Assembly: GCF_963677005.1 (NCBI RefSeq)
Contig: NZ_OY781616.1
Coordinates: 627,501-691,500, forward strand
Direction of reading: 5' to 3'
DNA from: Maridesulfovibrio sp.
Lineage (GTDB): Bacteria > Desulfobacterota > Desulfovibrionia > Desulfovibrionales > Desulfovibrionaceae
DNA length: 64,000 bases
Shown: positions 1-64,000 of the stretch, piece after piece
How positions within the stretch are numbered: position 1 is the first letter of the stretch
How the letters are laid out: every line of letters begins with the position of its first letter
Notes under the pieces: generated by a model
The model's database searches: none
What the model saw: the letters and a program-made list of their open reading frames with translations, nothing else
Told to the model about the DNA's origin: nothing
Position numbers and translations under genes: made by a program

Positions 1-1996
<1,996 letters not shown>

Positions 1997-2198
1997 CTTC
2001 TCTTCCCTATAACTTTAATTTCGCGTATTGCACGCCATCTGCGAATTTTTAAATTCAAGATCGACTGCTCGTGTATTAAGGATACACTTCGCATCCGGTC
2101 TCGAATCGAAAAATCCACATCTGACGCACACTACGCAAAATTAAGGAAGTAGGTTCTCTATTCGACATATATTTCGATCCTTACGGATCAACATATTT

Positions 2199-2316
2199 GT
2201 CCTTGCGACCATTGAGGAGGGGCCACACCCGACCCCATTCCGAACTCGGAAGTTAAGCCCTCCTTCGCCGATGATACTGCCAGGTAGCTGGTGGGAAAGT
2301 AGGTCGTCGCAAGGAC
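2199..2316 (+). rRNA. rrf: 5S ribosomal RNA
   Basis: About 118 bases whose two ends, TCCTTGCGAC and GTCGTCGCAAGGA, pair to form the terminal helix. The interior contains the 5S hallmark CCGAACTCGGAAGTTAAG. It lies about 200 bases downstream of the 23S rRNA and is followed directly by an intrinsic terminator, the standard end of an rrn operon. No tRNA fold is visible in the 23S-5S spacer. Confidence 0.96.
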
Positions 2317-2330
2317 TTTTTTGTTTCTGC

Positions 2331-2367
2331 AAAAGCCCGCACTACGAAAGTTGTGCGGGCTTTTCGG
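2331..2367 (+). terminator. rrn operon intrinsic terminator
   Basis: Perfect 12-bp inverted repeat, AAAAGCCCGCAC paired with GTGCGGGCTTTT, around a 10-base loop (TACGAAAGTT). The 3' arm ends in four T. It lies 15 bases past the 5S rRNA. Confidence 0.9.
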
Positions 2368-2481
2368 CGTTTGGAGCATGGTCTGTCCGCAAGCCCGAAT
2401 GATCAGATTTCCAACCATTGTAATTAACTTGTATTAATAGTATCTTAATAATTATTCATATTAATTAATAAGGTGCTAAGC

Positions 2482-3423
2482 ATGACTCCTAAAGTTGATG
2501 TCGTCATAAATGTTTTCGGTAAAGTTCATCAGACAGCACTTTCGCTGCTTTCATTGCTTGAGCATAGCGGGGAACACATAAACAGAATTTATTTTCAGGA
2601 AGAAGCGTGCACCGCCGAGTATGAATTCAGAAATCAAGATAAAATTATCGAGTATTTAGGCGATACTGTTGAATATTTTATACCGAAATATTGGAATGGT
2701 ATCGACCCTAATGATATGGCTTTGGCGGCTTCTTCAGAAGATTATCGTTTGTCTATACGCTACCAGTCCGGTTGGGAAAAATGCAGGGAGCGCTATCTGC
2801 TTACCGTTCACAACGATATTGAGGTCACTGCTGATATTGTCGATAACCTTTACAATGAACTGGATGGACATACCGGTATCGGTGAAATCGGCCAGTGCTG
2901 GTGGTGTCCTGCCGGGCAGAACGGTCTTTGCGATTCAGAACGGTACACGGAATTCAAGCCTTCGTACCAGTATCTGATGAGGATCTATAATAAGGATATG
3001 GATTATACTCAGCGGAGGGCTTACAATCTCGGCCTTTCCGACCAGTATAAGGAAAATGCCTGGCCTTTGCCGGAGTGCAGACTGAATGAATGGTGTGCTC
3101 TTATTGATATGGACAAGGCTCGCAAGGATACGATGCCTTTTGGGAGCGCCGTTCCCTTTGGAGCAAGAATGCCATCAGGCGCGTGCATTGGTGAGAACTG
3201 GGATCGCCCCGTATGTCTGGACGTGGCCGTGCAATGGTTTAGGGATATGCTGCATCTGGGACATACCTTTAAACATTATGATGTGAACAAGGACATGATT
3301 CATGACAAGCGGGGTAGTGTTAAGCTTGATTCTGCCGAAGCCTACGTCTTAGCCGAACAGAAGGCATTGCATAGGCTCAGAAAAAGATTTCCCGAATATT
3401 GTGAGTTTGCTGGTATTGGATAA
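2482..3423 (+). CDS. Glycosyltransferase-like protein of unrecognised family (paralogue A)
   Basis: Protein of 313 aa. I chose the ATG over an upstream in-frame GTG (2473) because AAGGTG lies 6 bases before it. The N-terminus (a DVVIN strand, then a helix containing TALSLLSL) resembles the first beta-alpha unit of GT-A glycosyltransferases, and a hydrophobic strand ending in HND could be a degenerate metal/nucleotide site. This is a weak fold-level inference. The protein is clearly paralogous to 53238-54197. Shared blocks are SIRYQ-GWEK, a Cys cluster (C-x2-CPA-x5-C), WPLP-CR-NEWCAL, PFGA and WFRD-H-GHT. There is no signal peptide or membrane segment. It stands alone between the rrn terminator and a convergent gene. 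A sugar transferase acting on surface glycans is one possibility, but the function is unknown. Confidence 0.85.
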   Translation: MTPKVDVVINVFGKVHQTALSLLSLLEHSGEHINRIYFQEEACTAEYEFRNQDKIIEYLGDTVEYFIPKYWNGIDPNDMALAASSEDYRLSIRYQSGWEKCRERYLLTVHNDIEVTADIVDNLYNELDGHTGIGEIGQCWWCPAGQNGLCDSERYTEFKPSYQYLMRIYNKDMDYTQRRAYNLGLSDQYKENAWPLPECRLNEWCALIDMDKARKDTMPFGSAVPFGARMPSGACIGENWDRPVCLDVAVQWFRDMLHLGHTFKHYDVNKDMIHDKRGSVKLDSAEAYVLAEQKALHRLRKRFPEYCEFAGIG

Positions 3424-3572
3424 TATCCTGTGCCGATGCAGGTTATATTATCAGAAAATAAGTTTTAATCTGTCCTGTCTGCAGTCTATTTTGTCATATT
3501 TAGTGGAAAGCTTAGAGTTTCTGTTGCTGCCTAATTGTGGCTGGCTGATATTTTATAATTTTTATGAAAGAT

Positions 3573-3616
3573 TAAAAAAAATCCGCAGAACGTTTTTACA
3601 TTCTACGGATTTTTTA
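3573..3616. terminator. Bidirectional terminator between convergent genes
   Basis: Inverted repeat AATCCGCAGAA / TTCTACGGATT with one mismatch. It has an A-tract on the left and a T-tract on the right, so it can work in both directions. It lies between the stop at 3423 (+) and the stop at 3637 (-). Confidence 0.85.
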
Positions 3617-3636
3617 TGTACTAGTCTGCTTGGCTG

Positions 3637-4074
3637 TTAGTCTTCGGAAGCCTTCCGAACATTGTAAACAGCGCGCCCCTCAGCAATGATGACTTCGGGC
3701 TCAGATGCTGCAAAAACAATTATTTGAGTGTTTCCTACCCTGTTTCCGAGTAATTTTACCCTTGCCTCAGCAATGATGTCTTCCGGCGGAGCCGGGCGAA
3801 GGTAGTCTACCCGGAGGTCAATGGTCGCCACACGATCGTTTATTTCACCGGAAGCCCAGACCGCCGTACCTCCGCAGGTATCAATCAGCATGGAGATAAC
3901 CCCTCCGTGCAGGGCAGGTCGGCGCGGGTCCCCAATGAATTCCTGACGAAATGGAAGCCGTAGCCTTGCGTAATTCTTGCCTGCACATTCAACCTTGAGG
4001 CCCAGAAAATTATCAAAAGGGATTTTTTCTTCGATAACGTTTTTTATATCGGAAACTTCCTGATCATTACACAC
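3637..4074 (-). CDS. PaaI-family hotdog thioesterase
   Basis: Predicted acyl-CoA thioesterase of about 145 aa with a single hotdog domain. The family-typical central block is visible: PALHGGVISMLIDTCGG, in which HGG and the acidic residue on the following helix normally carry catalysis. A strand VATIDLRVDYLRPA follows, as in PaaI/YdiI enzymes. The open frame extends back to a TTG at 4137. I prefer the GTG at 4074 because GGAGA sits 6 bases upstream of it, and the resulting length is normal for the family. The 3' end faces the bidirectional terminator. The substrate is unknown. It lies 95 bases beyond the end of the TRAP operon on the same strand and may be co-transcribed with it. Confidence 0.88.
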   Translation of the reverse strand: MCNDQEVSDIKNVIEEKIPFDNFLGLKVECAGKNYARLRLPFRQEFIGDPRRPALHGGVISMLIDTCGGTAVWASGEINDRVATIDLRVDYLRPAPPEDIIAEARVKLLGNRVGNTQIIVFAASEPEVIIAEGRAVYNVRKASED

Positions 4075-4168
4075 GACGATTCTCCAATTGCTTTTTGCCA
4101 CTAACCGGAATTTTTCCGGGTATGAACTTAATATCAACTTCAGAAGTGTTTTTGGACGTGCACTTTAG

Positions 4169-5482
4169 TTAATACATAGCTTCCGGCAGAAATAGAATCA
4201 ACTGCGGAAATATGGCAAAAAGTATAATTCCGACCATAATTGCCAGTAAAAACGGCATGGTGCCTTTAAAAATTTCTTCCAGCGTTATGTCCGGGGAGAA
4301 TTTCCGGGCCATACCGTAGACCACATAGACGTTTATGCCTACCGGAGGAGTGATTACACCTATCTGGGTTACGAGCACGATGATTACACCGAACCATATG
4401 GGGTCGAAGCCGAGCGATGTTACCACTGGGTAAAAGACAGGGATAGTCAGCATGATCAGGGCCAGCGCGTCCATAAAGCAGCCGCCTATGAAATAAATCA
4501 CCAGAATCATGGTCATGATGATCAGCGGGTGCAAGTCGAACGAGGCCGTCCATTCAGCAACATTGAACGGGATGCGGGTTACTGCCAGAAATTTCCCGAA
4601 AATAACCGCCCCGGCAACAAGGAAAAGCACCATGCAGGAAGTGCGCAGGGTTTCGTAAAGTGAATTCAGAAAAGCCTGCCAGCTCAACTGCCGTTTGATT
4701 ATGCCGAGCACAAGGATTCCGAGGACCCCTACAGCAGCAGATTCATTGGGAGTGAAAAATCCGAAAAACATACCGCCGATGACCAGAGCGAATACCAGGA
4801 TCGTATCCATCAGCCCTGCAAGCGATTTCATTTTTTCCGCAAAGGTGAAGGTGTCCCCTTTCGGTCCGAGTTCCGGGTTGCGGCTGCATATGATTCCGAT
4901 TGCCGCGATAAAGAGGATGGTCAGCACTATCGAGGGTATGATCCCGGCGACAAAAAGAGCTCCGATGGACTGTTCCGTCAGGATTCCATAGACGATGAGA
5001 ACAACACTGGGGGGCATAATCATGCCCAGTCCGCCGCCAGATGCAACCGACCCGGCCGCTAGGGAATTGGAATATCCGTAGCGCTTCATTTCCGGGATGC
5101 CTACTGTGGCCATTGTTGCGGCTGTAGCCGGGCTTGATCCGCAGACGGAACCGAAAGCCGTGCAGGCGGCAACCGTGGCCATGGCCAGACCGCCTCGTAT
5201 ATGCCCCAGAAAATGGTATGCGGTGGAGTACAGTTTACGGCTTATCCCGCTGTTGAAGGCCAACTGCCCCATCAGGATAAACAACGGGATGGTGGAAAGG
5301 CTGTAGGACGAGAACGTATCGTAAAAACTGCGCGAAAGCAGGTTGAGCCCGCCTTTCATTGATATCAGCATGGAAAAGCCGCTGACCCCGACCAGTGTCA
5401 TGACATAAGCCACCGGCATGCGGGTCAGGAACAGGGCCAGCATTATGAGGACCCCAAGGATTCCTATGGTGGTCGGTTCCAT
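4169..5482 (-). CDS. dctM: TRAP transporter large membrane subunit DctM
   Basis: A 437-aa integral membrane protein, the usual length and hydrophobic profile (about 12 segments) of the DctM transporter-forming subunit of tripartite ATP-independent periplasmic transporters. Typical motifs are the glycine/serine-rich AFGSVCGSSPATAATMATVG near residues 110-130 and the MPPSVVLIVYG and ITPPVGINVYV pair, corresponding to the two symmetric halves. The ATG lies one base after the dctQ stop, and GAGGAAT within the end of dctQ serves as its ribosome site, so the two are translationally coupled. It moves an organic acid with a Na+ or H+ gradient. The substrate cannot be read from the sequence. Confidence 0.96.
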   Translation of the reverse strand: MEPTTIGILGVLIMLALFLTRMPVAYVMTLVGVSGFSMLISMKGGLNLLSRSFYDTFSSYSLSTIPLFILMGQLAFNSGISRKLYSTAYHFLGHIRGGLAMATVAACTAFGSVCGSSPATAATMATVGIPEMKRYGYSNSLAAGSVASGGGLGMIMPPSVVLIVYGILTEQSIGALFVAGIIPSIVLTILFIAAIGIICSRNPELGPKGDTFTFAEKMKSLAGLMDTILVFALVIGGMFFGFFTPNESAAVGVLGILVLGIIKRQLSWQAFLNSLYETLRTSCMVLFLVAGAVIFGKFLAVTRIPFNVAEWTASFDLHPLIIMTMILVIYFIGGCFMDALALIMLTIPVFYPVVTSLGFDPIWFGVIIVLVTQIGVITPPVGINVYVVYGMARKFSPDITLEEIFKGTMPFLLAIMVGIILFAIFPQLILFLPEAMY

Positions 5483-5483
5483 T

Positions 5484-5972
5484 TTATTCCTCCCCGGTGA
5501 AGAGCATGAGCAGCTCTTTTATGATTACAAGCGTGAAGCAGCCGAATCCGAAGGTCAGGGCATAAATTACCATGTCTGTTGGCAGCTCAAGGGTCATGGA
5601 GACTTCGCCGGATTTTCCCATGCTTACGCCGTAGAGATACAGGCGCCATGTAACGGTGGCGAAAAGAGCCGCGCTGAGCGTGTTGCTGAAAATGTTCATT
5701 CTGCGGCGAGCCCGTCTGCTGAGCTTGCTGTACAGAAATTCAACTCCGATATTGCTTTTCTGGGAATGGGCGTACCCCAGAGCCAGTCCGGTGGTCATGA
5801 CAGCCAGAATGGCGACTATTTCTTCCACACCGAAAATGGGGGCACCGAATAATCCTCGGGAAATTATGTCCGCACCGGTCAGGAGAGCCATGCTGATCAG
5901 GCAGATTGCGGCAATATTTTTCAGCAGTGTTTCCAGCCCGTCTGCCAGAGCTGAAAGTTTGAGATTGTTCAC
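5484..5972 (-). CDS. dctQ: TRAP transporter small membrane subunit DctQ
   Basis: A 162-aa protein with four predicted membrane helices, matching the DctQ family. The start is GTG with GGAG 8 bases upstream. A conserved-type stretch of helix 2 and its loop (GVEEIVAILAVMTTGLALGYA) supports the assignment. It forms the membrane complex with DctM, encoded immediately downstream. A 12-bp hairpin with a T-tract separates it from dctP, so the membrane subunits are probably made in smaller amounts than the binding protein. Confidence 0.94.
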   Translation of the reverse strand: MNNLKLSALADGLETLLKNIAAICLISMALLTGADIISRGLFGAPIFGVEEIVAILAVMTTGLALGYAHSQKSNIGVEFLYSKLSRRARRRMNIFSNTLSAALFATVTWRLYLYGVSMGKSGEVSMTLELPTDMVIYALTFGFGCFTLVIIKELLMLFTGEE

Positions 5973-6026
5973 TTGTAATTCTCCGTTAATTTATGCACAC
6001 GAGTCGCGGTGCGGTACTCATAAAGC

Positions 6027-6071
6027 GGCAAAAAGTTCAAGGCTGCGAATTCTGCCGCGGCCTTGAACTTT
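6027..6071 (-). terminator. Intra-operon terminator/attenuator between dctP and dctQ
   Basis: A perfect 12-bp stem (AAAGTTCAAGGC with GCCTTGAACTTT) around a 16-base loop. Read on the minus strand it is followed by a run of five T. It lies after the dctP stop and before the dctQ start, a position where partial termination or 3'-end protection would give more periplasmic binding protein than membrane subunits. Confidence 0.85.
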
Positions 6072-6093
6072 CGGTGCTTATTGTGTGAGAGCT

Positions 6094-7104
6094 TTACTGC
6101 GCGCTGTTGAGCGTCTCAACGGTAAAGTCCAGAATCGCTTTACCATCGAGCTTTTTGCTGTTGGCCATTTTTACGTATTCATCCATCATGGGAGCGGCTT
6201 TGTCTTTCCAGCGTTTACCTTCGGCTTCGCTGAGTTCGATAAACTGTCCGCCTTTTTCAGTCAGAAATTCGCGTCCGACCTTGTCGCTTTCGTCCCAGGC
6301 CTTGGCGTGCTTGAGGGCATATTCCTGACCAAGGGCCATGATCGTTTTCTGATCTTCTTCGGAAATGGCGGCCCACTTGTCCTTGTTCATAACTACGAAG
6401 AATGTAGTGGTGTATCCCACCGGATAGTCCAGAGTGCAGTAGTCGACTACTTCGCCCATCTTCCAGCCTTTGTTGGTTTCCATGGGGTATACGCCGCCGT
6501 CTACAACGCCCTTGCGGATGGCCTGATATGAATCCGGCATGGACATGGCTACCGGAGATGCTCCCAGAGCCTTGAGCAACTGAGCGGAGTTCCCTGTACC
6601 ACGCAGTTTCATGCCTTTGATGTCTTCAAGGGTTCTGACCGGTTTTTTGGCTGTGAAGAGCAGTCCCGGACCATGAGCATGGAAAAAGATAACTTTTACC
6701 TGACGGAGTTCCTTGGGCTGAAATTTTTCATAAACAGCGTTTGCCACCTTGGTGGCTGCCACGCCGGATTTGTAGCCCAGGGGCAGATCTACCGCGGCCA
6801 TTGTAGGAAAACGTCCGCGCGAGTAGGCAAGGGCGGACATGCCTATGTCCGAAAGTCCTTCCACAACTCCGTCATAGCACTGTTTGGCCTTGGTCAGCGT
6901 GTTGCCGGGAAAATAGGAAATAGTCACGCGGCCATCGGTGCGTTTTGCAACTTCATCGCACCACTGTTGGGCCAGTTTGGACTGGATGTGCGTGGGGGGG
7001 AAAAAGTTGGAATAGGTCAGGTTCACGTTTTCGGCACCTGCGGAAAGCGGCATTGCACACATGCAGACGGCCGCGGCCAGTACAGTGAGTAAAAGTCTTT
7101 TCAT
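6094..7104 (-). CDS. dctP: TRAP transporter periplasmic substrate-binding protein DctP
   Basis: A 336-aa protein with a Sec signal peptide (MKR, a hydrophobic core, then a PLSAGA-E cleavage region near residues 20-25). The mature part has the DctP fold signatures: FPPTHIQSKLAQQWCDEVAKRT near the start, SDIGMSALAYSRGRFP, and the LRGTGNSAQLLKALGASPV block, whose arginine normally binds the substrate carboxylate. The start is supported by GGAGGAAAC directly upstream. It is the first structural gene after the TetR regulator and delivers an organic acid to DctQM. Confidence 0.95.
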   Translation of the reverse strand: MKRLLLTVLAAAVCMCAMPLSAGAENVNLTYSNFFPPTHIQSKLAQQWCDEVAKRTDGRVTISYFPGNTLTKAKQCYDGVVEGLSDIGMSALAYSRGRFPTMAAVDLPLGYKSGVAATKVANAVYEKFQPKELRQVKVIFFHAHGPGLLFTAKKPVRTLEDIKGMKLRGTGNSAQLLKALGASPVAMSMPDSYQAIRKGVVDGGVYPMETNKGWKMGEVVDYCTLDYPVGYTTTFFVVMNKDKWAAISEEDQKTIMALGQEYALKHAKAWDESDKVGREFLTEKGGQFIELSEAEGKRWKDKAAPMMDEYVKMANSKKLDGKAILDFTVETLNSAQ

Positions 7105-7141
7105 GTTTCCTCCGATTTTTATGAAAATATGTAATTCCGGT

Positions 7142-7771
7142 TTATTCCGGCTTTTTTTTGAGTCCCTTGCTTATGGCCAGGGCCACGGCTGCCTCGCGTA
7201 TTTCCTTGAGTTCTATTAAACCGTGCTCGCCTGAATTCTGAATCATGAATCCTGTTTCAAGGGCATTCCTGACCATATATCCCTCAAAAAGAACCGTATT
7301 GAGTGCTCCGAGTTTTTCCGGGGGATAGTCCGTTTCAATGAAATCTTTCACCAACTCGGCGAAGACTGTTTCGGACAGCCTGTACTGGCTCAGTCCCAGA
7401 TCTTCGCGCAATTCGGGAATTCGTGAAGCATAAATGGTGAACTCCAGAAAAACTTTTGCCCAGTTACGGTCCTGCACCATGTTTTCCAGGAAATCCCAGA
7501 TAATGTGCATCACTTCTTCAAGGGAACCGGCTCGGCTGAGTCTTTCGTCTCTGGCGTTTCGGTACTGGATCAGCTTGTCTTCGATTATTTCCAGAAAAAG
7601 CTTATCCTTACTGACCCAGTGTCTGTAGAAACTGCCTTTGGCATAACCGGCGTGTCTTGTTATTTCTGCCACAGTAGTTTCCGTGAACCCTTTTCTTCCA
7701 AAGAGTTCATTGGCAGCACTCATCAGTTCTTCTTTGGTCTGCTGTGACTTTTCCTGCTGTTTTCTGGCCAT
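7142..7771 (-). CDS. TetR/AcrR-family transcriptional regulator
   Basis: A 209-aa repressor-type protein. The N-terminal TetR helix-turn-helix is clear: ELFGRKGFTETTVAEITRHAGYAKGSFYRHWVSKDKLFLEI at residues about 22-62. The C-terminal half is the variable ligand-binding and dimerisation domain. It lies 37 bases upstream of dctP on the same strand, and two TGACC(N3)GGTCA palindromes sit just upstream of its start. It probably represses itself and the TRAP operon, and possibly the divergent NicO gene. The ligand is unknown. The transported organic acid or its CoA ester is a reasonable guess. Confidence 0.93.
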   Translation of the reverse strand: MARKQQEKSQQTKEELMSAANELFGRKGFTETTVAEITRHAGYAKGSFYRHWVSKDKLFLEIIEDKLIQYRNARDERLSRAGSLEEVMHIIWDFLENMVQDRNWAKVFLEFTIYASRIPELREDLGLSQYRLSETVFAELVKDFIETDYPPEKLGALNTVLFEGYMVRNALETGFMIQNSGEHGLIELKEIREAAVALAISKGLKKKPE

Positions 7772-7795
7772 TTAAGTTTTTGTTTTTGGATGTTG

Positions 7796-7826
7796 TGACC
7801 ATTGGTCAAAAAGTGACCGTTGGTCA
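7796..7826. promoter_or_regulatory. Double palindromic operator of the TetR regulator
   Basis: Two 13-bp near-perfect palindromes, TGACCATTGGTCA (7796-7808) and TGACCGTTGGTCA (7814-7826), whose centres are 18 bp apart. They begin 25 bases upstream of the tetR start codon. This is the size, symmetry and spacing expected for cooperative binding of two TetR-family dimers. That this regulator binds here is inferred from position. Confidence 0.82.
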
Positions 7827-7898
7827 TTTTTGGAGTGTATAGCTATGATGCGAAAAGCTGTCAACAGCAAAACCGGTTCTGAGCGGGCGCTATATTCT

Positions 7899-7927
7899 GT
7901 GCATGGTCTGGGTGATTACGGTATAAT
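7899..7927 (+). promoter_or_regulatory. Possible promoter of the NicO-family gene
   Basis: An exact TATAAT (7922-7927) lies 82 bases before the GTG start of the transporter. The -35 hexamer 17 bases further up is poor, so only the -10 element is supported. Confidence 0.35.
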
Positions 7928-8009
7928 CCTTGGCAGATCATTCAATCTTTGTGATTATGCCGGCCGAACAGCGAAAGATTTTTAGCGGCAATTTACAGGA
8001 GCAGGTCTA

Positions 8010-9368
8010 GTGAGGAATTTATATATTCTGTGCAGTCTGATTTTCTTCGTCCTGACCTGTGTTCCGGTGCAGGCGCATCCTCTCGGCGAGGTCGTACAGG
8101 AAACTACGGTCATGAACGAGGGCGGACGGCTGCTGATTCTGTATAACACTTCCATCGGTCCTTCCATTACAGCATCTCTGGTTCCGGACTTTGATCATGA
8201 CGGGGAAGTTTCCGCAAAAGAAGAAGCCCGTCTCGCAAAGAGGATAAATGAAATCCTGCTGCCAAATCTGTCCATATCGCTGGATGGCGGCACTGTGGTG
8301 CCGGAACTATATTACGACTCGGTTGCTCCGGCTAATGGCGGCTACAACAACGGCCTGCGGTCCAATCTTGTTTATTCAATCCCCTTGAAAGGTGAAGGTT
8401 CTTCAAAACATTTTCTGCGGTTTTCGGATAATAATTTTCGGGCAGGTGAGCTTAAATGGCTCAAGTGGCTGGTGCGGGCCGATCCTGTTTTTAATGTGGT
8501 CAGGACTTCACCAGATTCACGGGAGCTTGATTTCCGGTTTTTTATGAGAAGTTCCGAAGCTTCGGCTGATGGGGGCGTTGGTGGAAAGGAAAATTCCGCG
8601 GCAGATCTGCTCAAGCCTGAACCGCGTGAGGATCCCAGTCAGGCCGCGCTGAAGGAATATCTTTCAAAGGAAAATCTCGGTACCGCGACAGTTCTTCTGG
8701 CTCTGGGACTGGCATTTTTTCTGGGCATGGGCCATGCGCTCAGTCCCGGACACGGAAAGGCCATGGTGGCCGCCTATCTTATCGGACGAAGCGGGCGTGT
8801 GCGGGATGCCTTCATTCTGGGGCTGATCGTTACAGTGACCCATGTAGCAAGTGTTCTGGTGCTCGGTATTGCCGCGCTGCTCATGTCTCATTATTTTCTT
8901 CCCGGCGATCTGTACCCGTGGCTGGGGGCTTTTTCCGGTGCCCTTGTTTTTCTGGTCGGTTATCTGATGCTGGCTAAAAGAGCGCTTCATCACCATCACC
9001 ACCACGACCATCACCATCATGCTCCGGATGGAGGAGCCGTTTCATGGTGGTCCATGCTGAGTCTCGGGCTTGCGGGCGGAATGGTTCCGTGTCCCACGGC
9101 TCTGGTCGTCCTGCTGGCCTCGGTTGCCTTCGGGCGTATTGTTTTCGGATTGCTGCTCATCTCGGCCTTCAGTCTTGGGCTGGCGGCAGTGCTGATCATT
9201 ATCGGCATACTGACAGTCAAGGCGTCCGGGTTGACCGAAAGGTTTTCGGGGTCTCGCAGATGGCTGGAAAATCTTCCGGTGGCGAGTGCGGGACTGGTAA
9301 TGCTCGCCGGTCTGGTCATAATTTTTAATGCCCTGCACGCCGGGGGAATTATCAGATTTTATCCATAG
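8010..9368 (+). CDS. NicO-family nickel/cobalt transporter with periplasmic EF-hand and His-rich loop
   Basis: A 452-aa protein. The GTG start has CAGGAG 8 bases upstream. Residues 1-22 are a signal peptide ending in VQA-HP. Residues about 23-215 are a periplasmic domain holding a canonical EF-hand loop at 60-71 (D60, D62, D64, G65, E66, E71). The rest is the six-to-eight-helix NicO/RcnA membrane domain with the family motif GMGHALSPGHGKAMVAAYLIG and a second half-motif AGGMVPCPTALVVLL. A cytoplasmic or loop His tract (HHHHHHDHHHH, residues 327-337) is typical of Ni/Co handling. Whether it imports or exports is not decided by sequence. The His-rich loop and RcnA-like helices favour export, but hydrogenase-rich anaerobes also need nickel uptake. 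Confidence 0.9.
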   Translation: MRNLYILCSLIFFVLTCVPVQAHPLGEVVQETTVMNEGGRLLILYNTSIGPSITASLVPDFDHDGEVSAKEEARLAKRINEILLPNLSISLDGGTVVPELYYDSVAPANGGYNNGLRSNLVYSIPLKGEGSSKHFLRFSDNNFRAGELKWLKWLVRADPVFNVVRTSPDSRELDFRFFMRSSEASADGGVGGKENSAADLLKPEPREDPSQAALKEYLSKENLGTATVLLALGLAFFLGMGHALSPGHGKAMVAAYLIGRSGRVRDAFILGLIVTVTHVASVLVLGIAALLMSHYFLPGDLYPWLGAFSGALVFLVGYLMLAKRALHHHHHHDHHHHAPDGGAVSWWSMLSLGLAGGMVPCPTALVVLLASVAFGRIVFGLLLISAFSLGLAAVLIIIGILTVKASGLTERFSGSRRWLENLPVASAGLVMLAGLVIIFNALHAGGIIRFYP

Positions 9369-9412
9369 CAGGCATTCCGGTAGATACTCCGGAATGACTG
9401 CTATGGTTCATT
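9363..9412. terminator. Strong hairpin terminator between convergent genes
   Basis: Two 18-base arms (9363-9380 and 9389-9406) pair with a single mismatch around an 8-base loop. The left arm overlaps the stop codon of the NicO gene. Only a short T-rich tail (TTCATTTT) follows on the plus strand. It would end transcription from the left, and could also end that of the convergent gene at 9486. Confidence 0.7.
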
Positions 9413-9485
9413 TTCATCTATGGGACAAAAAATGACGGTCTGTCCGGCCAGAAGAAAGCAGTTGCTGAACTGTAAGTGAATAAAA

Positions 9486-10445
9486 TTATTTCAGACTGTA
9501 ATAAAAATCGGTCAGCCGCGTCAGGGCTGCGTCCGGTGTGGATGCGTAGGGTATCAGCTTAAAGGGCAGTGCCCGGACCTGTTTAAGGTAATCATGATAC
9601 TCTTTTGGGCCTATGTATTCCATATCCAGAACTGTTTTTCCGTTTTTGGCCACCTCTCCGGCCAGTCTCAGCCGGTAGTCACGATCATCAGTGCTGAAGC
9701 AGTTGAAAAGCAGGCTTTCAAGACCGACCATGTCGATTGTTTTGAAGTAGGCTTCCCTGTATTCCGGCGAGCAGGATTCAAATACACCCATTCCGTTCTG
9801 GGGGCAGATTATGAAATTGCTTCCGGCCCGTTTGCGGCAGTAGTCCGCTATGCGTACGATCAGTTTGATCATTCTGTCGGCAGTATCCTTCACGTCTTCG
9901 CCCTGTTCGTGCCAGAACCAGTATGCGTCCACTATGTCCAGATATACACCGTCAAAACCGGCTTCCAAGATGCGGTCCATGTACGGCTTCAGTGCTTTTT
10001 CCCACCAGTCCTCGCTCCAGTAGCGGACTTTGAAGTTCCCCGGCCAGTCCTTGTTTTCCGGCCCCAGAAAAGTCGGATGATTTTCATCCCATCCCTTATC
10101 CCAGTAGAAACGGTAATTTTCCGCTTCACCTATGGAAAAATAGCAGAGTACGGTTTTTTTATACCTGTGCATGATCGCTACTTCTTCGGCGGTGAATTTT
10201 CTGTTGTCCGTACCGTCCTTGGAGTAGTCGGTCACAATCAGCTGGTAGGGAGATTCGGCAATTGCAGCTGTGGAAGGATTCTGCAGCACGCAGGCCCAGC
10301 TTGAAATCTCCGGCCGTTTCGGAGTTACCCGTATGCCGTTAATTGACTCAGAGCCGTATTCTGTTCTGTCCGGGACAGGCTTTTGCGGTGAACAGGACAT
10401 AATGAGAAACAGCAGAATAATTGACAGGCTAAATTTAAATTTCAT
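9486..10445 (-). CDS. GH114/TM1410-like glycoside hydrolase, lipoprotein
   Basis: A 319-aa predicted lipoprotein. A type II signal peptide ends in LIMSC with the lipidated Cys at residue 18. The remainder is a TIM-barrel of the GH114 (endo-alpha-1,4-polygalactosaminidase, TM1410) family: SSWACVLQNP near residue 48, CYFSIGEAE near 101-109, and the strand GFDGVYLDIVDAYWFW with Asp170 and Asp173. It is divergent from the pel operon and shares the SSWAC entry motif with the PelA hydrolase protein at 11209, so it is a second, membrane-anchored copy of the same hydrolase type. It probably trims or releases the galactosamine-rich Pel polymer. The enzyme activity is inferred from family membership and context. 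Confidence 0.88.
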   Translation of the reverse strand: MKFKFSLSIILLFLIMSCSPQKPVPDRTEYGSESINGIRVTPKRPEISSWACVLQNPSTAAIAESPYQLIVTDYSKDGTDNRKFTAEEVAIMHRYKKTVLCYFSIGEAENYRFYWDKGWDENHPTFLGPENKDWPGNFKVRYWSEDWWEKALKPYMDRILEAGFDGVYLDIVDAYWFWHEQGEDVKDTADRMIKLIVRIADYCRKRAGSNFIICPQNGMGVFESCSPEYREAYFKTIDMVGLESLLFNCFSTDDRDYRLRLAGEVAKNGKTVLDMEYIGPKEYHDYLKQVRALPFKLIPYASTPDAALTRLTDFYYSLK

Positions 10446-10670
10446 TTTTTTCAGTCCGTTATGTTACAGTTTATTCCTGCTTCCTTAGCACGGACAGGAC
10501 GTTTAAAGCAATGAAATGGACAAGTCTGGAAAATCTTACGAAAAATACTTAAAAGTTAAATGTTATACTTTTCAGGTCATTGTTTTCTGTTTATATTGCA
10601 TTGGTTGAAAGTTGGAGAAGGTAATCCAACCATTTAAACGGTAAGATTATTTTGTCGGGCGGGGCGCTGG

Positions 10671-10724
10671 ACGCGGGAACATCGCGTTTGTTGCCCGCTA
10701 GTTGACTTTCTGTAAGTCAGGAGG
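10671..10724 (+). promoter_or_regulatory. Possible post-transcriptional control site in the pelC leader
   Basis: ACGCG (10671-10675) pairs with CGCGT (10683-10687), leaving GGAACAT as the loop. A second small hairpin (TGACTT / AAGTCA, 10703-10719) abuts the GGAGG ribosome site of pelC at 10720. A GGA in a hairpin loop plus a GGA in the Shine-Dalgarno is the arrangement bound by CsrA/RsmA proteins. This is a pattern-based suggestion only. Confidence 0.3.
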
Positions 10725-10729
10725 ATTTA

Positions 10730-11290
10730 GTGAAACGTTTTTTTGTATGTATTTTGTTTTTTATATTGGCCCTTGCAGGTTGTTCCGGTTCCTACATGAA
10801 GGATTATGTACAGCCGCAGGGAATTGCCAGTGACGCAAGGCTGGTGGCAGTTCTGCCTCTGGTCAATCTGACCACCACTCCCAACGCCGGAAGGATTGTC
10901 AGCGACCTGCTTTCCACCGAGCTTTATGCGTCCACCAGATTCAAGCTCATGGAGTCCACCGAGATGCTCAAACGGGTCAAAGGTGACAGTGATGACCTTG
11001 AGTTTGTAATGGAAGATGTGGTCGCGCAGAAAATAGGCAGCAAACTCGGAGTTGATACCGTGGTTTACGGTTCCGTTTCCGAGTATCAGTACAAGCGCGG
11101 TGTGAACCAGAGCCCCACGGTCGGAATCAATCTGAAAATGATTGATGTTCCTTCCGGCAAGGTTTTATGGGCTTCGTCCTCTTCTAATTCCGGAGGGTGC
11201 TTTTTCGGATGTACGGATTCCCTCAACAGCGTGGCTCAGGATACCCTGGCGGAAATGGTTCAGACCATGTCCGATACACCTGCTCAATAA
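10730..11290 (+). CDS. pelC: PelC outer-membrane-associated lipoprotein
   Basis: A 186-aa lipoprotein with GTG start (AGGAGG 6 bases upstream) and a lipobox LAGC with Cys18. The body has the PelC/CsgG-like alpha-beta fold: a strand LVAVLPLVNLT, then helix DLLSTELYAST, and the block GSKLGVDTVVYGSVSEYQYKRG followed by GINLKMIDVPSGKVLWASS. In Pseudomonas, PelC forms a dodecameric ring on the inner leaflet of the outer membrane that funnels the cationic polymer to the PelB barrel. It is the first gene of the pel operon here, whereas the Pseudomonas order starts with pelA. The next gene starts inside it. Confidence 0.88.
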   Translation: MKRFFVCILFFILALAGCSGSYMKDYVQPQGIASDARLVAVLPLVNLTTTPNAGRIVSDLLSTELYASTRFKLMESTEMLKRVKGDSDDLEFVMEDVVAQKIGSKLGVDTVVYGSVSEYQYKRGVNQSPTVGINLKMIDVPSGKVLWASSSSNSGGCFFGCTDSLNSVAQDTLAEMVQTMSDTPAQ

Positions 11291-12129
11291 TTGCGGTCCT
11301 GATCGTGGTTGGGTTCAGCCTTTTCGGATACAGGATCGCATTCGGGAAAAATCCGGCCCGGATTTCTTCCTGGGCCTGTTATTACGGCAGTGCCGACCGA
11401 ACTTCAGACCTCTTGAAGTTCGATCTCTGCGTGCTTTCGGAAACCGGGCAGGACCCGGCACCGCTGCGTTCTCAAGGGCGTAAGGCGCTTGCTTACATCA
11501 GTCTCGGAGAATTGCACGGGAACAGTCAGTATCTTGAAGAGGCTAAAAAGCAGGGGTTGTTATCCCGTTATAATGAGAATTGGGATTCATGGGTTGTGGA
11601 TGTGCGCCGTCCGGAATGGCGGAAACTGCTTTTCGACAAATTGATTCCGAATGCGCTTGCCCGCGGATATGACGGGCTTTTTTTTGATACGCTTGATTCT
11701 CCGATAGACATGCAGCGCCGTGATCCGGATGCCTACAAAGGCACCGAGCGGGCCTGTGTGGAACTGGTCAGGGCCATTCGCGAAAAATTCCCAGATCTCA
11801 TTCTCTGCCAGAATCGCGGCTTCGAGATAATACGGCGTACTGCCCCGTATCTTGATTACCTGCTTATCGAGGGGCTGACCTGTTCCATGGCCCCGGACTC
11901 GAAGGAAGCCTCGGCAGTTCCCCATGCAGACCGCGATTTTCTGCTCGCCAAAACCGCAGAGGCGGTAAAAGCGAATCCGAAACTTGTTGTCCTCAGCCTG
12001 GATTACGCCCCGGCGGACGACTCATTTAATATCGGCAGCGCCTGTGAATTTTCCAGAAAACAGGGGTTTGTGCCGTATGTAAGCACTCCGGCCCTTGATG
12101 AGGTTTTTGTCCATGCGCAATGTTTTTAG
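11209..12129 (+). CDS. pelA: PelA hydrolase half: GH114-type domain with N-terminal membrane anchor
   Basis: A predicted 306-aa protein covering only the glycoside hydrolase part of PelA. I see a membrane segment at about residues 25-45 (IIAVLIVVGFSLFGYRIAF), SSWACYYG at 53-60, ALAYISLGE at 93-101, and YDGLFFDTLDS at 154-164 with Asp160 and Asp163, as in PelA hydrolases. The family cuts de-N-acetylated GalNAc-rich polymers. The start is uncertain. The ATG at 11209 follows GGAGGG but lies inside pelC. A GTG at 11305 would remove most of the anchor and has no good ribosome site. The stop lies 17 bases inside the next ORF, which carries its own signal peptide, so the split is not a simple frameshift. 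Confidence 0.85.
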   Translation: MYGFPQQRGSGYPGGNGSDHVRYTCSIIAVLIVVGFSLFGYRIAFGKNPARISSWACYYGSADRTSDLLKFDLCVLSETGQDPAPLRSQGRKALAYISLGELHGNSQYLEEAKKQGLLSRYNENWDSWVVDVRRPEWRKLLFDKLIPNALARGYDGLFFDTLDSPIDMQRRDPDAYKGTERACVELVRAIREKFPDLILCQNRGFEIIRRTAPYLDYLLIEGLTCSMAPDSKEASAVPHADRDFLLAKTAEAVKANPKLVVLSLDYAPADDSFNIGSACEFSRKQGFVPYVSTPALDEVFVHAQCF

Positions 12130-14200
12130 TCTGCTTATTCTGCTGGCTGTGATCTGTGCCGCTCTTCCTGCCTCAGCCGGACCTGATCCGGTCAAGCGCA
12201 AGGTCCTTGTCCTTTACGACAGTTCCGATGAAAGAACTGCGCAGGAGAACCTTTTTGTCGAAGGTTTTGCCATGCCTTTGAATTATCTCGGACTGCTTTA
12301 CGAAATCCGTGATGTGGCAAAGCGTCCTTTGCCCGGCAAAGGGGAGATGGAGCAGTTCGGAGCCGTCTTTACAACATTTGCTGATGATTCCATGGCCGGA
12401 CCGAATGAGTATCTGAAGTGGCTGGTCCGTCAGCAGGCCGAGGGCAGAAAGGTTGTTATTGCCGGTAATCTCGGGGCCTATAGCGGAGAGGACGGGGAAT
12501 CGGCCGATAAGGAGCTGATCAGCAAAGTTTATTCAAACATGGGGTTCAGCTACAAGGGTGAGGTTGCAGCCGAGAAAATAAAGTTGAAATTCGGATATGT
12601 TGATCCCGAAAATATGAATTTCGAGCGCAGGCTGCCGCTGTTTCCCAGAGAAGACATCCTGCTCGTCCCGTCTTCAAAGAAGTCCCGGTCGTGGGTTACT
12701 GTGGATGATGCCAATCGTCCTGGAGAACCCGGCACTGTTGTCGGCATAGGTCCCGGAGGAGGTTTCGCTCTGGACGGATTCATGCGCTGGCAGGACCCCG
12801 GTGATTTTCGCAAGAAATGGTATATGAATCCCTTCGAATTTCTGCGCCTTTCTCTGGGGCTGGAAGGCGTTCCGGCCTTTACGCCGACTACGCTCAACGG
12901 ATTGCGGGTTGCGTTTGCCCATATTGATGGTGACGGTTTCGCCGGATACACGGAAGTTGACGAGAACAAATGCTGCGTTGAAATAGTGATGGAGCGGATT
13001 TTCTCCCGCTATGATTTTCCCAACTCTGCATCGGTCATAGCCGGGGAGATCGACCCTGCCGTAAAGGGCAGTTTGAATAATATTGAACTGGCCCGGACTC
13101 TTTTTGAACTGAAGAACGTTGAGCCTGCCTCGCATTCCTATACCCATCCTTTCGCATGGGACCCCCGGCTTCGCGATTCCAAGGAATATGCTGCCGAGTT
13201 CGTTGTCGGCCAGTACGAAGTGTCGGGATACAAGTTCAATGCCCGTTATGAGATTGTGGATTCGTGCCGCTATATCTCGGACAATCTCGCTCCGCCGGAA
13301 AAACCGTGCCGGGTGCTGCTCTGGTCGGGCATGTGCGATCCACTATCCAATCAGGCCGAAATCGCCGCAAAGGCCGGAATACTCAACCTGAACGGCGGGG
13401 ACACGGTTATGGATGCGCATCGTGATTCCTATTTCGGGGTTTCTCCTCTTTATCGCGCTCTGGGGGATTACAGCCAGATTTATACGGGCCAGGCCAACGA
13501 GAACATCCTCACCGATCTCTGGTCGGGGCCGTATTTCGGATTCCGAAACATTGTCGAAACCATGAAGCGCACGGGCTCACCGCGCCGGGTAATGCCCATC
13601 GACATCTATTATCATTTTTACAGCGGCGAAAAATTTGCCTCGCTCAAGGCGCTTGAGGATGTTTACGAGTGGGCCCTGTCTCAGGACAGTGCAAGGGTCT
13701 ATGCCTCATCGTACATCAGGATGGTAAACGGATTTCTGAGCGGAAAGATGGAAAAGGTCGCTCCGGACCGTTTTGTGTTTTCGGACTATCGCGATTGTCT
13801 GAGTGTGCGGCTGGACGGAAAGGGCAGAGTGCCGGACCTGCGCAATTGTTCCAATATTCTGGGGTATGATGTTCTTCCGGAGGGGACATTCGTGCACTTG
13901 CGTCCCGGCACGAAAAGAGCGGAACTGGTTTTGAGCGACAACATGCGCGTTAATGACGGTTTCCTGTTCATTAAATCCAGTTCCGGATGGGTGCGTGATT
14001 TTCAGAGGATTCCTTCCGGAGCGCGGTTTGTTCTGGATTGTTTCAGTAAGGGCCGGGTGACTCTTTCCGGTCTTGTGCCGGGGGCAAAGTACAGGGTCAT
14101 CAGGAAGGACGGCCCCCCTCTTGAACTGAAAAGCAGCGAAGGCGGGGAAGTTTCTGTCAGAGATATTTCTTCCGGCCCGGTGGAGATTGTCGGACTTTGA
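12113..14200 (+). CDS. pelA: PelA deacetylase half: CE18-like polysaccharide deacetylase
   Basis: A 695-aa exported protein matching the C-terminal two thirds of PelA. It has a clean signal peptide (residues 1-22, ending PASAG). I start at the ATG 12113 because TGAGG lies 9 bases before it. In-frame TTG and ATG codons exist 18 and 15 bases upstream. A Rossmann-like N-terminal region (RKVLVLYDSSDE) precedes the NodB-related deacetylase core with HIDGDGF (His270, Asp272, Asp274) and SHSYTHP (His341, His345), the metal-binding Asp and HxxxH. The C-terminal beta-rich region (about 560-695) resembles the carbohydrate-binding end of PelA. It should de-N-acetylate Pel in the periplasm, making it cationic. 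Confidence 0.88.
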   Translation: MRNVFSLLILLAVICAALPASAGPDPVKRKVLVLYDSSDERTAQENLFVEGFAMPLNYLGLLYEIRDVAKRPLPGKGEMEQFGAVFTTFADDSMAGPNEYLKWLVRQQAEGRKVVIAGNLGAYSGEDGESADKELISKVYSNMGFSYKGEVAAEKIKLKFGYVDPENMNFERRLPLFPREDILLVPSSKKSRSWVTVDDANRPGEPGTVVGIGPGGGFALDGFMRWQDPGDFRKKWYMNPFEFLRLSLGLEGVPAFTPTTLNGLRVAFAHIDGDGFAGYTEVDENKCCVEIVMERIFSRYDFPNSASVIAGEIDPAVKGSLNNIELARTLFELKNVEPASHSYTHPFAWDPRLRDSKEYAAEFVVGQYEVSGYKFNARYEIVDSCRYISDNLAPPEKPCRVLLWSGMCDPLSNQAEIAAKAGILNLNGGDTVMDAHRDSYFGVSPLYRALGDYSQIYTGQANENILTDLWSGPYFGFRNIVETMKRTGSPRRVMPIDIYYHFYSGEKFASLKALEDVYEWALSQDSARVYASSYIRMVNGFLSGKMEKVAPDRFVFSDYRDCLSVRLDGKGRVPDLRNCSNILGYDVLPEGTFVHLRPGTKRAELVLSDNMRVNDGFLFIKSSSGWVRDFQRIPSGARFVLDCFSKGRVTLSGLVPGAKYRVIRKDGPPLELKSSEGGEVSVRDISSGPVEIVGL

Positions 14201-17022
14201 ATATCAAGCTCTGGCGGGTACTCCTTTTCGTGCTCATCATTGTCGGGAGCACCTTGCTGATCTATCCCTTCCCAAGGGATATGGTGGAACTGTACCTTGC
14301 CGGGGGGGAGATTTCCAAGGCATCCGAACTGCTGGACCGTCTGCTTGAGGAAGACCCTGACGATCCCGGTCTGCTTTCGGTTGCCGCAGATGTCTATATT
14401 TACCGAGGCATGCCGGACAAGGCTATTACCTGCCTTAACCGGGTGCTTGCAAAAAAGCTGGATAACAAGGAAATTCTGGCAAAGCTGGCTTTATTTTACG
14501 AATGGAGTGTCATGCCGCGGGAGGCCATGCACACGTGGGAAAGGCTGGCTGCGATACTGAAACAGGATGAGGAGGCTTTCAGGAAACTGATCATGTACTA
14601 CCGCTATTTTGATATGCTTCCGCAGGAGATTGACGCGATTCTGCATCTGAACACCCTTTTGGTCGAAAAGCCCGGGATTGATTTTTTCACAGAGCAGTTG
14701 AATCGGGAAATTTTCAGGCTGGGAGCCGAAAAGACTTCAAAGAGCGAAGATCCATACCTTGATTATCTCATCCGGGGTATCTTTGTGGTCGGGGAGCAGT
14801 TTCGTGCCGCTGCTGATTCCGGGACAGTGATCAATTCGCTCCAGTACATGATTTATGTGATGGAATATTTCGTCTCCATGGACAGGGTGGAGGAAGGGTA
14901 CAATTTCGCCCGGCAAATGGACCAAAAGATGGGCGGGACCAATAATCGGCTGCAACTTGTCAGGGTGCTGGGTTGGGCCGGAGAGTTTGAGCAGGGGTTG
15001 GAGATTGCCCAAAGGCTCTTTAAGGAAAACCCGGACAACACTGCGCTGCTGACGGAGATGGTATGGATATCCCGAAGTGCCGGAAGGTTGGATGTGGCTG
15101 AAACCGTTCTGGAGAAACTGGTCAGCATCGAGCCCGGCAACAGCAGACATCAGGAAGAACTCGGCCGCGTCTATATGGAGTCCGGGCGCTACGACAAGGC
15201 TGTTGATTTGTTCAGAAAGATGGCTGAGAAGCTGAACAACTGGTTCAAGTACGCCCATGATATGTTAAGGGCGGCCCTGTACAGTTCGGACCCGAAACTC
15301 ATGGCTCAGGTAGTGGCCGAGACCGAAGATCTGGATATTGACGATTCAGAATATATGCGGACCAGAGCCGATGCATTGCTGACCTTGAACAGACCCTACG
15401 ATGCCTATGATGTTTTGAAGCGGTTGATTCAGCGACCTGATGTCGGCGTGGCCGATTACGAGCGTATGGTCGATGCGGCCATGGCGACCAAAGACAGCAG
15501 ACTCATCGCAGACACGATTGACGCAGCACTTGAATTCAGTCCCGGCAATATTGATCTGATGCGCAGGGGGGCTGAGGCATGGCGTGAGGCCGGAGACCCT
15601 GTAAAGGGATATGAGCTTTACCGTAAGGTGGTGCAAAAGGCCGGGCTGGAGGAAGACGTCATAAATATGCTTCTGACCGCGTCTGACACCAATAATCTGA
15701 AGCTGGCCAGAGAAGCCGCGAAATATGCGCTGCATTTGTATCCGAAGAATGTGAAGGTCATAGCCCAGGCAGGCGAAATAATGCTTTGGCTGAATTCGCC
15801 CAAGGATGCTTATCCCTTCTACCGCAAGGCAGCGATACTTACCGGAGGCAGCCGTGAATTCGTAATGAAGCTGGTGCAGGTGGCTTCATATACCGGAGAC
15901 AGTAAAATTTTCAGGGATGCGGCCTTGACGGCAATCCGGCTGCGTCCGGATGATGAACAGGTGGCTATGCTCGCGGCGTCTGTCTTATCCGCAGCCGGAG
16001 ATAATGACCGGGCAGCAAAGCTTTTATCCAAATTTTCCAGCAGGAAGGACGAACAGCTCGACATGCTGCTCAAATGGGCTGAATTTGCGGATGGCGCCGG
16101 GCTGAACGAAGAGGCCTATCGCATTTATGACCGGCTTTACACTGCCGGATACAGGAAAAAGAAGGTTCGCAAGGAGTTGGCCAGACTGGCCGGCTGGACC
16201 AACCGTCCGAAAGTAGCAGCCCGACTTTACGGAGAGATTGCGGATGAAGCCCCGAGCAATTTCGATCTGGCCGTACAGGCGGGTGGCGCTTATTCCGATG
16301 CCGGAGAATACGCCCGTGCTGTGACCTATTATCAGAGGGCGCTGGCCCTGAAGCCGGGTGACAACGCTTTGCGGCTCAAGCTGGCTGAGACTTACGGTTT
16401 CGCCAACATGAATGCCGAACGTATTAAGCTTTACACGGAACTCTGGCGTGAAGGTCTTTTGCCTGAGAACGGCAGGGTTGAGCTTGCAAGGGCATATCTG
16501 GATGCCAAGGAACCGGACTCGGCCTTGAAAATTCTGGAACCGTACGCAAATCTCAAGCGGTTGCCCCGTTTTGAAGGGTTTCTGCTGGCTTCGGCTCTAC
16601 AGCAGGCCGGTCGGAAAGCAGAGGCTTCGGCCATATATGAAAGGCTTGGAAAGGAATATGGAACGGACAGTGTCTTTCTGTCCCGCCTTGGAGCGGAGGC
16701 CCTTTTCAACAACGCGCCAACTGAGGCTTACGATCTTTTCAATTCCGCGCTCAAGATCGATCCGCAGGACCGCACTGCTCTTAAGGGGTTGGGAATAATA
16801 CTTGCTGACAGGCAGCAGTATAAAAGGGCTGTATCCAAATTCCGGCATTATCTGAAACTTGTTCCCGATGATGCCGAGGCCCGCTATCAGCTTGCAGAAA
16901 TTTATCGTCTTCTGGGGCGCGAAGCCGAGGCGGACAGACAGTATCGGCTGGCGGAGAGGTTGATTTCAAGAAAAGCGGAAAAGAATATTTTTGCTAGAAA
17001 AGTCAAGTTGCTTGACAGGTAG
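14197..17022 (+). CDS. pelB: PelB scaffold half: membrane-anchored TPR protein
   Basis: A 941-aa protein with one N-terminal membrane helix (about residues 5-25) followed almost entirely by tetratricopeptide repeats to the end. There are roughly 20 helical pairs with repeated signatures such as a YDKAVDLFRKM-type helix and PxxxxxLxxLG turns. It starts at a TTG overlapping the stop of the deacetylase (TTGA), with GGAG 11 bases upstream. In Pseudomonas the same TPR region is fused to the outer-membrane barrel and holds PelA. Here the polypeptide ends after the repeats, and the barrel is encoded by the next gene 5 bases downstream. It is probably anchored in the inner membrane and extends across the periplasm. 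Confidence 0.86.
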   Translation: MNIKLWRVLLFVLIIVGSTLLIYPFPRDMVELYLAGGEISKASELLDRLLEEDPDDPGLLSVAADVYIYRGMPDKAITCLNRVLAKKLDNKEILAKLALFYEWSVMPREAMHTWERLAAILKQDEEAFRKLIMYYRYFDMLPQEIDAILHLNTLLVEKPGIDFFTEQLNREIFRLGAEKTSKSEDPYLDYLIRGIFVVGEQFRAAADSGTVINSLQYMIYVMEYFVSMDRVEEGYNFARQMDQKMGGTNNRLQLVRVLGWAGEFEQGLEIAQRLFKENPDNTALLTEMVWISRSAGRLDVAETVLEKLVSIEPGNSRHQEELGRVYMESGRYDKAVDLFRKMAEKLNNWFKYAHDMLRAALYSSDPKLMAQVVAETEDLDIDDSEYMRTRADALLTLNRPYDAYDVLKRLIQRPDVGVADYERMVDAAMATKDSRLIADTIDAALEFSPGNIDLMRRGAEAWREAGDPVKGYELYRKVVQKAGLEEDVINMLLTASDTNNLKLAREAAKYALHLYPKNVKVIAQAGEIMLWLNSPKDAYPFYRKAAILTGGSREFVMKLVQVASYTGDSKIFRDAALTAIRLRPDDEQVAMLAASVLSAAGDNDRAAKLLSKFSSRKDEQLDMLLKWAEFADGAGLNEEAYRIYDRLYTAGYRKKKVRKELARLAGWTNRPKVAARLYGEIADEAPSNFDLAVQAGGAYSDAGEYARAVTYYQRALALKPGDNALRLKLAETYGFANMNAERIKLYTELWREGLLPENGRVELARAYLDAKEPDSALKILEPYANLKRLPRFEGFLLASALQQAGRKAEASAIYERLGKEYGTDSVFLSRLGAEALFNNAPTEAYDLFNSALKIDPQDRTALKGLGIILADRQQYKRAVSKFRHYLKLVPDDAEARYQLAEIYRLLGREAEADRQYRLAERLISRKAEKNIFARKVKLLDR

Positions 17023-17027
17023 TTCAA

Positions 17028-18905
17028 TTGAGAAAAAGTACGATCATAATCATTTTTCTGCTGACGGTTGCAGTGTCGCGACTGTTTTACTCCGTTCCAT
17101 TTGCCTCTGCTGTGGAAGATACCGTTGCGGCCGCTCAAAAAAATGAATTGATCTGGACTGTCCGTGTAGCTTCTTTCAAGGATGCCGACAGTGCCTGGGC
17201 TTTGGTGGATTACCTTGAAACCGAAGGGTTCAAGGCTGTTCTGGTGCGTCTTTTCGATTCCTCCGGGAAAATGTGGCGGGTGGTCCAGATAGGGGATTAC
17301 CCGACCAGAGGACAGGCCCGTGCCGCCGGAAAGGTTTTCGGCAAAAAAACAGGGCTTGATTATGTGGTCCGCTCCATGTCTGCCGAGCTGCTGGAAAAAC
17401 GCAGGGCGGCATCCAGAACCGTTCCGTTGCCGGAGAATCCGATGCTGCAGGACGGCGGAGGCGCTGCCGGGAATGGAGGGGGGCCGGTTGCACCTGTTGC
17501 CGGTGCCGATTTAAAGGGCGCGCCGGAAGACCTTTTTTATGAACTCAATCAGCGCGATGTTCTGCAGGCCATGTCCGAGCAGATGCAGGATGTTTTGCTG
17601 GCCCGGATCATGATCAGGCGCGGGTTCACTTCACAGGGGCTGCGGATATATGAAAAACTGCTCAAAATTTATCCCGGAGATTTTGACCTGCGGGAAGAGT
17701 ATATCGGAGTGCTGCTTGATAATCAGGAGGTAGACAAGGCCGCCATGCTGATAAACGCCTGGCTGCGCGATGATCCTTCCTCAGCCTCGGCTTTGCGGCT
17801 TGAAGCAAGGCTGCGTCTGCTGACCGGAGATTACGAGCAGCAGCAGGATACCCTCGGTTACCTGCTGCGCCTGCGTCCCGGAGATACCGATTCCATTTCT
17901 GCCAAAGCTTACGGCAGGCAGGATGCCGGGGACTGGCTCGGTGCCATAAAATCCTTTTCCGAATTGATAGACAGGGAACCGGACAACTCTGATGCCCGGC
18001 AGGCTCTTTCCGGGTTGCTGATGCAGCGCAGGCCGCAGCTTGAACTTACACCCAGTGTCTATCTGCAACCGAATGACACCATAACAACCACCATGGGCGG
18101 GAATTTCGCCATGCAGCTTGATAACCTGACCCGTGGTGAAGTCTATTATTCCAACACCGGAATCTATCGACCGGCCGGAGTGGGAATAGATAAAATAGAC
18201 AAGGACGTTAATCAGTTGGCGTTCATTTTCAAGAGAGAGATTACCCGTACTTTCATCGCTGTTGCCGGGATCGGCGCGCATGACGGAACTGCCTCCGGCT
18301 TATCCGGTACTGCAGGATTTGACTGGCGGGTGCATGCTCCGGGAACCCTTTCCTTCATGGTTGATTATGCCGACCCGTGGCTGGATGAACCTTCCGCCGC
18401 CAATTACAAAGGGCAGTACAATCAGCTTTCCCTGACCTATAACGGGTTTTATGATGATACGTGGGGGCTGTTTTTCAATGGGCAATACCGGCAGTACACC
18501 CTGAACGAGGACCGTTTATACGGGCACCGGGGAGTTCTCAACGTAATCCTTACCCGCAGGCTGCTTTCCGACCCGGATGTTTTTGTTTCATATTCCTTTT
18601 ACCGGTCCAAATTCAAATATGAGGACAGTACCTATACCCCGGTGGAAATCGTGCCCAATGAAGCCATCCACACCATCAGCACCAGCTTCAGCAAGTCTCT
18701 GTGTGATGTGATTGTCATAGAGGCTTCCGGAGGTGTGCGTGCGGATGAATTCAAAACAAGCCTCAGTTATTTCGGCGGTCCGTCCCTGAGTCTGCGGCTC
18801 GGTCGTTTTGAATTCAACACCGGCTATGAATACAGCAGTGATTCCGGTCAGGTCGGTGGCGGGGAGACTCAGTTGATAAGGGGAGGATTGAAGTTTGTCT
18901 TTTAA
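17028..18905 (+). CDS. pelB: PelB export half: SPOR-TPR-outer-membrane beta-barrel protein
   Basis: A 625-aa exported protein. It begins at TTG, five bases after the previous stop, with its own signal peptide (hydrophobic core IIIIFLLTVAVSRLF). Order of parts: a SPOR domain at about residues 40-115 (WTVRVASFKDADSAWALVDYL, then WRVVQIGDYPTRGQARAAG); a Pro/Gly linker; two or three TPRs (about 175-340); then about 280 residues of alternating beta-strands ending in GGLKFVF with a terminal Phe, as for outer-membrane barrels. It fits the Pel exit channel. SPOR domains bind peptidoglycan glycan strands lacking stem peptides, which is not part of the Pseudomonas PelB description that I know. Confidence 0.85.
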   Translation: MRKSTIIIIFLLTVAVSRLFYSVPFASAVEDTVAAAQKNELIWTVRVASFKDADSAWALVDYLETEGFKAVLVRLFDSSGKMWRVVQIGDYPTRGQARAAGKVFGKKTGLDYVVRSMSAELLEKRRAASRTVPLPENPMLQDGGGAAGNGGGPVAPVAGADLKGAPEDLFYELNQRDVLQAMSEQMQDVLLARIMIRRGFTSQGLRIYEKLLKIYPGDFDLREEYIGVLLDNQEVDKAAMLINAWLRDDPSSASALRLEARLRLLTGDYEQQQDTLGYLLRLRPGDTDSISAKAYGRQDAGDWLGAIKSFSELIDREPDNSDARQALSGLLMQRRPQLELTPSVYLQPNDTITTTMGGNFAMQLDNLTRGEVYYSNTGIYRPAGVGIDKIDKDVNQLAFIFKREITRTFIAVAGIGAHDGTASGLSGTAGFDWRVHAPGTLSFMVDYADPWLDEPSAANYKGQYNQLSLTYNGFYDDTWGLFFNGQYRQYTLNEDRLYGHRGVLNVILTRRLLSDPDVFVSYSFYRSKFKYEDSTYTPVEIVPNEAIHTISTSFSKSLCDVIVIEASGGVRADEFKTSLSYFGGPSLSLRLGRFEFNTGYEYSSDSGQVGGGETQLIRGGLKFVF

Positions 18906-18961
18906 TCTGAATATTCACGGCAGTTATTTCCGAAACCGTAGTTACGGCAAGGCGGAGAGGC

Positions 18962-20371
18962 ATGTTTAAAGAGAAAGCGCTAAATCAAAAATTCGGGCTT
19001 TCAAAATATTTTGAGGTCTTGCTCGGACTGGTGACCATTACTGCGGTCAACATCATTTTCTGGCGTAGCGATCCCGGATTCATCAACGTTTCTCCGCATC
19101 CTTTCTGGCTGGTGGTTCTGCTTGTGGCTGTTCGTTACGGATTCGTCGGCGGGGCTTTTGCCGGCGGGGTGTCCGGATTGATTTTTTTCGGTTTCAAACT
19201 CATCTCCATACCTGAGCTTGATCTTGCCGACTTCAAGTCCTTGGCCATGTGGGGAAAACCGGTTCTTTTTTTTCTTGTCGGAGTTATTATCGGCGAGATG
19301 CGCCAGTTGCAGATCAAGGAATACGAAGAACTGAGCGAAACCTGCGATACATACAAGGATGCTTTTGAAAAGATAAAAGTAAAATTCGATGTACTCAGTG
19401 AGGCCAAGCAGGAAGTGGATACTCGGATCCTGTCGCAGGAAAGTACATTGGGAACCTTGTATGAAGCGGCTCAGGGTTTGAGAAGCCTGAGCATTGACAG
19501 CATTTATCCGGCGGTGTTGGAAATCCTGCGGGATTTCATGGATGTTGAGGAGTGTTCAATTTATCTTCTGGAGGGGGATGAATTCAGGATGGATACTGCC
19601 ATAAGGCACGGGAAAGGATATCTGCCCGATGTTGTTCCTTTCGGGGAAGGCTTGATGAGTCTTGCCGCAAGCAGCAAAAGGTCCGTTTCCATCCGCGATG
19701 TAGCCGATACCGATAGCATGCCGGGAGGGATAATAATTTCAGCTCCCATACTGGCGGATAACCAGAGGCATGTCGTGGGGGTGGTCAACGTAGAGAAAAT
19801 GCCTTTTCTCAAGTTCACCAGTGATTCTGTCCGGGTAGCCGGTCTTGTTGCCGACTGGTGCGGCAGCAGCGTCGAGAACGCCACCGTTTTTGCCGCAACC
19901 AAACACAAGCTTATCGCCGATGAGTCCATTGACGCCTATACGTATGAATATTTTAAGAGAAGGCTCAAAGAGGAGTTTGTGCGTGCCCGGCGCTATGAGC
20001 TTGACCTTTCACTTATCATGCTTGAGTTTCCAGGGCTTTCCAATGCGTCCGATGAAGGGCGGGATGAAGTCCTGATGGCTTTCAGCATGATTCTGAAGAG
20101 CCAGATACGTGAAATAGATATCCTTTTCATCAGCGACAAGCCGGGATCATTTTATCTTATTCTGCCGACGACCCCTTCGTCCGGAGCGAGAGTTGTAGTC
20201 AACAATATTCTCAATTCCTTTAAGGCCTTAAGCGTTATGGCTTTTGAGACCGACCAGAACCTTGTGGAGCTGCGGGCCGGTGTGGCCGGTTATTTTCCCG
20301 GTATGGAAGATCCGATGGAAATGGTCAAGGCGGTACAGGAGGATGTTATAAGTGTCCTTTTTGCGGAGTAA
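18962..20371 (+). CDS. pelD: PelD: membrane c-di-GMP receptor with GAF and degenerate GGDEF domains
   Basis: A 469-aa protein. GGAG lies 4-5 bases before the ATG. Parts in order: a membrane domain with about four helices (residues 15-115), a coiled coil (about 118-160), a GAF domain (about 170-325), and a GGDEF-fold domain (about 330-469). The diguanylate cyclase active site is lost: where GGDEF should be there is DKPGSF. The upstream RxxD inhibitory-site motif is kept (Arg383-Glu-Ile-Asp386). This matches PelD, which binds c-di-GMP at that site and switches on Pel polymerisation by PelF. Regulation of this locus by c-di-GMP follows from that. Confidence 0.9.
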   Translation: MFKEKALNQKFGLSKYFEVLLGLVTITAVNIIFWRSDPGFINVSPHPFWLVVLLVAVRYGFVGGAFAGGVSGLIFFGFKLISIPELDLADFKSLAMWGKPVLFFLVGVIIGEMRQLQIKEYEELSETCDTYKDAFEKIKVKFDVLSEAKQEVDTRILSQESTLGTLYEAAQGLRSLSIDSIYPAVLEILRDFMDVEECSIYLLEGDEFRMDTAIRHGKGYLPDVVPFGEGLMSLAASSKRSVSIRDVADTDSMPGGIIISAPILADNQRHVVGVVNVEKMPFLKFTSDSVRVAGLVADWCGSSVENATVFAATKHKLIADESIDAYTYEYFKRRLKEEFVRARRYELDLSLIMLEFPGLSNASDEGRDEVLMAFSMILKSQIREIDILFISDKPGSFYLILPTTPSSGARVVVNNILNSFKALSVMAFETDQNLVELRAGVAGYFPGMEDPMEMVKAVQEDVISVLFAE

Positions 20372-21467
20372 GGTTGTAAGGGCTGCCCGCATCAAGCTGG
20401 CCTTTGCTTTTGTCGCCGCCTACATTTTCGAGGCTGCTGCGCTTGCTCTTTACCTGTTGAGGGGGGAAGGATCATATTTCATTTACGTGGCGCTGGCTGC
20501 ACATGTAATTTCCGCCTTTTCTTTTGTCCTTTTTACGACTGCAAAACCGAGGGCCCTGCCGGGAATAGGTTTTTATTATCCCAGACTGGCGGCTCTGTTC
20601 ACATTGTTTATGCCTGTTCTCGGCCTTGTCGGTATTTCCGTGACCCTTTTCGTAGGAAAGGTCTGGATGAAGAGTCACGGGCTGGCCGAGGAATACCGGG
20701 AAAAATCGTATGAGGGCCGCGTTGTGGATGTGGACCTTCCCACGGATATTACCGAATTTCTGTACGATGAGGTTGATGTCCATCCCATAGCGGATATTCT
20801 GGCCGGAGATGATGTCGGCATGAAGCGGGGGGCAGTCAACCTGTTGCGGCGAATCGGGTCTGCTGAGGCTGTAAAACTGTTGCGAAAGTGCCTTTCCGAT
20901 GAAAATTCTGAAGTCCGTTTTTATGCCCACACGGCGCTGACCAGGCTGGAAGAGGATTATGCCGAGTCCATGGACAAGGCCAGGTTCCGGGTCCAGCGTT
21001 ATGAGAGTGCTTCGGCTTATGCCGAGCTTGGCTCCACTTATCGCAATTATTCCCGCAGCGGACTGCCGGAAAGAAATATGCAGGAGCAGGCTATGAATTT
21101 TGCCTGCGGTTCCTGGGAAACCGCTGTTGAAAAGGACCCTGAAAATCAGGACTATAAACTTCGTCTTGCTGAATGCATGTGTGAAAGCGGACGATATCCG
21201 CAAGCCTTTGATATCTACAAGGAAACGGTACATTTTCCTGATCTGGAACTGGAATCGCTGCTCGGTATCTGCAGAGTCTTTTTTGAGCAGGGTAATTTCA
21301 TAGCTCTTTACAGGCAGGTTCTTGATATGCGGAGCAAGCCTGCTCCTGTTTCCTCTGATCCTTTCAAACTCGGTTCTTATAATTTCTGGCTTTCGTTTTT
21401 TGACGTAGAAGAAGATGAGCAGGATGAACTGCCTGATGATTTTGATACTGATGGAGTTGTTTTATGA
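20352..21467 (+). CDS. pelE: PelE: membrane protein with helical-repeat cytoplasmic domain
   Basis: A 371-aa protein starting at GTG, with AGGAGG 9 bases upstream and a 20-base overlap with pelD. Two or three N-terminal membrane helices (about 15-110) are followed by an alpha-helical cytoplasmic region. This region holds a HEAT-like stretch (GAVNLLRRIGSAEAVKLLRK, about 155-200) and TPR-like helices (about 220-330), as in PelE. The tail is acidic. PelE is part of the PelD-PelE-PelG inner-membrane complex that recruits the polymerase PelF. Position and overlap with both neighbours strengthen the call, since PelE is poorly conserved in sequence. Confidence 0.84.
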   Translation: MSFLRSKVVRAARIKLAFAFVAAYIFEAAALALYLLRGEGSYFIYVALAAHVISAFSFVLFTTAKPRALPGIGFYYPRLAALFTLFMPVLGLVGISVTLFVGKVWMKSHGLAEEYREKSYEGRVVDVDLPTDITEFLYDEVDVHPIADILAGDDVGMKRGAVNLLRRIGSAEAVKLLRKCLSDENSEVRFYAHTALTRLEEDYAESMDKARFRVQRYESASAYAELGSTYRNYSRSGLPERNMQEQAMNFACGSWETAVEKDPENQDYKLRLAECMCESGRYPQAFDIYKETVHFPDLELESLLGICRVFFEQGNFIALYRQVLDMRSKPAPVSSDPFKLGSYNFWLSFFDVEEDEQDELPDDFDTDGVVL

Positions 21468-22981
21468 GTGCCGGGGAACAGAAAGATCAGGTTTACGATG
21501 TCTGCCTGCTGCTGGAGGGAACTTATCCTTTTGTAGCCGGTGGTGTTTCCACCTGGATTCATAACCTGATCAAGGGCATGCCAGAACTGAAATTTACTGC
21601 GGTATGCATACTGGCCTCTTCAAAGGAAAAAGCAGAGTACCGATATGACGTTCCCGACAACTTTGCTGATCCTAAGATCATATACCTGCATGATAAAGTT
21701 GAGATAAAGAGGAGCTTTTTCAATCGTATTTCCGCCGCTGACATGGAGAAGCTGCGCAAGTTTCATTACCGGCTGGATCGTAATGAACTGGATATGATGC
21801 TTGATATTGTGAAGTCTTTCAGGGATGGCCGGTATCCGTTATCAGAACTGTTTCATGGCAAGAGGGCTTGGGATTTGCTTGTGGAACGCTACAAGCCGCA
21901 GGTAAATCAGGAATCCTTCATCGACTATTTCTGGACTTTTCGTTTTACCCATCTTCCCATTTTCAAAATGCTGCCTCTGGACCTGCCCAAGGCACGGGTC
22001 TACCATACAATTTCCACCGGTTATGCCGGGCTGCTGGGGGTTGTGGCCAGGATCATGACCGGACGCCCGCTGCTGCTTACGGAACATGGAATATACGTTA
22101 AAGAACGCAAAATCGAGATTTCACAGGCCGAATGGGTTTACCGCAAGGAGGACGAACGGCTGCGGGTGGAGAGCAAGCTGGGAGCTTTCCAGACATTCTG
22201 GATACGCATGTTCGAGCAGTTGGGCAGGCTGTGTTATGATTACTCTTCGGCCATTTTCACTTTGTACGAAGGAAACAGACAGTTGGAGATTCAGGAAGGG
22301 GCGGACCCGGACAAAATAACCATTATTCCCAATGGAATAAATCTGCAGAATTTTCTTGGGCTCAGGCCTGTGGATCACGATTACGCAGGGCAGACCGAGT
22401 TTGCGATCGGCTTTGTGGGCAGGGTGGTCCCGATCAAGGATGTGAAGACATTTTTGCGTGCAATCAGAATAGTTTGCGCTAAAATTGACAAATTGAAGGT
22501 TTTTATAATGGGCCCCACCGAGGAAGATGAGGAATACTACGAGGAATGCGTCAACCTCGCCAGCCTTCTGCACCTCGAAGATGTTGTGGAGTTCACTGGC
22601 AAGGTCCGGGTGACGGATTATCTGCCCAGGCTTGATCTGATTGTACTTACCAGCATCAGCGAGGCTCAGCCTCTGGTTATCATGGAAGCCAATTGTGCCG
22701 GTGTTCCGGCCGTGGCTTCGGATGTGGGTTCCTGCAGGGAGCTGCTTGAGGGGCGGACTGTGGCCGACCAGTCGTTAGGACCGTCCGGGATTGTTACCAA
22801 GGTGGCTGATCCGGGAGATACCGGAGAGGCAATTTTAAGGATACTGACCAGCCCCATTCTGCGCCAGCGGATGTCGCGGGCCGGCATCGAGAGGGTGAAG
22901 ACTTTCTATAAGGAATCCGATCTCAATGAGAAGTATCTGGGCATTTATAAGGACTACGGCGCAATGGATGATCTGGAGTAG
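21464..22981 (+). CDS. pelF: PelF: cytoplasmic GT4 glycosyltransferase (Pel polymerase)
   Basis: A 505-aa protein, the normal PelF length, starting at an ATGA overlap with the pelE stop. It is a GT-B enzyme: N-terminal glycine loop EGTYPFVAGGVSTWIHNLIKG, mid-region TEHGIYVKERKIEI (a strongly PelF-like stretch), IPNGINLQNF, the sugar-nucleotide domain GFVGRVVPIKDVKTFLRAI, and the acceptor/nucleotide helix SISEAQPLVIMEANCAGVP with the E-x7-E motif. It polymerises UDP-linked N-acetylhexosamine into Pel on the cytoplasmic face under PelD control. This is the most confidently recognised gene of the cluster. Confidence 0.95.
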   Translation: MSAGEQKDQVYDVCLLLEGTYPFVAGGVSTWIHNLIKGMPELKFTAVCILASSKEKAEYRYDVPDNFADPKIIYLHDKVEIKRSFFNRISAADMEKLRKFHYRLDRNELDMMLDIVKSFRDGRYPLSELFHGKRAWDLLVERYKPQVNQESFIDYFWTFRFTHLPIFKMLPLDLPKARVYHTISTGYAGLLGVVARIMTGRPLLLTEHGIYVKERKIEISQAEWVYRKEDERLRVESKLGAFQTFWIRMFEQLGRLCYDYSSAIFTLYEGNRQLEIQEGADPDKITIIPNGINLQNFLGLRPVDHDYAGQTEFAIGFVGRVVPIKDVKTFLRAIRIVCAKIDKLKVFIMGPTEEDEEYYEECVNLASLLHLEDVVEFTGKVRVTDYLPRLDLIVLTSISEAQPLVIMEANCAGVPAVASDVGSCRELLEGRTVADQSLGPSGIVTKVADPGDTGEAILRILTSPILRQRMSRAGIERVKTFYKESDLNEKYLGIYKDYGAMDDLE

Positions 22982-22984
22982 CAT

Positions 22985-24355
22985 ATGGCCGGAATAGGAT
23001 TTGAACTCAGAAAGATGCTGCGCAAGGACAGTTACCTTGCCGAGATGTCCGCCTATCTTTATGCGGCAATGGTTTCTTCCGGTCCGTGGCTGATGAGCGT
23101 GCTTTGCCTGGCTGTACTGGGGCTCTATTCCTATTCCGGGTTTTCCCGGCTGGATCAGGATATTTTCAGAACGACCATTGTGTATGTATACGCATTCACT
23201 CTCATTTATGTCGGGTTCATTCAGCTGGTTGTAACCAGATATCTGGCCGACAGATTTTACCTCAACGATACGAAATCAACCATGACGGCTTTCTGGACCG
23301 GATCGTTGATTGTTCTGGCTATAGGTGCCGTCATCGGTGGCGGCGGAATATGGTTTTTCGAGTTGCCGATGACCTATAAGATTATAGCCGTGGTTCTTTT
23401 CCTTATTGTGGCCATGATCTGGATGGCCATGATATTTCTTTCCGCTGTCAAGGATTTCAGCTCCATTGTGCAGGCTTTCGCTATCGGCACCAGTGTCAGT
23501 GTGGGGGGAGCTTTTTTTCTTTATCCGATAATGGGGCTGGATGGATACCTGCTTGGCTACACAGTGGGGCAGGCCGTGATATTCTTCTGGCTGCTGGCCA
23601 GACTGCTGGCCGAATTCCCTGCCGGAAGGGTCTGGGACCCGGCAATGCTTACCTATTTTATAAAATACTGGGAGCTTGCACTTATCGGTCTGTTTTTCAA
23701 TATGGCCATATGGATTGATAAGATCCTGTTCTGGTTTGCTCCGGATTCCCGTATGGTGGTGCCGTACCTGCGTACTCATAACATGTACGAAGGGCCTATC
23801 TTTTTCGCCTATCTGACCATTGTTCCTTCACTGGCCATTTTTCTGGTCAAGGTGGAAACAAATTTTTATGAGCACTATCACGATTATTTCGCCAAAATTG
23901 TTTCCAAAAAAGATTTCTCCAGCATCATGGAAGAGAAAAAGGCTATGATTTCCATGCTGCGTGAAAGCCTGCGCGAAATTCTTATTATACAGGGAGCATT
24001 GACCGGGCTGTGCATATTCATGGCTCCGGAGTTTATAGCCACAGTGGGGCTTTCCCCATTGCAGAAACCGCTGCTTCAGGTTGCGCTGGTCGGATCGCTG
24101 CTTCAGGTGCTGCTTTCCGTTGCCGTAATTATCCTTTTCTACTTTGACCTTCGCAAGGAAGTACTGGCTGTTACACTTGTTTTTCTGTTCAGCAATGCCG
24201 GGCTCAGCTGGCTTTCCATCCAGCTTGGTTTCACTTTTTACGGCTACGGTTATTGCTATTCCTGCCTTATTTCTCTTATGTGCGCTTTTTTCCTTGTTTC
24301 GAAAAGTGTGGATAATCTGGAATATATAACTTTTTCCAGTCAGCCGTTGGCTTGA
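22985..24355 (+). CDS. pelG: PelG: inner-membrane polysaccharide transporter of the Pel system
   Basis: A 456-aa, 12-helix membrane protein of the MOP/polysaccharide-flippase type. The opening GIGFELRKMLRKDSYLAE followed by SSGPWLMSVLCL is characteristic of PelG. It starts at an ATG 4 bases after the pelF stop. With PelD and PelE it forms the synthase complex that moves the growing chain across the inner membrane. Confidence 0.94.
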   Translation: MAGIGFELRKMLRKDSYLAEMSAYLYAAMVSSGPWLMSVLCLAVLGLYSYSGFSRLDQDIFRTTIVYVYAFTLIYVGFIQLVVTRYLADRFYLNDTKSTMTAFWTGSLIVLAIGAVIGGGGIWFFELPMTYKIIAVVLFLIVAMIWMAMIFLSAVKDFSSIVQAFAIGTSVSVGGAFFLYPIMGLDGYLLGYTVGQAVIFFWLLARLLAEFPAGRVWDPAMLTYFIKYWELALIGLFFNMAIWIDKILFWFAPDSRMVVPYLRTHNMYEGPIFFAYLTIVPSLAIFLVKVETNFYEHYHDYFAKIVSKKDFSSIMEEKKAMISMLRESLREILIIQGALTGLCIFMAPEFIATVGLSPLQKPLLQVALVGSLLQVLLSVAVIILFYFDLRKEVLAVTLVFLFSNAGLSWLSIQLGFTFYGYGYCYSCLISLMCAFFLVSKSVDNLEYITFSSQPLA

Positions 24356-24378
24356 TGTTTTTGTCGGGGAGGACAGAA

Positions 24379-25344
24379 ATGGATAAGAAAACGTGTCTTG
24401 TTACCGGATGTGCCGGGTTTGTCGGGAGTCATTTGACAGCCGCCCTGCTTGCTGCCGGGCATGATGTAGTGGGTGTGGACAATTTTTTTACCGGTTATGA
24501 GCACAATATGGCCGGATTCAGGGATCACCCCGGATTCGAGTTTCACGAAGTCTCGATCACCGAAAAAGGCCTGCTTGAAAGATTCAAAGACAACCACCCG
24601 GAGCTTGACGTGGTCTTCCAATTGGCTGCCATCGTAAGTGTTCCGTATTCTGTTGAACATCCAGAGTTGACCATGGAGGTCAATTTCGAGGCCAATGAGC
24701 GTATGCACGCTTCGGCACGGAAGCTCGGGATGCGTGGATTTGTTTTCGCCGGATCGGCAGCAGAGTACGGAGAAGAGGACAGGCTGCCGGTCAGGGAAGA
24801 GTATGCGGATGAGGCAACCCAACTGAGTCCGTACGGAATTGCCAAGTACAAATCATCTTTTTTGATAGAGGCGAGCGGTTTCGGATGCTCCTTGCGGTTT
24901 TTCAACATTTTCGGTCCACGGCAGGACCCGACCAGCCAGTACAGTGGTGTTATATCAAAGTTTGTGGACTTCGGGCTTGCCGGGAAGAATATGGTGATTT
25001 TCGGGGACGGAGAACAGACCAGAGATTTTATTTACGTGGACGATGTGGTCAGCGCTTATCTTATTGCCGCAGGTCTGGACAGCGAGGGCCGCGGCCCACT
25101 GACCGGAATTTACAACGTGGGGACCGGAAGCAGTATTTCCGTGCTCCGTCTGGCCGGTATAGTGGCAAAGCTGACTTCCGCTCCTACGGAAATCGAGTTC
25201 CGCCCGGAACGAGCAGGGGATATCAAACATTCGTACGCTGATGTGACCAGAATTACGGGCAAGGGGTTCAAGGCGGAGGTCCCGTTTGAAGATGGCCTTG
25301 CCCGGACTGTTCGCTGGGCGGCCGATGAGTCCGGCAAGGATTGA
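24379..25344 (+). CDS. pelX: NAD-dependent UDP-sugar 4-epimerase, PelX-like
   Basis: A 321-aa extended short-chain dehydrogenase. The Rossmann motif GCAGFVGSH is near the N-terminus, with acidic NAD-binding VDN after strand 2. The catalytic Y-x3-K is in SPYGIAKYK. The start is ATG 24379 with GGGAGG 6 bases upstream, not the upstream TTG that is still in frame. It follows pelG by 23 bases. PelX is known in several pel clusters as a UDP-GlcNAc C4-epimerase that supplies UDP-GalNAc. The same role is inferred here. A specificity for UDP-Glc or uronic acids cannot be excluded from sequence alone, and the window has a separate GalE. Confidence 0.82.
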   Translation: MDKKTCLVTGCAGFVGSHLTAALLAAGHDVVGVDNFFTGYEHNMAGFRDHPGFEFHEVSITEKGLLERFKDNHPELDVVFQLAAIVSVPYSVEHPELTMEVNFEANERMHASARKLGMRGFVFAGSAAEYGEEDRLPVREEYADEATQLSPYGIAKYKSSFLIEASGFGCSLRFFNIFGPRQDPTSQYSGVISKFVDFGLAGKNMVIFGDGEQTRDFIYVDDVVSAYLIAAGLDSEGRGPLTGIYNVGTGSSISVLRLAGIVAKLTSAPTEIEFRPERAGDIKHSYADVTRITGKGFKAEVPFEDGLARTVRWAADESGKD

Positions 25345-25517
25345 TTTTAGCCGGTTCCGTTTGCGTTCTGCATCTGTCCTATCAAGACCGGCAACGATTT
25401 TTCCGGCTGGCAGTCGGTCTGTATTTCTGACCTGTTAAACACTGTTCAGCGCAATTTTTCCTTTATTATGTGCTGTTTAGCTGATGAACGCAGCCATATC
25501 TACAAAAGGTTTATTTG

Positions 25518-26582
25518 ATGAATGAAATTGAAAACACTAAAACGCTGAATCCTCAGATCAAGGATGCTGCTATCCGGTATACCAAACGGCTCTACAGCAG
25601 GACGGAAGATAATGAATTGATTCGGGCGCTGATGAAAGAATCATTTAAGAGGGTATATAAAAGAATGGTTCTTGAACCTGATGAATTTCAGCCGAAGCCC
25701 CGCCCGGTAGATATTGAGCCCTGGCATGGCAATAAGCCGGAAGGCCCCCGTGATTTTTTGAAATCCAAGGTTGTGCTTCCGTCACTTCCTCAGGTCCTGC
25801 TGGAAATTCAGCGGGTCATAAAAGACCCGGAGAGTTCCGCTGCCGATCTTGCCAGGGTGATAAGCAAAGACCCGAAGCTTGTTGCAGCTATCCTGCGGCT
25901 GGCCAACAGTGCCATGTACGGTTTTCAGACCGAAGTTGACACTCCGTCCCGGGCAGTTGCTCTTCTTGGTTTCAAGCAGGCCGGTTCTCTGGCTTTGGGG
26001 ACTGTCTCGCTGAGTCTTTTCAAGCGGTCGAAATCATCGGCCGTTCTGCCTGTCGAGAAGTTCTGGAAGCATTCCATTGCCTGCGGGGTTATTGCTCAGG
26101 AACTTGCTCGTGTGGCCGGACTTGGGGACCCGGAACGTTTTTTTGTGGGAGGGATGCTGCACGACATCGGTCTTTATGTAGTTTTCGAGAGCAGTTCCGG
26201 ACTTGCTGTTGAACTGCTTGATTATGCCCAGAACAACGGCAAAAGTCTCTACGCTACGGAGCAGGCTGTACTGGGATTTGACCATGCCACACTTGGCGGT
26301 GTGATTATTCAGGATTGGAATTTCCCGCAGCAGCTTATTACTGCTGCCGCAGGGCATCATAATCCGGAACAGGCTGACAGTGATATCAATGCCGGGGTAG
26401 TACACGTTGCTGATTTCATCTCCAGAGCATTGGGATATGATCTCGGCGTATCTGCTGTGCTGGGGTTCATTTCTACTGAAGCATGGAAACAGATCGGCAT
26501 ATCCGGGGAGCAGATTGTGGGAATGATGCCTGATATACAGGCGAACATAGAGGAAATTTTTAAGATACTGAGCCCCGCCTGA
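25518..26582 (+). CDS. HDOD-domain protein, first of tandem pair
   Basis: A 354-aa protein with an HDOD domain (about residues 85-290). It opens with KVVLPSLPQVLLEIQRVIKDP and SKDPKLVAAILRLANSAMYG, and an HD pair (MLHDIG) is retained near residue 215. The N-terminal 80 residues are a helical region shared with the next gene. The start is the ATG at 25518 (AAAGG upstream) and not the in-frame TTG just before it. HDOD proteins are regulatory scaffolds in stress, motility and c-di-GMP signalling. It sits 173 bases after the last pel gene, so a signalling link to the polysaccharide is possible but unproven. Confidence 0.88.
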   Translation: MNEIENTKTLNPQIKDAAIRYTKRLYSRTEDNELIRALMKESFKRVYKRMVLEPDEFQPKPRPVDIEPWHGNKPEGPRDFLKSKVVLPSLPQVLLEIQRVIKDPESSAADLARVISKDPKLVAAILRLANSAMYGFQTEVDTPSRAVALLGFKQAGSLALGTVSLSLFKRSKSSAVLPVEKFWKHSIACGVIAQELARVAGLGDPERFFVGGMLHDIGLYVVFESSSGLAVELLDYAQNNGKSLYATEQAVLGFDHATLGGVIIQDWNFPQQLITAAAGHHNPEQADSDINAGVVHVADFISRALGYDLGVSAVLGFISTEAWKQIGISGEQIVGMMPDIQANIEEIFKILSPA

Positions 26583-26770
26583 TCTATAAAAATGACCGTT
26601 GTTACATAGCCTTGATGCTTTTCCGGAATAATGACGTTCTTTGAAAAATATGTATGTATTTATGTGCCCTTTCGCGATACAATTATTAATCTGGTATATT
26701 TGCAAGCGGCATTGAGTGATTGATAGATTGTACTTGCATGGCTTGTTTGTCTGATAAAGGAATATTGTTT

Positions 26771-27838
26771 ATGCAGAAAAGTACAAAGGATTCAACGTCA
26801 CGGGCTGTTCTGCATCGTGCAGCCAAAGCATATGTGGAGCGGCTTTTCAGTCGCTCAGGGGATTCCGACCTGACTCAGGCTCTTAAGGGAGAGTCTTTTA
26901 AATCCATATGCAGATTGATGGTGCAGAATCCTGAGGTTTTCGCTCCATATCCTCGGCCTGAAGGTGCAAAGATGTGGCAGCACAAAGGGCCTGTCGGTGC
27001 GCATGAATTTTTGAAATGCAAGGTTGTTCTTCCTTCCTTCCCCCAAATTCAGAAATTATTGCAAGATGTTATTTCCGATCCCAAAGCAGGGAAACCGGAA
27101 CTGGTGGAGGCAATAAGTCTTGATCCGAAGCTTGTTGCAGCTGTTTTGCGCCTTGCCAACAAGGGACTTGGAGAAGCTGACCAGAAAATAGATACCGTGG
27201 CTAAGGCTGTTGATCTGTTCGGGTTCAAAAAGATAGGGGGGCTTGCGCTGGGAGCTTCGGCAATCAGTATGTTCAAACGGCCGGGAAATTCGGTCCTCAA
27301 TGTAGAACAGTTCTGGAAGCATTCCGTTGCCTGTGCAGTAATTGCGGAAGTTCTTGCCCGAAGGTTGGGGTTTGATGAACCTGACCGGTATTTTGCCGGC
27401 GGGGTGCTGCATGATGTGGGCTTGTTGTTTATTTTTGAAAAAGATGACGGGCTGGGGCTGGAATTACTTAAACTTGCAAAAGACAGGGACGAAAGTCTTT
27501 ATCGGGCAGAAAAGGAACTTTTAGGTTTCAACCATGCGCAACTGAGCGGGACTATTCTGGATGAATGGAAGTTTCCCAAGCACCTGGTTGCCGCCGCCGC
27601 AGGACACCATGCTCCGGGTATGGTGAAATACAACAATGACGCCATGGTTGTACATCTGGCTGATTTTATTTCAAGGGCGTTGGGTTATTCTCCGGGAGTC
27701 TCCACAATACTCGGTTTTGTGGATCATGATTCATGGAAAAAAACAGGATTGAGCGGAGATGAGTTCCTGGAGCTTCTTCCCGGAATCAGGACTCGTATCG
27801 ATTCTATTTTCGATATCCTGAAGGATGGGCGGGATTAA
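26771..27838 (+). CDS. HDOD-domain protein, second of tandem pair
   Basis: A 355-aa paralogue of the preceding gene, colinear over its whole length: AAKAYVERLFSRSGDSDLTQALKGESFK against the same N-terminal region, then KVVLPSFPQIQKLLQDVISDP, SLDPKLVAAVLRLAN and VLHDVG. I use the ATG at 26771, preceded by AAAGGA 9 bases upstream. An upstream in-frame TTG at 26720 lacks a ribosome site. The 188-base gap to the first copy leaves room for a separate promoter. A strong terminator follows. The pair is a local gene duplication with moderate divergence. Distinct partners for the two copies are plausible. Confidence 0.88.
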   Translation: MQKSTKDSTSRAVLHRAAKAYVERLFSRSGDSDLTQALKGESFKSICRLMVQNPEVFAPYPRPEGAKMWQHKGPVGAHEFLKCKVVLPSFPQIQKLLQDVISDPKAGKPELVEAISLDPKLVAAVLRLANKGLGEADQKIDTVAKAVDLFGFKKIGGLALGASAISMFKRPGNSVLNVEQFWKHSVACAVIAEVLARRLGFDEPDRYFAGGVLHDVGLLFIFEKDDGLGLELLKLAKDRDESLYRAEKELLGFNHAQLSGTILDEWKFPKHLVAAAAGHHAPGMVKYNNDAMVVHLADFISRALGYSPGVSTILGFVDHDSWKKTGLSGDEFLELLPGIRTRIDSIFDILKDGRD

Positions 27839-27861
27839 CCTGCTGGAGTAGCTTTTATTGT

Positions 27862-27903
27862 GAGCGTCCTGAAACTGCAAAAGCAGTTTCAGGACGCTCT
27901 TTT
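27862..27903. terminator. Intrinsic terminator between HDOD pair and convergent operon
   Basis: A perfect 17-bp stem (GAGCGTCCTGAAACTGC with its complement) around an AAAA loop. It is followed by four T on the plus strand. It ends the HDOD gene, and its symmetry suggests it also serves the convergent gene that stops at 27910. Confidence 0.93.
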
Positions 27904-27909
27904 AACATA

Positions 27910-29289
27910 TCAGATTAATTCATATCCTGATCTGGCCCAGGCAGTTGCCCCGCCGGCCAGCGAACAGACCTGAGTGTAGCCGCTGCTTTGCAGGGCGCTG
28001 CCGGCGATATTGGAGCGGTAACCTGAACCGCACATGACCAGAACGGGGCTGTCCTTGTCCACATCGATTCCTTCATCCAGAACCTGCGCGAACGGTTTGT
28101 GAATTGCCCCGCGTATGTGCCCGTTGTTCCATTCCGCAGGTGTGCGCACATCAAGCAGGGTGAATTCCCGGCCTTCCGCAATTGCTTCGTGAAGTTCCGC
28201 TGCTGATTTCTGGGCGAGACTTTCCACCGGATAACCGGCCAGGAGCCATGCGCTGATGCCTCCATGCAGGTAACCGAAAATCTTGTCATATCCGATTCTG
28301 TGCAGTTGGGTGCACATTTTATCGTAGTCTTCCTTTGAATTGACCACCAGCAGCAGGTCCGCATCCGGTTCAACAGCCATGCCGACCCAGTTGGCAAGCT
28401 GTTTTTCCAGCCCGATATTGATGCTGCCGGGAATATGAAAGCCTCCGAATCCGGCCGCGTCACGCACGTCTATTACCGTGCAGCCGTTTTCGATCATCTG
28501 CTTGAATTTCTCCGGATTCATGGCCCGGTCAAGCGGGCAGCGTTCAAGCAGCGGAGCCCCCTTGAAGTTGGTATTGATTATGTGGGTGAAAGATTTCGGA
28601 CGGCTCGGAAAAGATTCCATGACCTTTTCCCTGAAGGCTTCGAAGGTGTCGAAGCGGAGCATGGGATTGTAGCGGCGTTCATAGCCGAGCGTGCTGCTAG
28701 GTTTGGCGCTCATGCCCTTTCCGCACAGGGAACCCTGCCCGTGAGCCGGAAATACTTCAAGGTAATCCGGAAGCTTGCCCAGTTTGACGTACAGGCTGTT
28801 GTAGAGGTTTTCCACCTGCTCATCCAGTATCTCGTCCCCCGGCAGGTCCGGGCGTCCTATGTCGCCGACAAACAGCAGGTCTCCGGTCAGAATCATCCAC
28901 GGATCGGCACCTCGGGCCAGATCCGTTACCAGAATGGATATGGCATTGGGTGTGTGCCCCGGCGTATAGATGAAGTCCAGTTTGGCGTTTCCCGCAACAA
29001 GGGTGTCGCCTTCTTTGATCGGAGTATGTTCATAACCCACGGCGGCATTTTCATGGATCATCAGCTCCGCTCCGGTGATGGACCGCAGTTCCTGTTCTCC
29101 TCCTACATGGTCCGCATGCACGTGGGTGTTGATCACTTTGGTGATCTTCATGCCTTCTTCCCGGGAAATATCCAGATATTCCTGCACATCCCTTCTGGGG
29201 TCGACAATGACCATTTCGCCTGCTCCGGGACATCCGATCACATATGAATAACAGCCAAGTCCTTCTGTTGTGAGCTGTTTAAAATACAT
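27910..29289 (-). CDS. CstB-like persulfide dioxygenase-rhodanese fusion
   Basis: A 459-aa protein with three domains. Residues 1-about 240 are a metallo-beta-lactamase fold of the ETHE1 type: THVHADHVGG (His56, His58, Asp60, His61), TPGHTPNAIS and FPAHGQG. Residues about 260-355 are a first rhodanese domain with Asn in place of the active-site Cys (VVNSKEDYDK), hence a pseudo-rhodanese. Residues about 365-459 are a second rhodanese with an intact loop CGSGYRS (Cys420). This order is the one described for Staphylococcus CstB, which oxidises persulfides and forms thiosulfate. The role inferred is detoxification of reactive sulfur or persulfide in a sulfide-producing cell. It lies downstream of a superoxide reductase on the same strand. 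Confidence 0.88.
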   Translation of the reverse strand: MYFKQLTTEGLGCYSYVIGCPGAGEMVIVDPRRDVQEYLDISREEGMKITKVINTHVHADHVGGEQELRSITGAELMIHENAAVGYEHTPIKEGDTLVAGNAKLDFIYTPGHTPNAISILVTDLARGADPWMILTGDLLFVGDIGRPDLPGDEILDEQVENLYNSLYVKLGKLPDYLEVFPAHGQGSLCGKGMSAKPSSTLGYERRYNPMLRFDTFEAFREKVMESFPSRPKSFTHIINTNFKGAPLLERCPLDRAMNPEKFKQMIENGCTVIDVRDAAGFGGFHIPGSINIGLEKQLANWVGMAVEPDADLLLVVNSKEDYDKMCTQLHRIGYDKIFGYLHGGISAWLLAGYPVESLAQKSAAELHEAIAEGREFTLLDVRTPAEWNNGHIRGAIHKPFAQVLDEGIDVDKDSPVLVMCGSGYRSNIAGSALQSSGYTQVCSLAGGATAWARSGYELI

Positions 29290-29347
29290 CTTTTCCTCTT
29301 TGTTGTTTTTTGGTTCTCCTGATTTCAGTTCGGCAAATGATCGGCCC

Positions 29348-29755
29348 TTACAGCTTGATTTTTTTTACCCAGAAGTCATGCTTGTTACAGAAACTGGTTG
29401 CGTAGTAGGTGCCTTTTGCCCCTTCAGGCAGTTCAAAGCGGGACACGGCTTTTTTATCGGTATTTGAAAATGTTTTTGCCCCGATCACATTCCCTTTGTC
29501 ATCGACCAGAGTATGGCGGACAATGTAGTGTTCTTTTGTCATCGGGTGCAGGGTCCTGATAACTACTTTGTTGTCTTTGCGCTCCACCTGCGGCAGGTGA
29601 GTCGCCGCCTTTTTGGCCCATACGCCGGGATCTTTTTCCGTATAAACCACATTGGACGGGAACTTCGGACTGGCTGCTTCAGCCTTTCCTGCCGGAACCA
29701 ATGCCGCGGCTGCTGCTGCAACTGACAGTGAGATGAATTTTCTTCTTGAAGTCAT
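29348..29755 (-). CDS. Tat-exported superoxide reductase (neelaredoxin type)
   Basis: A 135-aa protein with a twin-arginine signal peptide (TSRRKFISLSVAAAAA, cleavage likely after AEA near residue 28). The mature part is a one-iron superoxide reductase with all five ligands: His53 (THLP), His70 and His76 (HPMTKEHYI), Cys123 and His126 (CNKHDFW). The usual Glu-Lys before the first His ligand is replaced by Ala-Thr, which removes a lysine thought to attract superoxide. The start is the second ATG, with GGGAG 7 bases upstream. It reduces superoxide to peroxide in the periplasm. It is probably co-transcribed with the persulfide dioxygenase 58 bases downstream. Confidence 0.88.
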   Translation of the reverse strand: MTSRRKFISLSVAAAAAALVPAGKAEAASPKFPSNVVYTEKDPGVWAKKAATHLPQVERKDNKVVIRTLHPMTKEHYIVRHTLVDDKGNVIGAKTFSNTDKKAVSRFELPEGAKGTYYATSFCNKHDFWVKKIKL

Positions 29756-29868
29756 AGCATATCTCCCTTTTCTCATGATCGATTTATGTTTTCATCCGGA
29801 AAATCTGTTCGAATATATTCCGGATTGATAACTTCTGTATAGTTTATTCAAAAAACACTCTCTTTTGT

Positions 29869-29883
29869 CAATAATAATTATCA
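29869..29883 (-). promoter_or_regulatory. Fur/PerR-type box upstream of the superoxide reductase
   Basis: On the minus strand the sequence TGATAAT-T-ATTATTG matches 12 of 14 bases of the 7-1-7 Fur-family consensus TGATAATNATTATCA. It lies about 115 bases upstream of the superoxide reductase start codon, in an AT-rich spacer. That a Fur or PerR protein binds here is an inference. Confidence 0.5.
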
Positions 29884-29889
29884 TTTAAT

Positions 29890-32139
29890 TTAAGTGTGTT
29901 TCTTAATCTTTTCCAGAAGCTGGGTTTTTGTTACCGGCTTGGTCATATAGGATGTGCAGCCGGCTTCGCGCACAGCTTCTTCCGTTCCTTTGATGGCATG
30001 CGCGGACAGGGCCACTACCGGTGTTTCCGGGGAGTTGTTATCCTTTTCCCATTTTCGCAGTTCACGGGTCGCTTCGTAGCCGTCCATTATCGGCATCTCA
30101 ATGTCCATGAAAACAATGTCCGGTTTCAACTGGCCGAACATTTTGACTCCGTCTTCGCCGTTGGAGGCTATTGAGATTTCGTGCGGTGAATCCTGCAGAT
30201 AGTGGCTGAAAAGCATCTGGTTGCTTCTGTTGTCTTCCACCAGCAGAACCCTGCGCGGAGTGCATGGTGCTGCGTCTTCGGAAACCGGTTCTGTCTCCGC
30301 TTTCTGCAGGTTTCTGCATTCCGAAACAGTGGCGGTAAAGATAAATGTACTTCCGTTACCGGGGCTGCTGTTCACCTCAATATCACCCTCCATCAGCTTG
30401 CTGATGCTTTTGCTGATGGACAATCCAAGGCCGGTACCGGAATGTTCACGGGTGATTGACCTGTCCGCCTGTGTGAAACTTTTGAAAATGGTCTTTTGCT
30501 GGGATGCAGGTATTCCCGGTCCAGTGTCATGGACTTTGAAAATAAGTTTGATTTTATTGCTTTTGGCCGAGCGGGCGGCGTCCGCTCTCACATAAACCCC
30601 GCCGCTGGATGTGAATTTTACCGCATTGCCGATGAGGTTGATGAGGACCTGCTTCATCCGTACCGGATCACCGAGAATTCCTTCCGGAAATTCCGGTTCG
30701 ATTTCCAGTTCCAGCGCTATGTTTTTCTTTTCAGCGGCAAAAGTGAAAACGTCCATGCTCTGCCTGAGCAGTTTGCGCGGGTTGAAACCTATATTTTCAA
30801 GTTCCAGCAGACCTGCTTCGACTTTGGACATGTCCAGAATATCGTTCAGGAGGTCAAGCAGCCCGGTTCCTGCATCGCGGAGCAGTTTAATGTATGATTT
30901 CTGCTGCTCGCGCGGACCGGAATTCATCAACAGGTCGGTGGCTCCGAGAATGACGTTCATCGGGGTCCGGATTTCATGACTCATCATTGCCAGGAAGCTG
31001 CTTTTTGATTCATTGGCCCGAATTGCGTTTTCCCTGCTCATTTCGAGCTTGCGGGCCACCCCCCAGCCGGTGATTCCGGCCAGTATAACCGCACAGATGG
31101 CAATGATGATGTTGATGGTCTGAGTGTTCTTTATGCCCCCCAGGTAGTCGTTTTCCGGTATGTAGATGCCGATTATCCATGGCCACTTGGAATTGCTGAA
31201 AGGGGTGAACATGGCGCTGTAGCGCTTGTTGTCGTAGATGAAACTCGTAAACACGGCCTGTCTGGGCAGTTTGTCCGGGGGAAGGTTCAGTGAACTGAAT
31301 GCCCGCTGGCTGACCTTGTCCTCAAGTTCCGTAATTTTGCTCAAACGTATTTTCTGTCCGTCCTGGCCGATCTGTTTCAGTTCCTTGAGGTCCGGAAAGG
31401 CGACAACATCTCCGCTGCTGTCCACTATGAAGGCCTTTCCTCCTTTTCCTATGGTCAGCTTGCTTAGGAAAATAGACAACTCTTCTATGCTGATATCAAC
31501 ACCGACAACACCTTTTAGAATTCCTCGTTCGTCATATACGGGGCTAGCTGTGGTTATTCCCGGTTTGTTGCCGGTGAAGAACAGGTAGGGGGCTGTCCAG
31601 ACTATGTCGTTTTGCATGACAGCGTCTATGAACCATGGCCTCTGCCTCGGGTCGTATCTGTCTTCCGGGGCTTCTTTTGATTCTATTGCCAAATGATCCC
31701 GGTCTGACCAGGTCAGATCGCAGGTCCGTATGTTGTTTTCAATTCTGATGATTTTGGTATAAAATCCATCTGGAGATCTGGCATTGGAACGGGAGGCCAT
31801 GAAGAATTCGCCTTTGATATTGCCATAATATATACTAGTGAACTGCGGGTAGAGGTTCATCTGCTGGTAGAAATAATTAATCATGGAGAGCGGAGTTTCG
31901 CTGCTGACAATTTTGCTGTCAGCCAGGAATTTGGTAAGCTCTGCGGCCTTTTCTGCCGGAAGAAGGTAGCTTTTTGATTTATCAATGGTGTAGGATGTGA
32001 TGTTCACCATTATGTCCCGCGCCAGAGTCGAGAGTGAGTTCCTGCTCGTAATCGACGTTGGTATAATAATGATTGCCATGGAAACGACAGTCATTGCTAT
32101 GAAGCAGCCGGCAAGCCACCATTCTTTGAAAAATTTCAT
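29890..32139 (-). CDS. Hybrid sensor histidine kinase with periplasmic Cache domain
   Basis: A 749-aa membrane sensor. A first membrane helix (about residues 8-30) and a second (about 340-362, ending GWGVARKLEMSR) bracket a periplasmic double-Cache domain of about 300 residues with the typical DPRQRPWF and VDISIEELS segments. Then come HisKA with SHEIRTPMN, the ATPase with N box NLIGNAVKF, G1 DTGPGIP and G2 GTGLGLSIS, and a C-terminal receiver with VLLVEDN, phospho-acceptor DIVFMDIEMP and the lysine of TKPVT. I start at the ATG at 32139 (AGGAAA upstream). An ATG 45 bases earlier has no ribosome site. No response-regulator gene adjoins it. Cache domains sense small organic ligands; this one is unknown. 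Confidence 0.92.
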   Translation of the reverse strand: MKFFKEWWLAGCFIAMTVVSMAIIIIPTSITSRNSLSTLARDIMVNITSYTIDKSKSYLLPAEKAAELTKFLADSKIVSSETPLSMINYFYQQMNLYPQFTSIYYGNIKGEFFMASRSNARSPDGFYTKIIRIENNIRTCDLTWSDRDHLAIESKEAPEDRYDPRQRPWFIDAVMQNDIVWTAPYLFFTGNKPGITTASPVYDERGILKGVVGVDISIEELSIFLSKLTIGKGGKAFIVDSSGDVVAFPDLKELKQIGQDGQKIRLSKITELEDKVSQRAFSSLNLPPDKLPRQAVFTSFIYDNKRYSAMFTPFSNSKWPWIIGIYIPENDYLGGIKNTQTINIIIAICAVILAGITGWGVARKLEMSRENAIRANESKSSFLAMMSHEIRTPMNVILGATDLLMNSGPREQQKSYIKLLRDAGTGLLDLLNDILDMSKVEAGLLELENIGFNPRKLLRQSMDVFTFAAEKKNIALELEIEPEFPEGILGDPVRMKQVLINLIGNAVKFTSSGGVYVRADAARSAKSNKIKLIFKVHDTGPGIPASQQKTIFKSFTQADRSITREHSGTGLGLSISKSISKLMEGDIEVNSSPGNGSTFIFTATVSECRNLQKAETEPVSEDAAPCTPRRVLLVEDNRSNQMLFSHYLQDSPHEISIASNGEDGVKMFGQLKPDIVFMDIEMPIMDGYEATRELRKWEKDNNSPETPVVALSAHAIKGTEEAVREAGCTSYMTKPVTKTQLLEKIKKHT

Positions 32140-32285
32140 ATCAAATGATTTCCTGTGCTTGGAAAATTGATTTTTTATTAACATATACCAGATGTTTGTT
32201 TTTGTACAAGAAGATGATCTCTTTTAAGCTGGGACCAGCCGATAATAATTAAAATCCTGTTCCGCAGATGGCAGGAAGACAATTG

Positions 32286-34769
32286 ATGAATATGCACAAG
32301 TTGGAGGACTTTGTTTTGACCGCAAAAATATGGAAACACAGGCTTGGCAGGCTGTTTGCCCCGAAGACAGTCCTGAACGATAAATACAGATCATTCAAAA
32401 AGCTTTTGGAGTATGATGCTGCCGCAATGGATATTATTGCCGGGCTGGAAGATGTTTTCTACGGGAAAAAGCTTGCCGACCGGCAGTTCGCAAGTGTTGC
32501 CTGCCGTGATCTTGCGGAAGCTGTTCATGGTATGGTCGAACAGCTTGAGCAGATGAATCCGGCCGGTTACCGTGATCTGGAAGCCGCCTTCTCAAGAGTG
32601 GCCGATAAAGTTGCGGAATCTTCTTCCCTGCCTCTGCCGAGCAGTACGCCTCCGTATATTGTCCCGCTGGTCGAGGCCGGGGAATACCCCCATCTGACCG
32701 GAGGCAAGGGGGCAAATCTGGGGCGTGTTCTGGCCATTGGGGACATCAATGTTCCGTGCGGTTTCGTGATCACGGCCAACGCATTCAACCACTATATTGA
32801 ATTCAATGACTTACAGGATAAACTTGAAGTCCTGCTTTCCCGCATGGAAGCAGGTAAAAGAGACCGTCTTGCAGAACTCACTCTGGAAATTCAGGAATTG
32901 ATCCTAGCGGGTGAAGTTCCGCCGGAAGTGGCTGCGGAAGTGGAGGAGAGCATAAAACTGCACCTGCCCCCGGAAGGGTTGATCGCGGTGCGTTCCAGCG
33001 CTCTGGCCGAAGACAGTGAAATTTCCTTTGCCGGTCAGTATGCCAGCGAATTGAACATTCGTCGCGAGGATGTTCTGGACGGATACAAACGGGTGCTGGC
33101 CGGGAAATATTGTCCGCGGGCTGTTTCCTATCGTATTTCCAACGGGTTGACCGACAGTGATACAGCAATGGCCGTAGTGGTGATTCCCATGATAGAGGCG
33201 GTCAGCGCCGGAGTCATATATTCAGTTGACCCCGACTGTATGAACAGGGATTCCATAGGAATTTATGCCGTTCGTGGCGTTGGCAGTTCCCTTGTGGATG
33301 GAAGTGTTGTCCCGTCAAAAGTGTCCCTGAGCCGCGGCGATGATCCTTGTCCGGTGGGGGAGTGTGCTTATGACCGTTCAAGCCTGCCGCCGGAGGAGAT
33401 TCTCACTGCTCTTGCCCGCTGTGCATTGCGTCTTGAAGAGCATTTCGGCTGTCCGCAGGATGTGGAATGGGCCGTGGACGGTGACGGGCAGTTTCATATT
33501 CTGCAGACCCGGCCGCTGCAGCGTGAACATTCCGAGGCGGTCAGACAACGCGGTCCGGTCCCGGTAGTTCCCGTGATTGAAGGATTGGAAAAGGCCTCAT
33601 ACGGTGCCGGGTGCGGGGAAATCTATTTTGCCAGAACCGGAGCGGAGATTGCGGGAATACCGGAAGGGGCGGTGCTGGTAACCCCCACACTTAAACCTTC
33701 GTTGCTGACTTTTTCCGGCAATATAAATGCGGTGCTTTCGGAGACCGGCAGCAGGGCAAGTCATTTTGCCTCGGTTGCCAGAGAACTTGGAATTCCCGTT
33801 CTGGTGGGCTTTGTCATGGACAGGTTCACCTCGGGGCAGGTTGTGACCGTGGATGGAGTAGAGGGTGCTGTTTATGACGGATGTGTTGAGGATGTTCTGA
33901 CCCGCTCATTCAGCACTGCCGGTGTTTCAAAGAGGGTGCTTGATCTGTATACCGGCATCATCCCCCATACTGTCAGGCTGAGCCTTATGGACCCGCAGGC
34001 CCCGGAATTCAGTCCGCAGGGCTGCCGTTCCCTGCATGATTTTGTCCGCTTCTGCCATGAAATGTCGGTCCGGGAAATGTTCTCGCTTGTTGATCGCCGA
34101 GGTCTGGGCATGGGGTCGGCCAAAAGGCTTGAAACCGGATTGCCGCTTGTCGTCTACCTGCTCGATCTGGATGGCGGGTTGGATTCTTCCGCCGCCCGTA
34201 AAAAAAATGTGCAGCCGCAGGACATCCGCTGCCTGCCCATGCTGCATTTCTGGAACGGTCTTTCCGATGAACGGGTTACATGGCCGGAAGAGATGACCCA
34301 CGTGGACTGGGAAGAATTTGACCGGATGTCGGCGGGAATTTTCAGCCGCGATTCCAAGCTGCTGGCCAGCTACGGCATACTTGCCGAAGACTACCTGCAT
34401 CTGCTTATCCGGTTCGGGTATCACCTTTCGGAAGTGGATTCCCTGTGCACGGATGAACCTGCCCAGAATTATATCCGTTTCCGTTTCAAGGGCGGTGGGG
34501 CCGGGCTGGATAACAGACTCCTGCGTATTGAATTCATAAAGAGGGTGCTGGCCCATTACGGATTTGATACGGAACTGCGTGGCGACATGCTGGACGGGTT
34601 CAGCTCCAGGCTGCCGAAGGATGAAACTTCCCGGCAATTGGAGATTCTCGGATACCTGCTTGCCGTAACCAGGCTCATGGACATGCGCTTGACTTCTGTT
34701 GAAGATGTTGATGCAGAGGTCGGCAGGTTCATTGATGAAATCGAGGTGGCAGATGGTTCAGGAGAATAA
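32286..34769 (+). CDS. PEP synthase-like phosphotransferase with unique C-terminal domain
   Basis: An 827-aa protein. The start is the ATG at 32286 (AGGA upstream), not the ATG 18 bases earlier. N-terminal helical region about 1-110. Pyruvate phosphate dikinase ATP-grasp domain about 120-440 (LTGGKGANLGRVLA, IAVRSSALAEDSEISFAGQY, ending FHILQTRPLQ). Swivelling phosphohistidine domain about 460-550 with the His in TGSRASHFASVARELGIPVLVG. The PEP/pyruvate TIM barrel of a true PEP synthase is missing. In its place is about 270 residues of helical sequence that I do not recognise (RFRFKGGGAGLDNR near residue 740). It should phosphorylate its own His from ATP and pass the phosphate to an unknown acceptor. 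It overlaps a phosphatase gene by 17 bases. Confidence 0.88.
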   Translation: MNMHKLEDFVLTAKIWKHRLGRLFAPKTVLNDKYRSFKKLLEYDAAAMDIIAGLEDVFYGKKLADRQFASVACRDLAEAVHGMVEQLEQMNPAGYRDLEAAFSRVADKVAESSSLPLPSSTPPYIVPLVEAGEYPHLTGGKGANLGRVLAIGDINVPCGFVITANAFNHYIEFNDLQDKLEVLLSRMEAGKRDRLAELTLEIQELILAGEVPPEVAAEVEESIKLHLPPEGLIAVRSSALAEDSEISFAGQYASELNIRREDVLDGYKRVLAGKYCPRAVSYRISNGLTDSDTAMAVVVIPMIEAVSAGVIYSVDPDCMNRDSIGIYAVRGVGSSLVDGSVVPSKVSLSRGDDPCPVGECAYDRSSLPPEEILTALARCALRLEEHFGCPQDVEWAVDGDGQFHILQTRPLQREHSEAVRQRGPVPVVPVIEGLEKASYGAGCGEIYFARTGAEIAGIPEGAVLVTPTLKPSLLTFSGNINAVLSETGSRASHFASVARELGIPVLVGFVMDRFTSGQVVTVDGVEGAVYDGCVEDVLTRSFSTAGVSKRVLDLYTGIIPHTVRLSLMDPQAPEFSPQGCRSLHDFVRFCHEMSVREMFSLVDRRGLGMGSAKRLETGLPLVVYLLDLDGGLDSSAARKKNVQPQDIRCLPMLHFWNGLSDERVTWPEEMTHVDWEEFDRMSAGIFSRDSKLLASYGILAEDYLHLLIRFGYHLSEVDSLCTDEPAQNYIRFRFKGGGAGLDNRLLRIEFIKRVLAHYGFDTELRGDMLDGFSSRLPKDETSRQLEILGYLLAVTRLMDMRLTSVEDVDAEVGRFIDEIEVADGSGE

Positions 34770-35832
34770 GGAACTGCCGTACCGTCTGACCTGGGTCACG
34801 GATCAACTGGCTGTGGGCTGTGCTCCCATGAGCTATGCCCAGCTTGATTATATCCGCGAGCAGGGAATTGACGCCATCATTAACCTCTGCGGAGAGTTCT
34901 GTGATCTGCACGAGATAGAACTCAGTGCCGGATTTGAAGTTCATTACCTGCCTTTGGACGATGAAGAGGCTCCGGGACTTGTGGAGCTGGAAAATGCTCT
35001 GGCCTGGATGGACGAGGCCATTTATCTGGGCAAGAAGGTGCTAATCCATTGCCGCCACGGAATAGGAAGGACCGGGACGGTTCTTAATGCCTATCTGCTG
35101 CGGCGTGGACTGGGACATAGGCTGGCCGGGCAGAAAATGCGCAAATTAAGGTCGAAACCGGCCAATTTTGCCCAGTGGTGGACGATCCGTAAATACGGTC
35201 GTAAAAGCGGCAAACTATCAGCCCGCGAGCCTTCTCTTGAGTTCAAAAGATTGGTGGATCTGTCTCCTTTCTTCAACGATTACTTTAAGCTTGTTGAAGA
35301 GGTTGAACAGCGTGCTTCCTGTTATGAAAACAGGACCCTTTGCGGGCGGGATCATGACCGGTGCTGCCGTGTTCCGGTACGTGTCCAGCTTGCCGAGGCC
35401 CTGCATCTCAGTCAGCGCATAAATCTGGAGCTTACACATGAGCAGCGCAAGTCCGTGATTGAAAGGGCTGTTGAAACATCCCGTGCGGAACGCAGGGCGG
35501 CCAGAGAACTTGAAGCGTCCGGCAGCAGCGGATACTGTCTTTCCGAATCCGGCTCGCTTTGTCCACTTCTGGAGGATGGAAAATGTCTGCTGTTCGATTT
35601 CAGGCCATTGCAGTGCCGTGCGTTCGGGCTGGACCTTTCAAATGACGGAGAGCTTTGGCACAACATTCTCATCCCGCAGCTTGATCGTATTTCGTTTGAA
35701 ATATGGTTTGCCTATACCGGAGTGCTGCACGATTCGGCCATGCCGGTCTTTTCCTTGCCGGATGTTGTTTCCGGAAAATTTTTCGAGCAGCTTTTCAAAC
35801 TTATGATGGCGCACGGTCTACAGGATGAATAG
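34753..35832 (+). CDS. Dual-specificity phosphatase fused to a YkgJ-type cysteine cluster domain
   Basis: A 359-aa two-part protein. Residues about 10-150 form a dual-specificity phosphatase: general-acid region LPLDDEE near 66-72 and the P-loop HCRHGIGRTG with catalytic Cys100 and Arg106. Residues about 200-355 carry a YkgJ/UPF0153-type domain with Cys pairs (CGRDHDRCC, later CPLLEDGKCLLFDFRPLQCR), which probably binds a Zn or Fe-S centre. The start is the ATG 34753, with GAGG 6 bases upstream, overlapping the end of the phosphotransferase gene. Overlap suggests coupled translation and a joint function, perhaps reversing the phosphotransfer. Substrate unknown. Confidence 0.87.
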   Translation: MVQENKELPYRLTWVTDQLAVGCAPMSYAQLDYIREQGIDAIINLCGEFCDLHEIELSAGFEVHYLPLDDEEAPGLVELENALAWMDEAIYLGKKVLIHCRHGIGRTGTVLNAYLLRRGLGHRLAGQKMRKLRSKPANFAQWWTIRKYGRKSGKLSAREPSLEFKRLVDLSPFFNDYFKLVEEVEQRASCYENRTLCGRDHDRCCRVPVRVQLAEALHLSQRINLELTHEQRKSVIERAVETSRAERRAARELEASGSSGYCLSESGSLCPLLEDGKCLLFDFRPLQCRAFGLDLSNDGELWHNILIPQLDRISFEIWFAYTGVLHDSAMPVFSLPDVVSGKFFEQLFKLMMAHGLQDE

Positions 35833-36006
35833 TATAAGTCCTTCAGCCTTGAGCATGCAGCTTTTTATTCCTCCAAAAGGCATTTGAGAGGCTGCATTGA
35901 AAGTCGCCACTCAAGTCGAAAGGTTTTAGAGTTAAGGAAATAAACATATCCTGAAAAGCGTTAACCACAATAATTTTATACTGTTTTAGTTTGGAGATAT
36001 CCTGTC

Positions 36007-38313
36007 GTGTGGAAGAGAAATTGTTTTCCGGGTTCAGCAGCACTGCTGCTTTTCATGTGTTTTATATTATTTTCGTCCGCCGATCCGGTTCTCGCTCAGG
36101 TGGAGGATTTCAGCCTGGTTACAAGCCGTATCAACAGCTTCAAGGAATTTGAGGCTGAAGAAGTTGTCAACTATGCTGAAATGCAGAGTTTCCTTAAGGA
36201 TGCACATGACAAGTTGAGCAACTGGCAGCAGAAGTTCCAGCATGTTGCCCTCTCTGAAAGGTCTTCCCTTGCTTCGCCCATACAGCGCAAACGGCTCAAA
36301 ATCCGGTTGGGGAGTCTGGGCCGGGATAACTCCGCCATTCTGGATGATCTGGGGCAGGCCCGGTCGGATTGCGCCGCACGTCTTGATATTCTGAAGTCGT
36401 ACATCAATGCCTGGTCCTCTGTTCCGGATGGCATGCCGGAAGATATAAGCAGCATGGTTACGTCCGGGATAAAGGAAATAAGGTCTCTCAAATCCGATTC
36501 CGAAAAGCAGCTGCTGAGAATAGACTATCTCCTTAAAATTTCAGGTAGGCTCCAGAGCCGCATAGATTCGCTTGAGCAGAAGGAAAAGAACGATCTTTTC
36601 GATCTGTGGTCCGACTGGCTGGTGGAAGGTAAGGACCCTGTCTTCACAACTGATTTCTGGCGGAAACTTGTTCCCGGACGGTCATGGGTGGAGTTGAAGA
36701 CTTCCGAGTTTAAAGTTGCAACCGCAAAATTCAAGAGCGAATATTCAAGATTTTTATTCATTGTAGCAGGATTGTTCATCTTCGGATCTTTTCTGATACG
36801 CCTGATGGATAAAAGCGACTATTTCCAGAATCGTTCGGAAATTGAGCGCAGGAAGTCGTTGCGCTACCTTTTTACAGCCTGTTTATCGTTTGCTGTTTAT
36901 GCGGCAGACAAAGTTGTTTTTCCGGATACAATGGAAACAGTTGCCGTCATGGCGTTCGGAGTTTTCTACTGGGCCGTTCTACGGCTTTCCAAGTTGATCT
37001 GCAGGGCCAGAGTCGGCCTTGTTGACGGTGAGATCAGGGCCGGGCTGCTGTTTGTTGTAAGCGGACTGCTGCTGGTGCAGCAGATTCCTGGAAGACTCGT
37101 TATCTGTATTTTTCTGGTGATGCTTCTTTTGTTCTGGGGATACGGTTCCTACCGGGCCTGGTCCCGGAGCAGGCTGCAGGGGCTGGCACTGTCCGTACGT
37201 AGGGACAGTCTGCTTTCTCCGTTGTTTTTTCTCGCTCTGTTCGGTTACGGAAGGCTGGCCTGTGTTCTGGCTATAATCTGGTCGCTTGTCCTTTTCATCA
37301 AGGGGTTCGGATCGGCTTGGGCTCAGATTCTTTTTATCCGCACGGAGATGAGTGTTGAACTCAAAAAGGGGTTGGTGAGGAGCCTTGCCGTTCCGGCCGG
37401 CTGGGCGGTTGCATTCGGCCTTGCCGCGTTCTGGCTGTGCGATTTCTTCGGCATAAGCGCTGTTTCCGGGGTCATGGATATATCTTTTACCCGGAATGAT
37501 TATTCCATTTCACTGGGTAATATTGTCTGGCTGGCGATATTCTTTTTTATGACCAGACAGTGTGTATCCGCTTTCAAAGTATCAATCGAATACGTGGGAA
37601 GCACCTGGCCCAGAGGAAAAAGAGGGGCTGTCCCGTCAATACAGACCCTGTTTTCATACGCCGTATGGCTTATATTCTCACTTGTATCCTTTCATATTCT
37701 AGGATTGAGCCTGACGAGCATCACGGTAATTGCCGGTGGTCTAAGTGTCGGTATAGGTTTTGGACTTCAGAATATTGTGAACAATTTCATCGGCGGGCTG
37801 ATCCTCCTTTTTGGCAGATCAATCCAGCAGGGCGATGTCATAGAGCTGAGCGGCCTCTGGTGTACGGTTAAAAAAATCAATATCCGCACCACTTTGGTGG
37901 AGACATTTGAAAATGCCGTGATCATGATTCCGAACTCTGATCTGGTTGCTTCGCAGGTGACGAACTGGACAAAGAACAACTCCGTTATCAGGCGTGATAT
38001 TCTGGTCGGAGTGGCCTATGGTTCCGATATAGAAAAAGTCCGCGAGGTTCTGCTCAGGCTGGCAGCGGAACATCCGCGTGTGATGAAGAACCCGGCCCCA
38101 TATGTCCATTTCAGCGATTTCGGTGCCAGCAGCCTTGATTTCATCCTGCGGATCTGGATCGATGATATCGACGTCACGCTGGTGACCATGTCGGAACTCC
38201 GGTTTGCCATAAATAGTGCTTTCAAGGAAATGAACATAGAAATCGCCTTTCCGCAGATGGACATCCATGTAAAGGACCTTCCTGCCGGAAAAGGTGATGT
38301 TTCATCTATCTAA
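36007..38313 (+). CDS. MscS-family mechanosensitive channel, large type
   Basis: A 768-aa protein, GTG start, GGAG about 10 bases upstream. It has a signal peptide (residues 1-30, cleavage likely after VLA), a helical periplasmic domain with coiled-coil character (about 30-230), roughly ten membrane helices (about 240-580) and a C-terminal MscS core. The pore helix and beta domain are plain: GGLSVGIGFGLQNIVNNFIGGLILLFGRSIQQGDVIEL, then NADL-type IMIPNSDLVASQVTNW. The large periplasmic and extra membrane regions put it with the MscK/YbiO-like proteins. It probably releases solutes on hypo-osmotic shock. The next gene, corA, follows on the same strand. Confidence 0.94.
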   Translation: MWKRNCFPGSAALLLFMCFILFSSADPVLAQVEDFSLVTSRINSFKEFEAEEVVNYAEMQSFLKDAHDKLSNWQQKFQHVALSERSSLASPIQRKRLKIRLGSLGRDNSAILDDLGQARSDCAARLDILKSYINAWSSVPDGMPEDISSMVTSGIKEIRSLKSDSEKQLLRIDYLLKISGRLQSRIDSLEQKEKNDLFDLWSDWLVEGKDPVFTTDFWRKLVPGRSWVELKTSEFKVATAKFKSEYSRFLFIVAGLFIFGSFLIRLMDKSDYFQNRSEIERRKSLRYLFTACLSFAVYAADKVVFPDTMETVAVMAFGVFYWAVLRLSKLICRARVGLVDGEIRAGLLFVVSGLLLVQQIPGRLVICIFLVMLLLFWGYGSYRAWSRSRLQGLALSVRRDSLLSPLFFLALFGYGRLACVLAIIWSLVLFIKGFGSAWAQILFIRTEMSVELKKGLVRSLAVPAGWAVAFGLAAFWLCDFFGISAVSGVMDISFTRNDYSISLGNIVWLAIFFFMTRQCVSAFKVSIEYVGSTWPRGKRGAVPSIQTLFSYAVWLIFSLVSFHILGLSLTSITVIAGGLSVGIGFGLQNIVNNFIGGLILLFGRSIQQGDVIELSGLWCTVKKINIRTTLVETFENAVIMIPNSDLVASQVTNWTKNNSVIRRDILVGVAYGSDIEKVREVLLRLAAEHPRVMKNPAPYVHFSDFGASSLDFILRIWIDDIDVTLVTMSELRFAINSAFKEMNIEIAFPQMDIHVKDLPAGKGDVSSI

Positions 38314-38406
38314 CTGTCTTTACGCTATTCTAATTCTGTATAGGCTTTTTTCTGTGTCGTAGCCCTTGGTGGCGGAATCAAACACTTGGACCTGTTTGAG
38401 GTTTAT

Positions 38407-39471
38407 ATGTCCAGATTTTTAAGAAAAATTGATATGAAGGCGGGTCTTCCTCCCGGATCACTGGTTTTTACCGGTCAGCGCAGGCTTGATAATTCCGTGC
38501 TCAGAATGGTCACGTATGATGCCGAGGTGATTACAGATGAAGCTGTGTCCGGAATCCGGGACCTTAAGGTTCCCGTACAGGACGGCACGTCCGTATGGCT
38601 CAATATTGACGGCGTGCACGATTCAGCGCTGATGCATGACCTCGGTGAACTGTTCGGCCTTTCTCCCATGCTTCTGGAGGTTGTGCAGGACCCGGGCCAG
38701 CGGCCGGGGCTGACCGAATATCAGGACTGTGTTTTCATCAACATGAAAGTCTTTTATGAGGACGCCGAAGACGGCACCATTGAGGCCGATCAGGTCTGCG
38801 CGGTCCTCGGTGATAATTTCCTGATCACTTTTCAGGAGCGTACCGGGGATGTCTTTGAAGCCGTTCGGGTGCGGCTTTCCCGCCAGAATGCCAAGATACG
38901 CCAGAAGGGTGTTGATTATCTTCTCTACGCCATTCTGGATTGCCTTTTCGAGAACTATCTGTCCCTGATCGAGAAAATCGGCGACAGGATTGAAGACATG
39001 GAAGAGGACGTGATTGACAACCCGGAATCGGAACTGCTTGAAGAAATACATTTTTATCGTCAGGAAATAGCCTACATGCGCAAATCAGTGCGCCCGGCAA
39101 GGGATATTGTGTCCAGACTCAACCGGATGGAGTCGGATCTTTTTGCCGAAAGCACGTTTCCATATCTCAAGGAGCTTGCCGTCATATCCGAGCAGGTTGT
39201 TGATTCCGTTGAAATATACAAGGAAATGCTGGGAGATTTGTACAGCACCTACAATATGGCCATCAGCACCAGACTGAATGAAACAATGAAGTTCCTTACA
39301 GTCTTTGCCACAATTTTTATTCCGCTGACCTTTCTGGCCGGAATTTACGGGATGAATTTCGATTTCATTCCGGAGCTTCGTTTCAGGTACGGATATTTTG
39401 CCCTGCTCGGACTGATGTTCGTCATCGCCTGTGCTATGCTGATCTATTTTAAAAAGAAAAAATGGATTTAG
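38407..39471 (+). CDS. corA: CorA-type magnesium/cobalt transporter
   Basis: A 354-aa CorA. It has the large N-terminal cytoplasmic domain, a long stalk helix (about 235-305) and two C-terminal membrane helices with the signature GMN in IYGMNF between them. It ends in the usual basic tail (KKKKW). The start is the ATG at 38407, with GAGG 5 bases upstream; a TTG 21 bases earlier is in frame but poor. It takes up Mg2+, and possibly Co2+ or Ni2+, down the membrane potential. Confidence 0.95.
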   Translation: MSRFLRKIDMKAGLPPGSLVFTGQRRLDNSVLRMVTYDAEVITDEAVSGIRDLKVPVQDGTSVWLNIDGVHDSALMHDLGELFGLSPMLLEVVQDPGQRPGLTEYQDCVFINMKVFYEDAEDGTIEADQVCAVLGDNFLITFQERTGDVFEAVRVRLSRQNAKIRQKGVDYLLYAILDCLFENYLSLIEKIGDRIEDMEEDVIDNPESELLEEIHFYRQEIAYMRKSVRPARDIVSRLNRMESDLFAESTFPYLKELAVISEQVVDSVEIYKEMLGDLYSTYNMAISTRLNETMKFLTVFATIFIPLTFLAGIYGMNFDFIPELRFRYGYFALLGLMFVIACAMLIYFKKKKWI

Positions 39472-39559
39472 TCTGCATATCCTGTATGGCTCGTCACGCA
39501 ATGCCTTCGGCTATATCTGCCCCGGCAGGGCATACAGTCTCGTGTAATGCCTTAGAAAA

Positions 39560-40696
39560 CTATTCCGCAAGTTCTATGAACGCTTCGATGCGGGTGCGCA
39601 ACTGTTCTACGTCAGATTCAGAATAATCCGTTTCGATATGCAGAAAAGGCAGTTCAAGCTCGTTTTCCACAAAACGCCGTATAATTGTAGATTCCGCATT
39701 GTAGGTGTGACAGCCTATCCATGTCAGGTCTATCACTGCGTCAACATTGAAGGTCTTGCTGAGCTCGCTGATTGAATCCGTTCTTCCCCGGTTGGGAGTC
39801 ATGCAGGAACAGGGAACCTGCAGGTAGCGGCGGGCTATGGCTTCGTAGGGATCACCTGTTTCAGCTATGGGCAGGGTAAGTCCCTTGAGGCCGGAACAGT
39901 TTTCCATGCAGACAACATGGGCTCCCAATTCTTCTGTAACGGTGATTACTTTTTCCGATCCTTTGCCCACCGGGCACCCCGTAAGCAGTATCCTTATCCC
40001 TTCCTTTTCATTGAGATCAGGTTGTTTGTAAAATTCTTCAAGTTCAGCTTTAAGTTTTATGATTTTCTCAAGGTAGTTTTCAGGATGTACGGAGAAGCTC
40101 TTGCATTCCTGTACGGCCAGGATTTCTTTTGCCGAGAGTGGAGAACGTTTGTCCGCGGTCAGAACCATCAGTTCGTACAACTCTTTTCGAATCCTGTTCT
40201 GAAGTACTATTTCCGCGTGCAGGGCTTCTTCCGTGACTGTGATTCCCGAATATTCGCAGAGAAACTTTTCCAGTTCGCGGAGTCCGTTAAGCCAGTAGGT
40301 CAGGGCTGCCTCGCCGCTCTGGGTGTGCGGCAGGTGCATAAGATGCAGTGGTTTGATCTCTCCCATGAGCTCATACATCTTCTTTTTGCCGTCACAGGTG
40401 GTTTCCGCGATTATTATGTCCGAAAAGCTGAAGAACGGGCAGGTCTCGGTTACTGCGTAGCCGTAGCTGGATTTTATGAGCGGGCAGAATGCTGCCGGAA
40501 GGTCCTTTTCGGCTTCGCGGATAGGGTCCTGCTTCTTACCGCACAGACTTATGGGGGCAGCCCCGGCAGCGCGGATAAGTTCCGTGGGGGCATATATACA
40601 GTAAACTCCCGCAATGGGCCTTCCCTGATTATGCCACTCGTCCAATTCTGCAAGTGCGTATTCAGAAAAAGATGTGAACGGTCTTAAATCCGGCAT
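39560..40696 (-). CDS. Double-cubane-cluster protein, 2-hydroxyacyl-CoA dehydratase family
   Basis: A 378-aa protein of the HgdB/BadD family. Typical elements are GVYCIYAPTELIRAAGAAPISLCG near the N-terminus, CPLIKSSYGYA, the TTCDGKKKMYELM stretch near residues 108-120, and GCPVGKGSEKVI and CSCMTPNRG further on. Cysteines in these blocks would hold the double-cubane [Fe8S9] cluster described for single-subunit members of this family. Such reductases work with an ATP-driven activator and reduce small, hard-to-reduce substrates. The activator gene is not in the window and the natural substrate is unknown. It is divergent from the formate dehydrogenase region. Confidence 0.85.
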   Translation of the reverse strand: MPDLRPFTSFSEYALAELDEWHNQGRPIAGVYCIYAPTELIRAAGAAPISLCGKKQDPIREAEKDLPAAFCPLIKSSYGYAVTETCPFFSFSDIIIAETTCDGKKKMYELMGEIKPLHLMHLPHTQSGEAALTYWLNGLRELEKFLCEYSGITVTEEALHAEIVLQNRIRKELYELMVLTADKRSPLSAKEILAVQECKSFSVHPENYLEKIIKLKAELEEFYKQPDLNEKEGIRILLTGCPVGKGSEKVITVTEELGAHVVCMENCSGLKGLTLPIAETGDPYEAIARRYLQVPCSCMTPNRGRTDSISELSKTFNVDAVIDLTWIGCHTYNAESTIIRRFVENELELPFLHIETDYSESDVEQLRTRIEAFIELAE

Positions 40697-41021
40697 GGTT
40701 TCATCCTGTTAATTAAAACATATAATAATTAAATTTTTATCAGGCTGCCAAAAATATCGGACAGATATGGACACAGAAAATCCATTGAGTCCAATTGGTT
40801 GTAGAAATATATATAGTCACAAATCATAGATAAATCTGATTAATGTGATCCGAAAAAGCTATGAATTGTTTGGGGTAATAGCAAAAAGATTATATTTTAA
40901 GGCATGTTGTGAATGTGTTGTTCCAAACTATAAGCAATCTGCATTTGATTGAACTGTCGTTGGGCTTTCTTTAATCATGTCAGACAATACATAATAAAGT
41001 TTTTAAGTAAACGGAGAGAAT
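40697..41021. other. Gene-free divergent intergenic region, AT-rich
   Basis: 325 bases between the double-cubane gene (-) and the FmdE-MoeA gene (+), clearly richer in A+T than its surroundings. It must hold both promoters. The only pattern I see is an imperfect inverted repeat, TCACAAATCA ... TGATTAATGTGA (40817-40848), reminiscent of a CRP/FNR-family half-site pair but with uneven arms. No ORF or RNA is evident. Confidence 0.5.
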
Positions 41022-42710
41022 ATGAATCTTGAATCTGCTTTGAGTCAGGAAAATGTTTCGGCGGTCAATAGTGATTTCATCGGTCCATATACCTATGATG
41101 AGTTCATTGAGGCGGCCAGAAGTTTTCACGGCAGTCCTGCTCCGGGGTTGATTCTTGGCGGATATATGCTTGATGAAGCGCGGCGTCATCTTCCAGAAGG
41201 CACTTTGTTTGACGCCATTTCCGAAACGGCCTGGTGCCTGCCGGATGCGGTTCAGATGCTGACCCTTTGCAGCATCGGCAACGGCTGGCTCAAAGTGAAG
41301 AATCTGGGTGTGTACGCTCTCTGCCTTTATGACAAATATACCGGAGAAGGTGTGCGGATCAGGATTGATCCCCGCAAGCTTGCAGACTGGCCGGAAATGG
41401 AGTCCTGGTTTTTCAAGAAGAAACCCAAGCATGAGCAGGATTCTGCAAAGCTTCACGCCGAGATAAGGAAAGCCGGCGCATCGGTCTGTTCAATCGAGTC
41501 CGTGCACGTAAAGCCGGAAGGGTTAGTCAAACGCAGCAAGGGCGGCATTACTACATGCCCCATTTGCGGTGACGCTTATCCGGGGGCTTTCGGCGCAATC
41601 TGCCGCAGCTGTCAGGGGGAGAGCCCGTACTCTTCCCGTGAATCCGGTATAAGTTCCGCTCATGCCCCTGTTCCTGAAGGGCTCAGGGTTGTGCCGATCA
41701 GCGAAGCGGAGGGCCGGGCCGCCGTGCATGACATGACCCGTATAGTTCCCGGAGAAAGCAAGGGGCCGGAGTTCCGCAAGGATCATAATTTTTCGGCCGG
41801 TGATATCTGCAGACTTCAACTCATAGGCAAGAATCATATTTACGTTGATGCCGGTGATATTCCCGAAGGGGAGTGGGTCCATGAAAACGAGGCCGCAGAG
41901 ACTTTCGGCAGGATCATGGCCGGGGAGGGCGTTTTGCCCGCCGGTCCGCCGAAGGAAGGAAAGAGTACCCTGTGCGCCGCTCACGACGGCCTGCTGCTCA
42001 CGGATCTTGAAATGATGACTCGGTTCAATCTGGTCCCGGATGTAATGGTCGCGGCCCGCAAGAGCGGTTCTTTGGTCCGCAAGGGGGCCAGAATCGCCGG
42101 AACAAGGGCTGTCCCGCTCTTTATTTCCCGCGAAAATTTTTCACGTGCGGTTTCGTCGCTTGACGGCGATCCGTTGTTCAGAATTGTCCCGCTGCAAAAA
42201 AAGAAGGTCGGTATTCTCATCACCGGAGATGAAGTTTTCAACGGTCTTATCGATGATAAATTCGAGTCCGTCATCACGGCCAAAGTGCAGTCCTTGGGGA
42301 GTGAGGTGGCTTATTCCGTAATAAGGCCTGACAGTCGTGAACAGATAAAGGAAGCTGCGACTTTCCTCATGAAAGAAGGTTGTGACCTGCTCATCACAAC
42401 CGCAGGGATGTCTGTAGATCCTGATGACGTAACCCGCCACGGCCTGGTGGATGCCGGAGCTACCGACCTCCTTTACGGTGCTCCGGTACTCCCCGGCGCA
42501 ATGCTTCTGCTGGCGCGGATAGGTAATGCCCGTATAATCGGTGTCCCGGCCTGCGCACTGTTTTTCAAAACCACCAGTCTCGACCTTGTGCTGCCCCGTG
42601 TTCTTGCCGGGGTGGATATTACCCGCAGGGATCTGGCGGCACTTGCTGACGGCGGTTACTGCATGGAATGTAAAACCTGTACTTTTCCCAAGTGCCCGTT
42701 CGGGAAATAG
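41022..42710 (+). CDS. FmdE-MoeA fusion, molybdopterin/formate dehydrogenase accessory protein
   Basis: A 562-aa protein with two parts. Residues about 20-190 are an FmdE-type domain (SFHGSPAPGLILGGYMLDEA, then TAWCLPDAVQML) ending in a zinc-ribbon motif CPICGDAYPGAFGAICRSC. Residues about 215-540 resemble MoeA/molybdopterin-binding proteins: VLPAGPPKEG, then a MoCF domain KVGILITGDEVFNG and LLITTAGMSVDPDDVTRHGL. A Cys-rich tail ends it (CMECKTCTFPKCPFGK). GGAGAG precedes the ATG. MoeA inserts Mo or W into molybdopterin. FmdE proteins are found with formate and formylmethanofuran dehydrogenases. Upstream of a ModE-like gene and fdhA, it most likely matures the formate dehydrogenase cofactor. 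Confidence 0.87.
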   Translation: MNLESALSQENVSAVNSDFIGPYTYDEFIEAARSFHGSPAPGLILGGYMLDEARRHLPEGTLFDAISETAWCLPDAVQMLTLCSIGNGWLKVKNLGVYALCLYDKYTGEGVRIRIDPRKLADWPEMESWFFKKKPKHEQDSAKLHAEIRKAGASVCSIESVHVKPEGLVKRSKGGITTCPICGDAYPGAFGAICRSCQGESPYSSRESGISSAHAPVPEGLRVVPISEAEGRAAVHDMTRIVPGESKGPEFRKDHNFSAGDICRLQLIGKNHIYVDAGDIPEGEWVHENEAAETFGRIMAGEGVLPAGPPKEGKSTLCAAHDGLLLTDLEMMTRFNLVPDVMVAARKSGSLVRKGARIAGTRAVPLFISRENFSRAVSSLDGDPLFRIVPLQKKKVGILITGDEVFNGLIDDKFESVITAKVQSLGSEVAYSVIRPDSREQIKEAATFLMKEGCDLLITTAGMSVDPDDVTRHGLVDAGATDLLYGAPVLPGAMLLLARIGNARIIGVPACALFFKTTSLDLVLPRVLAGVDITRRDLAALADGGYCMECKTCTFPKCPFGK

Positions 42711-42719
42711 GAGGCAGAC

Positions 42720-43139
42720 ATGCACAAGAATCTCGACCCTCCGGAACGTGGCTCAACGGCGGCCCTTGCTGAAATGGAATCACACTGCCCGACAATTAGG
42801 CTCCATCTTTGGCTGGAAGGGTCCGAAGGTGTTTTTTTCGGGTACGGAAGACTGTTGCTGCTGGAACGTATCGAGTCATGCGGCTCATTGAAAAAGGCAG
42901 CTGAGGATCTTGGTATGTCCTACCGGGCCGCCTGGGGTAAAATCAAGCAGACTGAACAGGTTCTGGGGTTTCAGTTGATAGAGCGGGCCGGAAGCAGACG
43001 CCGTGGGTATCGGCTTACCGAGGCAGGGCGGCTTGTCCGGGACAAGTATATGGAGTGGTTTAATAAAGTTGAGCAGGATGCCAGGGCACGGGCGGATGAA
43101 ATTTTCCCCTGGCAGTCAAAGAGTTTCGGGGAAGATTGA
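42720..43139 (+). CDS. ModE-type winged-helix regulator
   Basis: A 139-aa protein consisting of the N-terminal DNA-binding domain of ModE: GRLLLLERIESCGSLKKAAEDLGMSYRAAWGKIKQTEQVLG, followed by a wing GYRLTEAGRLV. The C-terminal molybdate-binding (Mop) domains of full ModE are absent, so metal sensing would need another partner, perhaps the FmdE-MoeA protein encoded 9 bases upstream. AGGAGG lies 5 bases before the ATG. It probably controls the formate dehydrogenase genes in response to Mo/W or formate. Confidence 0.88.
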   Translation: MHKNLDPPERGSTAALAEMESHCPTIRLHLWLEGSEGVFFGYGRLLLLERIESCGSLKKAAEDLGMSYRAAWGKIKQTEQVLGFQLIERAGSRRRGYRLTEAGRLVRDKYMEWFNKVEQDARARADEIFPWQSKSFGED

Positions 43140-43215
43140 GTTGTACCCCTGAATCAGCATCTTTCATGTCCTATTCGGAGTATTGCAGTGTTTCTTTGCA
43201 GTCGTTTATCAAGTT

Positions 43216-43235
43216 ATGTGTTAATATTAACATAT
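43216..43235. promoter_or_regulatory. Palindromic operator candidate upstream of fdhA
   Basis: ATGTGTTAATATTAACATAT is a 20-bp palindrome with one mismatched pair. Its 14-bp core TGTTAATATTAACA (43219-43232) is perfect. It lies just upstream of a TTGACT hexamer (43244-43249) that could be a -35 element, about 110 bases before the fdhA start. A second inverted repeat (GTCAGGA / TCCTGAC, 43291-43325) sits close to the ribosome site. The binding protein is unknown; the adjacent ModE-like regulator is an obvious candidate. Confidence 0.5.
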
Positions 43236-43344
43236 TGGAATTATTGACTTTATTTTTACTATGGTTTTTAGTGTGATCATCGGAACAATTGTCAGGAATA
43301 TGAACGATTGGGGTTTGGTCCTGACTTAAACTGAGGAGGTTCCC

Positions 43345-46300
43345 ATGAACATATCACGGCGAGGGTTCATGAAGCTTGCGGGTATAGGAGTCGCGAGTTT
43401 CGGAATGAGCCAGCTGGGACTGGATCTTTCACCTGCCAAGGCTTATGCCGCCGGGTTGAAGATCAAGGGCGCGAAGGAAGTGATTTCCATCTGTCCGTTC
43501 TGTGCGGTCAGCTGCCACTTCATCGCCCATGTCAAGGATGGAAAGATTGTCAGCACCGAAGGTGACCCTGATTATCCGGTAAGTGAAGGAGCTCTTTGTG
43601 CCAAGGGTGCGGCGATGTTGTCCATGCACAACAGCCATCATCGTATAGACAAGCCCCTTTATCGCGCGCCATACAGCAATAAATGGGAAGAAAAAAGCTG
43701 GGATTGGGTGCTTGATCGCATCGCCCACAGGGTAAAAGAGACACGTGATGAAGACTTCAAACGGTTCAACGCAAAGGGCCAGGAAGTCAACCGTGTAGAA
43801 TCAATTTTTCATCTGGGATCATCACAGATGGATAACGAGGAGTGTGCACTTGTCCATCAGGGTGTGCGCGGCCTCGGCCTGGTGCATTTCGATCACCAGG
43901 CACGTATCTGACACAGCGCAACTGTTGCGGCTCTGGCAGAGTCGTTCGGACGCGGTGCGATGACCAACCACTGGTGCGATATTGAAAACGCGGACTCCAT
44001 TCTGATTATCGGAAGTAACGCGGCTGAGCACCATCCTATCTCATTTAAATGGGTTCTGCGGGCCAAGGACAAAGGCGCCACGGTCATGCATGTGGACCCC
44101 AAATTCTCCCGAACTTCCGCGAGATGTGATTTTCACGTTCCGCTCAGATCCGGGACAGATATCGCTTTCATGGGCGGTATGATCAACTATGTCCTTGAAA
44201 ATGAACTCTATTTCAAGGAATACGTAGCCAAATACACCAACGCGGCTTTCATCGTAGGCAAGGATTACAAATTCTCCAGAGGATTGTTTGCCGGCTATGA
44301 CAAGAATTCCCGCAAGTATGATAAATCCAAATGGGCTTTTGAGCTGGATAAGAACGGCGTGCCGAAACGTGACGAATCCCTGAAGGATTCCCGTTGTGTA
44401 TTCCAGTTGCTCAAGAAGCACTATTCCCGCTACGGTCTGTCCAATGTCTCCAGGACCACCGGTGTGTCCAAAGACAACCTCGTCAAGGTATACAAGACAT
44501 TTGCCGCAACTGGTAAAAAGGACAAGTCCGGAACCATCATGTATGCACTGGGCTGGACCCAGCATACCGTAGGCGTTCAGAACATCCGTTCCAGCGCCAT
44601 CCTGCAGCTGCTGCTGGGGAATATCGGTGTGGCCGGGGGCGGCATCAACGCATTGCGCGGTGAGCCCAACGTACAGGGGTCCACCGACCACTGCATACTC
44701 TGGCATATCCTTCCCGGATACCTGCCCATGCCCAAAGCCAGCATGGCTTCCTACGCGGATTACGTTAAGGCTACCACGCCTGTCTCGAAAGATCCGCAGA
44801 GTGCCAACTGGTGGCAGCATAAACCCAAGTATATGGCCTCACTGCTCAAAGGCTGGCGTGGGGATAATGCAACGGCTGAAAACGGTTTCGGATACAGTCT
44901 GCTGCCCAAGGCAGATGATGGTGAGGATTATTCCTACATCTTCCTCTTTGACCGTATGTACAAGGGTGAAATCAAGGGCGGTTTTGTGTTCGGGACCAAC
45001 CCGGCCCAGAGTGTGCCCAACTCCAACAAGAACCGTAAGGCCCTTGATAACCTCGACTGGTTGGTCGTGGGCGAAATTCATCACACAGAGACATCGGAAA
45101 ACTGGCATCGTCCGGGCGTCGATCCCGCTCAGAACAAGACCGAGGTTTTCCTGTTGCCGTCTGCCCAGCGTGCGGAAAAAGCAGGTTCCATATCCAACAG
45201 CGGCCGCTGGCTGCTTTGGCATTATGAAGCCTGCCGGCCCATGGGTGAATCCAGAAGTATGGGTGAAATGTACGTGGATATCATTAACCACGTCCGCCGC
45301 CTGTATAACAAGGATGAAGGAAAATTCCCCGAACCTATCCTTTCGCTCGACTGGCCTGCCTATTATGACCCGGAAGATGTTGCTCAGCGTATCAATGGCC
45401 GTTTTACCAAGGACGTTGAGGTCAAAGGCAGGAAGTATAAGAAGGGACAGCAGGTTCCTTCGTTTGTCGCCCTGGCTGATGACGGCTCCACCACTTCGTT
45501 GAACTGGCTTTATACCGGAAGTTACACCGAGGAAGAAGGCAACAAGGCCAAGCGGCGCAGCTGGGAACAGACTCCCATGCAGGCCAAGATCAAATTGTAT
45601 CCCAACTATGCATGGTGCTGGCCCGTCAACCGCCGTATTCTCTACAACCGCGCATCCGTTGACGCCAACGGCAAGCCCTGGGCTCCGCAGAAGGCGGTCA
45701 TCGAGTGGGACGGCTCCAAGTGGGTAGGTGATGTTCCTGACGGCGGATGGCCGCCGAACGCCACCGGCAAGGGCCGTTATCCGTTTATCATGCGCAAGGA
45801 AGGTCACGGACAGCTTTATGGTCCCGGTCTCCAGGATGGTCCTTTCCCCGACCATTACGAACCGGTGGAAACCCCGATAACCAGCCATCCGTTCTCCAGC
45901 CAGCTTTCCAGCCCTGTGTTCAAACGCGTTCACAGTGATATGGACAAGCTTGCCAAACCGGCTGATGAGCGTTTCCCCATTGTTCTTACCACCTACAGCC
46001 TCACTGAACACTGGTGCGGTGGCGGGGACACTCGTAACACCCCGGCTCTGCTTGAAGCGGAACCTCAGCTGTACGTTGAAATGAGTCCTGAGCTGGCCAA
46101 GGAGAAGGGAATCAGCAACGGTGATCCGGTAATTGTTGAAAGCATTCGCGGAAAAGTGGAAGCCATTGCCATGGTTACCGTGCGCATGACCCCGTTCGAA
46201 ATAAAAGGCGATATTGTCCATGAAGTGGGTATGCCTTTCTGTTTCGGCTGGACAACAAGAGGAGCCGGTGACTCCACCAACAGGCTGACGCCTGCAGTCG

Positions 46301-46383
46301 GTGATCCCAATACCACCATTCCGGAGTTCAAGGCATGTCTGGTAAATGTTCGCAAGGCCGGAAAGCTTACCGAACTGGATTAA
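43345..46383 (+). CDS. fdhA: Formate dehydrogenase alpha subunit, selenocysteine-containing (UGA at 43909)
   Basis: A 1012-aa periplasmic Mo/W formate dehydrogenase catalytic subunit, similar in length to E. coli FdnG. It is one gene read through an in-frame TGA at 43909-43911, which encodes selenocysteine 189 (context HQARI-U-HSATVAALA, matching the conserved U-H-x-x-T-V). A twin-arginine signal (NISRRGFMKLAG) opens it. A [4Fe4S] site follows with Cys50, Cys53, Cys57 and Cys85. The C-terminal molybdopterin-binding domain (TTYSLTEHWCGGGDTRN and the GMPFCFGWTTRGAGD block) is complete. GAGGAGG precedes the ATG. It oxidises formate to CO2, passing electrons to FdhB. An automatic annotation that stops at the TGA would split it in two. 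Confidence 0.97.
43909..43942 (+). promoter_or_regulatory. Selenocysteine UGA codon and bacterial SECIS hairpin
   Basis: The TGA (43909-43911) is followed 9 bases later by a hairpin from 43921 to 43942: ACT-(G bulge)-TTGC pairs with GCAGAGT, with GGCTCTG as loop. The short distance, one-base bulge and G-rich apical loop agree with bacterial SECIS elements bound by SelB, such as that of E. coli fdhF. It lies inside the coding sequence. Confidence 0.82.
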
Positions 46384-46431
46384 CCCGTAATCAAGCCGGA
46401 CCTGTGAAGGTCCGTCCGAAAGGAGTAAAAA

Positions 46432-47166
46432 ATGCCTAAAGCATTCTTTGTCGATACTTCGAGATGTACGGCTTGTCGCGGTTGCCAGGTTGCCTGCAAG
46501 GAATGGCATGATCTTCCCGCGACAGAAACCAAGCAGCGCGGTTCGCACCAGAATCCGCCTGATCTCAATCCCTTTACCTATAAACTTGTCCGCTTCAGCG
46601 AGCATCGCATAAACGGCAAGGTCGAGTGGTATTTCTTCCCCGACCAGTGCCGCCATTGCGAGGAGCCCCCCTGTCTGGAAATAGCGGAAACATACGTTAC
46701 CGGTGCTATCGTAAAGGATGAAAACACCGGGGCGGTCATATTCACGGACCAGACCAAACGTCTCAGCGCTGAAGAGTGTCTGGAGGTCATAGACGCCTGT
46801 CCTTACAACATTCCCCGCCGCAACAACGGAACCGGTCAGATGAGCAAATGCGATATGTGCATCGACCGGTTACAGGCCGGACTGGTACCAGTCTGTGTAA
46901 AGACCTGTCCCACCGGAACAATGAACTTCGGTGAACGTGAGGAAATGCTGGCTCTGGCCGAGGAGACTCTCGCCAAGGTCAAGAAAAGCTATCCCAATGC
47001 TCAGATAGTCGACGAAGATTCCGTCAACGTCATTTATCTGGTCATGGATAAGCCGGAGCTTTATTACAAGTATGTTGTTGCCGACAATTCCGATTACGGC
47101 AACGGCGTGACCCGTAAGGAGTTCCTGGCCGGATTGGCCAAGCCTGCAAAACGTATATTCGGATAG
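46432..47166 (+). CDS. fdhB: Formate dehydrogenase iron-sulfur beta subunit
   Basis: A 244-aa ferredoxin-type subunit with four Cys clusters: CTACRGCQVACKEW near residues 12-25, CRHCEEPPC near 77-85, ACPYNIPRR with its partners near 120, and CDMCIDRLQAGLVPVCVKTCPTG near 140-162. It lacks the C-terminal membrane helix of E. coli FdnH, so the AB pair is expected to be soluble in the periplasm, as in Desulfovibrio FdhAB. It has no signal peptide and would travel with FdhA through Tat. It passes electrons from FdhA to cytochromes c3, which are not encoded here. A terminator follows. Confidence 0.95.
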   Translation: MPKAFFVDTSRCTACRGCQVACKEWHDLPATETKQRGSHQNPPDLNPFTYKLVRFSEHRINGKVEWYFFPDQCRHCEEPPCLEIAETYVTGAIVKDENTGAVIFTDQTKRLSAEECLEVIDACPYNIPRRNNGTGQMSKCDMCIDRLQAGLVPVCVKTCPTGTMNFGEREEMLALAEETLAKVKKSYPNAQIVDEDSVNVIYLVMDKPELYYKYVVADNSDYGNGVTRKEFLAGLAKPAKRIFG

Positions 47167-47177
47167 GATTATCAAGG

Positions 47178-47216
47178 TCCCCGGCAGCGTTTTTAATCGC
47201 TGCCGGGGGCTGTTTT
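47178..47216 (+). terminator. Intrinsic terminator after fdhB
   Basis: An 11-bp perfect GC-rich stem, CCCCGGCAGCG with CGCTGCCGGGG, around an 8-base loop, followed by GCTGTTTT. The T-tract starts five bases after the stem, so termination may be partial, allowing some read-through into fdhE. Confidence 0.8.
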
Positions 47217-47315
47217 ACGTTTCAGGATAATTAACCGGGTTGCTTTCGGCTGTCTGTTGCGGTTGATGGGATCAGCCCGGCAGGGAAATTTTGATTATTT
47301 CAGGAGCATATATTC

Positions 47316-48233
47316 ATGACCGATACGAAGTCTTCAAAGAAAAAACATGATGTACAGGCCGGGCTTATGGCCCTGCGTAAGAGATTACCCGCTCTTGAAA
47401 ATATTTTTGATGCCTTCGGCCCGTTGCTTGTAGCTCAGGAAAAGGCGGATGAATTGCTGGAGGGATGGAGCGGCTTCATTCTTCCGGAAGTATATGCTCC
47501 CCGGTTTGAGCAGGGAGTTGCCTTGCTTGATGGCATGGAGTGTCCCGAAGTCGGAGACCTCTACAAGGATGTTTTCAAGCTGACGGCCGAAGCGGTCTCG
47601 GCCGGGATGCCGGCTGTTGCCGGATCTATTGAGACCATTCTGTCTGCAGTGGAAAAAGCGGACGATTTCAACCGGCTCGCAAAGGCTGTCTGGGACGCAG
47701 ATTCTCATACTGTTGAGTCTCTGGCCGATGCCTGGAAGGTTGATGGACAGCTGCTGGCCTTTATCGGTTCTTTTTCTCTGAAGCCTTTTATGGTCCGGAT
47801 GGAGCATGAAGCCGCGGACAAAATTTCCAATATGCAATGGCTCAAGGGCTACTGCCCGATATGCGGAACATTTCCGGACATGTCTCTTCTGAAGAGGTCC
47901 GGCGAAGATAATGCCTACCTCAAGTCTCATGGCGGGCAGCGGTGGATGCATTGTTCCTGCTGCGGACACGAGTGGCGGTTCAAACGCAACATGTGCCCAT
48001 GGTGCGAGAGCGAGGATTACGACAAGCTCAGGTATCTGCAATCAGATGAAAGCAAGAATGAACGGGTGGATATCTGCGATAACTGCAAACACTATTTCGT
48101 GACTATCGATACCCGTGAACTTGTGGATGAGCCTGATCCCCGCGTGGCGCCTCTCGGGTTGGTCCATCTTGATATCCGCGCACAGGAAGACGAGTTTATG
48201 CCGATTACGGAAACACCTTGGAATATGCTGTAG
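47316..48233 (+). CDS. fdhE: FdhE-family formate dehydrogenase accessory protein
   Basis: A 305-aa cytoplasmic protein. The N-terminal two thirds are helical. The C-terminal third carries the four Cys pairs of FdhE that bind iron in rubredoxin-like folds: CPICGTFP, CSCCGHEW, CPWCESED and CDNCKHYF. In E. coli FdhE is needed for activity of Tat-exported formate dehydrogenases and interacts with their catalytic subunits. The position after fdhAB fits the same job. AGGAG lies upstream of the ATG. Confidence 0.92.
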   Translation: MTDTKSSKKKHDVQAGLMALRKRLPALENIFDAFGPLLVAQEKADELLEGWSGFILPEVYAPRFEQGVALLDGMECPEVGDLYKDVFKLTAEAVSAGMPAVAGSIETILSAVEKADDFNRLAKAVWDADSHTVESLADAWKVDGQLLAFIGSFSLKPFMVRMEHEAADKISNMQWLKGYCPICGTFPDMSLLKRSGEDNAYLKSHGGQRWMHCSCCGHEWRFKRNMCPWCESEDYDKLRYLQSDESKNERVDICDNCKHYFVTIDTRELVDEPDPRVAPLGLVHLDIRAQEDEFMPITETPWNML

Positions 48234-48258
48234 GGATTAATCCTGTCGAAGAATTGAA

Positions 48259-48294
48259 AACCGCCGCACCTGTTCACGATGCGGCGGTTTTTTA
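48259..48294. terminator. Intrinsic terminator after fdhE
   Basis: A 10-bp perfect stem AACCGCCGCA / TGCGGCGGTT around an 11-base loop, followed by TTTTTT. It also abuts the stop of the convergent gene at 48292. Confidence 0.88.
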
Positions 48295-48624
48295 TTGGCA
48301 GGTAGGTTGGTTTCTCTTAATCAGGTCATGCAGAATTTTTCTTCTGTCGTCCTGGTTTTCTATTTCAAGCAGGTAGATGCAGTTCCAGCAGGCGTCTTTA
48401 AGGCAATCCCTGTGGGGTGGGATTTTCAGAGCCGCATTGAGGTTATTGCTTTCCCCGATGGTGAGCAGATGCGTTTCAAAACCTGCCCGGTGTCCGCGAG
48501 GGTGGGTGTAGGCAAGGATGTATATGCCTGCATATTCGGGAACGGGGCTGCTTTTACTGAATATGGCAAACCGGTACTCAGTTCCTGATTCTCCTTTGAA
48601 AAGCCATTCTTTCTGCTTGAACAT
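48292..48624 (-). CDS. Small protein with GIY-YIG-like core, function unknown
   Basis: A protein of about 110 aa. A hydrophobic GIYILAY strand (about residues 36-42) followed about 16 residues later by LLTIGESNNL recalls the two strands of the GIY-YIG nuclease fold, with TIG in place of YIG. The next catalytic residues (Arg on the following helix, distant Glu) cannot be assigned with confidence, so activity is doubtful. A C-x4-C-x2-C cluster (CLKDACWNC) lies near residues 78-86. The start is ATG 48624 with AGG 6 bases upstream; a TTG two codons earlier is in frame. It stands alone between fdhE and the thiamine operon, tail to tail with fdhE. Confidence 0.7.
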   Translation of the reverse strand: MFKQKEWLFKGESGTEYRFAIFSKSSPVPEYAGIYILAYTHPRGHRAGFETHLLTIGESNNLNAALKIPPHRDCLKDACWNCIYLLEIENQDDRRKILHDLIKRNQPTCQ

Positions 48625-48664
48625 AATCAACCTGACTGTTGCTGGAATGCCAGCTTAATTTTGC

Positions 48665-49315
48665 TTATGCTTTTATTGCAGACCGCAATTTCTTAATCAT
48701 TTCGCCGATGTCATCGGCACCGACAATTTCGGTGACCAGTGCTGCGCATCTGGCTCCACGTCCCATGACTTCGGCGATATTGTGTTCCTTGATGCCCCCG
48801 ATGGCGACAAAGGGGATGTTGATGTTTTTGACCACCCAGTCAAGGTACTCGAAGCCTACAGGATCAACCACATCGTCCTTGGTGAAGGTGCGGAATATGG
48901 GCCCGACCCCGATGTAATCCGCTCCAGCCTCCACCGCGCCCAGAGCTTCCTCCGGGGTATGGGTGGAGAGGCCGATGGCCATTTTTTCACCGACTAGTCT
49001 GCGTACGGCCTGCACCGGAAAGTCTTCCTGCCCTATGTGAACTCCGTCCGCTTCCACCATCATGGCGAGATCAATGTCGTCATTGACTATGAATGCGGCA
49101 CCAGCTTCACGGGTCATTTTTCTTATTTCAAGGCATTCGCGGTACTTCTGACCGGATTTTATTTCTTTTTCACGATACTGGATCAGCTTGATGCCGTTAT
49201 CCAGCATTTCGCGGACCACTTCAATATTGGAACGGCCCTTGGAGAATTTTAGGGCTGTAAGACAGTAGATATCGGTATCGAGGATGTTTTCGCGGGTTAT
49301 TTTCCTTGAACTCAT
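48665..49315 (-). CDS. thiE: Thiamine-phosphate synthase ThiE
   Basis: A 216-aa TIM-barrel enzyme. Family motifs are IQYREKEIKSG (diphosphate/pyrimidine region), FIVNDDIDLAMMVEADGVHIGQED, STHTPEEA, and ADYIGVGPIF with FVAIGGI near the end. It joins hydroxymethylpyrimidine diphosphate and thiazole phosphate into thiamine phosphate. It is the last gene of the thiSGHFE operon, with an ATGA overlap with the thiF stop. Confidence 0.95.
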   Translation of the reverse strand: MSSRKITRENILDTDIYCLTALKFSKGRSNIEVVREMLDNGIKLIQYREKEIKSGQKYRECLEIRKMTREAGAAFIVNDDIDLAMMVEADGVHIGQEDFPVQAVRRLVGEKMAIGLSTHTPEEALGAVEAGADYIGVGPIFRTFTKDDVVDPVGFEYLDWVVKNINIPFVAIGGIKEHNIAEVMGRGARCAALVTEIVGADDIGEMIKKLRSAIKA

Positions 49316-49944
49316 GTTAAGGCTCCTTGCGATTCGTATTTTTGAAGAAAGTGATCAAGCACCACATCGGCCTGCTTGGCGGCGGCAATTCCCACCCTTG
49401 GAGAAAAGGGCGGGTTCTTCGCGTTGCACTCGGTTGCCATGTCCCCGACAATGTAGAAATTGTCGCGGACCCTGCGGGTGACCATCTTGTCCGTATTGCC
49501 TGTTCCGCCCATGCCCGAAGCACAGACCAGCAGCTTGTCCGAGTTCATGAACCTTTCCACCAGCGTTTTTTTGGCTGCGGCGTCGTCAAATGCTTCTATT
49601 ATGACATCGCAGCCGCCGAAAATTTCATCAACGTTGGAGGATGAAATTTTCAGCAGATGCGCATCAAGTCTGATGTCCGGATTGACTGCCCGCATGTTTT
49701 CATGCAGAGCGGCCACTTTCGGCTGACCCAACTGGGCCAGACGAAACTGCTGGCGATTAAGATTGGATGGTTCCACACGGTCGAAATCGGCTACTGTAAA
49801 CAGCCTGAATCCGCTGCGCACCAGATGCATGGCGCAGTTGGAACCAAGTCCGCCTGCGCCTGCTATTCCTATGCGTATTGTCTGCAGATAGCGCAGCCGC
49901 TTCTCGCCGAGGTATGCGGCCATGCCAAGTTCCGCCTGATTCAA
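49312..49944 (-). CDS. thiF: ThiF sulfur-carrier adenylyltransferase
   Basis: A 211-aa E1-like enzyme. The nucleotide loop GIAGAGGLGSN lies near residues 26-36, NLNRQQF follows at about 63, and DVIIEAFDDAAAK follows further on. I start it at the TTG that overlaps the thiH stop (TTGA), with GGAG 8 bases upstream. The open frame runs 23 codons further back into thiH, but without a ribosome site. It adenylates the C-terminal glycine of ThiS so that a sulfur can be loaded. It is short for the family and lacks the zinc-binding CxxC pairs of E. coli ThiF, as in many clostridial and deltaproteobacterial versions. Confidence 0.93.
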   Translation of the reverse strand: MNQAELGMAAYLGEKRLRYLQTIRIGIAGAGGLGSNCAMHLVRSGFRLFTVADFDRVEPSNLNRQQFRLAQLGQPKVAALHENMRAVNPDIRLDAHLLKISSSNVDEIFGGCDVIIEAFDDAAAKKTLVERFMNSDKLLVCASGMGGTGNTDKMVTRRVRDNFYIVGDMATECNAKNPPFSPRVGIAAAKQADVVLDHFLQKYESQGALT

Positions 49945-51059
49945 GAGGCTTTCTCCAGTGGCTCCCAATCCTTGAAGACCGGCTGGAAACCGTGTTTTCT
50001 GATCACTGCGCACATTTCATCCACGCTGCGATCATCGCTGATGTCGAATTGACCGACTTTCTCATCGCTCTTGGTGTGTCCGCCTACTTCTGTGGAAACT
50101 CCTGCGGACATGCGGGTAACCCCAAGCGGCATGATGTTTTCACGGAATTTCGGGGCCTCGCGTGTTGAAATTGTTATTCCGCACCTCGGCAGGAAAATGC
50201 GCAGGGCCAGCATGTTCTGCACCAGATCAGTATCACTCACGATTGATCTGGGGACAAAAGCGTCTCCCACGTGGCTGCGGATTCTGGGCAGGGATACGGC
50301 AATATCCACTTCAGGATATTTGTTCTGCAGGTAGGCGGCATGGATCCCTGTTTTCAGGGCATCGTTGCGCCAATGATCCAGGCCGAGCAGGGCTCCGATG
50401 TTGACCACACGCATTCCGGCCTTGCAGGCCCTTTCCGGAGCATCCAGACGGAATCTGTAATCGTGTTTAGGTCCTGCCGGATGCAGATCCGGGTAGAGCT
50501 CTTCGTTGTATGTTTCCTGAAACATGGTCATGCCGTCCGTGCCGACCTTTACAAGTCTTGCATATTCCTCTTCGGTCATGGCGTATATTTCGATTGAAAC
50601 GGAAGGAAAATGTTTGCGCAGAACCTTAACAGCCGTTTCGATGTATTCCGGGGACGATTTTGCTCTGGCATCACCGGTGAGGATGAGCAGGTGTTTCAGA
50701 CCTGTGGCGGCTATGGCTCTGGCCTCGGTATCCAGTTCCTCCGGGGTCAGTTGGCTGCGCGGGATCTTGTTCACCGTGTTGAAGCCGCAGTATACGCACT
50801 TGTTCGTACAGAAGTTCGCCATATACATGGGGGTGAACAGCTGAATGGTTCTGCCGAAATTCTGCAGGGTCAACCGGCTGGCTTTTTCCGCCATCTCTTC
50901 CAGAAGCGGAATGGCTGCGGGGCTTAACAGGGCAAGAAAGTCTTCCGGACCTAAAGTTGTCTTGTTGAGTGCGCGCCTGACATCATGTTCGGTTACAGAG
51001 CCGAATTGCTCGGCAAGCGGGGCGTCGTTGTATTCGGCACAGATAGGGTAGAAACTCAT
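49941..51059 (-). CDS. thiH: ThiH tyrosine lyase (2-iminoacetate synthase), radical SAM
   Basis: A 372-aa radical SAM enzyme with the CxxxCxxC motif CTNKCVYC (Cys84, Cys88, Cys91). It cleaves tyrosine to dehydroglycine (2-iminoacetate), the glycine-derived part of the thiazole ring, which is the anaerobic alternative to ThiO. The stretch TGDARAKSSPEYIETAV and the C-terminal radical SAM-associated region are as in ThiH. ATG start, four bases after thiG stops. Confidence 0.96.
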   Translation of the reverse strand: MSFYPICAEYNDAPLAEQFGSVTEHDVRRALNKTTLGPEDFLALLSPAAIPLLEEMAEKASRLTLQNFGRTIQLFTPMYMANFCTNKCVYCGFNTVNKIPRSQLTPEELDTEARAIAATGLKHLLILTGDARAKSSPEYIETAVKVLRKHFPSVSIEIYAMTEEEYARLVKVGTDGMTMFQETYNEELYPDLHPAGPKHDYRFRLDAPERACKAGMRVVNIGALLGLDHWRNDALKTGIHAAYLQNKYPEVDIAVSLPRIRSHVGDAFVPRSIVSDTDLVQNMLALRIFLPRCGITISTREAPKFRENIMPLGVTRMSAGVSTEVGGHTKSDEKVGQFDISDDRSVDEMCAVIRKHGFQPVFKDWEPLEKAS

Positions 51060-51063
51060 TTCA

Positions 51064-51840
51064 TTATCCTTCGTGCAGGAAGCCGGTCAGGGGAGAGGAT
51101 GCCTTGGCGTGGCTGTGTTTTGCTCCGGGGCCGGAGAGATACGCTTCACGACCGGCCTTGACGGCCCGGCCGAATGCCTTTGCCATGAGAGCGGGATTGC
51201 TGGCCGTGGCGATGGCGGTGTTGACCAGACATGCGTCAGCACCCATCTCCATGGCTTCGCATGCTTCGGAAGGGCGTCCTATGCCGGCATCCACGATAAT
51301 CGGCAGGCTGATTTCATCAATCAGGATGCGGACCATCTCGCGGGTCTTGAGGCCTCGGTTGGTGCCGATGGGGGCGCCAAGGGGCATTACTGCCGCGGCC
51401 CCGGCGTCAACCAGAGAACGTGCGACATAAAGATCAGCATTGATGTAGGGCAGTACCACGAAGCCTTCTTCGGCGAGTATTTCGGTGGCTTTTGCCGTTT
51501 CGTATCCGTCGGGCAGCAGGTATTTGTTGTCCGAGATAACTTCGATCTTGATCCAGTTCCCGCAGCCCATGGCCTTTGCGAGGCGGGCAATGCGTACTGC
51601 TTCGTCCGCAGTGCGTGCGCCGGAAGTATTGGGCAGGAGCTGCATGTTTTTCGGGATGAAATCCATCACGTTTCCGGTCGCTGATTCGAAATCCACCCGG
51701 CGCAGGGCCACGGTGATTATCTGCGATCCGGAAGCATCGCATACGTCCGGGATTACGGAATCATCGGCATATTTGCCGGTTCCGGTCAGCAGACGGCTGT
51801 TGAATTTCAGTCCGCCGATTTCAAGTACATCTTCATTCAT
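51064..51840 (-). CDS. thiG: Thiazole synthase ThiG
   Basis: A 258-aa TIM-barrel. It opens [21 protein letters not shown] and carries the Schiff-base lysine in NWIKIEVI (Lys98). The phosphate-binding C-terminal segment [28 protein letters not shown] is standard. It condenses deoxyxylulose 5-phosphate, dehydroglycine and the sulfur from ThiS thiocarboxylate. It follows thiS by four bases. Confidence 0.97.
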
Positions 51841-51844
51841 CTGT

Positions 51845-52045
51845 TTAACCTCCGCCTACAAAGCGCAGTACTTCGAGGTGATCCCCGTCGTTGATTGTTG
51901 TTGTGCCGAAAGCGTCTGTCGGGATGATCTCCATGTTCTGTTCAACAACCACAGTTTCAGGTGGGAGTTTTTTCGACTTGAGCAGTTCAGTAACGGTCAT
52001 GCCGTCGGCGAGTTCGGTCTCTTTACCGTTGAGAGTAACAAGCAT
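51845..52045 (-). CDS. thiS: ThiS sulfur carrier protein
   Basis: A 66-aa ubiquitin-fold protein ([22 protein letters not shown]) ending in the required Gly-Gly (RFVGGG), with one extra terminal glycine. GGAG lies 7 bases upstream of the ATG. It is the first gene behind the riboswitch and terminator and carries sulfur as a C-terminal thiocarboxylate. Confidence 0.94.
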
Positions 52046-52057
52046 TCTGGAACTCCA

Positions 52058-52087
52058 TAAAAAAAATGCTCACCACAGGGGGTGAGC
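52058..52087 (-). terminator. Riboswitch-controlled terminator before thiS
   Basis: On the minus strand GCTCACC pairs with GGTGAGC around a six-base loop, followed by A and a run of eight T. It lies between the TPP aptamer and thiS, so TPP binding most likely acts by premature termination. Confidence 0.88.
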
Positions 52088-52123
52088 TAAATGAATAGAT
52101 GCGGGTATGAAATCTATTGTTTC

Positions 52124-52213
52124 AGCTTCCCTACGGCGGGATTAACCGCATCAGGTTCAAAGGGACAGGCGTTTGCGCCATCTCAGCCGGTAAAGGCACC
52201 CCTAGCTGCGAGC
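52124..52213 (-). promoter_or_regulatory. TPP (thiamine pyrophosphate) riboswitch
   Basis: Read on the minus strand the segment contains the conserved thi-box landmarks in order: CTAGGGGTGCC, CTGAGATGGC, then a variable hairpin, CCCTTTGAACCTGATGCGGTTAATCCCGC, and the closing GTAGGGAAG. These are the pyrimidine- and pyrophosphate-sensing arms of the TPP aptamer. It controls thiSGHFE. Confidence 0.95.
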
Positions 52214-52340
52214 AAGGTTATGCAAATCCAATTGCTGTGTAAAGCGGAAAAGAGAAAATGAATGTATATTGATCAGCTGATCCGAATGAATCGGCTGGAT
52301 TCGGTCGGAGCGAAGAGTATTTGTCTGCGGCGCATTTTTT

Positions 52341-52401
52341 TCCGGGCCGGCGGCGCAAAGAAGTTCCCTGTATGGAAACCATGTGGCGGCACCGGCCCGG
52401 A
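52341..52401. terminator. GC-rich hairpin downstream of phoU
   Basis: Arms TCCGGGCCGG (52341-52350) and CCGGCCCGGA (52392-52401) are perfect complements, with a 41-base loop. It lies immediately after the phoU stop on the minus strand. There is no T-tract on the minus strand side, so it may end or only stabilise the transcript. Confidence 0.45.
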
Positions 52402-52406
52402 TATGC

Positions 52407-53075
52407 TTATCTTTTGCCGGAAAAATATTCGGCGTATTTTATGAAATAGATATGTTCTGCAATGTTGGTGATGTGGTCTCCGACCCGTTCCAGACAGCGC
52501 AGAGCAAAAAGGAGTGAAATAAAGCCCTTGCCTTCCAGATCTTCCGATTCCACGCAGTCTTTCAAACCAAGCACGGCCTCTTTGAAAAGAGCATCGACAT
52601 TGCTGTCGCTGTGCCAGACATCCAGAGCTTTCTCAACGCTTTGTTCCTTGAAGGCAATAAGGATATTCGTGAGCATGGCGGTCAGTTCCTTGCCCATATG
52701 CTGCACATAGACAAGGTGCGGAGTGTGTTCCTGTGCAAATCCCCGTTTGCCTCTTTTGGCAATACTTTTAGCGTAGTCGGCTATACGTTCCAGATCGGAG
52801 GCAACTTTGCTGCTGGAAAGGATGTAACGAAGGTCTCCGGCCTTGGGTTCCATCTTGGTCACTATCATAAGTGAAGTGCGGTCGACCAGATGCTCAAGGT
52901 TGTTCACCTCTTCATCCCTGTCTATTATGGCCTGTGCCTTGTCCGGGGCATTTTCCTCAAAAGAGGCGATGGCCGCGGTCAACTGGTCCAGAGCCAGATT
53001 GCCCAGATCAAGAACAAGGGATTGAAGTTCCGATAATTCGTCCTCATATACTTTGAGGGGGTGCTGCATATCCAT
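52407..53075 (-). CDS. phoU: PhoU-family phosphate signalling protein
   Basis: A 222-aa, all-helical protein made of two repeated three-helix bundles. It starts MDMQHPLKVYEDELSELQSLVLDLGNLAL, and metal-binding E/D-x3-D motifs recur (DRDEEVNNLEHLVD). The start is the ATG preceded by AGGAG 7 bases upstream; the open frame continues 31 codons further without a ribosome site. PhoU links the PstSCAB phosphate transporter to the PhoR kinase. No pst or pho genes lie in this window. Confidence 0.94.
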   Translation of the reverse strand: MDMQHPLKVYEDELSELQSLVLDLGNLALDQLTAAIASFEENAPDKAQAIIDRDEEVNNLEHLVDRTSLMIVTKMEPKAGDLRYILSSSKVASDLERIADYAKSIAKRGKRGFAQEHTPHLVYVQHMGKELTAMLTNILIAFKEQSVEKALDVWHSDSNVDALFKEAVLGLKDCVESEDLEGKGFISLLFALRCLERVGDHITNIAEHIYFIKYAEYFSGKR

Positions 53076-53237
53076 TAAATCACTCCTGCGGCCGAAAGAA
53101 AGCGGCCTGTTGCAATAATTGTTTGTTTCCTTGTACGGATCGGCCTGCTTAAAGCACGATCCTTTCATGTAGCGGATACGTTATTATTGTTACAGGATTA
53201 TGGCGTGGGCGGGGTGATAAGGAAATAAGATTCGATT

Positions 53238-54197
53238 TTATGTGTCCGGTTGCTTTTTAAAGGAAAAATTGAGGCCGAATTCACGTTCCAGGATTTCCAT
53301 TGCCCGTTTTTCGTTGGCGGCATAGAGTTCCGGGTTGAACAGGGCCTTGTGCCCGGTCCAGTGATCCATAACTTCCGACAGATTCCGGTGCGCGCAGGTC
53401 TGGCCGACATGGTGAACATCGCGGAACCAGGCCATTCCGGTGTCATATACAATGCCCAGATGGGTTTTGAATTCCTGCCATTTTTCTCCTTCTTCCGGTT
53501 CCCGGATAATCCCTTCGAAAACGTGGGCTCCGAACGGCCTTGCCGGACCGAGCGGAGCGGTCAGAGGGCGCGCTTTTTCCAGATTAACCAGGGCGCACCA
53601 TTCGTTCACCCTGCATGACGGCAGAGGCCATGGTCTGGTGCGCAGGCTCGGGCAGACCATGTAGCTTGATACATCGGTCGGAATATAGCCTTTGGGGGCT
53701 CCGGCCATCATGATGAACTCCTTCAGTGTGGGGCGGAAGTCCTGATATTTTTCCGGTGAGCATTTCCCGTGATGATAAGCCGGGCACTGGCAGCACAGTC
53801 CGACTTCTCCGGCAGCAATGTTATCGCCGATAACATTGAGAAGCAGTCCCGCAGCATCGCCTTTGAAATACACATCGTTGTGAATGATCAGCACATACTT
53901 CTTATCGCTTTTTTCCCATCCGTACTGGTAACGGATTGAATGACGATAATCTTCCTCCGTCAGTCTTGCTTCATCTATATGATTGATCCAGCGCCAGTCT
54001 TTCGGTTCATGGACCGTGATGTTGTCCATAAGTTCCAGTATGAACTGACGCCCATACTGTTTCGTTTCTTCCGAACGTTCGTTGACAAACCATATACGGT
54101 CTATCAGATGCCCGCTGTGTTTCATGAGTGAAAGCAGTGACAGGGCGGTCTGAAACGGTTTTCCATAGGCGTTTATGAGTACATCGATGAGCGGCAT
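53238..54197 (-). CDS. Glycosyltransferase-like protein of unrecognised family (paralogue B)
   Basis: A 319-aa paralogue of 2482-3423. The opening MPLIDVLINAYGKPFQTALSLLSLMKHSG matches the start of paralogue A. Also shared are SIRYQYGWEK, the HND strand end, the Cys cluster (CCQCPAYHHGKC), WPLPSCRVNEWCALVNLEKAR, PFGAHV and WFRDVHHVGQT. Three Cys and one Trp-Cys pair are conserved in both, suggesting a metal site or disulfides. It is cytoplasmic by sequence. It is next to galE, a UDP-galactose supplier, on the same strand, which fits a sugar transferase without proving it. No known family assigned. Confidence 0.85.
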   Translation of the reverse strand: MPLIDVLINAYGKPFQTALSLLSLMKHSGHLIDRIWFVNERSEETKQYGRQFILELMDNITVHEPKDWRWINHIDEARLTEEDYRHSIRYQYGWEKSDKKYVLIIHNDVYFKGDAAGLLLNVIGDNIAAGEVGLCCQCPAYHHGKCSPEKYQDFRPTLKEFIMMAGAPKGYIPTDVSSYMVCPSLRTRPWPLPSCRVNEWCALVNLEKARPLTAPLGPARPFGAHVFEGIIREPEEGEKWQEFKTHLGIVYDTGMAWFRDVHHVGQTCAHRNLSEVMDHWTGHKALFNPELYAANEKRAMEILEREFGLNFSFKKQPDT

Positions 54198-54251
54198 TGG
54201 CTGTTTCCGGTCAGTTTGTCTGTGTAGTTGGGGCTCCGTGAGTCCTCGTTA

Positions 54252-55244
54252 TCAGTAGGCCGGGCTTTTATGCCAGCGGTAGGCTGTCTCAATTATTTCA
54301 CGCAGATCAGCGTAGGCCGGTTTCCAGCCGAGTTCTTTCAAGGCTCTGGAACTGTCCGCCACCAGTCGCGGAGAATCTCCCGCTCTGGCCGGTTCGAAGT
54401 CATATTGAATCTTTCTGCCTATAACCTCGCTTGCGGCATCTATCACTTCAAGTATGCTGAAGCCTTGACCGTTGCCCAGATTGAAGCAGTGCGTTCCGTT
54501 GTTGCGGGACATATAATCGACAGCGGCAAGATGTGCGCTGCAAAGGTCCTGAATATGGATATAGTCGCGAACACAGGTCCCATCGGGAGTGGGGTAGTCC
54601 TGCCCGAATATTTTCAGCCTGCGGCCCTGATCTATGCTGCTGAGCAGAATGTTGGGGATGAGGTGTGTTTCGGGGTTGTGGGCCTCGCCTATGGTTCCGT
54701 CCGGGTGCGCTCCCGCGGCATTGAAGTACCGGAACCGCACGGAATTCAATCCGTAAGCTGTTGCGTAATCCTGCAGGATCTGTTCTATGAACAGCTTTGA
54801 CCTGCCGTAAGGGTTGAGCGGGGCCAGAGGATGTTCTTCGGATATCATATCCATGACCGGATCGCCGTATACTGCCGCTGTTGAGGAGAAGACAAAGCTG
54901 TTTACACTGTGCCTGCGCATGGCCTGAAGCAGATTCATGGTCCCGGTCACGTTGTTGTCATAGTAATCGAAAGGTTTTTCCACCGATTCGCTGACCACAA
55001 TCAGTGCCGAGAAGTGAAAGACTGCATCGTAACTGCTGCCGTCAAAGGCCCGTTCGATGTCTTCAGGGTTCCGCAGGTCTCCCTTGATAAATCTGCCCCA
55101 CTTGAGGGCTTCGCTGTGGCCAGTGGAAAGGTTGTCGAATACAGTTACCTGATGGCCTGCTTCAGCGATCATTCGGGCCATATGGGAACCGATATATCCG
55201 GCCCCGCCGCAAACGAGCAGGGACAGTTTTTCGTTTGTTGACAT
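54252..55244 (-). CDS. galE: UDP-glucose 4-epimerase GalE
   Basis: A 330-aa extended short-chain dehydrogenase with GGAGYIGSH near residues 13-21, the FDNLSTGH stretch after strand 2, and the catalytic YxxxK in NPYGRSKLFIE. The GalE-specific region SVRFRYFNAAGAHPDG is present. GGAG lies 5 bases upstream of the chosen ATG (55244). An ATG 45 bases upstream is in frame but unsupported. It interconverts UDP-glucose and UDP-galactose. Confidence 0.95.
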   Translation of the reverse strand: MSTNEKLSLLVCGGAGYIGSHMARMIAEAGHQVTVFDNLSTGHSEALKWGRFIKGDLRNPEDIERAFDGSSYDAVFHFSALIVVSESVEKPFDYYDNNVTGTMNLLQAMRRHSVNSFVFSSTAAVYGDPVMDMISEEHPLAPLNPYGRSKLFIEQILQDYATAYGLNSVRFRYFNAAGAHPDGTIGEAHNPETHLIPNILLSSIDQGRRLKIFGQDYPTPDGTCVRDYIHIQDLCSAHLAAVDYMSRNNGTHCFNLGNGQGFSILEVIDAASEVIGRKIQYDFEPARAGDSPRLVADSSRALKELGWKPAYADLREIIETAYRWHKSPAY

Positions 55245-55556
55245 ATTTTCTCCGGAAATGTTTTTATAAGCGTATATCGGACAGGACAATTATTTCGTAA
55301 ATTGATCTGTTTGTCGAGAAAGCAGTGTGTCCTGTGCCGGTAAATGAATGGCGGCACAGAATGCCGGCCGTAGAACGGGCTTGGCTGGTCGGTGGCGGTG
55401 TTTTGGCGCTGTAGCTACCCGTGATCATGAATCCGGTTTTCCTGGATCGAAAGTCATGGATTCAGGCAGACTGTTCTATTCCCGGTAATCATAGTGTGTT
55501 ATTAATGTTTTGTTAGGCCGTGGTTTCGCAACCTTTAGTTGAATGAGGTATATACT
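55245..55556. other. Gene-free divergent intergenic region
   Basis: 312 bases between galE (-) and the DUF4139 gene (+). A TGAATCC / GGATTCA inverted repeat lies near 55426-55466. Otherwise I see no ORF, RNA or clear promoter; both gene promoters should be here. Confidence 0.4.
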
Positions 55557-57095
55557 TTGATCAAAAAAATATTTTTATTAACGGTTATGCTTGTCCTGGC
55601 AGGCAATTATGCAGCTTTTGCTGCTGCTGAGAGAGTGGTCTTCTATCCTTCCGGGGCTGAGTACTCCTGTGTGACCAGAGCTCAGGTCAAAAGTGATGAG
55701 AACGGTGAGTACGTTCTGTTTACTTTAACAGGGCAGGCGAGTCCTGATACCTTTATTGTTGCCTCAAGGACTGACGGAGTTGCCGTTAATGATGTCTCGT
55801 GGACATCAAGCCGTCTTTCACTCTCTCCGGACGCTCAGGATACCGGCCGGAAAATCGATCAGTTGAAATTCAAGCTGGCCACTATTCTGGCCGAAAAAAA
55901 GGCCGTTGACGGAGGCATTTCATTCTGGAATGAGCAGGGGGCCGGCAAGGAAATCAGGACTTCCGAACTGGAAAAAATATCCGGTATGGTGGTCGGGAAT
56001 CTAACTTCCTTGTACGAAAAGGCCGCCGGTCTTGATGTGAAGATCAGGGAGACCGGAGAACTGATAAAAGAGCTTGAACGCAAACTGGCTGAAATGAGCG
56101 GACCAGGACGGAAAATCTGGCTGGTTCGTGTTTCTGTCGCTGCCGGCGGGGTCAAAAGCGCCGAATTCAGGATCGGTTATATGCTCGGCAATTGCGGTTG
56201 GACTCCCAAGTACAAGATTGATGCTTTTCCTGATCCCAAAGAGGTCAGGTTTTCATTCGAGGCGGAAATCCGGCAGGGCAGTGGCATGGATTTCAAAAAT
56301 TGCGAAGTGGCCCTTGCAACGGTAAAGAAGCGTTCACGCATCTCTCCTCCCTCATTGTCCCGCTGGGTGATTGCGCCAAGAAAAGAGCCCGAAGCCCGGT
56401 TTGCCTTTGATGCGGCCGAAGAACAGATGGCAGTGGCAATGGCTCCGAGGATGGTTGAGGCCAAAGCGGCAGCGAATGTGCGGGAAATAAAGGCTACATA
56501 CTCGTTGTGGCAACTTGGCAAGAAAACAATTCCGGCCGGATCTACGCGGAAGTTTGCTGTTGAATCGGAGACCTGGAAGTCCGAATTTTCGTTTATGGCC
56601 CGCCCTTCGCTCAGTCCCGATGTCTTTGTTTCGGCAAAGTCCGTTCTTGAAGAAGCCAAGGATTATCCTCAAGGCGAAGCCATTGTTTTTATGGAAGGCG
56701 CCATGATCGGAAAACAGCATTTTGTCTTTGCCGGAAAAGAAAAAGAGATGTTTTTCGGCTCCGATCCCATGCTCAAGGCTGAGCGCAAGACTCTGGAAAA
56801 GCAGTCCGGCGAAAAAGGCCTGTTCGGCTCAAAACAGACATACAATTGGAAGTACGCTATTCAGCTTGAAAACAGCCGCAGGAATCCGGTTAAAATCACA
56901 GTGCAGGAAGCTGCGCCCATTTCCGGCGACAAGCGTATCAAACTGGAGTCTTCCACCAACCCCACTGCCAAGGTTGAGGACAATAATTTTGAATGGCAGG
57001 TGGACGTTCCCGCCGGAGGCAAGGCCGATATTGAATATTCTGTGCAGATGAAGGCCCCTGACGATATGAAATTGAATCTCGGCTCAGGACAGTAG
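55557..57095 (+). CDS. Exported DUF4139/MuiA-like protein
   Basis: A 512-aa exported protein. The start is the TTG at 55557, with GAGG 9 bases upstream; another TTG lies 18 bases earlier. The signal peptide (IKKIFLLTVMLVLAGNYAAFAA) is followed by a short beta-rich N-terminal domain (RVVFYPSGAEYSCVTRA, as in DUF4140), a coiled coil (about 100-190, KIDQLKFKLATILAEKKA) and a beta-sandwich (about 190-512) with the DUF4139 pattern WTPKYKIDAFPDPKEVRFSFEAEIRQGSG. Proteins of this type are known as mucoidy inhibitor A family, but no biochemical function is established. It sits alone between two divergent or convergent neighbours. Confidence 0.83.
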   Translation: MIKKIFLLTVMLVLAGNYAAFAAAERVVFYPSGAEYSCVTRAQVKSDENGEYVLFTLTGQASPDTFIVASRTDGVAVNDVSWTSSRLSLSPDAQDTGRKIDQLKFKLATILAEKKAVDGGISFWNEQGAGKEIRTSELEKISGMVVGNLTSLYEKAAGLDVKIRETGELIKELERKLAEMSGPGRKIWLVRVSVAAGGVKSAEFRIGYMLGNCGWTPKYKIDAFPDPKEVRFSFEAEIRQGSGMDFKNCEVALATVKKRSRISPPSLSRWVIAPRKEPEARFAFDAAEEQMAVAMAPRMVEAKAAANVREIKATYSLWQLGKKTIPAGSTRKFAVESETWKSEFSFMARPSLSPDVFVSAKSVLEEAKDYPQGEAIVFMEGAMIGKQHFVFAGKEKEMFFGSDPMLKAERKTLEKQSGEKGLFGSKQTYNWKYAIQLENSRRNPVKITVQEAAPISGDKRIKLESSTNPTAKVEDNNFEWQVDVPAGGKADIEYSVQMKAPDDMKLNLGSGQ

Positions 57096-57148
57096 GCAGT
57101 ATAAAGCGCACATATAGTGCGCGAAGAGATCAGAAATAATGAAATAAG

Positions 57149-57198
57149 AAAGGCTGGAACAAAGTGTACTTGAAAGTACATACGTTCCAGCCTTTTTT
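57149..57198. terminator. Bidirectional terminator between convergent genes
   Basis: A 12-bp stem AAAGGCTGGAAC / GTTCCAGCCTTT, extended inside by GTACTT / AAGTAC, with a T6 tract on the right and A-rich sequence on the left. It serves the gene ending at 57095 (+) and the porin ending at 57232 (-). Confidence 0.88.
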
Positions 57199-57231
57199 GT
57201 TTTCGCAGGTCTTTATGGTAAAGACAGTTTA

Positions 57232-58515
57232 TTAGAAATTGAAACCCATGCTCAGGGAAACAATATGGGTGATTGAATCCTTAGTGGTGGTGTACAGTAC
57301 TCCGGATGTCGGTCTGGCGTCTATAGTACGTTTTTTCATCCACAGGTACATGTAGGATGCATCAATGCTGAAATTTTCATAGGTCCAGCCGAGACCGCCT
57401 GAGACGATCTGGCGATCATTTGTCGGCAGCATATAGTCTTCATACCCTTTGCGGATAGGGCTCTGGTCATAAACGTAACCGGCCTGCAGAGCGAGGCTTT
57501 CAATCGGCTTGTATTCGACACCGAACTGGAATCTCCAGACGTCCTGCCAGTTTTTCTGCACAACTACTGTATTTCTACCGATTGCGTTGGTGCTGTCGAA
57601 CTCATAGGTAAGGTCGCTGTAGTCACTCCACTGGGACCAGATGGCGTCGAATTCTACACTGAGGTTGTCCATGAGGTCATAGGAAGTACCGAACATGAAC
57701 ATGTTCGGGGTTTTCATGGTCATGCTCACGTCTGTATCGTTGTATAGAGCTGTTGTAACTCCATCGGGACGGTCATAGACGGCTTTACCTTCTGCCCTGT
57801 GACGCATCTTGCTGCGCCAGGAAAAACCCAGAGCCCATTTGTCTGTGGGGGTGATGCGGATACCTACGTTGAATCCGGGAGTGACGCCGTCTACCTTGAT
57901 GGTCTGGTCCACGTCACCGGCAGAGGTGGTGGGATCATTCTGGCGGGTGGAGTCAATTTTTTTGCGCAGGTCGGCTTTGACGTACATGAATTCCATACCG
58001 GCAGCCACGGAAACAAAATCGTTGAATTTATATGCGAGGTTCGGGTTCAGGGAATATGTTTCAATCGATGTGTTGTAAGAAGAATATCTTCCTTCCCAAT
58101 CTTCATCATATGCAGTACCGAGACCGTATCTTGTGTATGCTCCGACTCCAAGCCACAGATTCTCATTAATCTGCTGTGTAATGAATGCATGCGGAGTATA
58201 GAAAATTTCCTTTTTGATGTCGGTATCCGTCTGCACCCCGTTGTAGGTGGTTGTAAGAGTGTTTTCCGGTGCGATTGCTGATACACCAACCATTGTCTGC
58301 GTGCCTTCCAGCTGTGTAATACCTGCCGGGTTCCAGGCAATAGCTGACGGATCGTCCGCTCTGGCGATCATTGTTCCGCCCATGGCGTTGCCGCGGGCAC
58401 TCCATTCGAACAGAGCGAAAGCCGCAGCTTCCGCATTTCTGCTTCCCCCCGGGACTATTGTATAGCCCGTCATGATCAGTAGCGTGCACAGGCACACTAT
58501 AAATTTAGCCTTCAT
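57232..58515 (-). CDS. FadL/TodX/OmpP1-family outer-membrane porin
   Basis: A 427-aa outer-membrane protein. A signal peptide ends near residue 30 (NAEA-AAFALFE). The mature N-terminus shows the FadL hatch signature SARGNAMGGTMIARADDPSAIAWNPAGIT. Alternating strands follow, and the chain ends in SMGFNF with a terminal Phe. GGAG lies 5 bases upstream of the chosen ATG; the open frame runs 22 codons further. It probably admits long-chain fatty acids or other hydrophobic compounds. A perfect inverted repeat lies about 100 bases upstream. Confidence 0.93.
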   Translation of the reverse strand: MKAKFIVCLCTLLIMTGYTIVPGGSRNAEAAAFALFEWSARGNAMGGTMIARADDPSAIAWNPAGITQLEGTQTMVGVSAIAPENTLTTTYNGVQTDTDIKKEIFYTPHAFITQQINENLWLGVGAYTRYGLGTAYDEDWEGRYSSYNTSIETYSLNPNLAYKFNDFVSVAAGMEFMYVKADLRKKIDSTRQNDPTTSAGDVDQTIKVDGVTPGFNVGIRITPTDKWALGFSWRSKMRHRAEGKAVYDRPDGVTTALYNDTDVSMTMKTPNMFMFGTSYDLMDNLSVEFDAIWSQWSDYSDLTYEFDSTNAIGRNTVVVQKNWQDVWRFQFGVEYKPIESLALQAGYVYDQSPIRKGYEDYMLPTNDRQIVSGGLGWTYENFSIDASYMYLWMKKRTIDARPTSGVLYTTTKDSITHIVSLSMGFNF

Positions 58516-58610
58516 AAACACTCCTTCATAAAAACTGAAATGCATGCGACTTTCTATGCGGTGCAGAAAGTCTCCCCTCACTGAAATAGTGCTTACTGAC
58601 TAGCTTGAAT

Positions 58611-58636
58611 GTTAAATCATGTAAAGCTGATTTAAC
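58611..58636. promoter_or_regulatory. Inverted repeat, candidate operator of the FadL gene
   Basis: A perfect 9-bp inverted repeat GTTAAATCA / TGATTTAAC with an 8-base spacer, about 100 bases upstream of the porin start codon. Size and symmetry suit a dimeric repressor or activator. None is encoded next to it. Confidence 0.5.
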
Positions 58637-59049
58637 GCATGTGTAAAATGTTATGAAGATAATTTACAAAACAATATATATTTCCATACATGTGTGTATG
58701 TTTATTTTGCAGAAGTGCTTTTAAATGTAACATATATGTTGCTGCAAAGTTAGATGGGACAAAATCATATAATAATTTATTGTGTTCTATTGTATTCTGG
58801 TTTTTTGTGTAAAATAGTTTTGAGTCAAAGGTGTTTTGCTGCAAAAAAATGTTTTTTATTAATATGATTGATGTTTAAATAGTTTTGATCTGTTTTTATT
58901 GTAAATTTTTATATGCTAGTCGTATCAATTTTATGGTGCAGTAGGTTTGTGGCTCAAGAAAATTTTACGTGTTCATAATATATAATGTGTTGGTGTGTGC
59001 TGACATACTTTTTTAATTCTGCTGGTATAAGCATTTTGTTGTGGCAAAT

Positions 59050-59097
59050 TAAAAATCCGGGCCGATCTATGTTTGAGACATAAATCAGTCCGGATTT
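59050..59097 (-). terminator. Terminator of the thrC-tlyA operon
   Basis: AAATCCGG (59053-59060) pairs with CCGGATTT (59090-59097), extended by an inner imperfect helix ATCTATGT / ACATAAAT. On the minus strand the outer arm runs into TTTTTAATT. It lies 35 bases past the tlyA stop. Confidence 0.8.
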
Positions 59098-59131
59098 ATT
59101 GTATGTATTTCAGATAGGTAATTGTCTTTGT

Positions 59132-59875
59132 TTAACTTATAAAATATGCCAGATATTCCTGATTACCTTTCGGTCCTTTTATGCTTGAGGGAACAAGTCC
59201 TTTGAGTTGCAGCCCGAGATCTGTTGTTGCAAAATTAACAACAAGATCAATAGTGTGCTGTCGCAAACTTTCGTCCCGAACAACACCTTTGTCTGTCTGG
59301 CCGGGGCCGACTTCGAACTGCGGCTTGATCAGGCAGACAAGTTCACCCGGACTTTTGAGGAAACCTACAAGCGCCGGGAGCACCTTGGTGAGCGAAATAA
59401 AGGAAACGTCACAGACAACAAGATCGACCTGTTCCGGGATCAGGTCTGCTTCCGCATGGCGCAGGTTGACCCTTTCGAGATTGACGACCCGGTCATCCTG
59501 CTGCAGTTTCCAGTGCAACTGGCCGTAACCCACGTCCGCAGCGTAGACCTTTACAGCTCCGAACTGGAGCAGGCAGTCGGTGAATCCTCCGGTAGAGGCC
59601 CCTGCGTCCAGAGCGGTCTTACCTTCGGGGACCAGTCCCAGTTCCTCAATAGCCGTCAGCAGCTTGTAGCCGCCGCGGCTGACGAAGCGGTCGCGGCCCT
59701 TGATCACTATTTCAAGGTCTGGATCAAGCTGCATGCCCGGCTTGGTTACCGGGATTTTCTGGCCGTCTTTCAGATAATGGGCCTGTCCGGCCATGATGAT
59801 GCGTTTGGCCTGCTCGCGGCTTTCCGCAAGCCCTTGGGCGAAAAGCATCTGGTCGGCACGTTCCTTTTTTGCCAC
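59132..59875 (-). CDS. tlyA: TlyA-family rRNA 2'-O-methyltransferase (S4 + FtsJ-like)
   Basis: A 247-aa protein with an N-terminal S4 RNA-binding domain (ERADQMLFAQGLAESREQAKRIIMAG, residues about 4-65) and a Rossmann methyltransferase domain. The SAM motif is LDAGASTGGFTDCLL near residue 89, followed by VDLVVCDVSFISL and IKPQFE. The family methylates cytidines in 16S and 23S rRNA and was once called haemolysin. It starts at GTG directly after the thrC stop, with GGAG 9 bases upstream, so the two genes are coupled. Confidence 0.94.
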   Translation of the reverse strand: MAKKERADQMLFAQGLAESREQAKRIIMAGQAHYLKDGQKIPVTKPGMQLDPDLEIVIKGRDRFVSRGGYKLLTAIEELGLVPEGKTALDAGASTGGFTDCLLQFGAVKVYAADVGYGQLHWKLQQDDRVVNLERVNLRHAEADLIPEQVDLVVCDVSFISLTKVLPALVGFLKSPGELVCLIKPQFEVGPGQTDKGVVRDESLRQHTIDLVVNFATTDLGLQLKGLVPSSIKGPKGNQEYLAYFIS

Positions 59876-61327
59876 CTACTTCTTCTCCAGCCCCAGCATG
59901 GAAACTACGTTGTCAGCGGCCATGGAGATGTAGTCGGCCTCGGACAGACTGTCTTTTTTCTGGCTGTCGATAACCAGTTCAGGTTTGTTGGCCCGGGAAG
60001 CATCGGGGGTGACTTCGTATTCGCTCGGGAAGTCGTTGCGGTAGTACATGTCCTGAAAACCGACGAACTTGAGCTGATGTGCTGTGGAATCAAGAACAGC
60101 GGATTCGTTTTCGGAAATCAGGCCGAGTTCCTTGGCTCTGATGAGGCCTGCAAAACATTCTCCGCCCTGAGTGCACGCGATGTGGCCGTGGGAGTTTGCC
60201 AGCAGCATGGAATCCATGATCATCTGCTCGCTGACCTGTACAACCTGAAAAGCCTTTTTGCCGCCGATGGCTTCGAATTTTTCCGCAAAGTGCTTAACGC
60301 GCGGAAAGGACACGGGGTTTCCGATCATTGCGGCCTGGGCAACGGACGGCTGGACCTTGACGGGCTTGTACTCGCGTTCTTTCGGGTCTTCCACGGAATA
60401 GTAGCGGTAAACCGGGTCTGCATGAGCCGACTGCACACCGAATACTCGGGGCAGGTCCGCGATGATTTCCAGTTCATAGAGCTTGAGGAAACCGGCCATG
60501 ATGGCGGTGATGTTTCCGGCATTGCCGATGGGTACGAAAATACATTTGTCCTTCAGGTTCCAGTCATACCACTGGGCAACCTCAAAAGCGTAGGATTCCT
60601 GACCGAGAATACGCCATGCGTTCTTGGAGTTGAGCAGGGCGACCCGATAGTTGTCCGCCAGATGTTCGACCACCTTCATGCAGTCATCGAATACTCCGGG
60701 AACTTCGAGAACCTTTGCGCCGCTGCCCAGAGGCTGCGCCAACTGCTGCGGAGTGACCTTGCCCTGCGGCAGGATGACAACGGATTTGACCGGGCCGTCC
60801 ATATAGGATGCATAAAGGGCTGCGGCGGCGGAGGTATCTCCGGTGGAAGCGCAGACGGTCAGAATTTCATCCCAGTCGTTTTTGTTCAGCAGGGCGTTTA
60901 TGTAGCTGAATGCGCAGGCCATGCCCCTGTCCTTGAAAGAGGCGCTGGGGTTCTGACCATCGTTTTTGTAGGCAGTTTTGACTCCGGTGACATTGTTTAT
61001 GGCCTTGCTGGATGCGACAATGGGAGTATTGCCTTCGCCCAGATAGATGATTTCATTTTCTTCCATGACCGGGGCGAAGAGTTCATAGAAACGGAATATG
61101 CCGCGCAGGCTGTCGTTTTTGGTGGTTGCGCGGGCATCAAATATTTCGCGCCATTCTTTACCGCTGGTCTTTTTCAGTTCACCGAAGGTAAGATCTTCAA
61201 GGATAAATACCGAACCGCATTTCGGACAGGTGTAGTGCAGTTCGTTAATGTCATATCTGGCATTGCAGCCCAGACAGTGGTACTCCATTTTGCCCCTGTA
61301 TTCAGGGAATTTGTTAGCCTGGATCAT
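59876..61327 (-). CDS. thrC: Threonine synthase
   Basis: A 483-aa PLP enzyme. It has the zinc-ribbon-like N-terminal extension (Cys18, Cys21, Cys34, Cys37) seen in some threonine synthases, then the substrate site YLGEGNTPIV and the Schiff-base lysine in NPSASFKDRG (Lys132). VPIGNAGNITAIMAGF is the phosphate-binding loop. It converts O-phosphohomoserine to threonine. A plus-strand ORF of 767 codons covers this gene and tlyA but is a compositional shadow. Confidence 0.95.
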   Translation of the reverse strand: MIQANKFPEYRGKMEYHCLGCNARYDINELHYTCPKCGSVFILEDLTFGELKKTSGKEWREIFDARATTKNDSLRGIFRFYELFAPVMEENEIIYLGEGNTPIVASSKAINNVTGVKTAYKNDGQNPSASFKDRGMACAFSYINALLNKNDWDEILTVCASTGDTSAAAALYASYMDGPVKSVVILPQGKVTPQQLAQPLGSGAKVLEVPGVFDDCMKVVEHLADNYRVALLNSKNAWRILGQESYAFEVAQWYDWNLKDKCIFVPIGNAGNITAIMAGFLKLYELEIIADLPRVFGVQSAHADPVYRYYSVEDPKEREYKPVKVQPSVAQAAMIGNPVSFPRVKHFAEKFEAIGGKKAFQVVQVSEQMIMDSMLLANSHGHIACTQGGECFAGLIRAKELGLISENESAVLDSTAHQLKFVGFQDMYYRNDFPSEYEVTPDASRANKPELVIDSQKKDSLSEADYISMAADNVVSMLGLEKK

Positions 61328-61673
61328 GCTTCCTCCGCGGAAAATATTTGTGTTAAGTTGCAGCGCTTATGCGCAGTTATCTGTTCTGAATATGTTTTCG
61401 ATAGTCTTGTCTGGATATTCTTTCAAAGAAAGCCGACAGCCTCGCTTTTAGGCTTTGTCGTCTTAAGTGAAAAAAAAGCAGTTCTGATTTTTATAAGTTA
61501 TGATGATTAGCCGGTAAAGCGGCGAAGCCTAATTAAAAAAGTTTAGGATTCTTAAACCATTTTCAAAGGGTTTAAGGCCCCCGGCAGGCCTTGTAGCCGT
61601 TAGGCGAGAAGCTTTGGCTTCGAGTCTTACGGATACATGAGAGCAGAGATGTCGCCGAAGGCTCTTCATTTTT
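61328..61673. other. 346-base intergenic region with stacked hairpins
   Basis: Between the DUF456 gene and thrC, both on the minus strand. From the DUF456 end it contains, on the minus strand: GAAGCCAAAGCTTC, AAGGCC-(7)-GGCCTT, CTTAAACC-(10)-GGTTTAAG, and an overlapping GTTTA-(7)-TAAAC followed by six T (ending near 61535). The last is a plausible terminator for the paaK-DUF456 pair. The rest resembles, from memory, a repeated intergenic motif of Desulfovibrio genomes. The thrC promoter must lie in the remaining 200 bases. Confidence 0.5.
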
Positions 61674-62177
61674 CTAGGCCGGCCAGATTCTGGGGATGCT
61701 GAGGGCGAACATCCATACTCCGAGACTGACCTTTATGGCCAGACCGAAGGCTTTGCCCCAGAAGGCCCCCCAGGCCGACAGCTTTGCCTCTTCGAAACTT
61801 CTGCCGTGGCTGAGTTCGAGAATCAGACAACCTCCGAAAGAACCGAGCAGGGCTCCGGGCAGTGCTCCGAGCCCGAAGAAAAACGGTGCGCCCAGAATTG
61901 CGCCTCCGATGGCTCCTATGAAAGCTCCGATGTTTCCCCGGCCGCTGGCTCCGTACTTCTTTCCGCCGAAATACTGGGAGGCGAATTCCATTATTTCTCC
62001 GACCAGAGCAATGGCTCCGAGAATCATGATGAAATCCCAGCTCATTGCGCTCGGCTGATACAGTTTCCAGATTGCGGCAAGGGCCAGCACCAGCCAGTTG
62101 GCAGGCAGTCCGAATATGTGCAGGGCCAGTGAGCAGAGCATGAGCAGTATCACCAGCACCGCAAGTGCAGTAATCAT
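61674..62177 (-). CDS. DUF456 membrane protein
   Basis: A 167-aa hydrophobic protein with about four membrane segments and the DUF456 hallmarks. Glycine-rich stretches FGGKKYGASGRGNIGAFIGAIGG and GLGALPGALLGSFGGCLILEL are present, the latter resembling glycine-zipper helices, followed by a basic-acidic motif (SFEEAKLSAWGAFWGKAFG). Function unknown. It starts four bases after the phenylacetate-CoA ligase stop. Confidence 0.9.
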   Translation of the reverse strand: MITALAVLVILLMLCSLALHIFGLPANWLVLALAAIWKLYQPSAMSWDFIMILGAIALVGEIMEFASQYFGGKKYGASGRGNIGAFIGAIGGAILGAPFFFGLGALPGALLGSFGGCLILELSHGRSFEEAKLSAWGAFWGKAFGLAIKVSLGVWMFALSIPRIWPA

Positions 62178-62180
62178 CCG

Positions 62181-63479
62181 TTAATCCTCTACGTCTCTCA
62201 GGTCTATAACCCGCTGAGCCTTTCCTTCCGATTTGGGGATGGAGTTGTGCTGTACAAGCTCAATCCTGGGAGTAACAAGTATCTCATCGCGAAGCAGGGA
62301 GGAAAGTTTTTTCTGCAATCCCTGCAGGGCCCGCATGTCTTCTACAAAGAATTCGTCCTTGACTTCAACCTTGACCCTGATCTGATCAATGAATCCTTCC
62401 TTGATCAGTTCGATAACATAGTTCTGGGCCACTTCGGGAACTCCCATGATGATTTTTTCAATCTGCATGGGATAAATGTTTACGCCCTTGATGATAAGCA
62501 TGTCATCAGCGCGGCCGAGGATGCGGTCTATGCGGCGGGAAGTTCTCCCGCATTTGCATTCACCCGGCAGAAAGCGGGTGAGGTCTTTTGTGCGGTAGCG
62601 GATTATGGGCATCCCTTCGCGGGTGATGGTGGTCATGACCAGTTCGCCCACTTCTCCGTCTTCAACAGGTTCTCCTGTTTCGGGATTAACTATTTCCGCT
62701 ATGAAGGCGTCTTCCCACACGTGCATACCGTTCTGCTCGGTACATTCAAAGGCTACACCGGGACCGTTCATTTCCGAGAGCCCATAGGAGTTGTAGGCCT
62801 TGATGTGCATCAGTTCTTCAATTTTTCTGCGGGTATGTTCGGTGTGCGGCTCGGCTCCGATAAGGGCTGTTTTCCATGGCATTTCTGCCGGTTCAAAGCC
62901 TTCCTCGCGGACCTTGCCTGCAAAATAAAGTGCGAAAGAGGGAATGATGTGCAGGGCGGTGACATTGAAATCGCGGATGAGTTTGATCTGCCGTTTTGTG
63001 TTTCCCGCACCGGCCGGGATGGTCAGGCAGCCAAGCCGTTCAGCACCGTAGTGGATGCCGAGCCCGCCGGTAAAAAGACCGTATCCGGACATGTTCTGGA
63101 AAACGTCACTGCGCCTTATGCCAATGGCGTACATTGACCGGGCCATGAGATCGGCCCAGGTATCAAGGTCTTTCTGGGTATAGAAGACAGCGGTGGGGGT
63201 GCCGGTAGTCCCGGAAGATGCGTGCAGACGGACAAATTCATCCAGCGGTTTGGTCAGCAGTCCGTATGGATACTGTGAACGCAGGTCGTCCTTGGTGGTA
63301 AAGGGAAATTTGCGGATGTCGTCTACACAGGAGATTGACGAAGGACTGAGATTGTTCTTTTTGAAAACTTCACTGTAATACGGAGAATCGGCCGCCCGCT
63401 CGACAGTCTTTTTCAACCTTTTTACCTGGAGTTTTTCCAGTTCCTTGCGTTCGAGGGTCTCGGCTTCGTGAAAGTACAT
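62181..63479 (-). CDS. paaK: Phenylacetate-CoA ligase family protein (PaaK-like)
   Basis: A 432-aa acyl-adenylate-forming ligase. P-loop SSGTTGTPT at residues 88-96, then the A5-type motif NSYGLSEMNGPGVAFEC, the RTKDLTRF block and the C-terminal RADDMLIIKGVNIYPMQIE hinge. It activates an aryl-acetate (phenylacetate or indoleacetate) or related acid to its CoA ester with ATP. Anaerobes often use it for amino-acid-derived acids. The partner 2-oxoacid oxidoreductase genes are not in the window, so the substrate remains open. Confidence 0.93.
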   Translation of the reverse strand: MYFHEAETLERKELEKLQVKRLKKTVERAADSPYYSEVFKKNNLSPSSISCVDDIRKFPFTTKDDLRSQYPYGLLTKPLDEFVRLHASSGTTGTPTAVFYTQKDLDTWADLMARSMYAIGIRRSDVFQNMSGYGLFTGGLGIHYGAERLGCLTIPAGAGNTKRQIKLIRDFNVTALHIIPSFALYFAGKVREEGFEPAEMPWKTALIGAEPHTEHTRRKIEELMHIKAYNSYGLSEMNGPGVAFECTEQNGMHVWEDAFIAEIVNPETGEPVEDGEVGELVMTTITREGMPIIRYRTKDLTRFLPGECKCGRTSRRIDRILGRADDMLIIKGVNIYPMQIEKIIMGVPEVAQNYVIELIKEGFIDQIRVKVEVKDEFFVEDMRALQGLQKKLSSLLRDEILVTPRIELVQHNSIPKSEGKAQRVIDLRDVED

Positions 63480-63532
63480 ATTCTGTCTCCGTGTAGTTGT
63501 TGGCTGTGGGCCACATCAAGAATATGTATCCG

Positions 63533-64000
63533 TTATTCGTCACCATATTCTGACGGGTATGTTTCCGGGCTCGGGTTTTCAAAGGCCGTGTAGCTCCCGA
63601 AGAAGCGCAGCTGCACTATTCCGGTAGGGCCGTTACGCTGCTTGCCGATGATAACCTCGGCAGTATTCGTAAGCGGTTTGTCCTCTTTCTTGTTGTAGAA
63701 GTCCTCGCGAAAGAGAAAGAGGATGATGTCCGCGTCCTGCTCGATAGCACCGGATTCACGCAGGTCCGACATCATGGGCCGTTTGTCGGTACGCTCCTCA
63801 ACTTTGCGGTTAAGCTGCGACAGGGCTATTACTGGGATATTCAGCTCCTTGGCTAGAGCCTTGAGGGATCTTGAAATATCGGAAATTTCCTGTTCACGCG
63901 AGTCAACCCTGGCACTGGACCTCATGAGCTGGAGATAATCGATCATAACCAGCCCCAGGTTGTGCTGGGATTTGAGCCTGCGGCAGCGGGCCCTGAGTTC
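63533..64000 (-). CDS. dnaB: Replicative DNA helicase DnaB, C-terminal part (5' end outside window)
   Basis: The last 155 codons of DnaB; the gene runs off the right edge of the window. Visible are Walker [39 protein letters not shown] with the Gln-Asn sensor, and the arginine-finger region [24 protein letters not shown]. The end [15 protein letters not shown] is typical of bacterial DnaB. It unwinds DNA at the replication fork as a hexamer. An internal ATG (63946) is not the true start, because the conserved sequence continues upstream to the edge. Confidence 0.96.

What the first reader, a model, noticed from the sequence alone, without database searches (positions are those of the whole stretch)
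9486..25344. A complete pel exopolysaccharide locus in a sulfate-reducer-type genome
Seen: consecutive genes matching PelC, PelA, PelB, PelD, PelE, PelF, PelG and a PelX-like epimerase, all on the plus strand, with a divergent GH114 lipoprotein. Known: Pel is a c-di-GMP-regulated biofilm polysaccharide best studied in Pseudomonas. Inference: this anaerobe makes a Pel-like amino-sugar matrix. Gene order differs from the Pseudomonas pelABCDEFG (pelC first). Relevance to sulfide corrosion and biofilms is direct.
Basis: partly seen in the sequence, partly recalled or inferred. Interest (0 to 1): 0.75.

Follow-up and report, generated by a model that had tools for sequence, protein, structure and literature searches.

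The report
Sulfate-reducer biofilm sugar operon, split-gene variant
A sulfate-reducing bacterium carries a complete set of genes for making and exporting Pel, a sticky sugar polymer known from Pseudomonas biofilms, but two of the machine's big proteins are each made as two separate pieces, a rearranged version shared by its relatives.

Summary
The locus is real and intact: ten tightly packed plus-strand genes (10730-25344) and a divergent lipoprotein gene (9486-10445). PelF and PelG pass curated models; deacetylase, hydrolase and PelC match solved Pel proteins; PelD, PelE and the porin are confirmed by profile or predicted structure. The 'GH114' lipoprotein is closest to TM1410, family GH191. 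Split-PelA loci lie on one side of the deacetylase tree, fused Pseudomonas-type loci on the other. Window-type PelD is in 30 of 288 family genomes, 16 of the 17 listed genus genomes. Each of 14 non-genus Pel genomes searched whole shows exactly one such hydrolase, GH166-type (7) or GH191-type (7); the genus has both. The porin's SPOR domain occurs in the genus and, faintly, in one sister group. PelD keeps the RxxD c-di-GMP motif but lacks the third arginine that Pseudomonas and Bacillus PelD need; a control shows that position varies in related proteins, so c-di-GMP control is likely but unproven. A new variant of a known system. Product and corrosion link untested.

The parts
9486..10445 (-). 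Divergent lipoprotein, putative endo-galactosaminidase of GH191 (TM1410/TIGR01370 type); putative catalytic D170 and E243
   Evidence: TIGR01370 226 bits, over cut-off 181; TM1410 structures E 5e-43; lipobox-like start and motifs read from sequence
10730..11290 (+). pelC, outer-membrane lipoprotein ring subunit
   Evidence: phmmer to PelC 9h80 E 1.8e-12, also 5t0z, 5t11, 5t10
11197..12129 (+). pelAh, free-standing PelA hydrolase domain (GH166-type); true start perhaps GTG near 11269 (inference); putative catalytic D164 and E225
   Evidence: PelA hydrolase 5tcb E 7.7e-28; positions
12095..14200 (+). pelAda, the rest of PelA with the CE21 deacetylase; H276, D278, D280, H347, H351, H507 match published catalytic residues
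   Evidence: PelA 9cgy E 2.6e-69, 4.8e-99 by profile; invariant in 7 of 7 rows
14197..17022 (+). pelB part 1, TPR scaffold, 941 aa, with hydrophobic N-terminus
   Evidence: TPR models; position and homology in relatives
17028..18905 (+). pelB part 2, SPOR domain (about 43-110) + TPRs + 16-strand barrel
   Evidence: PF05036 34.2 bits, cut-off 21; 16 strands in model; best match PelB 9h80_M, Foldseek E 3.4e-14, Z 26.4 over 355 residues
18962..20371 (+). pelD, membrane part + GAF + degenerate GGDEF; RxxD at R383/D386; N415 where Pseudomonas has R402
20352..21467 (+). pelE, HEAT and TPR repeats after a hydrophobic N-terminal part
   Evidence: hhalign to canonical PelE probability 99.9, E 1.8e-32
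21464..22981 (+). pelF, GT4 glycosyltransferase
   Evidence: NF038011 PelF equivalog 513.6 bits, cut-off 100
22985..24355 (+). pelG, inner-membrane exporter
   Evidence: PF16933 476 bits, cut-off 29
24352..25344 (+). pelX-like nucleotide-sugar epimerase
   Evidence: PF01370; 6wjb/6wj9 E about 2e-48, recognised by recall as P. protegens PelX
25515..26582 (+). HDOD-domain gene, conserved downstream neighbour, possible accessory regulator
   Evidence: PF08668 208 bits; HDOD gene after pelX in 12 of 12 genus loci
26720..27838 (+). second HDOD-domain gene, tandem paralogue (48% identical)
   Evidence: PF08668 163 bits; identity

Best explanation
A functional Pel exopolysaccharide operon of a distinct split architecture. 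Inferred working order: the epimerase supplies UDP-GalNAc; PelF polymerises it; PelG with PelD and PelE moves the chain across the inner membrane; the TPR protein guides it through the periplasm; the separate CE21 deacetylase partly deacetylates it; the separate GH166-type hydrolase trims it; the PelC ring and the SPOR-TPR-barrel porin export it; the GH191 lipoprotein probably cuts or remodels Pel at the envelope. PelD probably gates the synthase by binding c-di-GMP through its RxxD site. Shown by computation: component identity, conserved catalytic residues, domain splits, predicted fold of PelD and the porin, conservation across the genus. Inferred: chemistry of the product, ligand of PelD, SPOR binding to peptidoglycan, roles of the two hydrolases.
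For: Curated PelF and PelG models far over cut-off; PelA deacetylase, PelA hydrolase and PelC solved structures matched by sequence; PelD and porin models best matched in Foldseek by P. aeruginosa PelD and PelB and again by VIA-align (there PelD rows tie in Z with isolated GGDEF domains but align 257-269 residues against about 145); PelD and PelE profile matches to canonical loci; full order in 12 of 12 further genus loci; PelD in 30 of 288 family genomes. Gaps between the ten genes are 56 bases or less, several overlap.
Against: No polymer or expression data. PelD lacks the third arginine (N415). No c-di-GMP riboswitch over Rfam's threshold and no promoter above chance. PelD model of middling confidence (pLDDT 78, pTM 0.55). 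In GH191 activity was shown for the environmental enzyme, not for TM1410, the one closest here (PMC12054363, passages).
Confidence: 0.85

Rival explanations
1. The machine is Pel-related but makes a different amino-sugar polymer, since the epimerase, PelF and the deacetylase have diverged.
For: Product was not measured; the deacetylase is about 29-35% identical to the fused PelAs in the list; PMC7112194 (passages seen) warns that divergent operons may make other polymers.
Against: Catalytic residues of deacetylase and both galactosaminidases conserved; each of 14 Pel genomes examined outside the genus keeps one galactosaminidase-type gene; epimerase among PelX-type and other UDP-sugar epimerases.
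Confidence: 0.12
2. PelD in this lineage no longer uses c-di-GMP, uses it weakly, or uses another cyclic dinucleotide, so the operon is regulated differently.
For: N or K replaces the third arginine in 30 of 30 family PelDs and in 21 of 22 split rows; alanine there abolishes binding in P. aeruginosa (PMC2170427, passages) and B. cereus (PMC7112168, section 10 read).
Against: RxxD kept in all these rows; among 17 GGDEF proteins of the phylum that fitted the RxxD search pattern, of 25 loci, the same position is K 8, R 7, Q 1, N 1, so arginine is not obligatory next to an RxxD.
Confidence: 0.25
3. Broken or vestigial locus.
For: None found.
Against: All frames intact; 54-80% protein identity kept over the genes of genus relatives L023, L027, L028; order kept in 12 of 12.
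Confidence: 0.02

Closest known systems
Pseudomonas aeruginosa pelABCDEFG
   Same: All seven functions present; PelF, PelG, PelC, PelD, PelE, PelA and PelB domains recognisable by sequence, profile or predicted fold
   Different: pelC first; PelA split between hydrolase and the rest; PelB split into TPR part and porin; SPOR on the porin; epimerase at the end; GH191 lipoprotein; PelD third arginine replaced
Bacillus cereus pelDEADAFG with separate pelAH and galE (PMC7112168, sections 6, 10 and part of 12 read)
   Same: Deacetylase and hydrolase on separate genes; divergent hydrolase and epimerase beside the operon
   Different: Gram-positive set described without PelB or PelC; B. cereus PelD keeps R395
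Pel loci of syntrophic Seep-SRB1a/1g (PMC10553843, passages seen)
   Same: Sulfate reducers with a conserved pel operon
   Different: Only PelA, E, F, G and a PelD-like protein are named in the passages; domain splits not described there
pelB fission clade of PMC7112194 Fig. 5(iii) (legend seen, figure not held)
   Same: PelB divided
   Different: Where it breaks there is not stated. In 19 fused-PelA loci here, by position, PelB is 284-363 + 901-1116 aa, whereas the window type has a TPR part of mostly 800-970 and a porin part of 488-720 aa
GH191 (TmGH191, Env-GH191; PMC12054363, passages seen)
   Same: Divergent lipoprotein hydrolase matches by sequence and by an Asp/Glu pair
   Different: Here a lipoprotein tied to a Pel operon

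Membership tests
Pel exopolysaccharide system | PelF glycosyltransferase | tested here: met
   NF038011 513.6 bits, cut-off 100
Pel exopolysaccharide system | PelG exporter | tested here: met
   PF16933 476 bits, cut-off 29
Pel exopolysaccharide system | PelA deacetylase (CE21) with catalytic residues | tested here: met
   9cgy E 2.6e-69; H276, D278, D280, H347, H351, H507 invariant in 7 of 7, set against PMC12022489 (passages); H507 placed by residue offset; the acid-orienting residue E723 of P. aeruginosa was not checked
Pel exopolysaccharide system | Single bifunctional PelA | tested here: not met
   two genes
Pel exopolysaccharide system | PelC lipoprotein | tested here: met
   9h80 PelC E 1.8e-12
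Pel exopolysaccharide system | PelB porin with 16-strand barrel | tested here: met
   16 strands in model; PelB 9h80_M Z 26.4, rmsd 3.5, 355 aligned
Pel exopolysaccharide system | Scaffold and barrel in one PelB polypeptide | tested here: not met
   two genes 14197-17022 and 17028-18905
Pel exopolysaccharide system | PelD fold with GAF and degenerate GGDEF | tested here: met
   GGDEF motif degenerate
PelD c-di-GMP receptor | RxxD motif | tested here: met
   R383/D386; 64 of 64 rows (one row, L091, is an active-type cyclase), 30 of 30 family rows
PelD c-di-GMP receptor | Third arginine (R402 in P. aeruginosa, R395 in B. cereus) | tested here: not met
   N415
PelD c-di-GMP receptor | c-di-GMP binding | not testable with these tools
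   needs a binding assay; the control leaves it open
Pel exopolysaccharide system | PelE | tested here: met
   hhalign 99.9, E 1.8e-32
Pel exopolysaccharide system | Product is partly deacetylated alpha-1,4-GalNAc | not testable with these tools
   no polymer data
PelX epimerase | UDP-GlcNAc C4-epimerase activity | tested here: inconclusive
   6wjb/6wj9 E about 2e-48 but 6dnt is better, 5e-50, and 7ys8 close, 1e-46
GH191 | TM1410-type sequence with Asp/Glu pair | tested here: met
   D170, E243
SPOR domain | Pfam SPOR model and beta-alpha-beta-beta-alpha-beta order | tested here: met
   34.2 bits, cut-off 21; element order 41-118 in the model; that this is the SPOR order is recalled
SPOR domain | Binding to denuded peptidoglycan | not testable with these tools
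   recalled property of SPOR domains

The most novel reading that the evidence does not exclude
Sulfate reducers run a second kind of Gram-negative Pel machine in which the two covalent couplings of the Pseudomonas machine (hydrolase to deacetylase, inner-membrane scaffold to porin) are absent; in the window's genus the free porin is instead pinned to peptidoglycan by its own SPOR domain, which could confine Pel export to sites of cell-wall cleavage such as the septum or poles; the hydrolase has become an exchangeable part (GH166 replaced by GH191); and PelD reads its cyclic dinucleotide through a remodelled site.
Probability: 0.3. Interest if true: 0.65.

Novelty: new variant of a known kind. 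Interest (0 to 1): 0.5.

Why it matters
[quoted passage not shown] This lineage is a natural comparison in which the two are separate and the hydrolase can be exchanged for another family, so the need for coupling can be tested directly. A porin with its own predicted wall-binding domain suggests that export sites can be placed on the cell surface. It also gives biofilm work on sulfate reducers a defined gene set, although no corrosion link was shown.

Tried and rejected
Tried without result: Rfam scan at gathering thresholds for a c-di-GMP riboswitch (only rRNA and a distant TPP element); promoter scan of 10400-10800 (2 promoter-like sites, 1.2 expected) and alignment of five upstream regions (no clear conserved operator by eye; two of the five are the same genome); terminator scan after pelX (3 found, 2.9 expected). 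No Pfam PelD-specific model appeared for the window PelD at E 0.01, as PMC7112168 also says of B. cereus PelD.

Considered and dropped: (1) that PelB fission marks this lineage alone; one search shows 19 fused-PelA loci with a two-piece PelB by position, others in three pieces or cut by contig ends. (2) that loss of the third PelD arginine proves loss of c-di-GMP binding; the control (17 of 25 loci fitted the pattern) shows K about as often as R. (3) that SPOR compensates for the PelB split in general: of 9 non-genus porins scanned singly with Pfam (L021, L031; L032, L035, L036, L037, L039, L040, L043) 0 showed SPOR, although 17 of 22 did while only 16 of those 22 are of the genus, so at least one other carries it. 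(4) that the hydrolase is missing in some family genomes; the whole-genome search found one in each of 14.

Limits: the named loci came from a scan with a split-type query, best 80 of 90, so split/fused counts are not frequencies. The tree is a quick search with LG+G4, and the program flagged long branches and uneven composition. Not in the tree: L022, L028, L076 (same genome as another row, or short) and L024, L025, L029, L030 (no deacetylase in the stretch); L047 (ambiguous frame), L051, L082, L094 (cut at the 5' end) are in the tree but in no group. L091 is an active-type cyclase, not PelD. In one search two rows of the PelD check were read in a wrong frame and minus-strand loci were left out; one search replaces that part. 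PF03537 scores the GH166 type only at 49-60 bits in the non-genus genomes (cut-off 27), so a still more diverged hydrolase could be missed. One search covered 285 of the family's genomes and lists only some of those without a match. PMC12054363 gives the PelA acid/base as Glu223 where PMC12022489 mutated Glu218; I followed the alignment. 'Maridesulfovibrio' is an inference: genus genome G516 has one contig of 4,289,847 bases, which I recall as the length of M. salexigens DSM 2638.
Full report
What is there. From 10730 to 25344 ten plus-strand genes follow each other with overlaps or gaps of at most 56 bases, and a lipoprotein gene diverges at 9486-10445. In order: pelC, pelAh, pelAda, pelB-TPR, pelB-porin, pelD, pelE, pelF, pelG, epimerase. 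The genome is one contig of 4,258,610 bases and carries DsrA, so 'sulfate-reducer-type' holds. PelF has one full-length match in the genome, itself; the other six matches are partial, at 18.8-30.2 bits.

Identity of the parts. PelF passes NCBIfam's PelF equivalog (513.6 bits, cut-off 100) and PelG passes PF16933 (476 bits, cut-off 29). PelC matches solved PelC. The 701-residue protein matches solved PelA without its hydrolase part (E 2.6e-69; 4.8e-99 by profile), and the preceding 310-residue protein matches the PelA hydrolase domain (E 7.7e-28). Catalytic residues described for PelA in PMC12022489 (passages seen) have counterparts H276, D278, D280, H347, H351 and H507, invariant in 7 of 7 aligned rows; E723 was not checked. 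PelD and PelE were tested against the proteins at the same positions in canonical loci: profile-profile probability 99.9 for both. The predicted PelD (pLDDT 78) has P. aeruginosa PelD as its seven best Foldseek matches. The predicted porin (pLDDT 83) has 16 barrel strands and P. aeruginosa PelB as best match (E 3.4e-14; Z 26.4, rmsd 3.5, 355 aligned), with BcsC and 4y25 (recalled as PgaA) next.

PelA and PelB are each two genes. PelA is cut between the hydrolase and the rest. PelB is cut late, leaving a 941-residue TPR protein with a hydrophobic N-terminus and a 625-residue porin that begins with a SPOR domain (34.2 bits, cut-off 21), whose predicted elements at 41-118 run strand-helix-strand-strand-helix-strand. 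The divergent hydrolase is closest to TM1410, which PMC12054363 (passages seen) places in the new family GH191; that paper showed activity for the environmental GH191 enzyme and failed to show it for TM1410. The in-operon hydrolase is closest to PelA, GH166.

Relatives. Among 79 named loci and 12 unnamed family loci, loci with a separate deacetylase and loci with fused PelA fall on two sides of one branch of the deacetylase tree: 20 split rows, 61 fused rows, one change, SH-aLRT 100; 85 rows in all, 4 in no group. The split side holds Desulfovibrionaceae and other records titled Desulfovibrionales, Deltaproteobacteria, Desulfobacteraceae, Proteobacteria and Candidatus Anammoxibacter (Planctomycetota). 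The fused side holds mostly gamma- and betaproteobacteria and Campylobacterota, with single Deferribacterota, Aquificota and Desulfonauticus rows, so locus type does not simply follow species. A divided PelB is not unique to the split side, but its break differs. PelG is in 13 of 99 family genomes sampled; window-type PelD is in 30 of 288 family genomes and in 16 of the 17 genus genomes listed. In 297 genomes drawn from the phylum 22 matched the PelD profile at E 1e-30; apart from the window only one, G102, with an inner stop, matched over nearly the full length, the rest being partial GAF-GGDEF-type matches. All 12 further genus loci fetched show the order pelC to epimerase, then one or two HDOD genes.

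Hydrolase exchange. In the 14 Pel-bearing family genomes outside the genus, a whole-genome search with PF03537 found exactly one match each. By place, seven are the in-operon GH166 type (G075, G094, G098, G491, G492, G083, G487; the last two judged only by adjacency to the deacetylase) and seven the GH191 type (G021, G481, G482, G020, G024, G556, G010; all found again with TIGR01370). The genus has both: the own genome has two PF03537 matches, both here; GH191 was found in 16 of 16 Pel-bearing genus genomes, and pelAh in the window and the 15 other genus genomes examined. In 285 family genomes TIGR01370 matched in 27 at E 1e-20, 25 of them over the curated cut-off; 23 of the 27 are Pel-bearing, four are not (G014, G031, G032, G531). 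Outside the family, L037, L042 and L044 carry the GH166 type, and L039 neither within the stretch held. The simplest reading, an inference, is an in-operon GH166 that GH191 has replaced in some lineages while the genus keeps both. The genomes are related, so 14 of 14 is fewer independent cases.

SPOR. Of 33 porin rows, a profile built from five genus porins matched 17 rows, standing for all 16 genus genomes, at 118 bits or more (the five builders included), and 4 rows, three genomes of a sister group, at 18-36 bits; the other 12 rows did not match at E 10. Pfam found SPOR in 17 of 22 porins of alignment A9. No paper linking SPOR to a Pel-type porin turned up in two searches (listings seen), which cover only the open PMC library.

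PelD ligand site. At the place of P. aeruginosa R402, where alanine abolishes binding (PMC2170427, passages; B. cereus R395, PMC7112168, section 10 read), 41 of 42 canonical-locus rows have R (one of the 41, L091, is an active-type cyclase; L101 has K), while 21 of 22 split rows have N or K and L044 has R; 30 of 30 family rows have N (23) or K (7). RxxD is kept in all 64 and all 30 rows. As a control, GGDEF proteins of the phylum that fitted an RxxD search pattern, 17 of 25 loci, have K 8, R 7, Q 1, N 1 at that place. So the site differs from known PelDs, and whether binding is kept, weakened or altered is open.

Literature. Pel in sulfate reducers, pelB fission and pelA rearrangement, and a separate hydrolase in Gram-positives are in print (PMC10553843 passages; PMC7112194 passages; PMC7112168 sections 6, 10 and part of 12). 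One paper in the library holds both 'Maridesulfovibrio' and 'exopolysaccharide' (listing only). I saw no description of the split Gram-negative PelA, the SPOR porin or the GH166/GH191 exchange in the results of searches; figures and supplements, where operon maps often are, were not seen.

Verdict. A complete Pel locus, expected in function, distinct in architecture: a new variant of a known kind, interest 0.5.

Noticed in passing
25515-27838: Two tandem HDOD genes follow the epimerase; 1 or 2 HDOD genes sit there in 12 of 12 further genus loci. The genome has 13 HDOD matches in all. Possible accessory regulator of Pel.
   Followed up: partly
L048, L062, L066: Three loci titled Coxiellaceae have two fused pelA genes in tandem; L048 and L066 are contigs of one record set, so that genome seems to hold two pel loci.
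   Followed up: no
L041, L043, L046: In this group pelF, pelG and the epimerase lie on the opposite strand to pelC-A-B-D, so the locus faces itself.
   Followed up: no
L037: A Candidatus Anammoxibacter record (Planctomycetota) carries the split-type pel locus.
   Followed up: partly
G075 (L031): This genome has a second full-length match to the deacetylase profile elsewhere.
   Followed up: no
L115: The one near-full-length window-type PelD found in the phylum sample outside the family has an inner TGA.
   Followed up: no
G093: One listed genus genome lacks the PelG, PelD, deacetylase and GH191 matches.
   Followed up: no
1-2315: End of a 23S rRNA gene and a 5S rRNA gene, so pelC lies about 8 kb after an rRNA operon.
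   Followed up: no
52111-52213: TPP riboswitch on the minus strand.
   Followed up: no
8010-9368: Membrane protein with a histidine-rich loop, looks like a nickel/cobalt exporter by eye; a relative sits beside the GH191 gene in L027 and L028 too.
   Followed up: no
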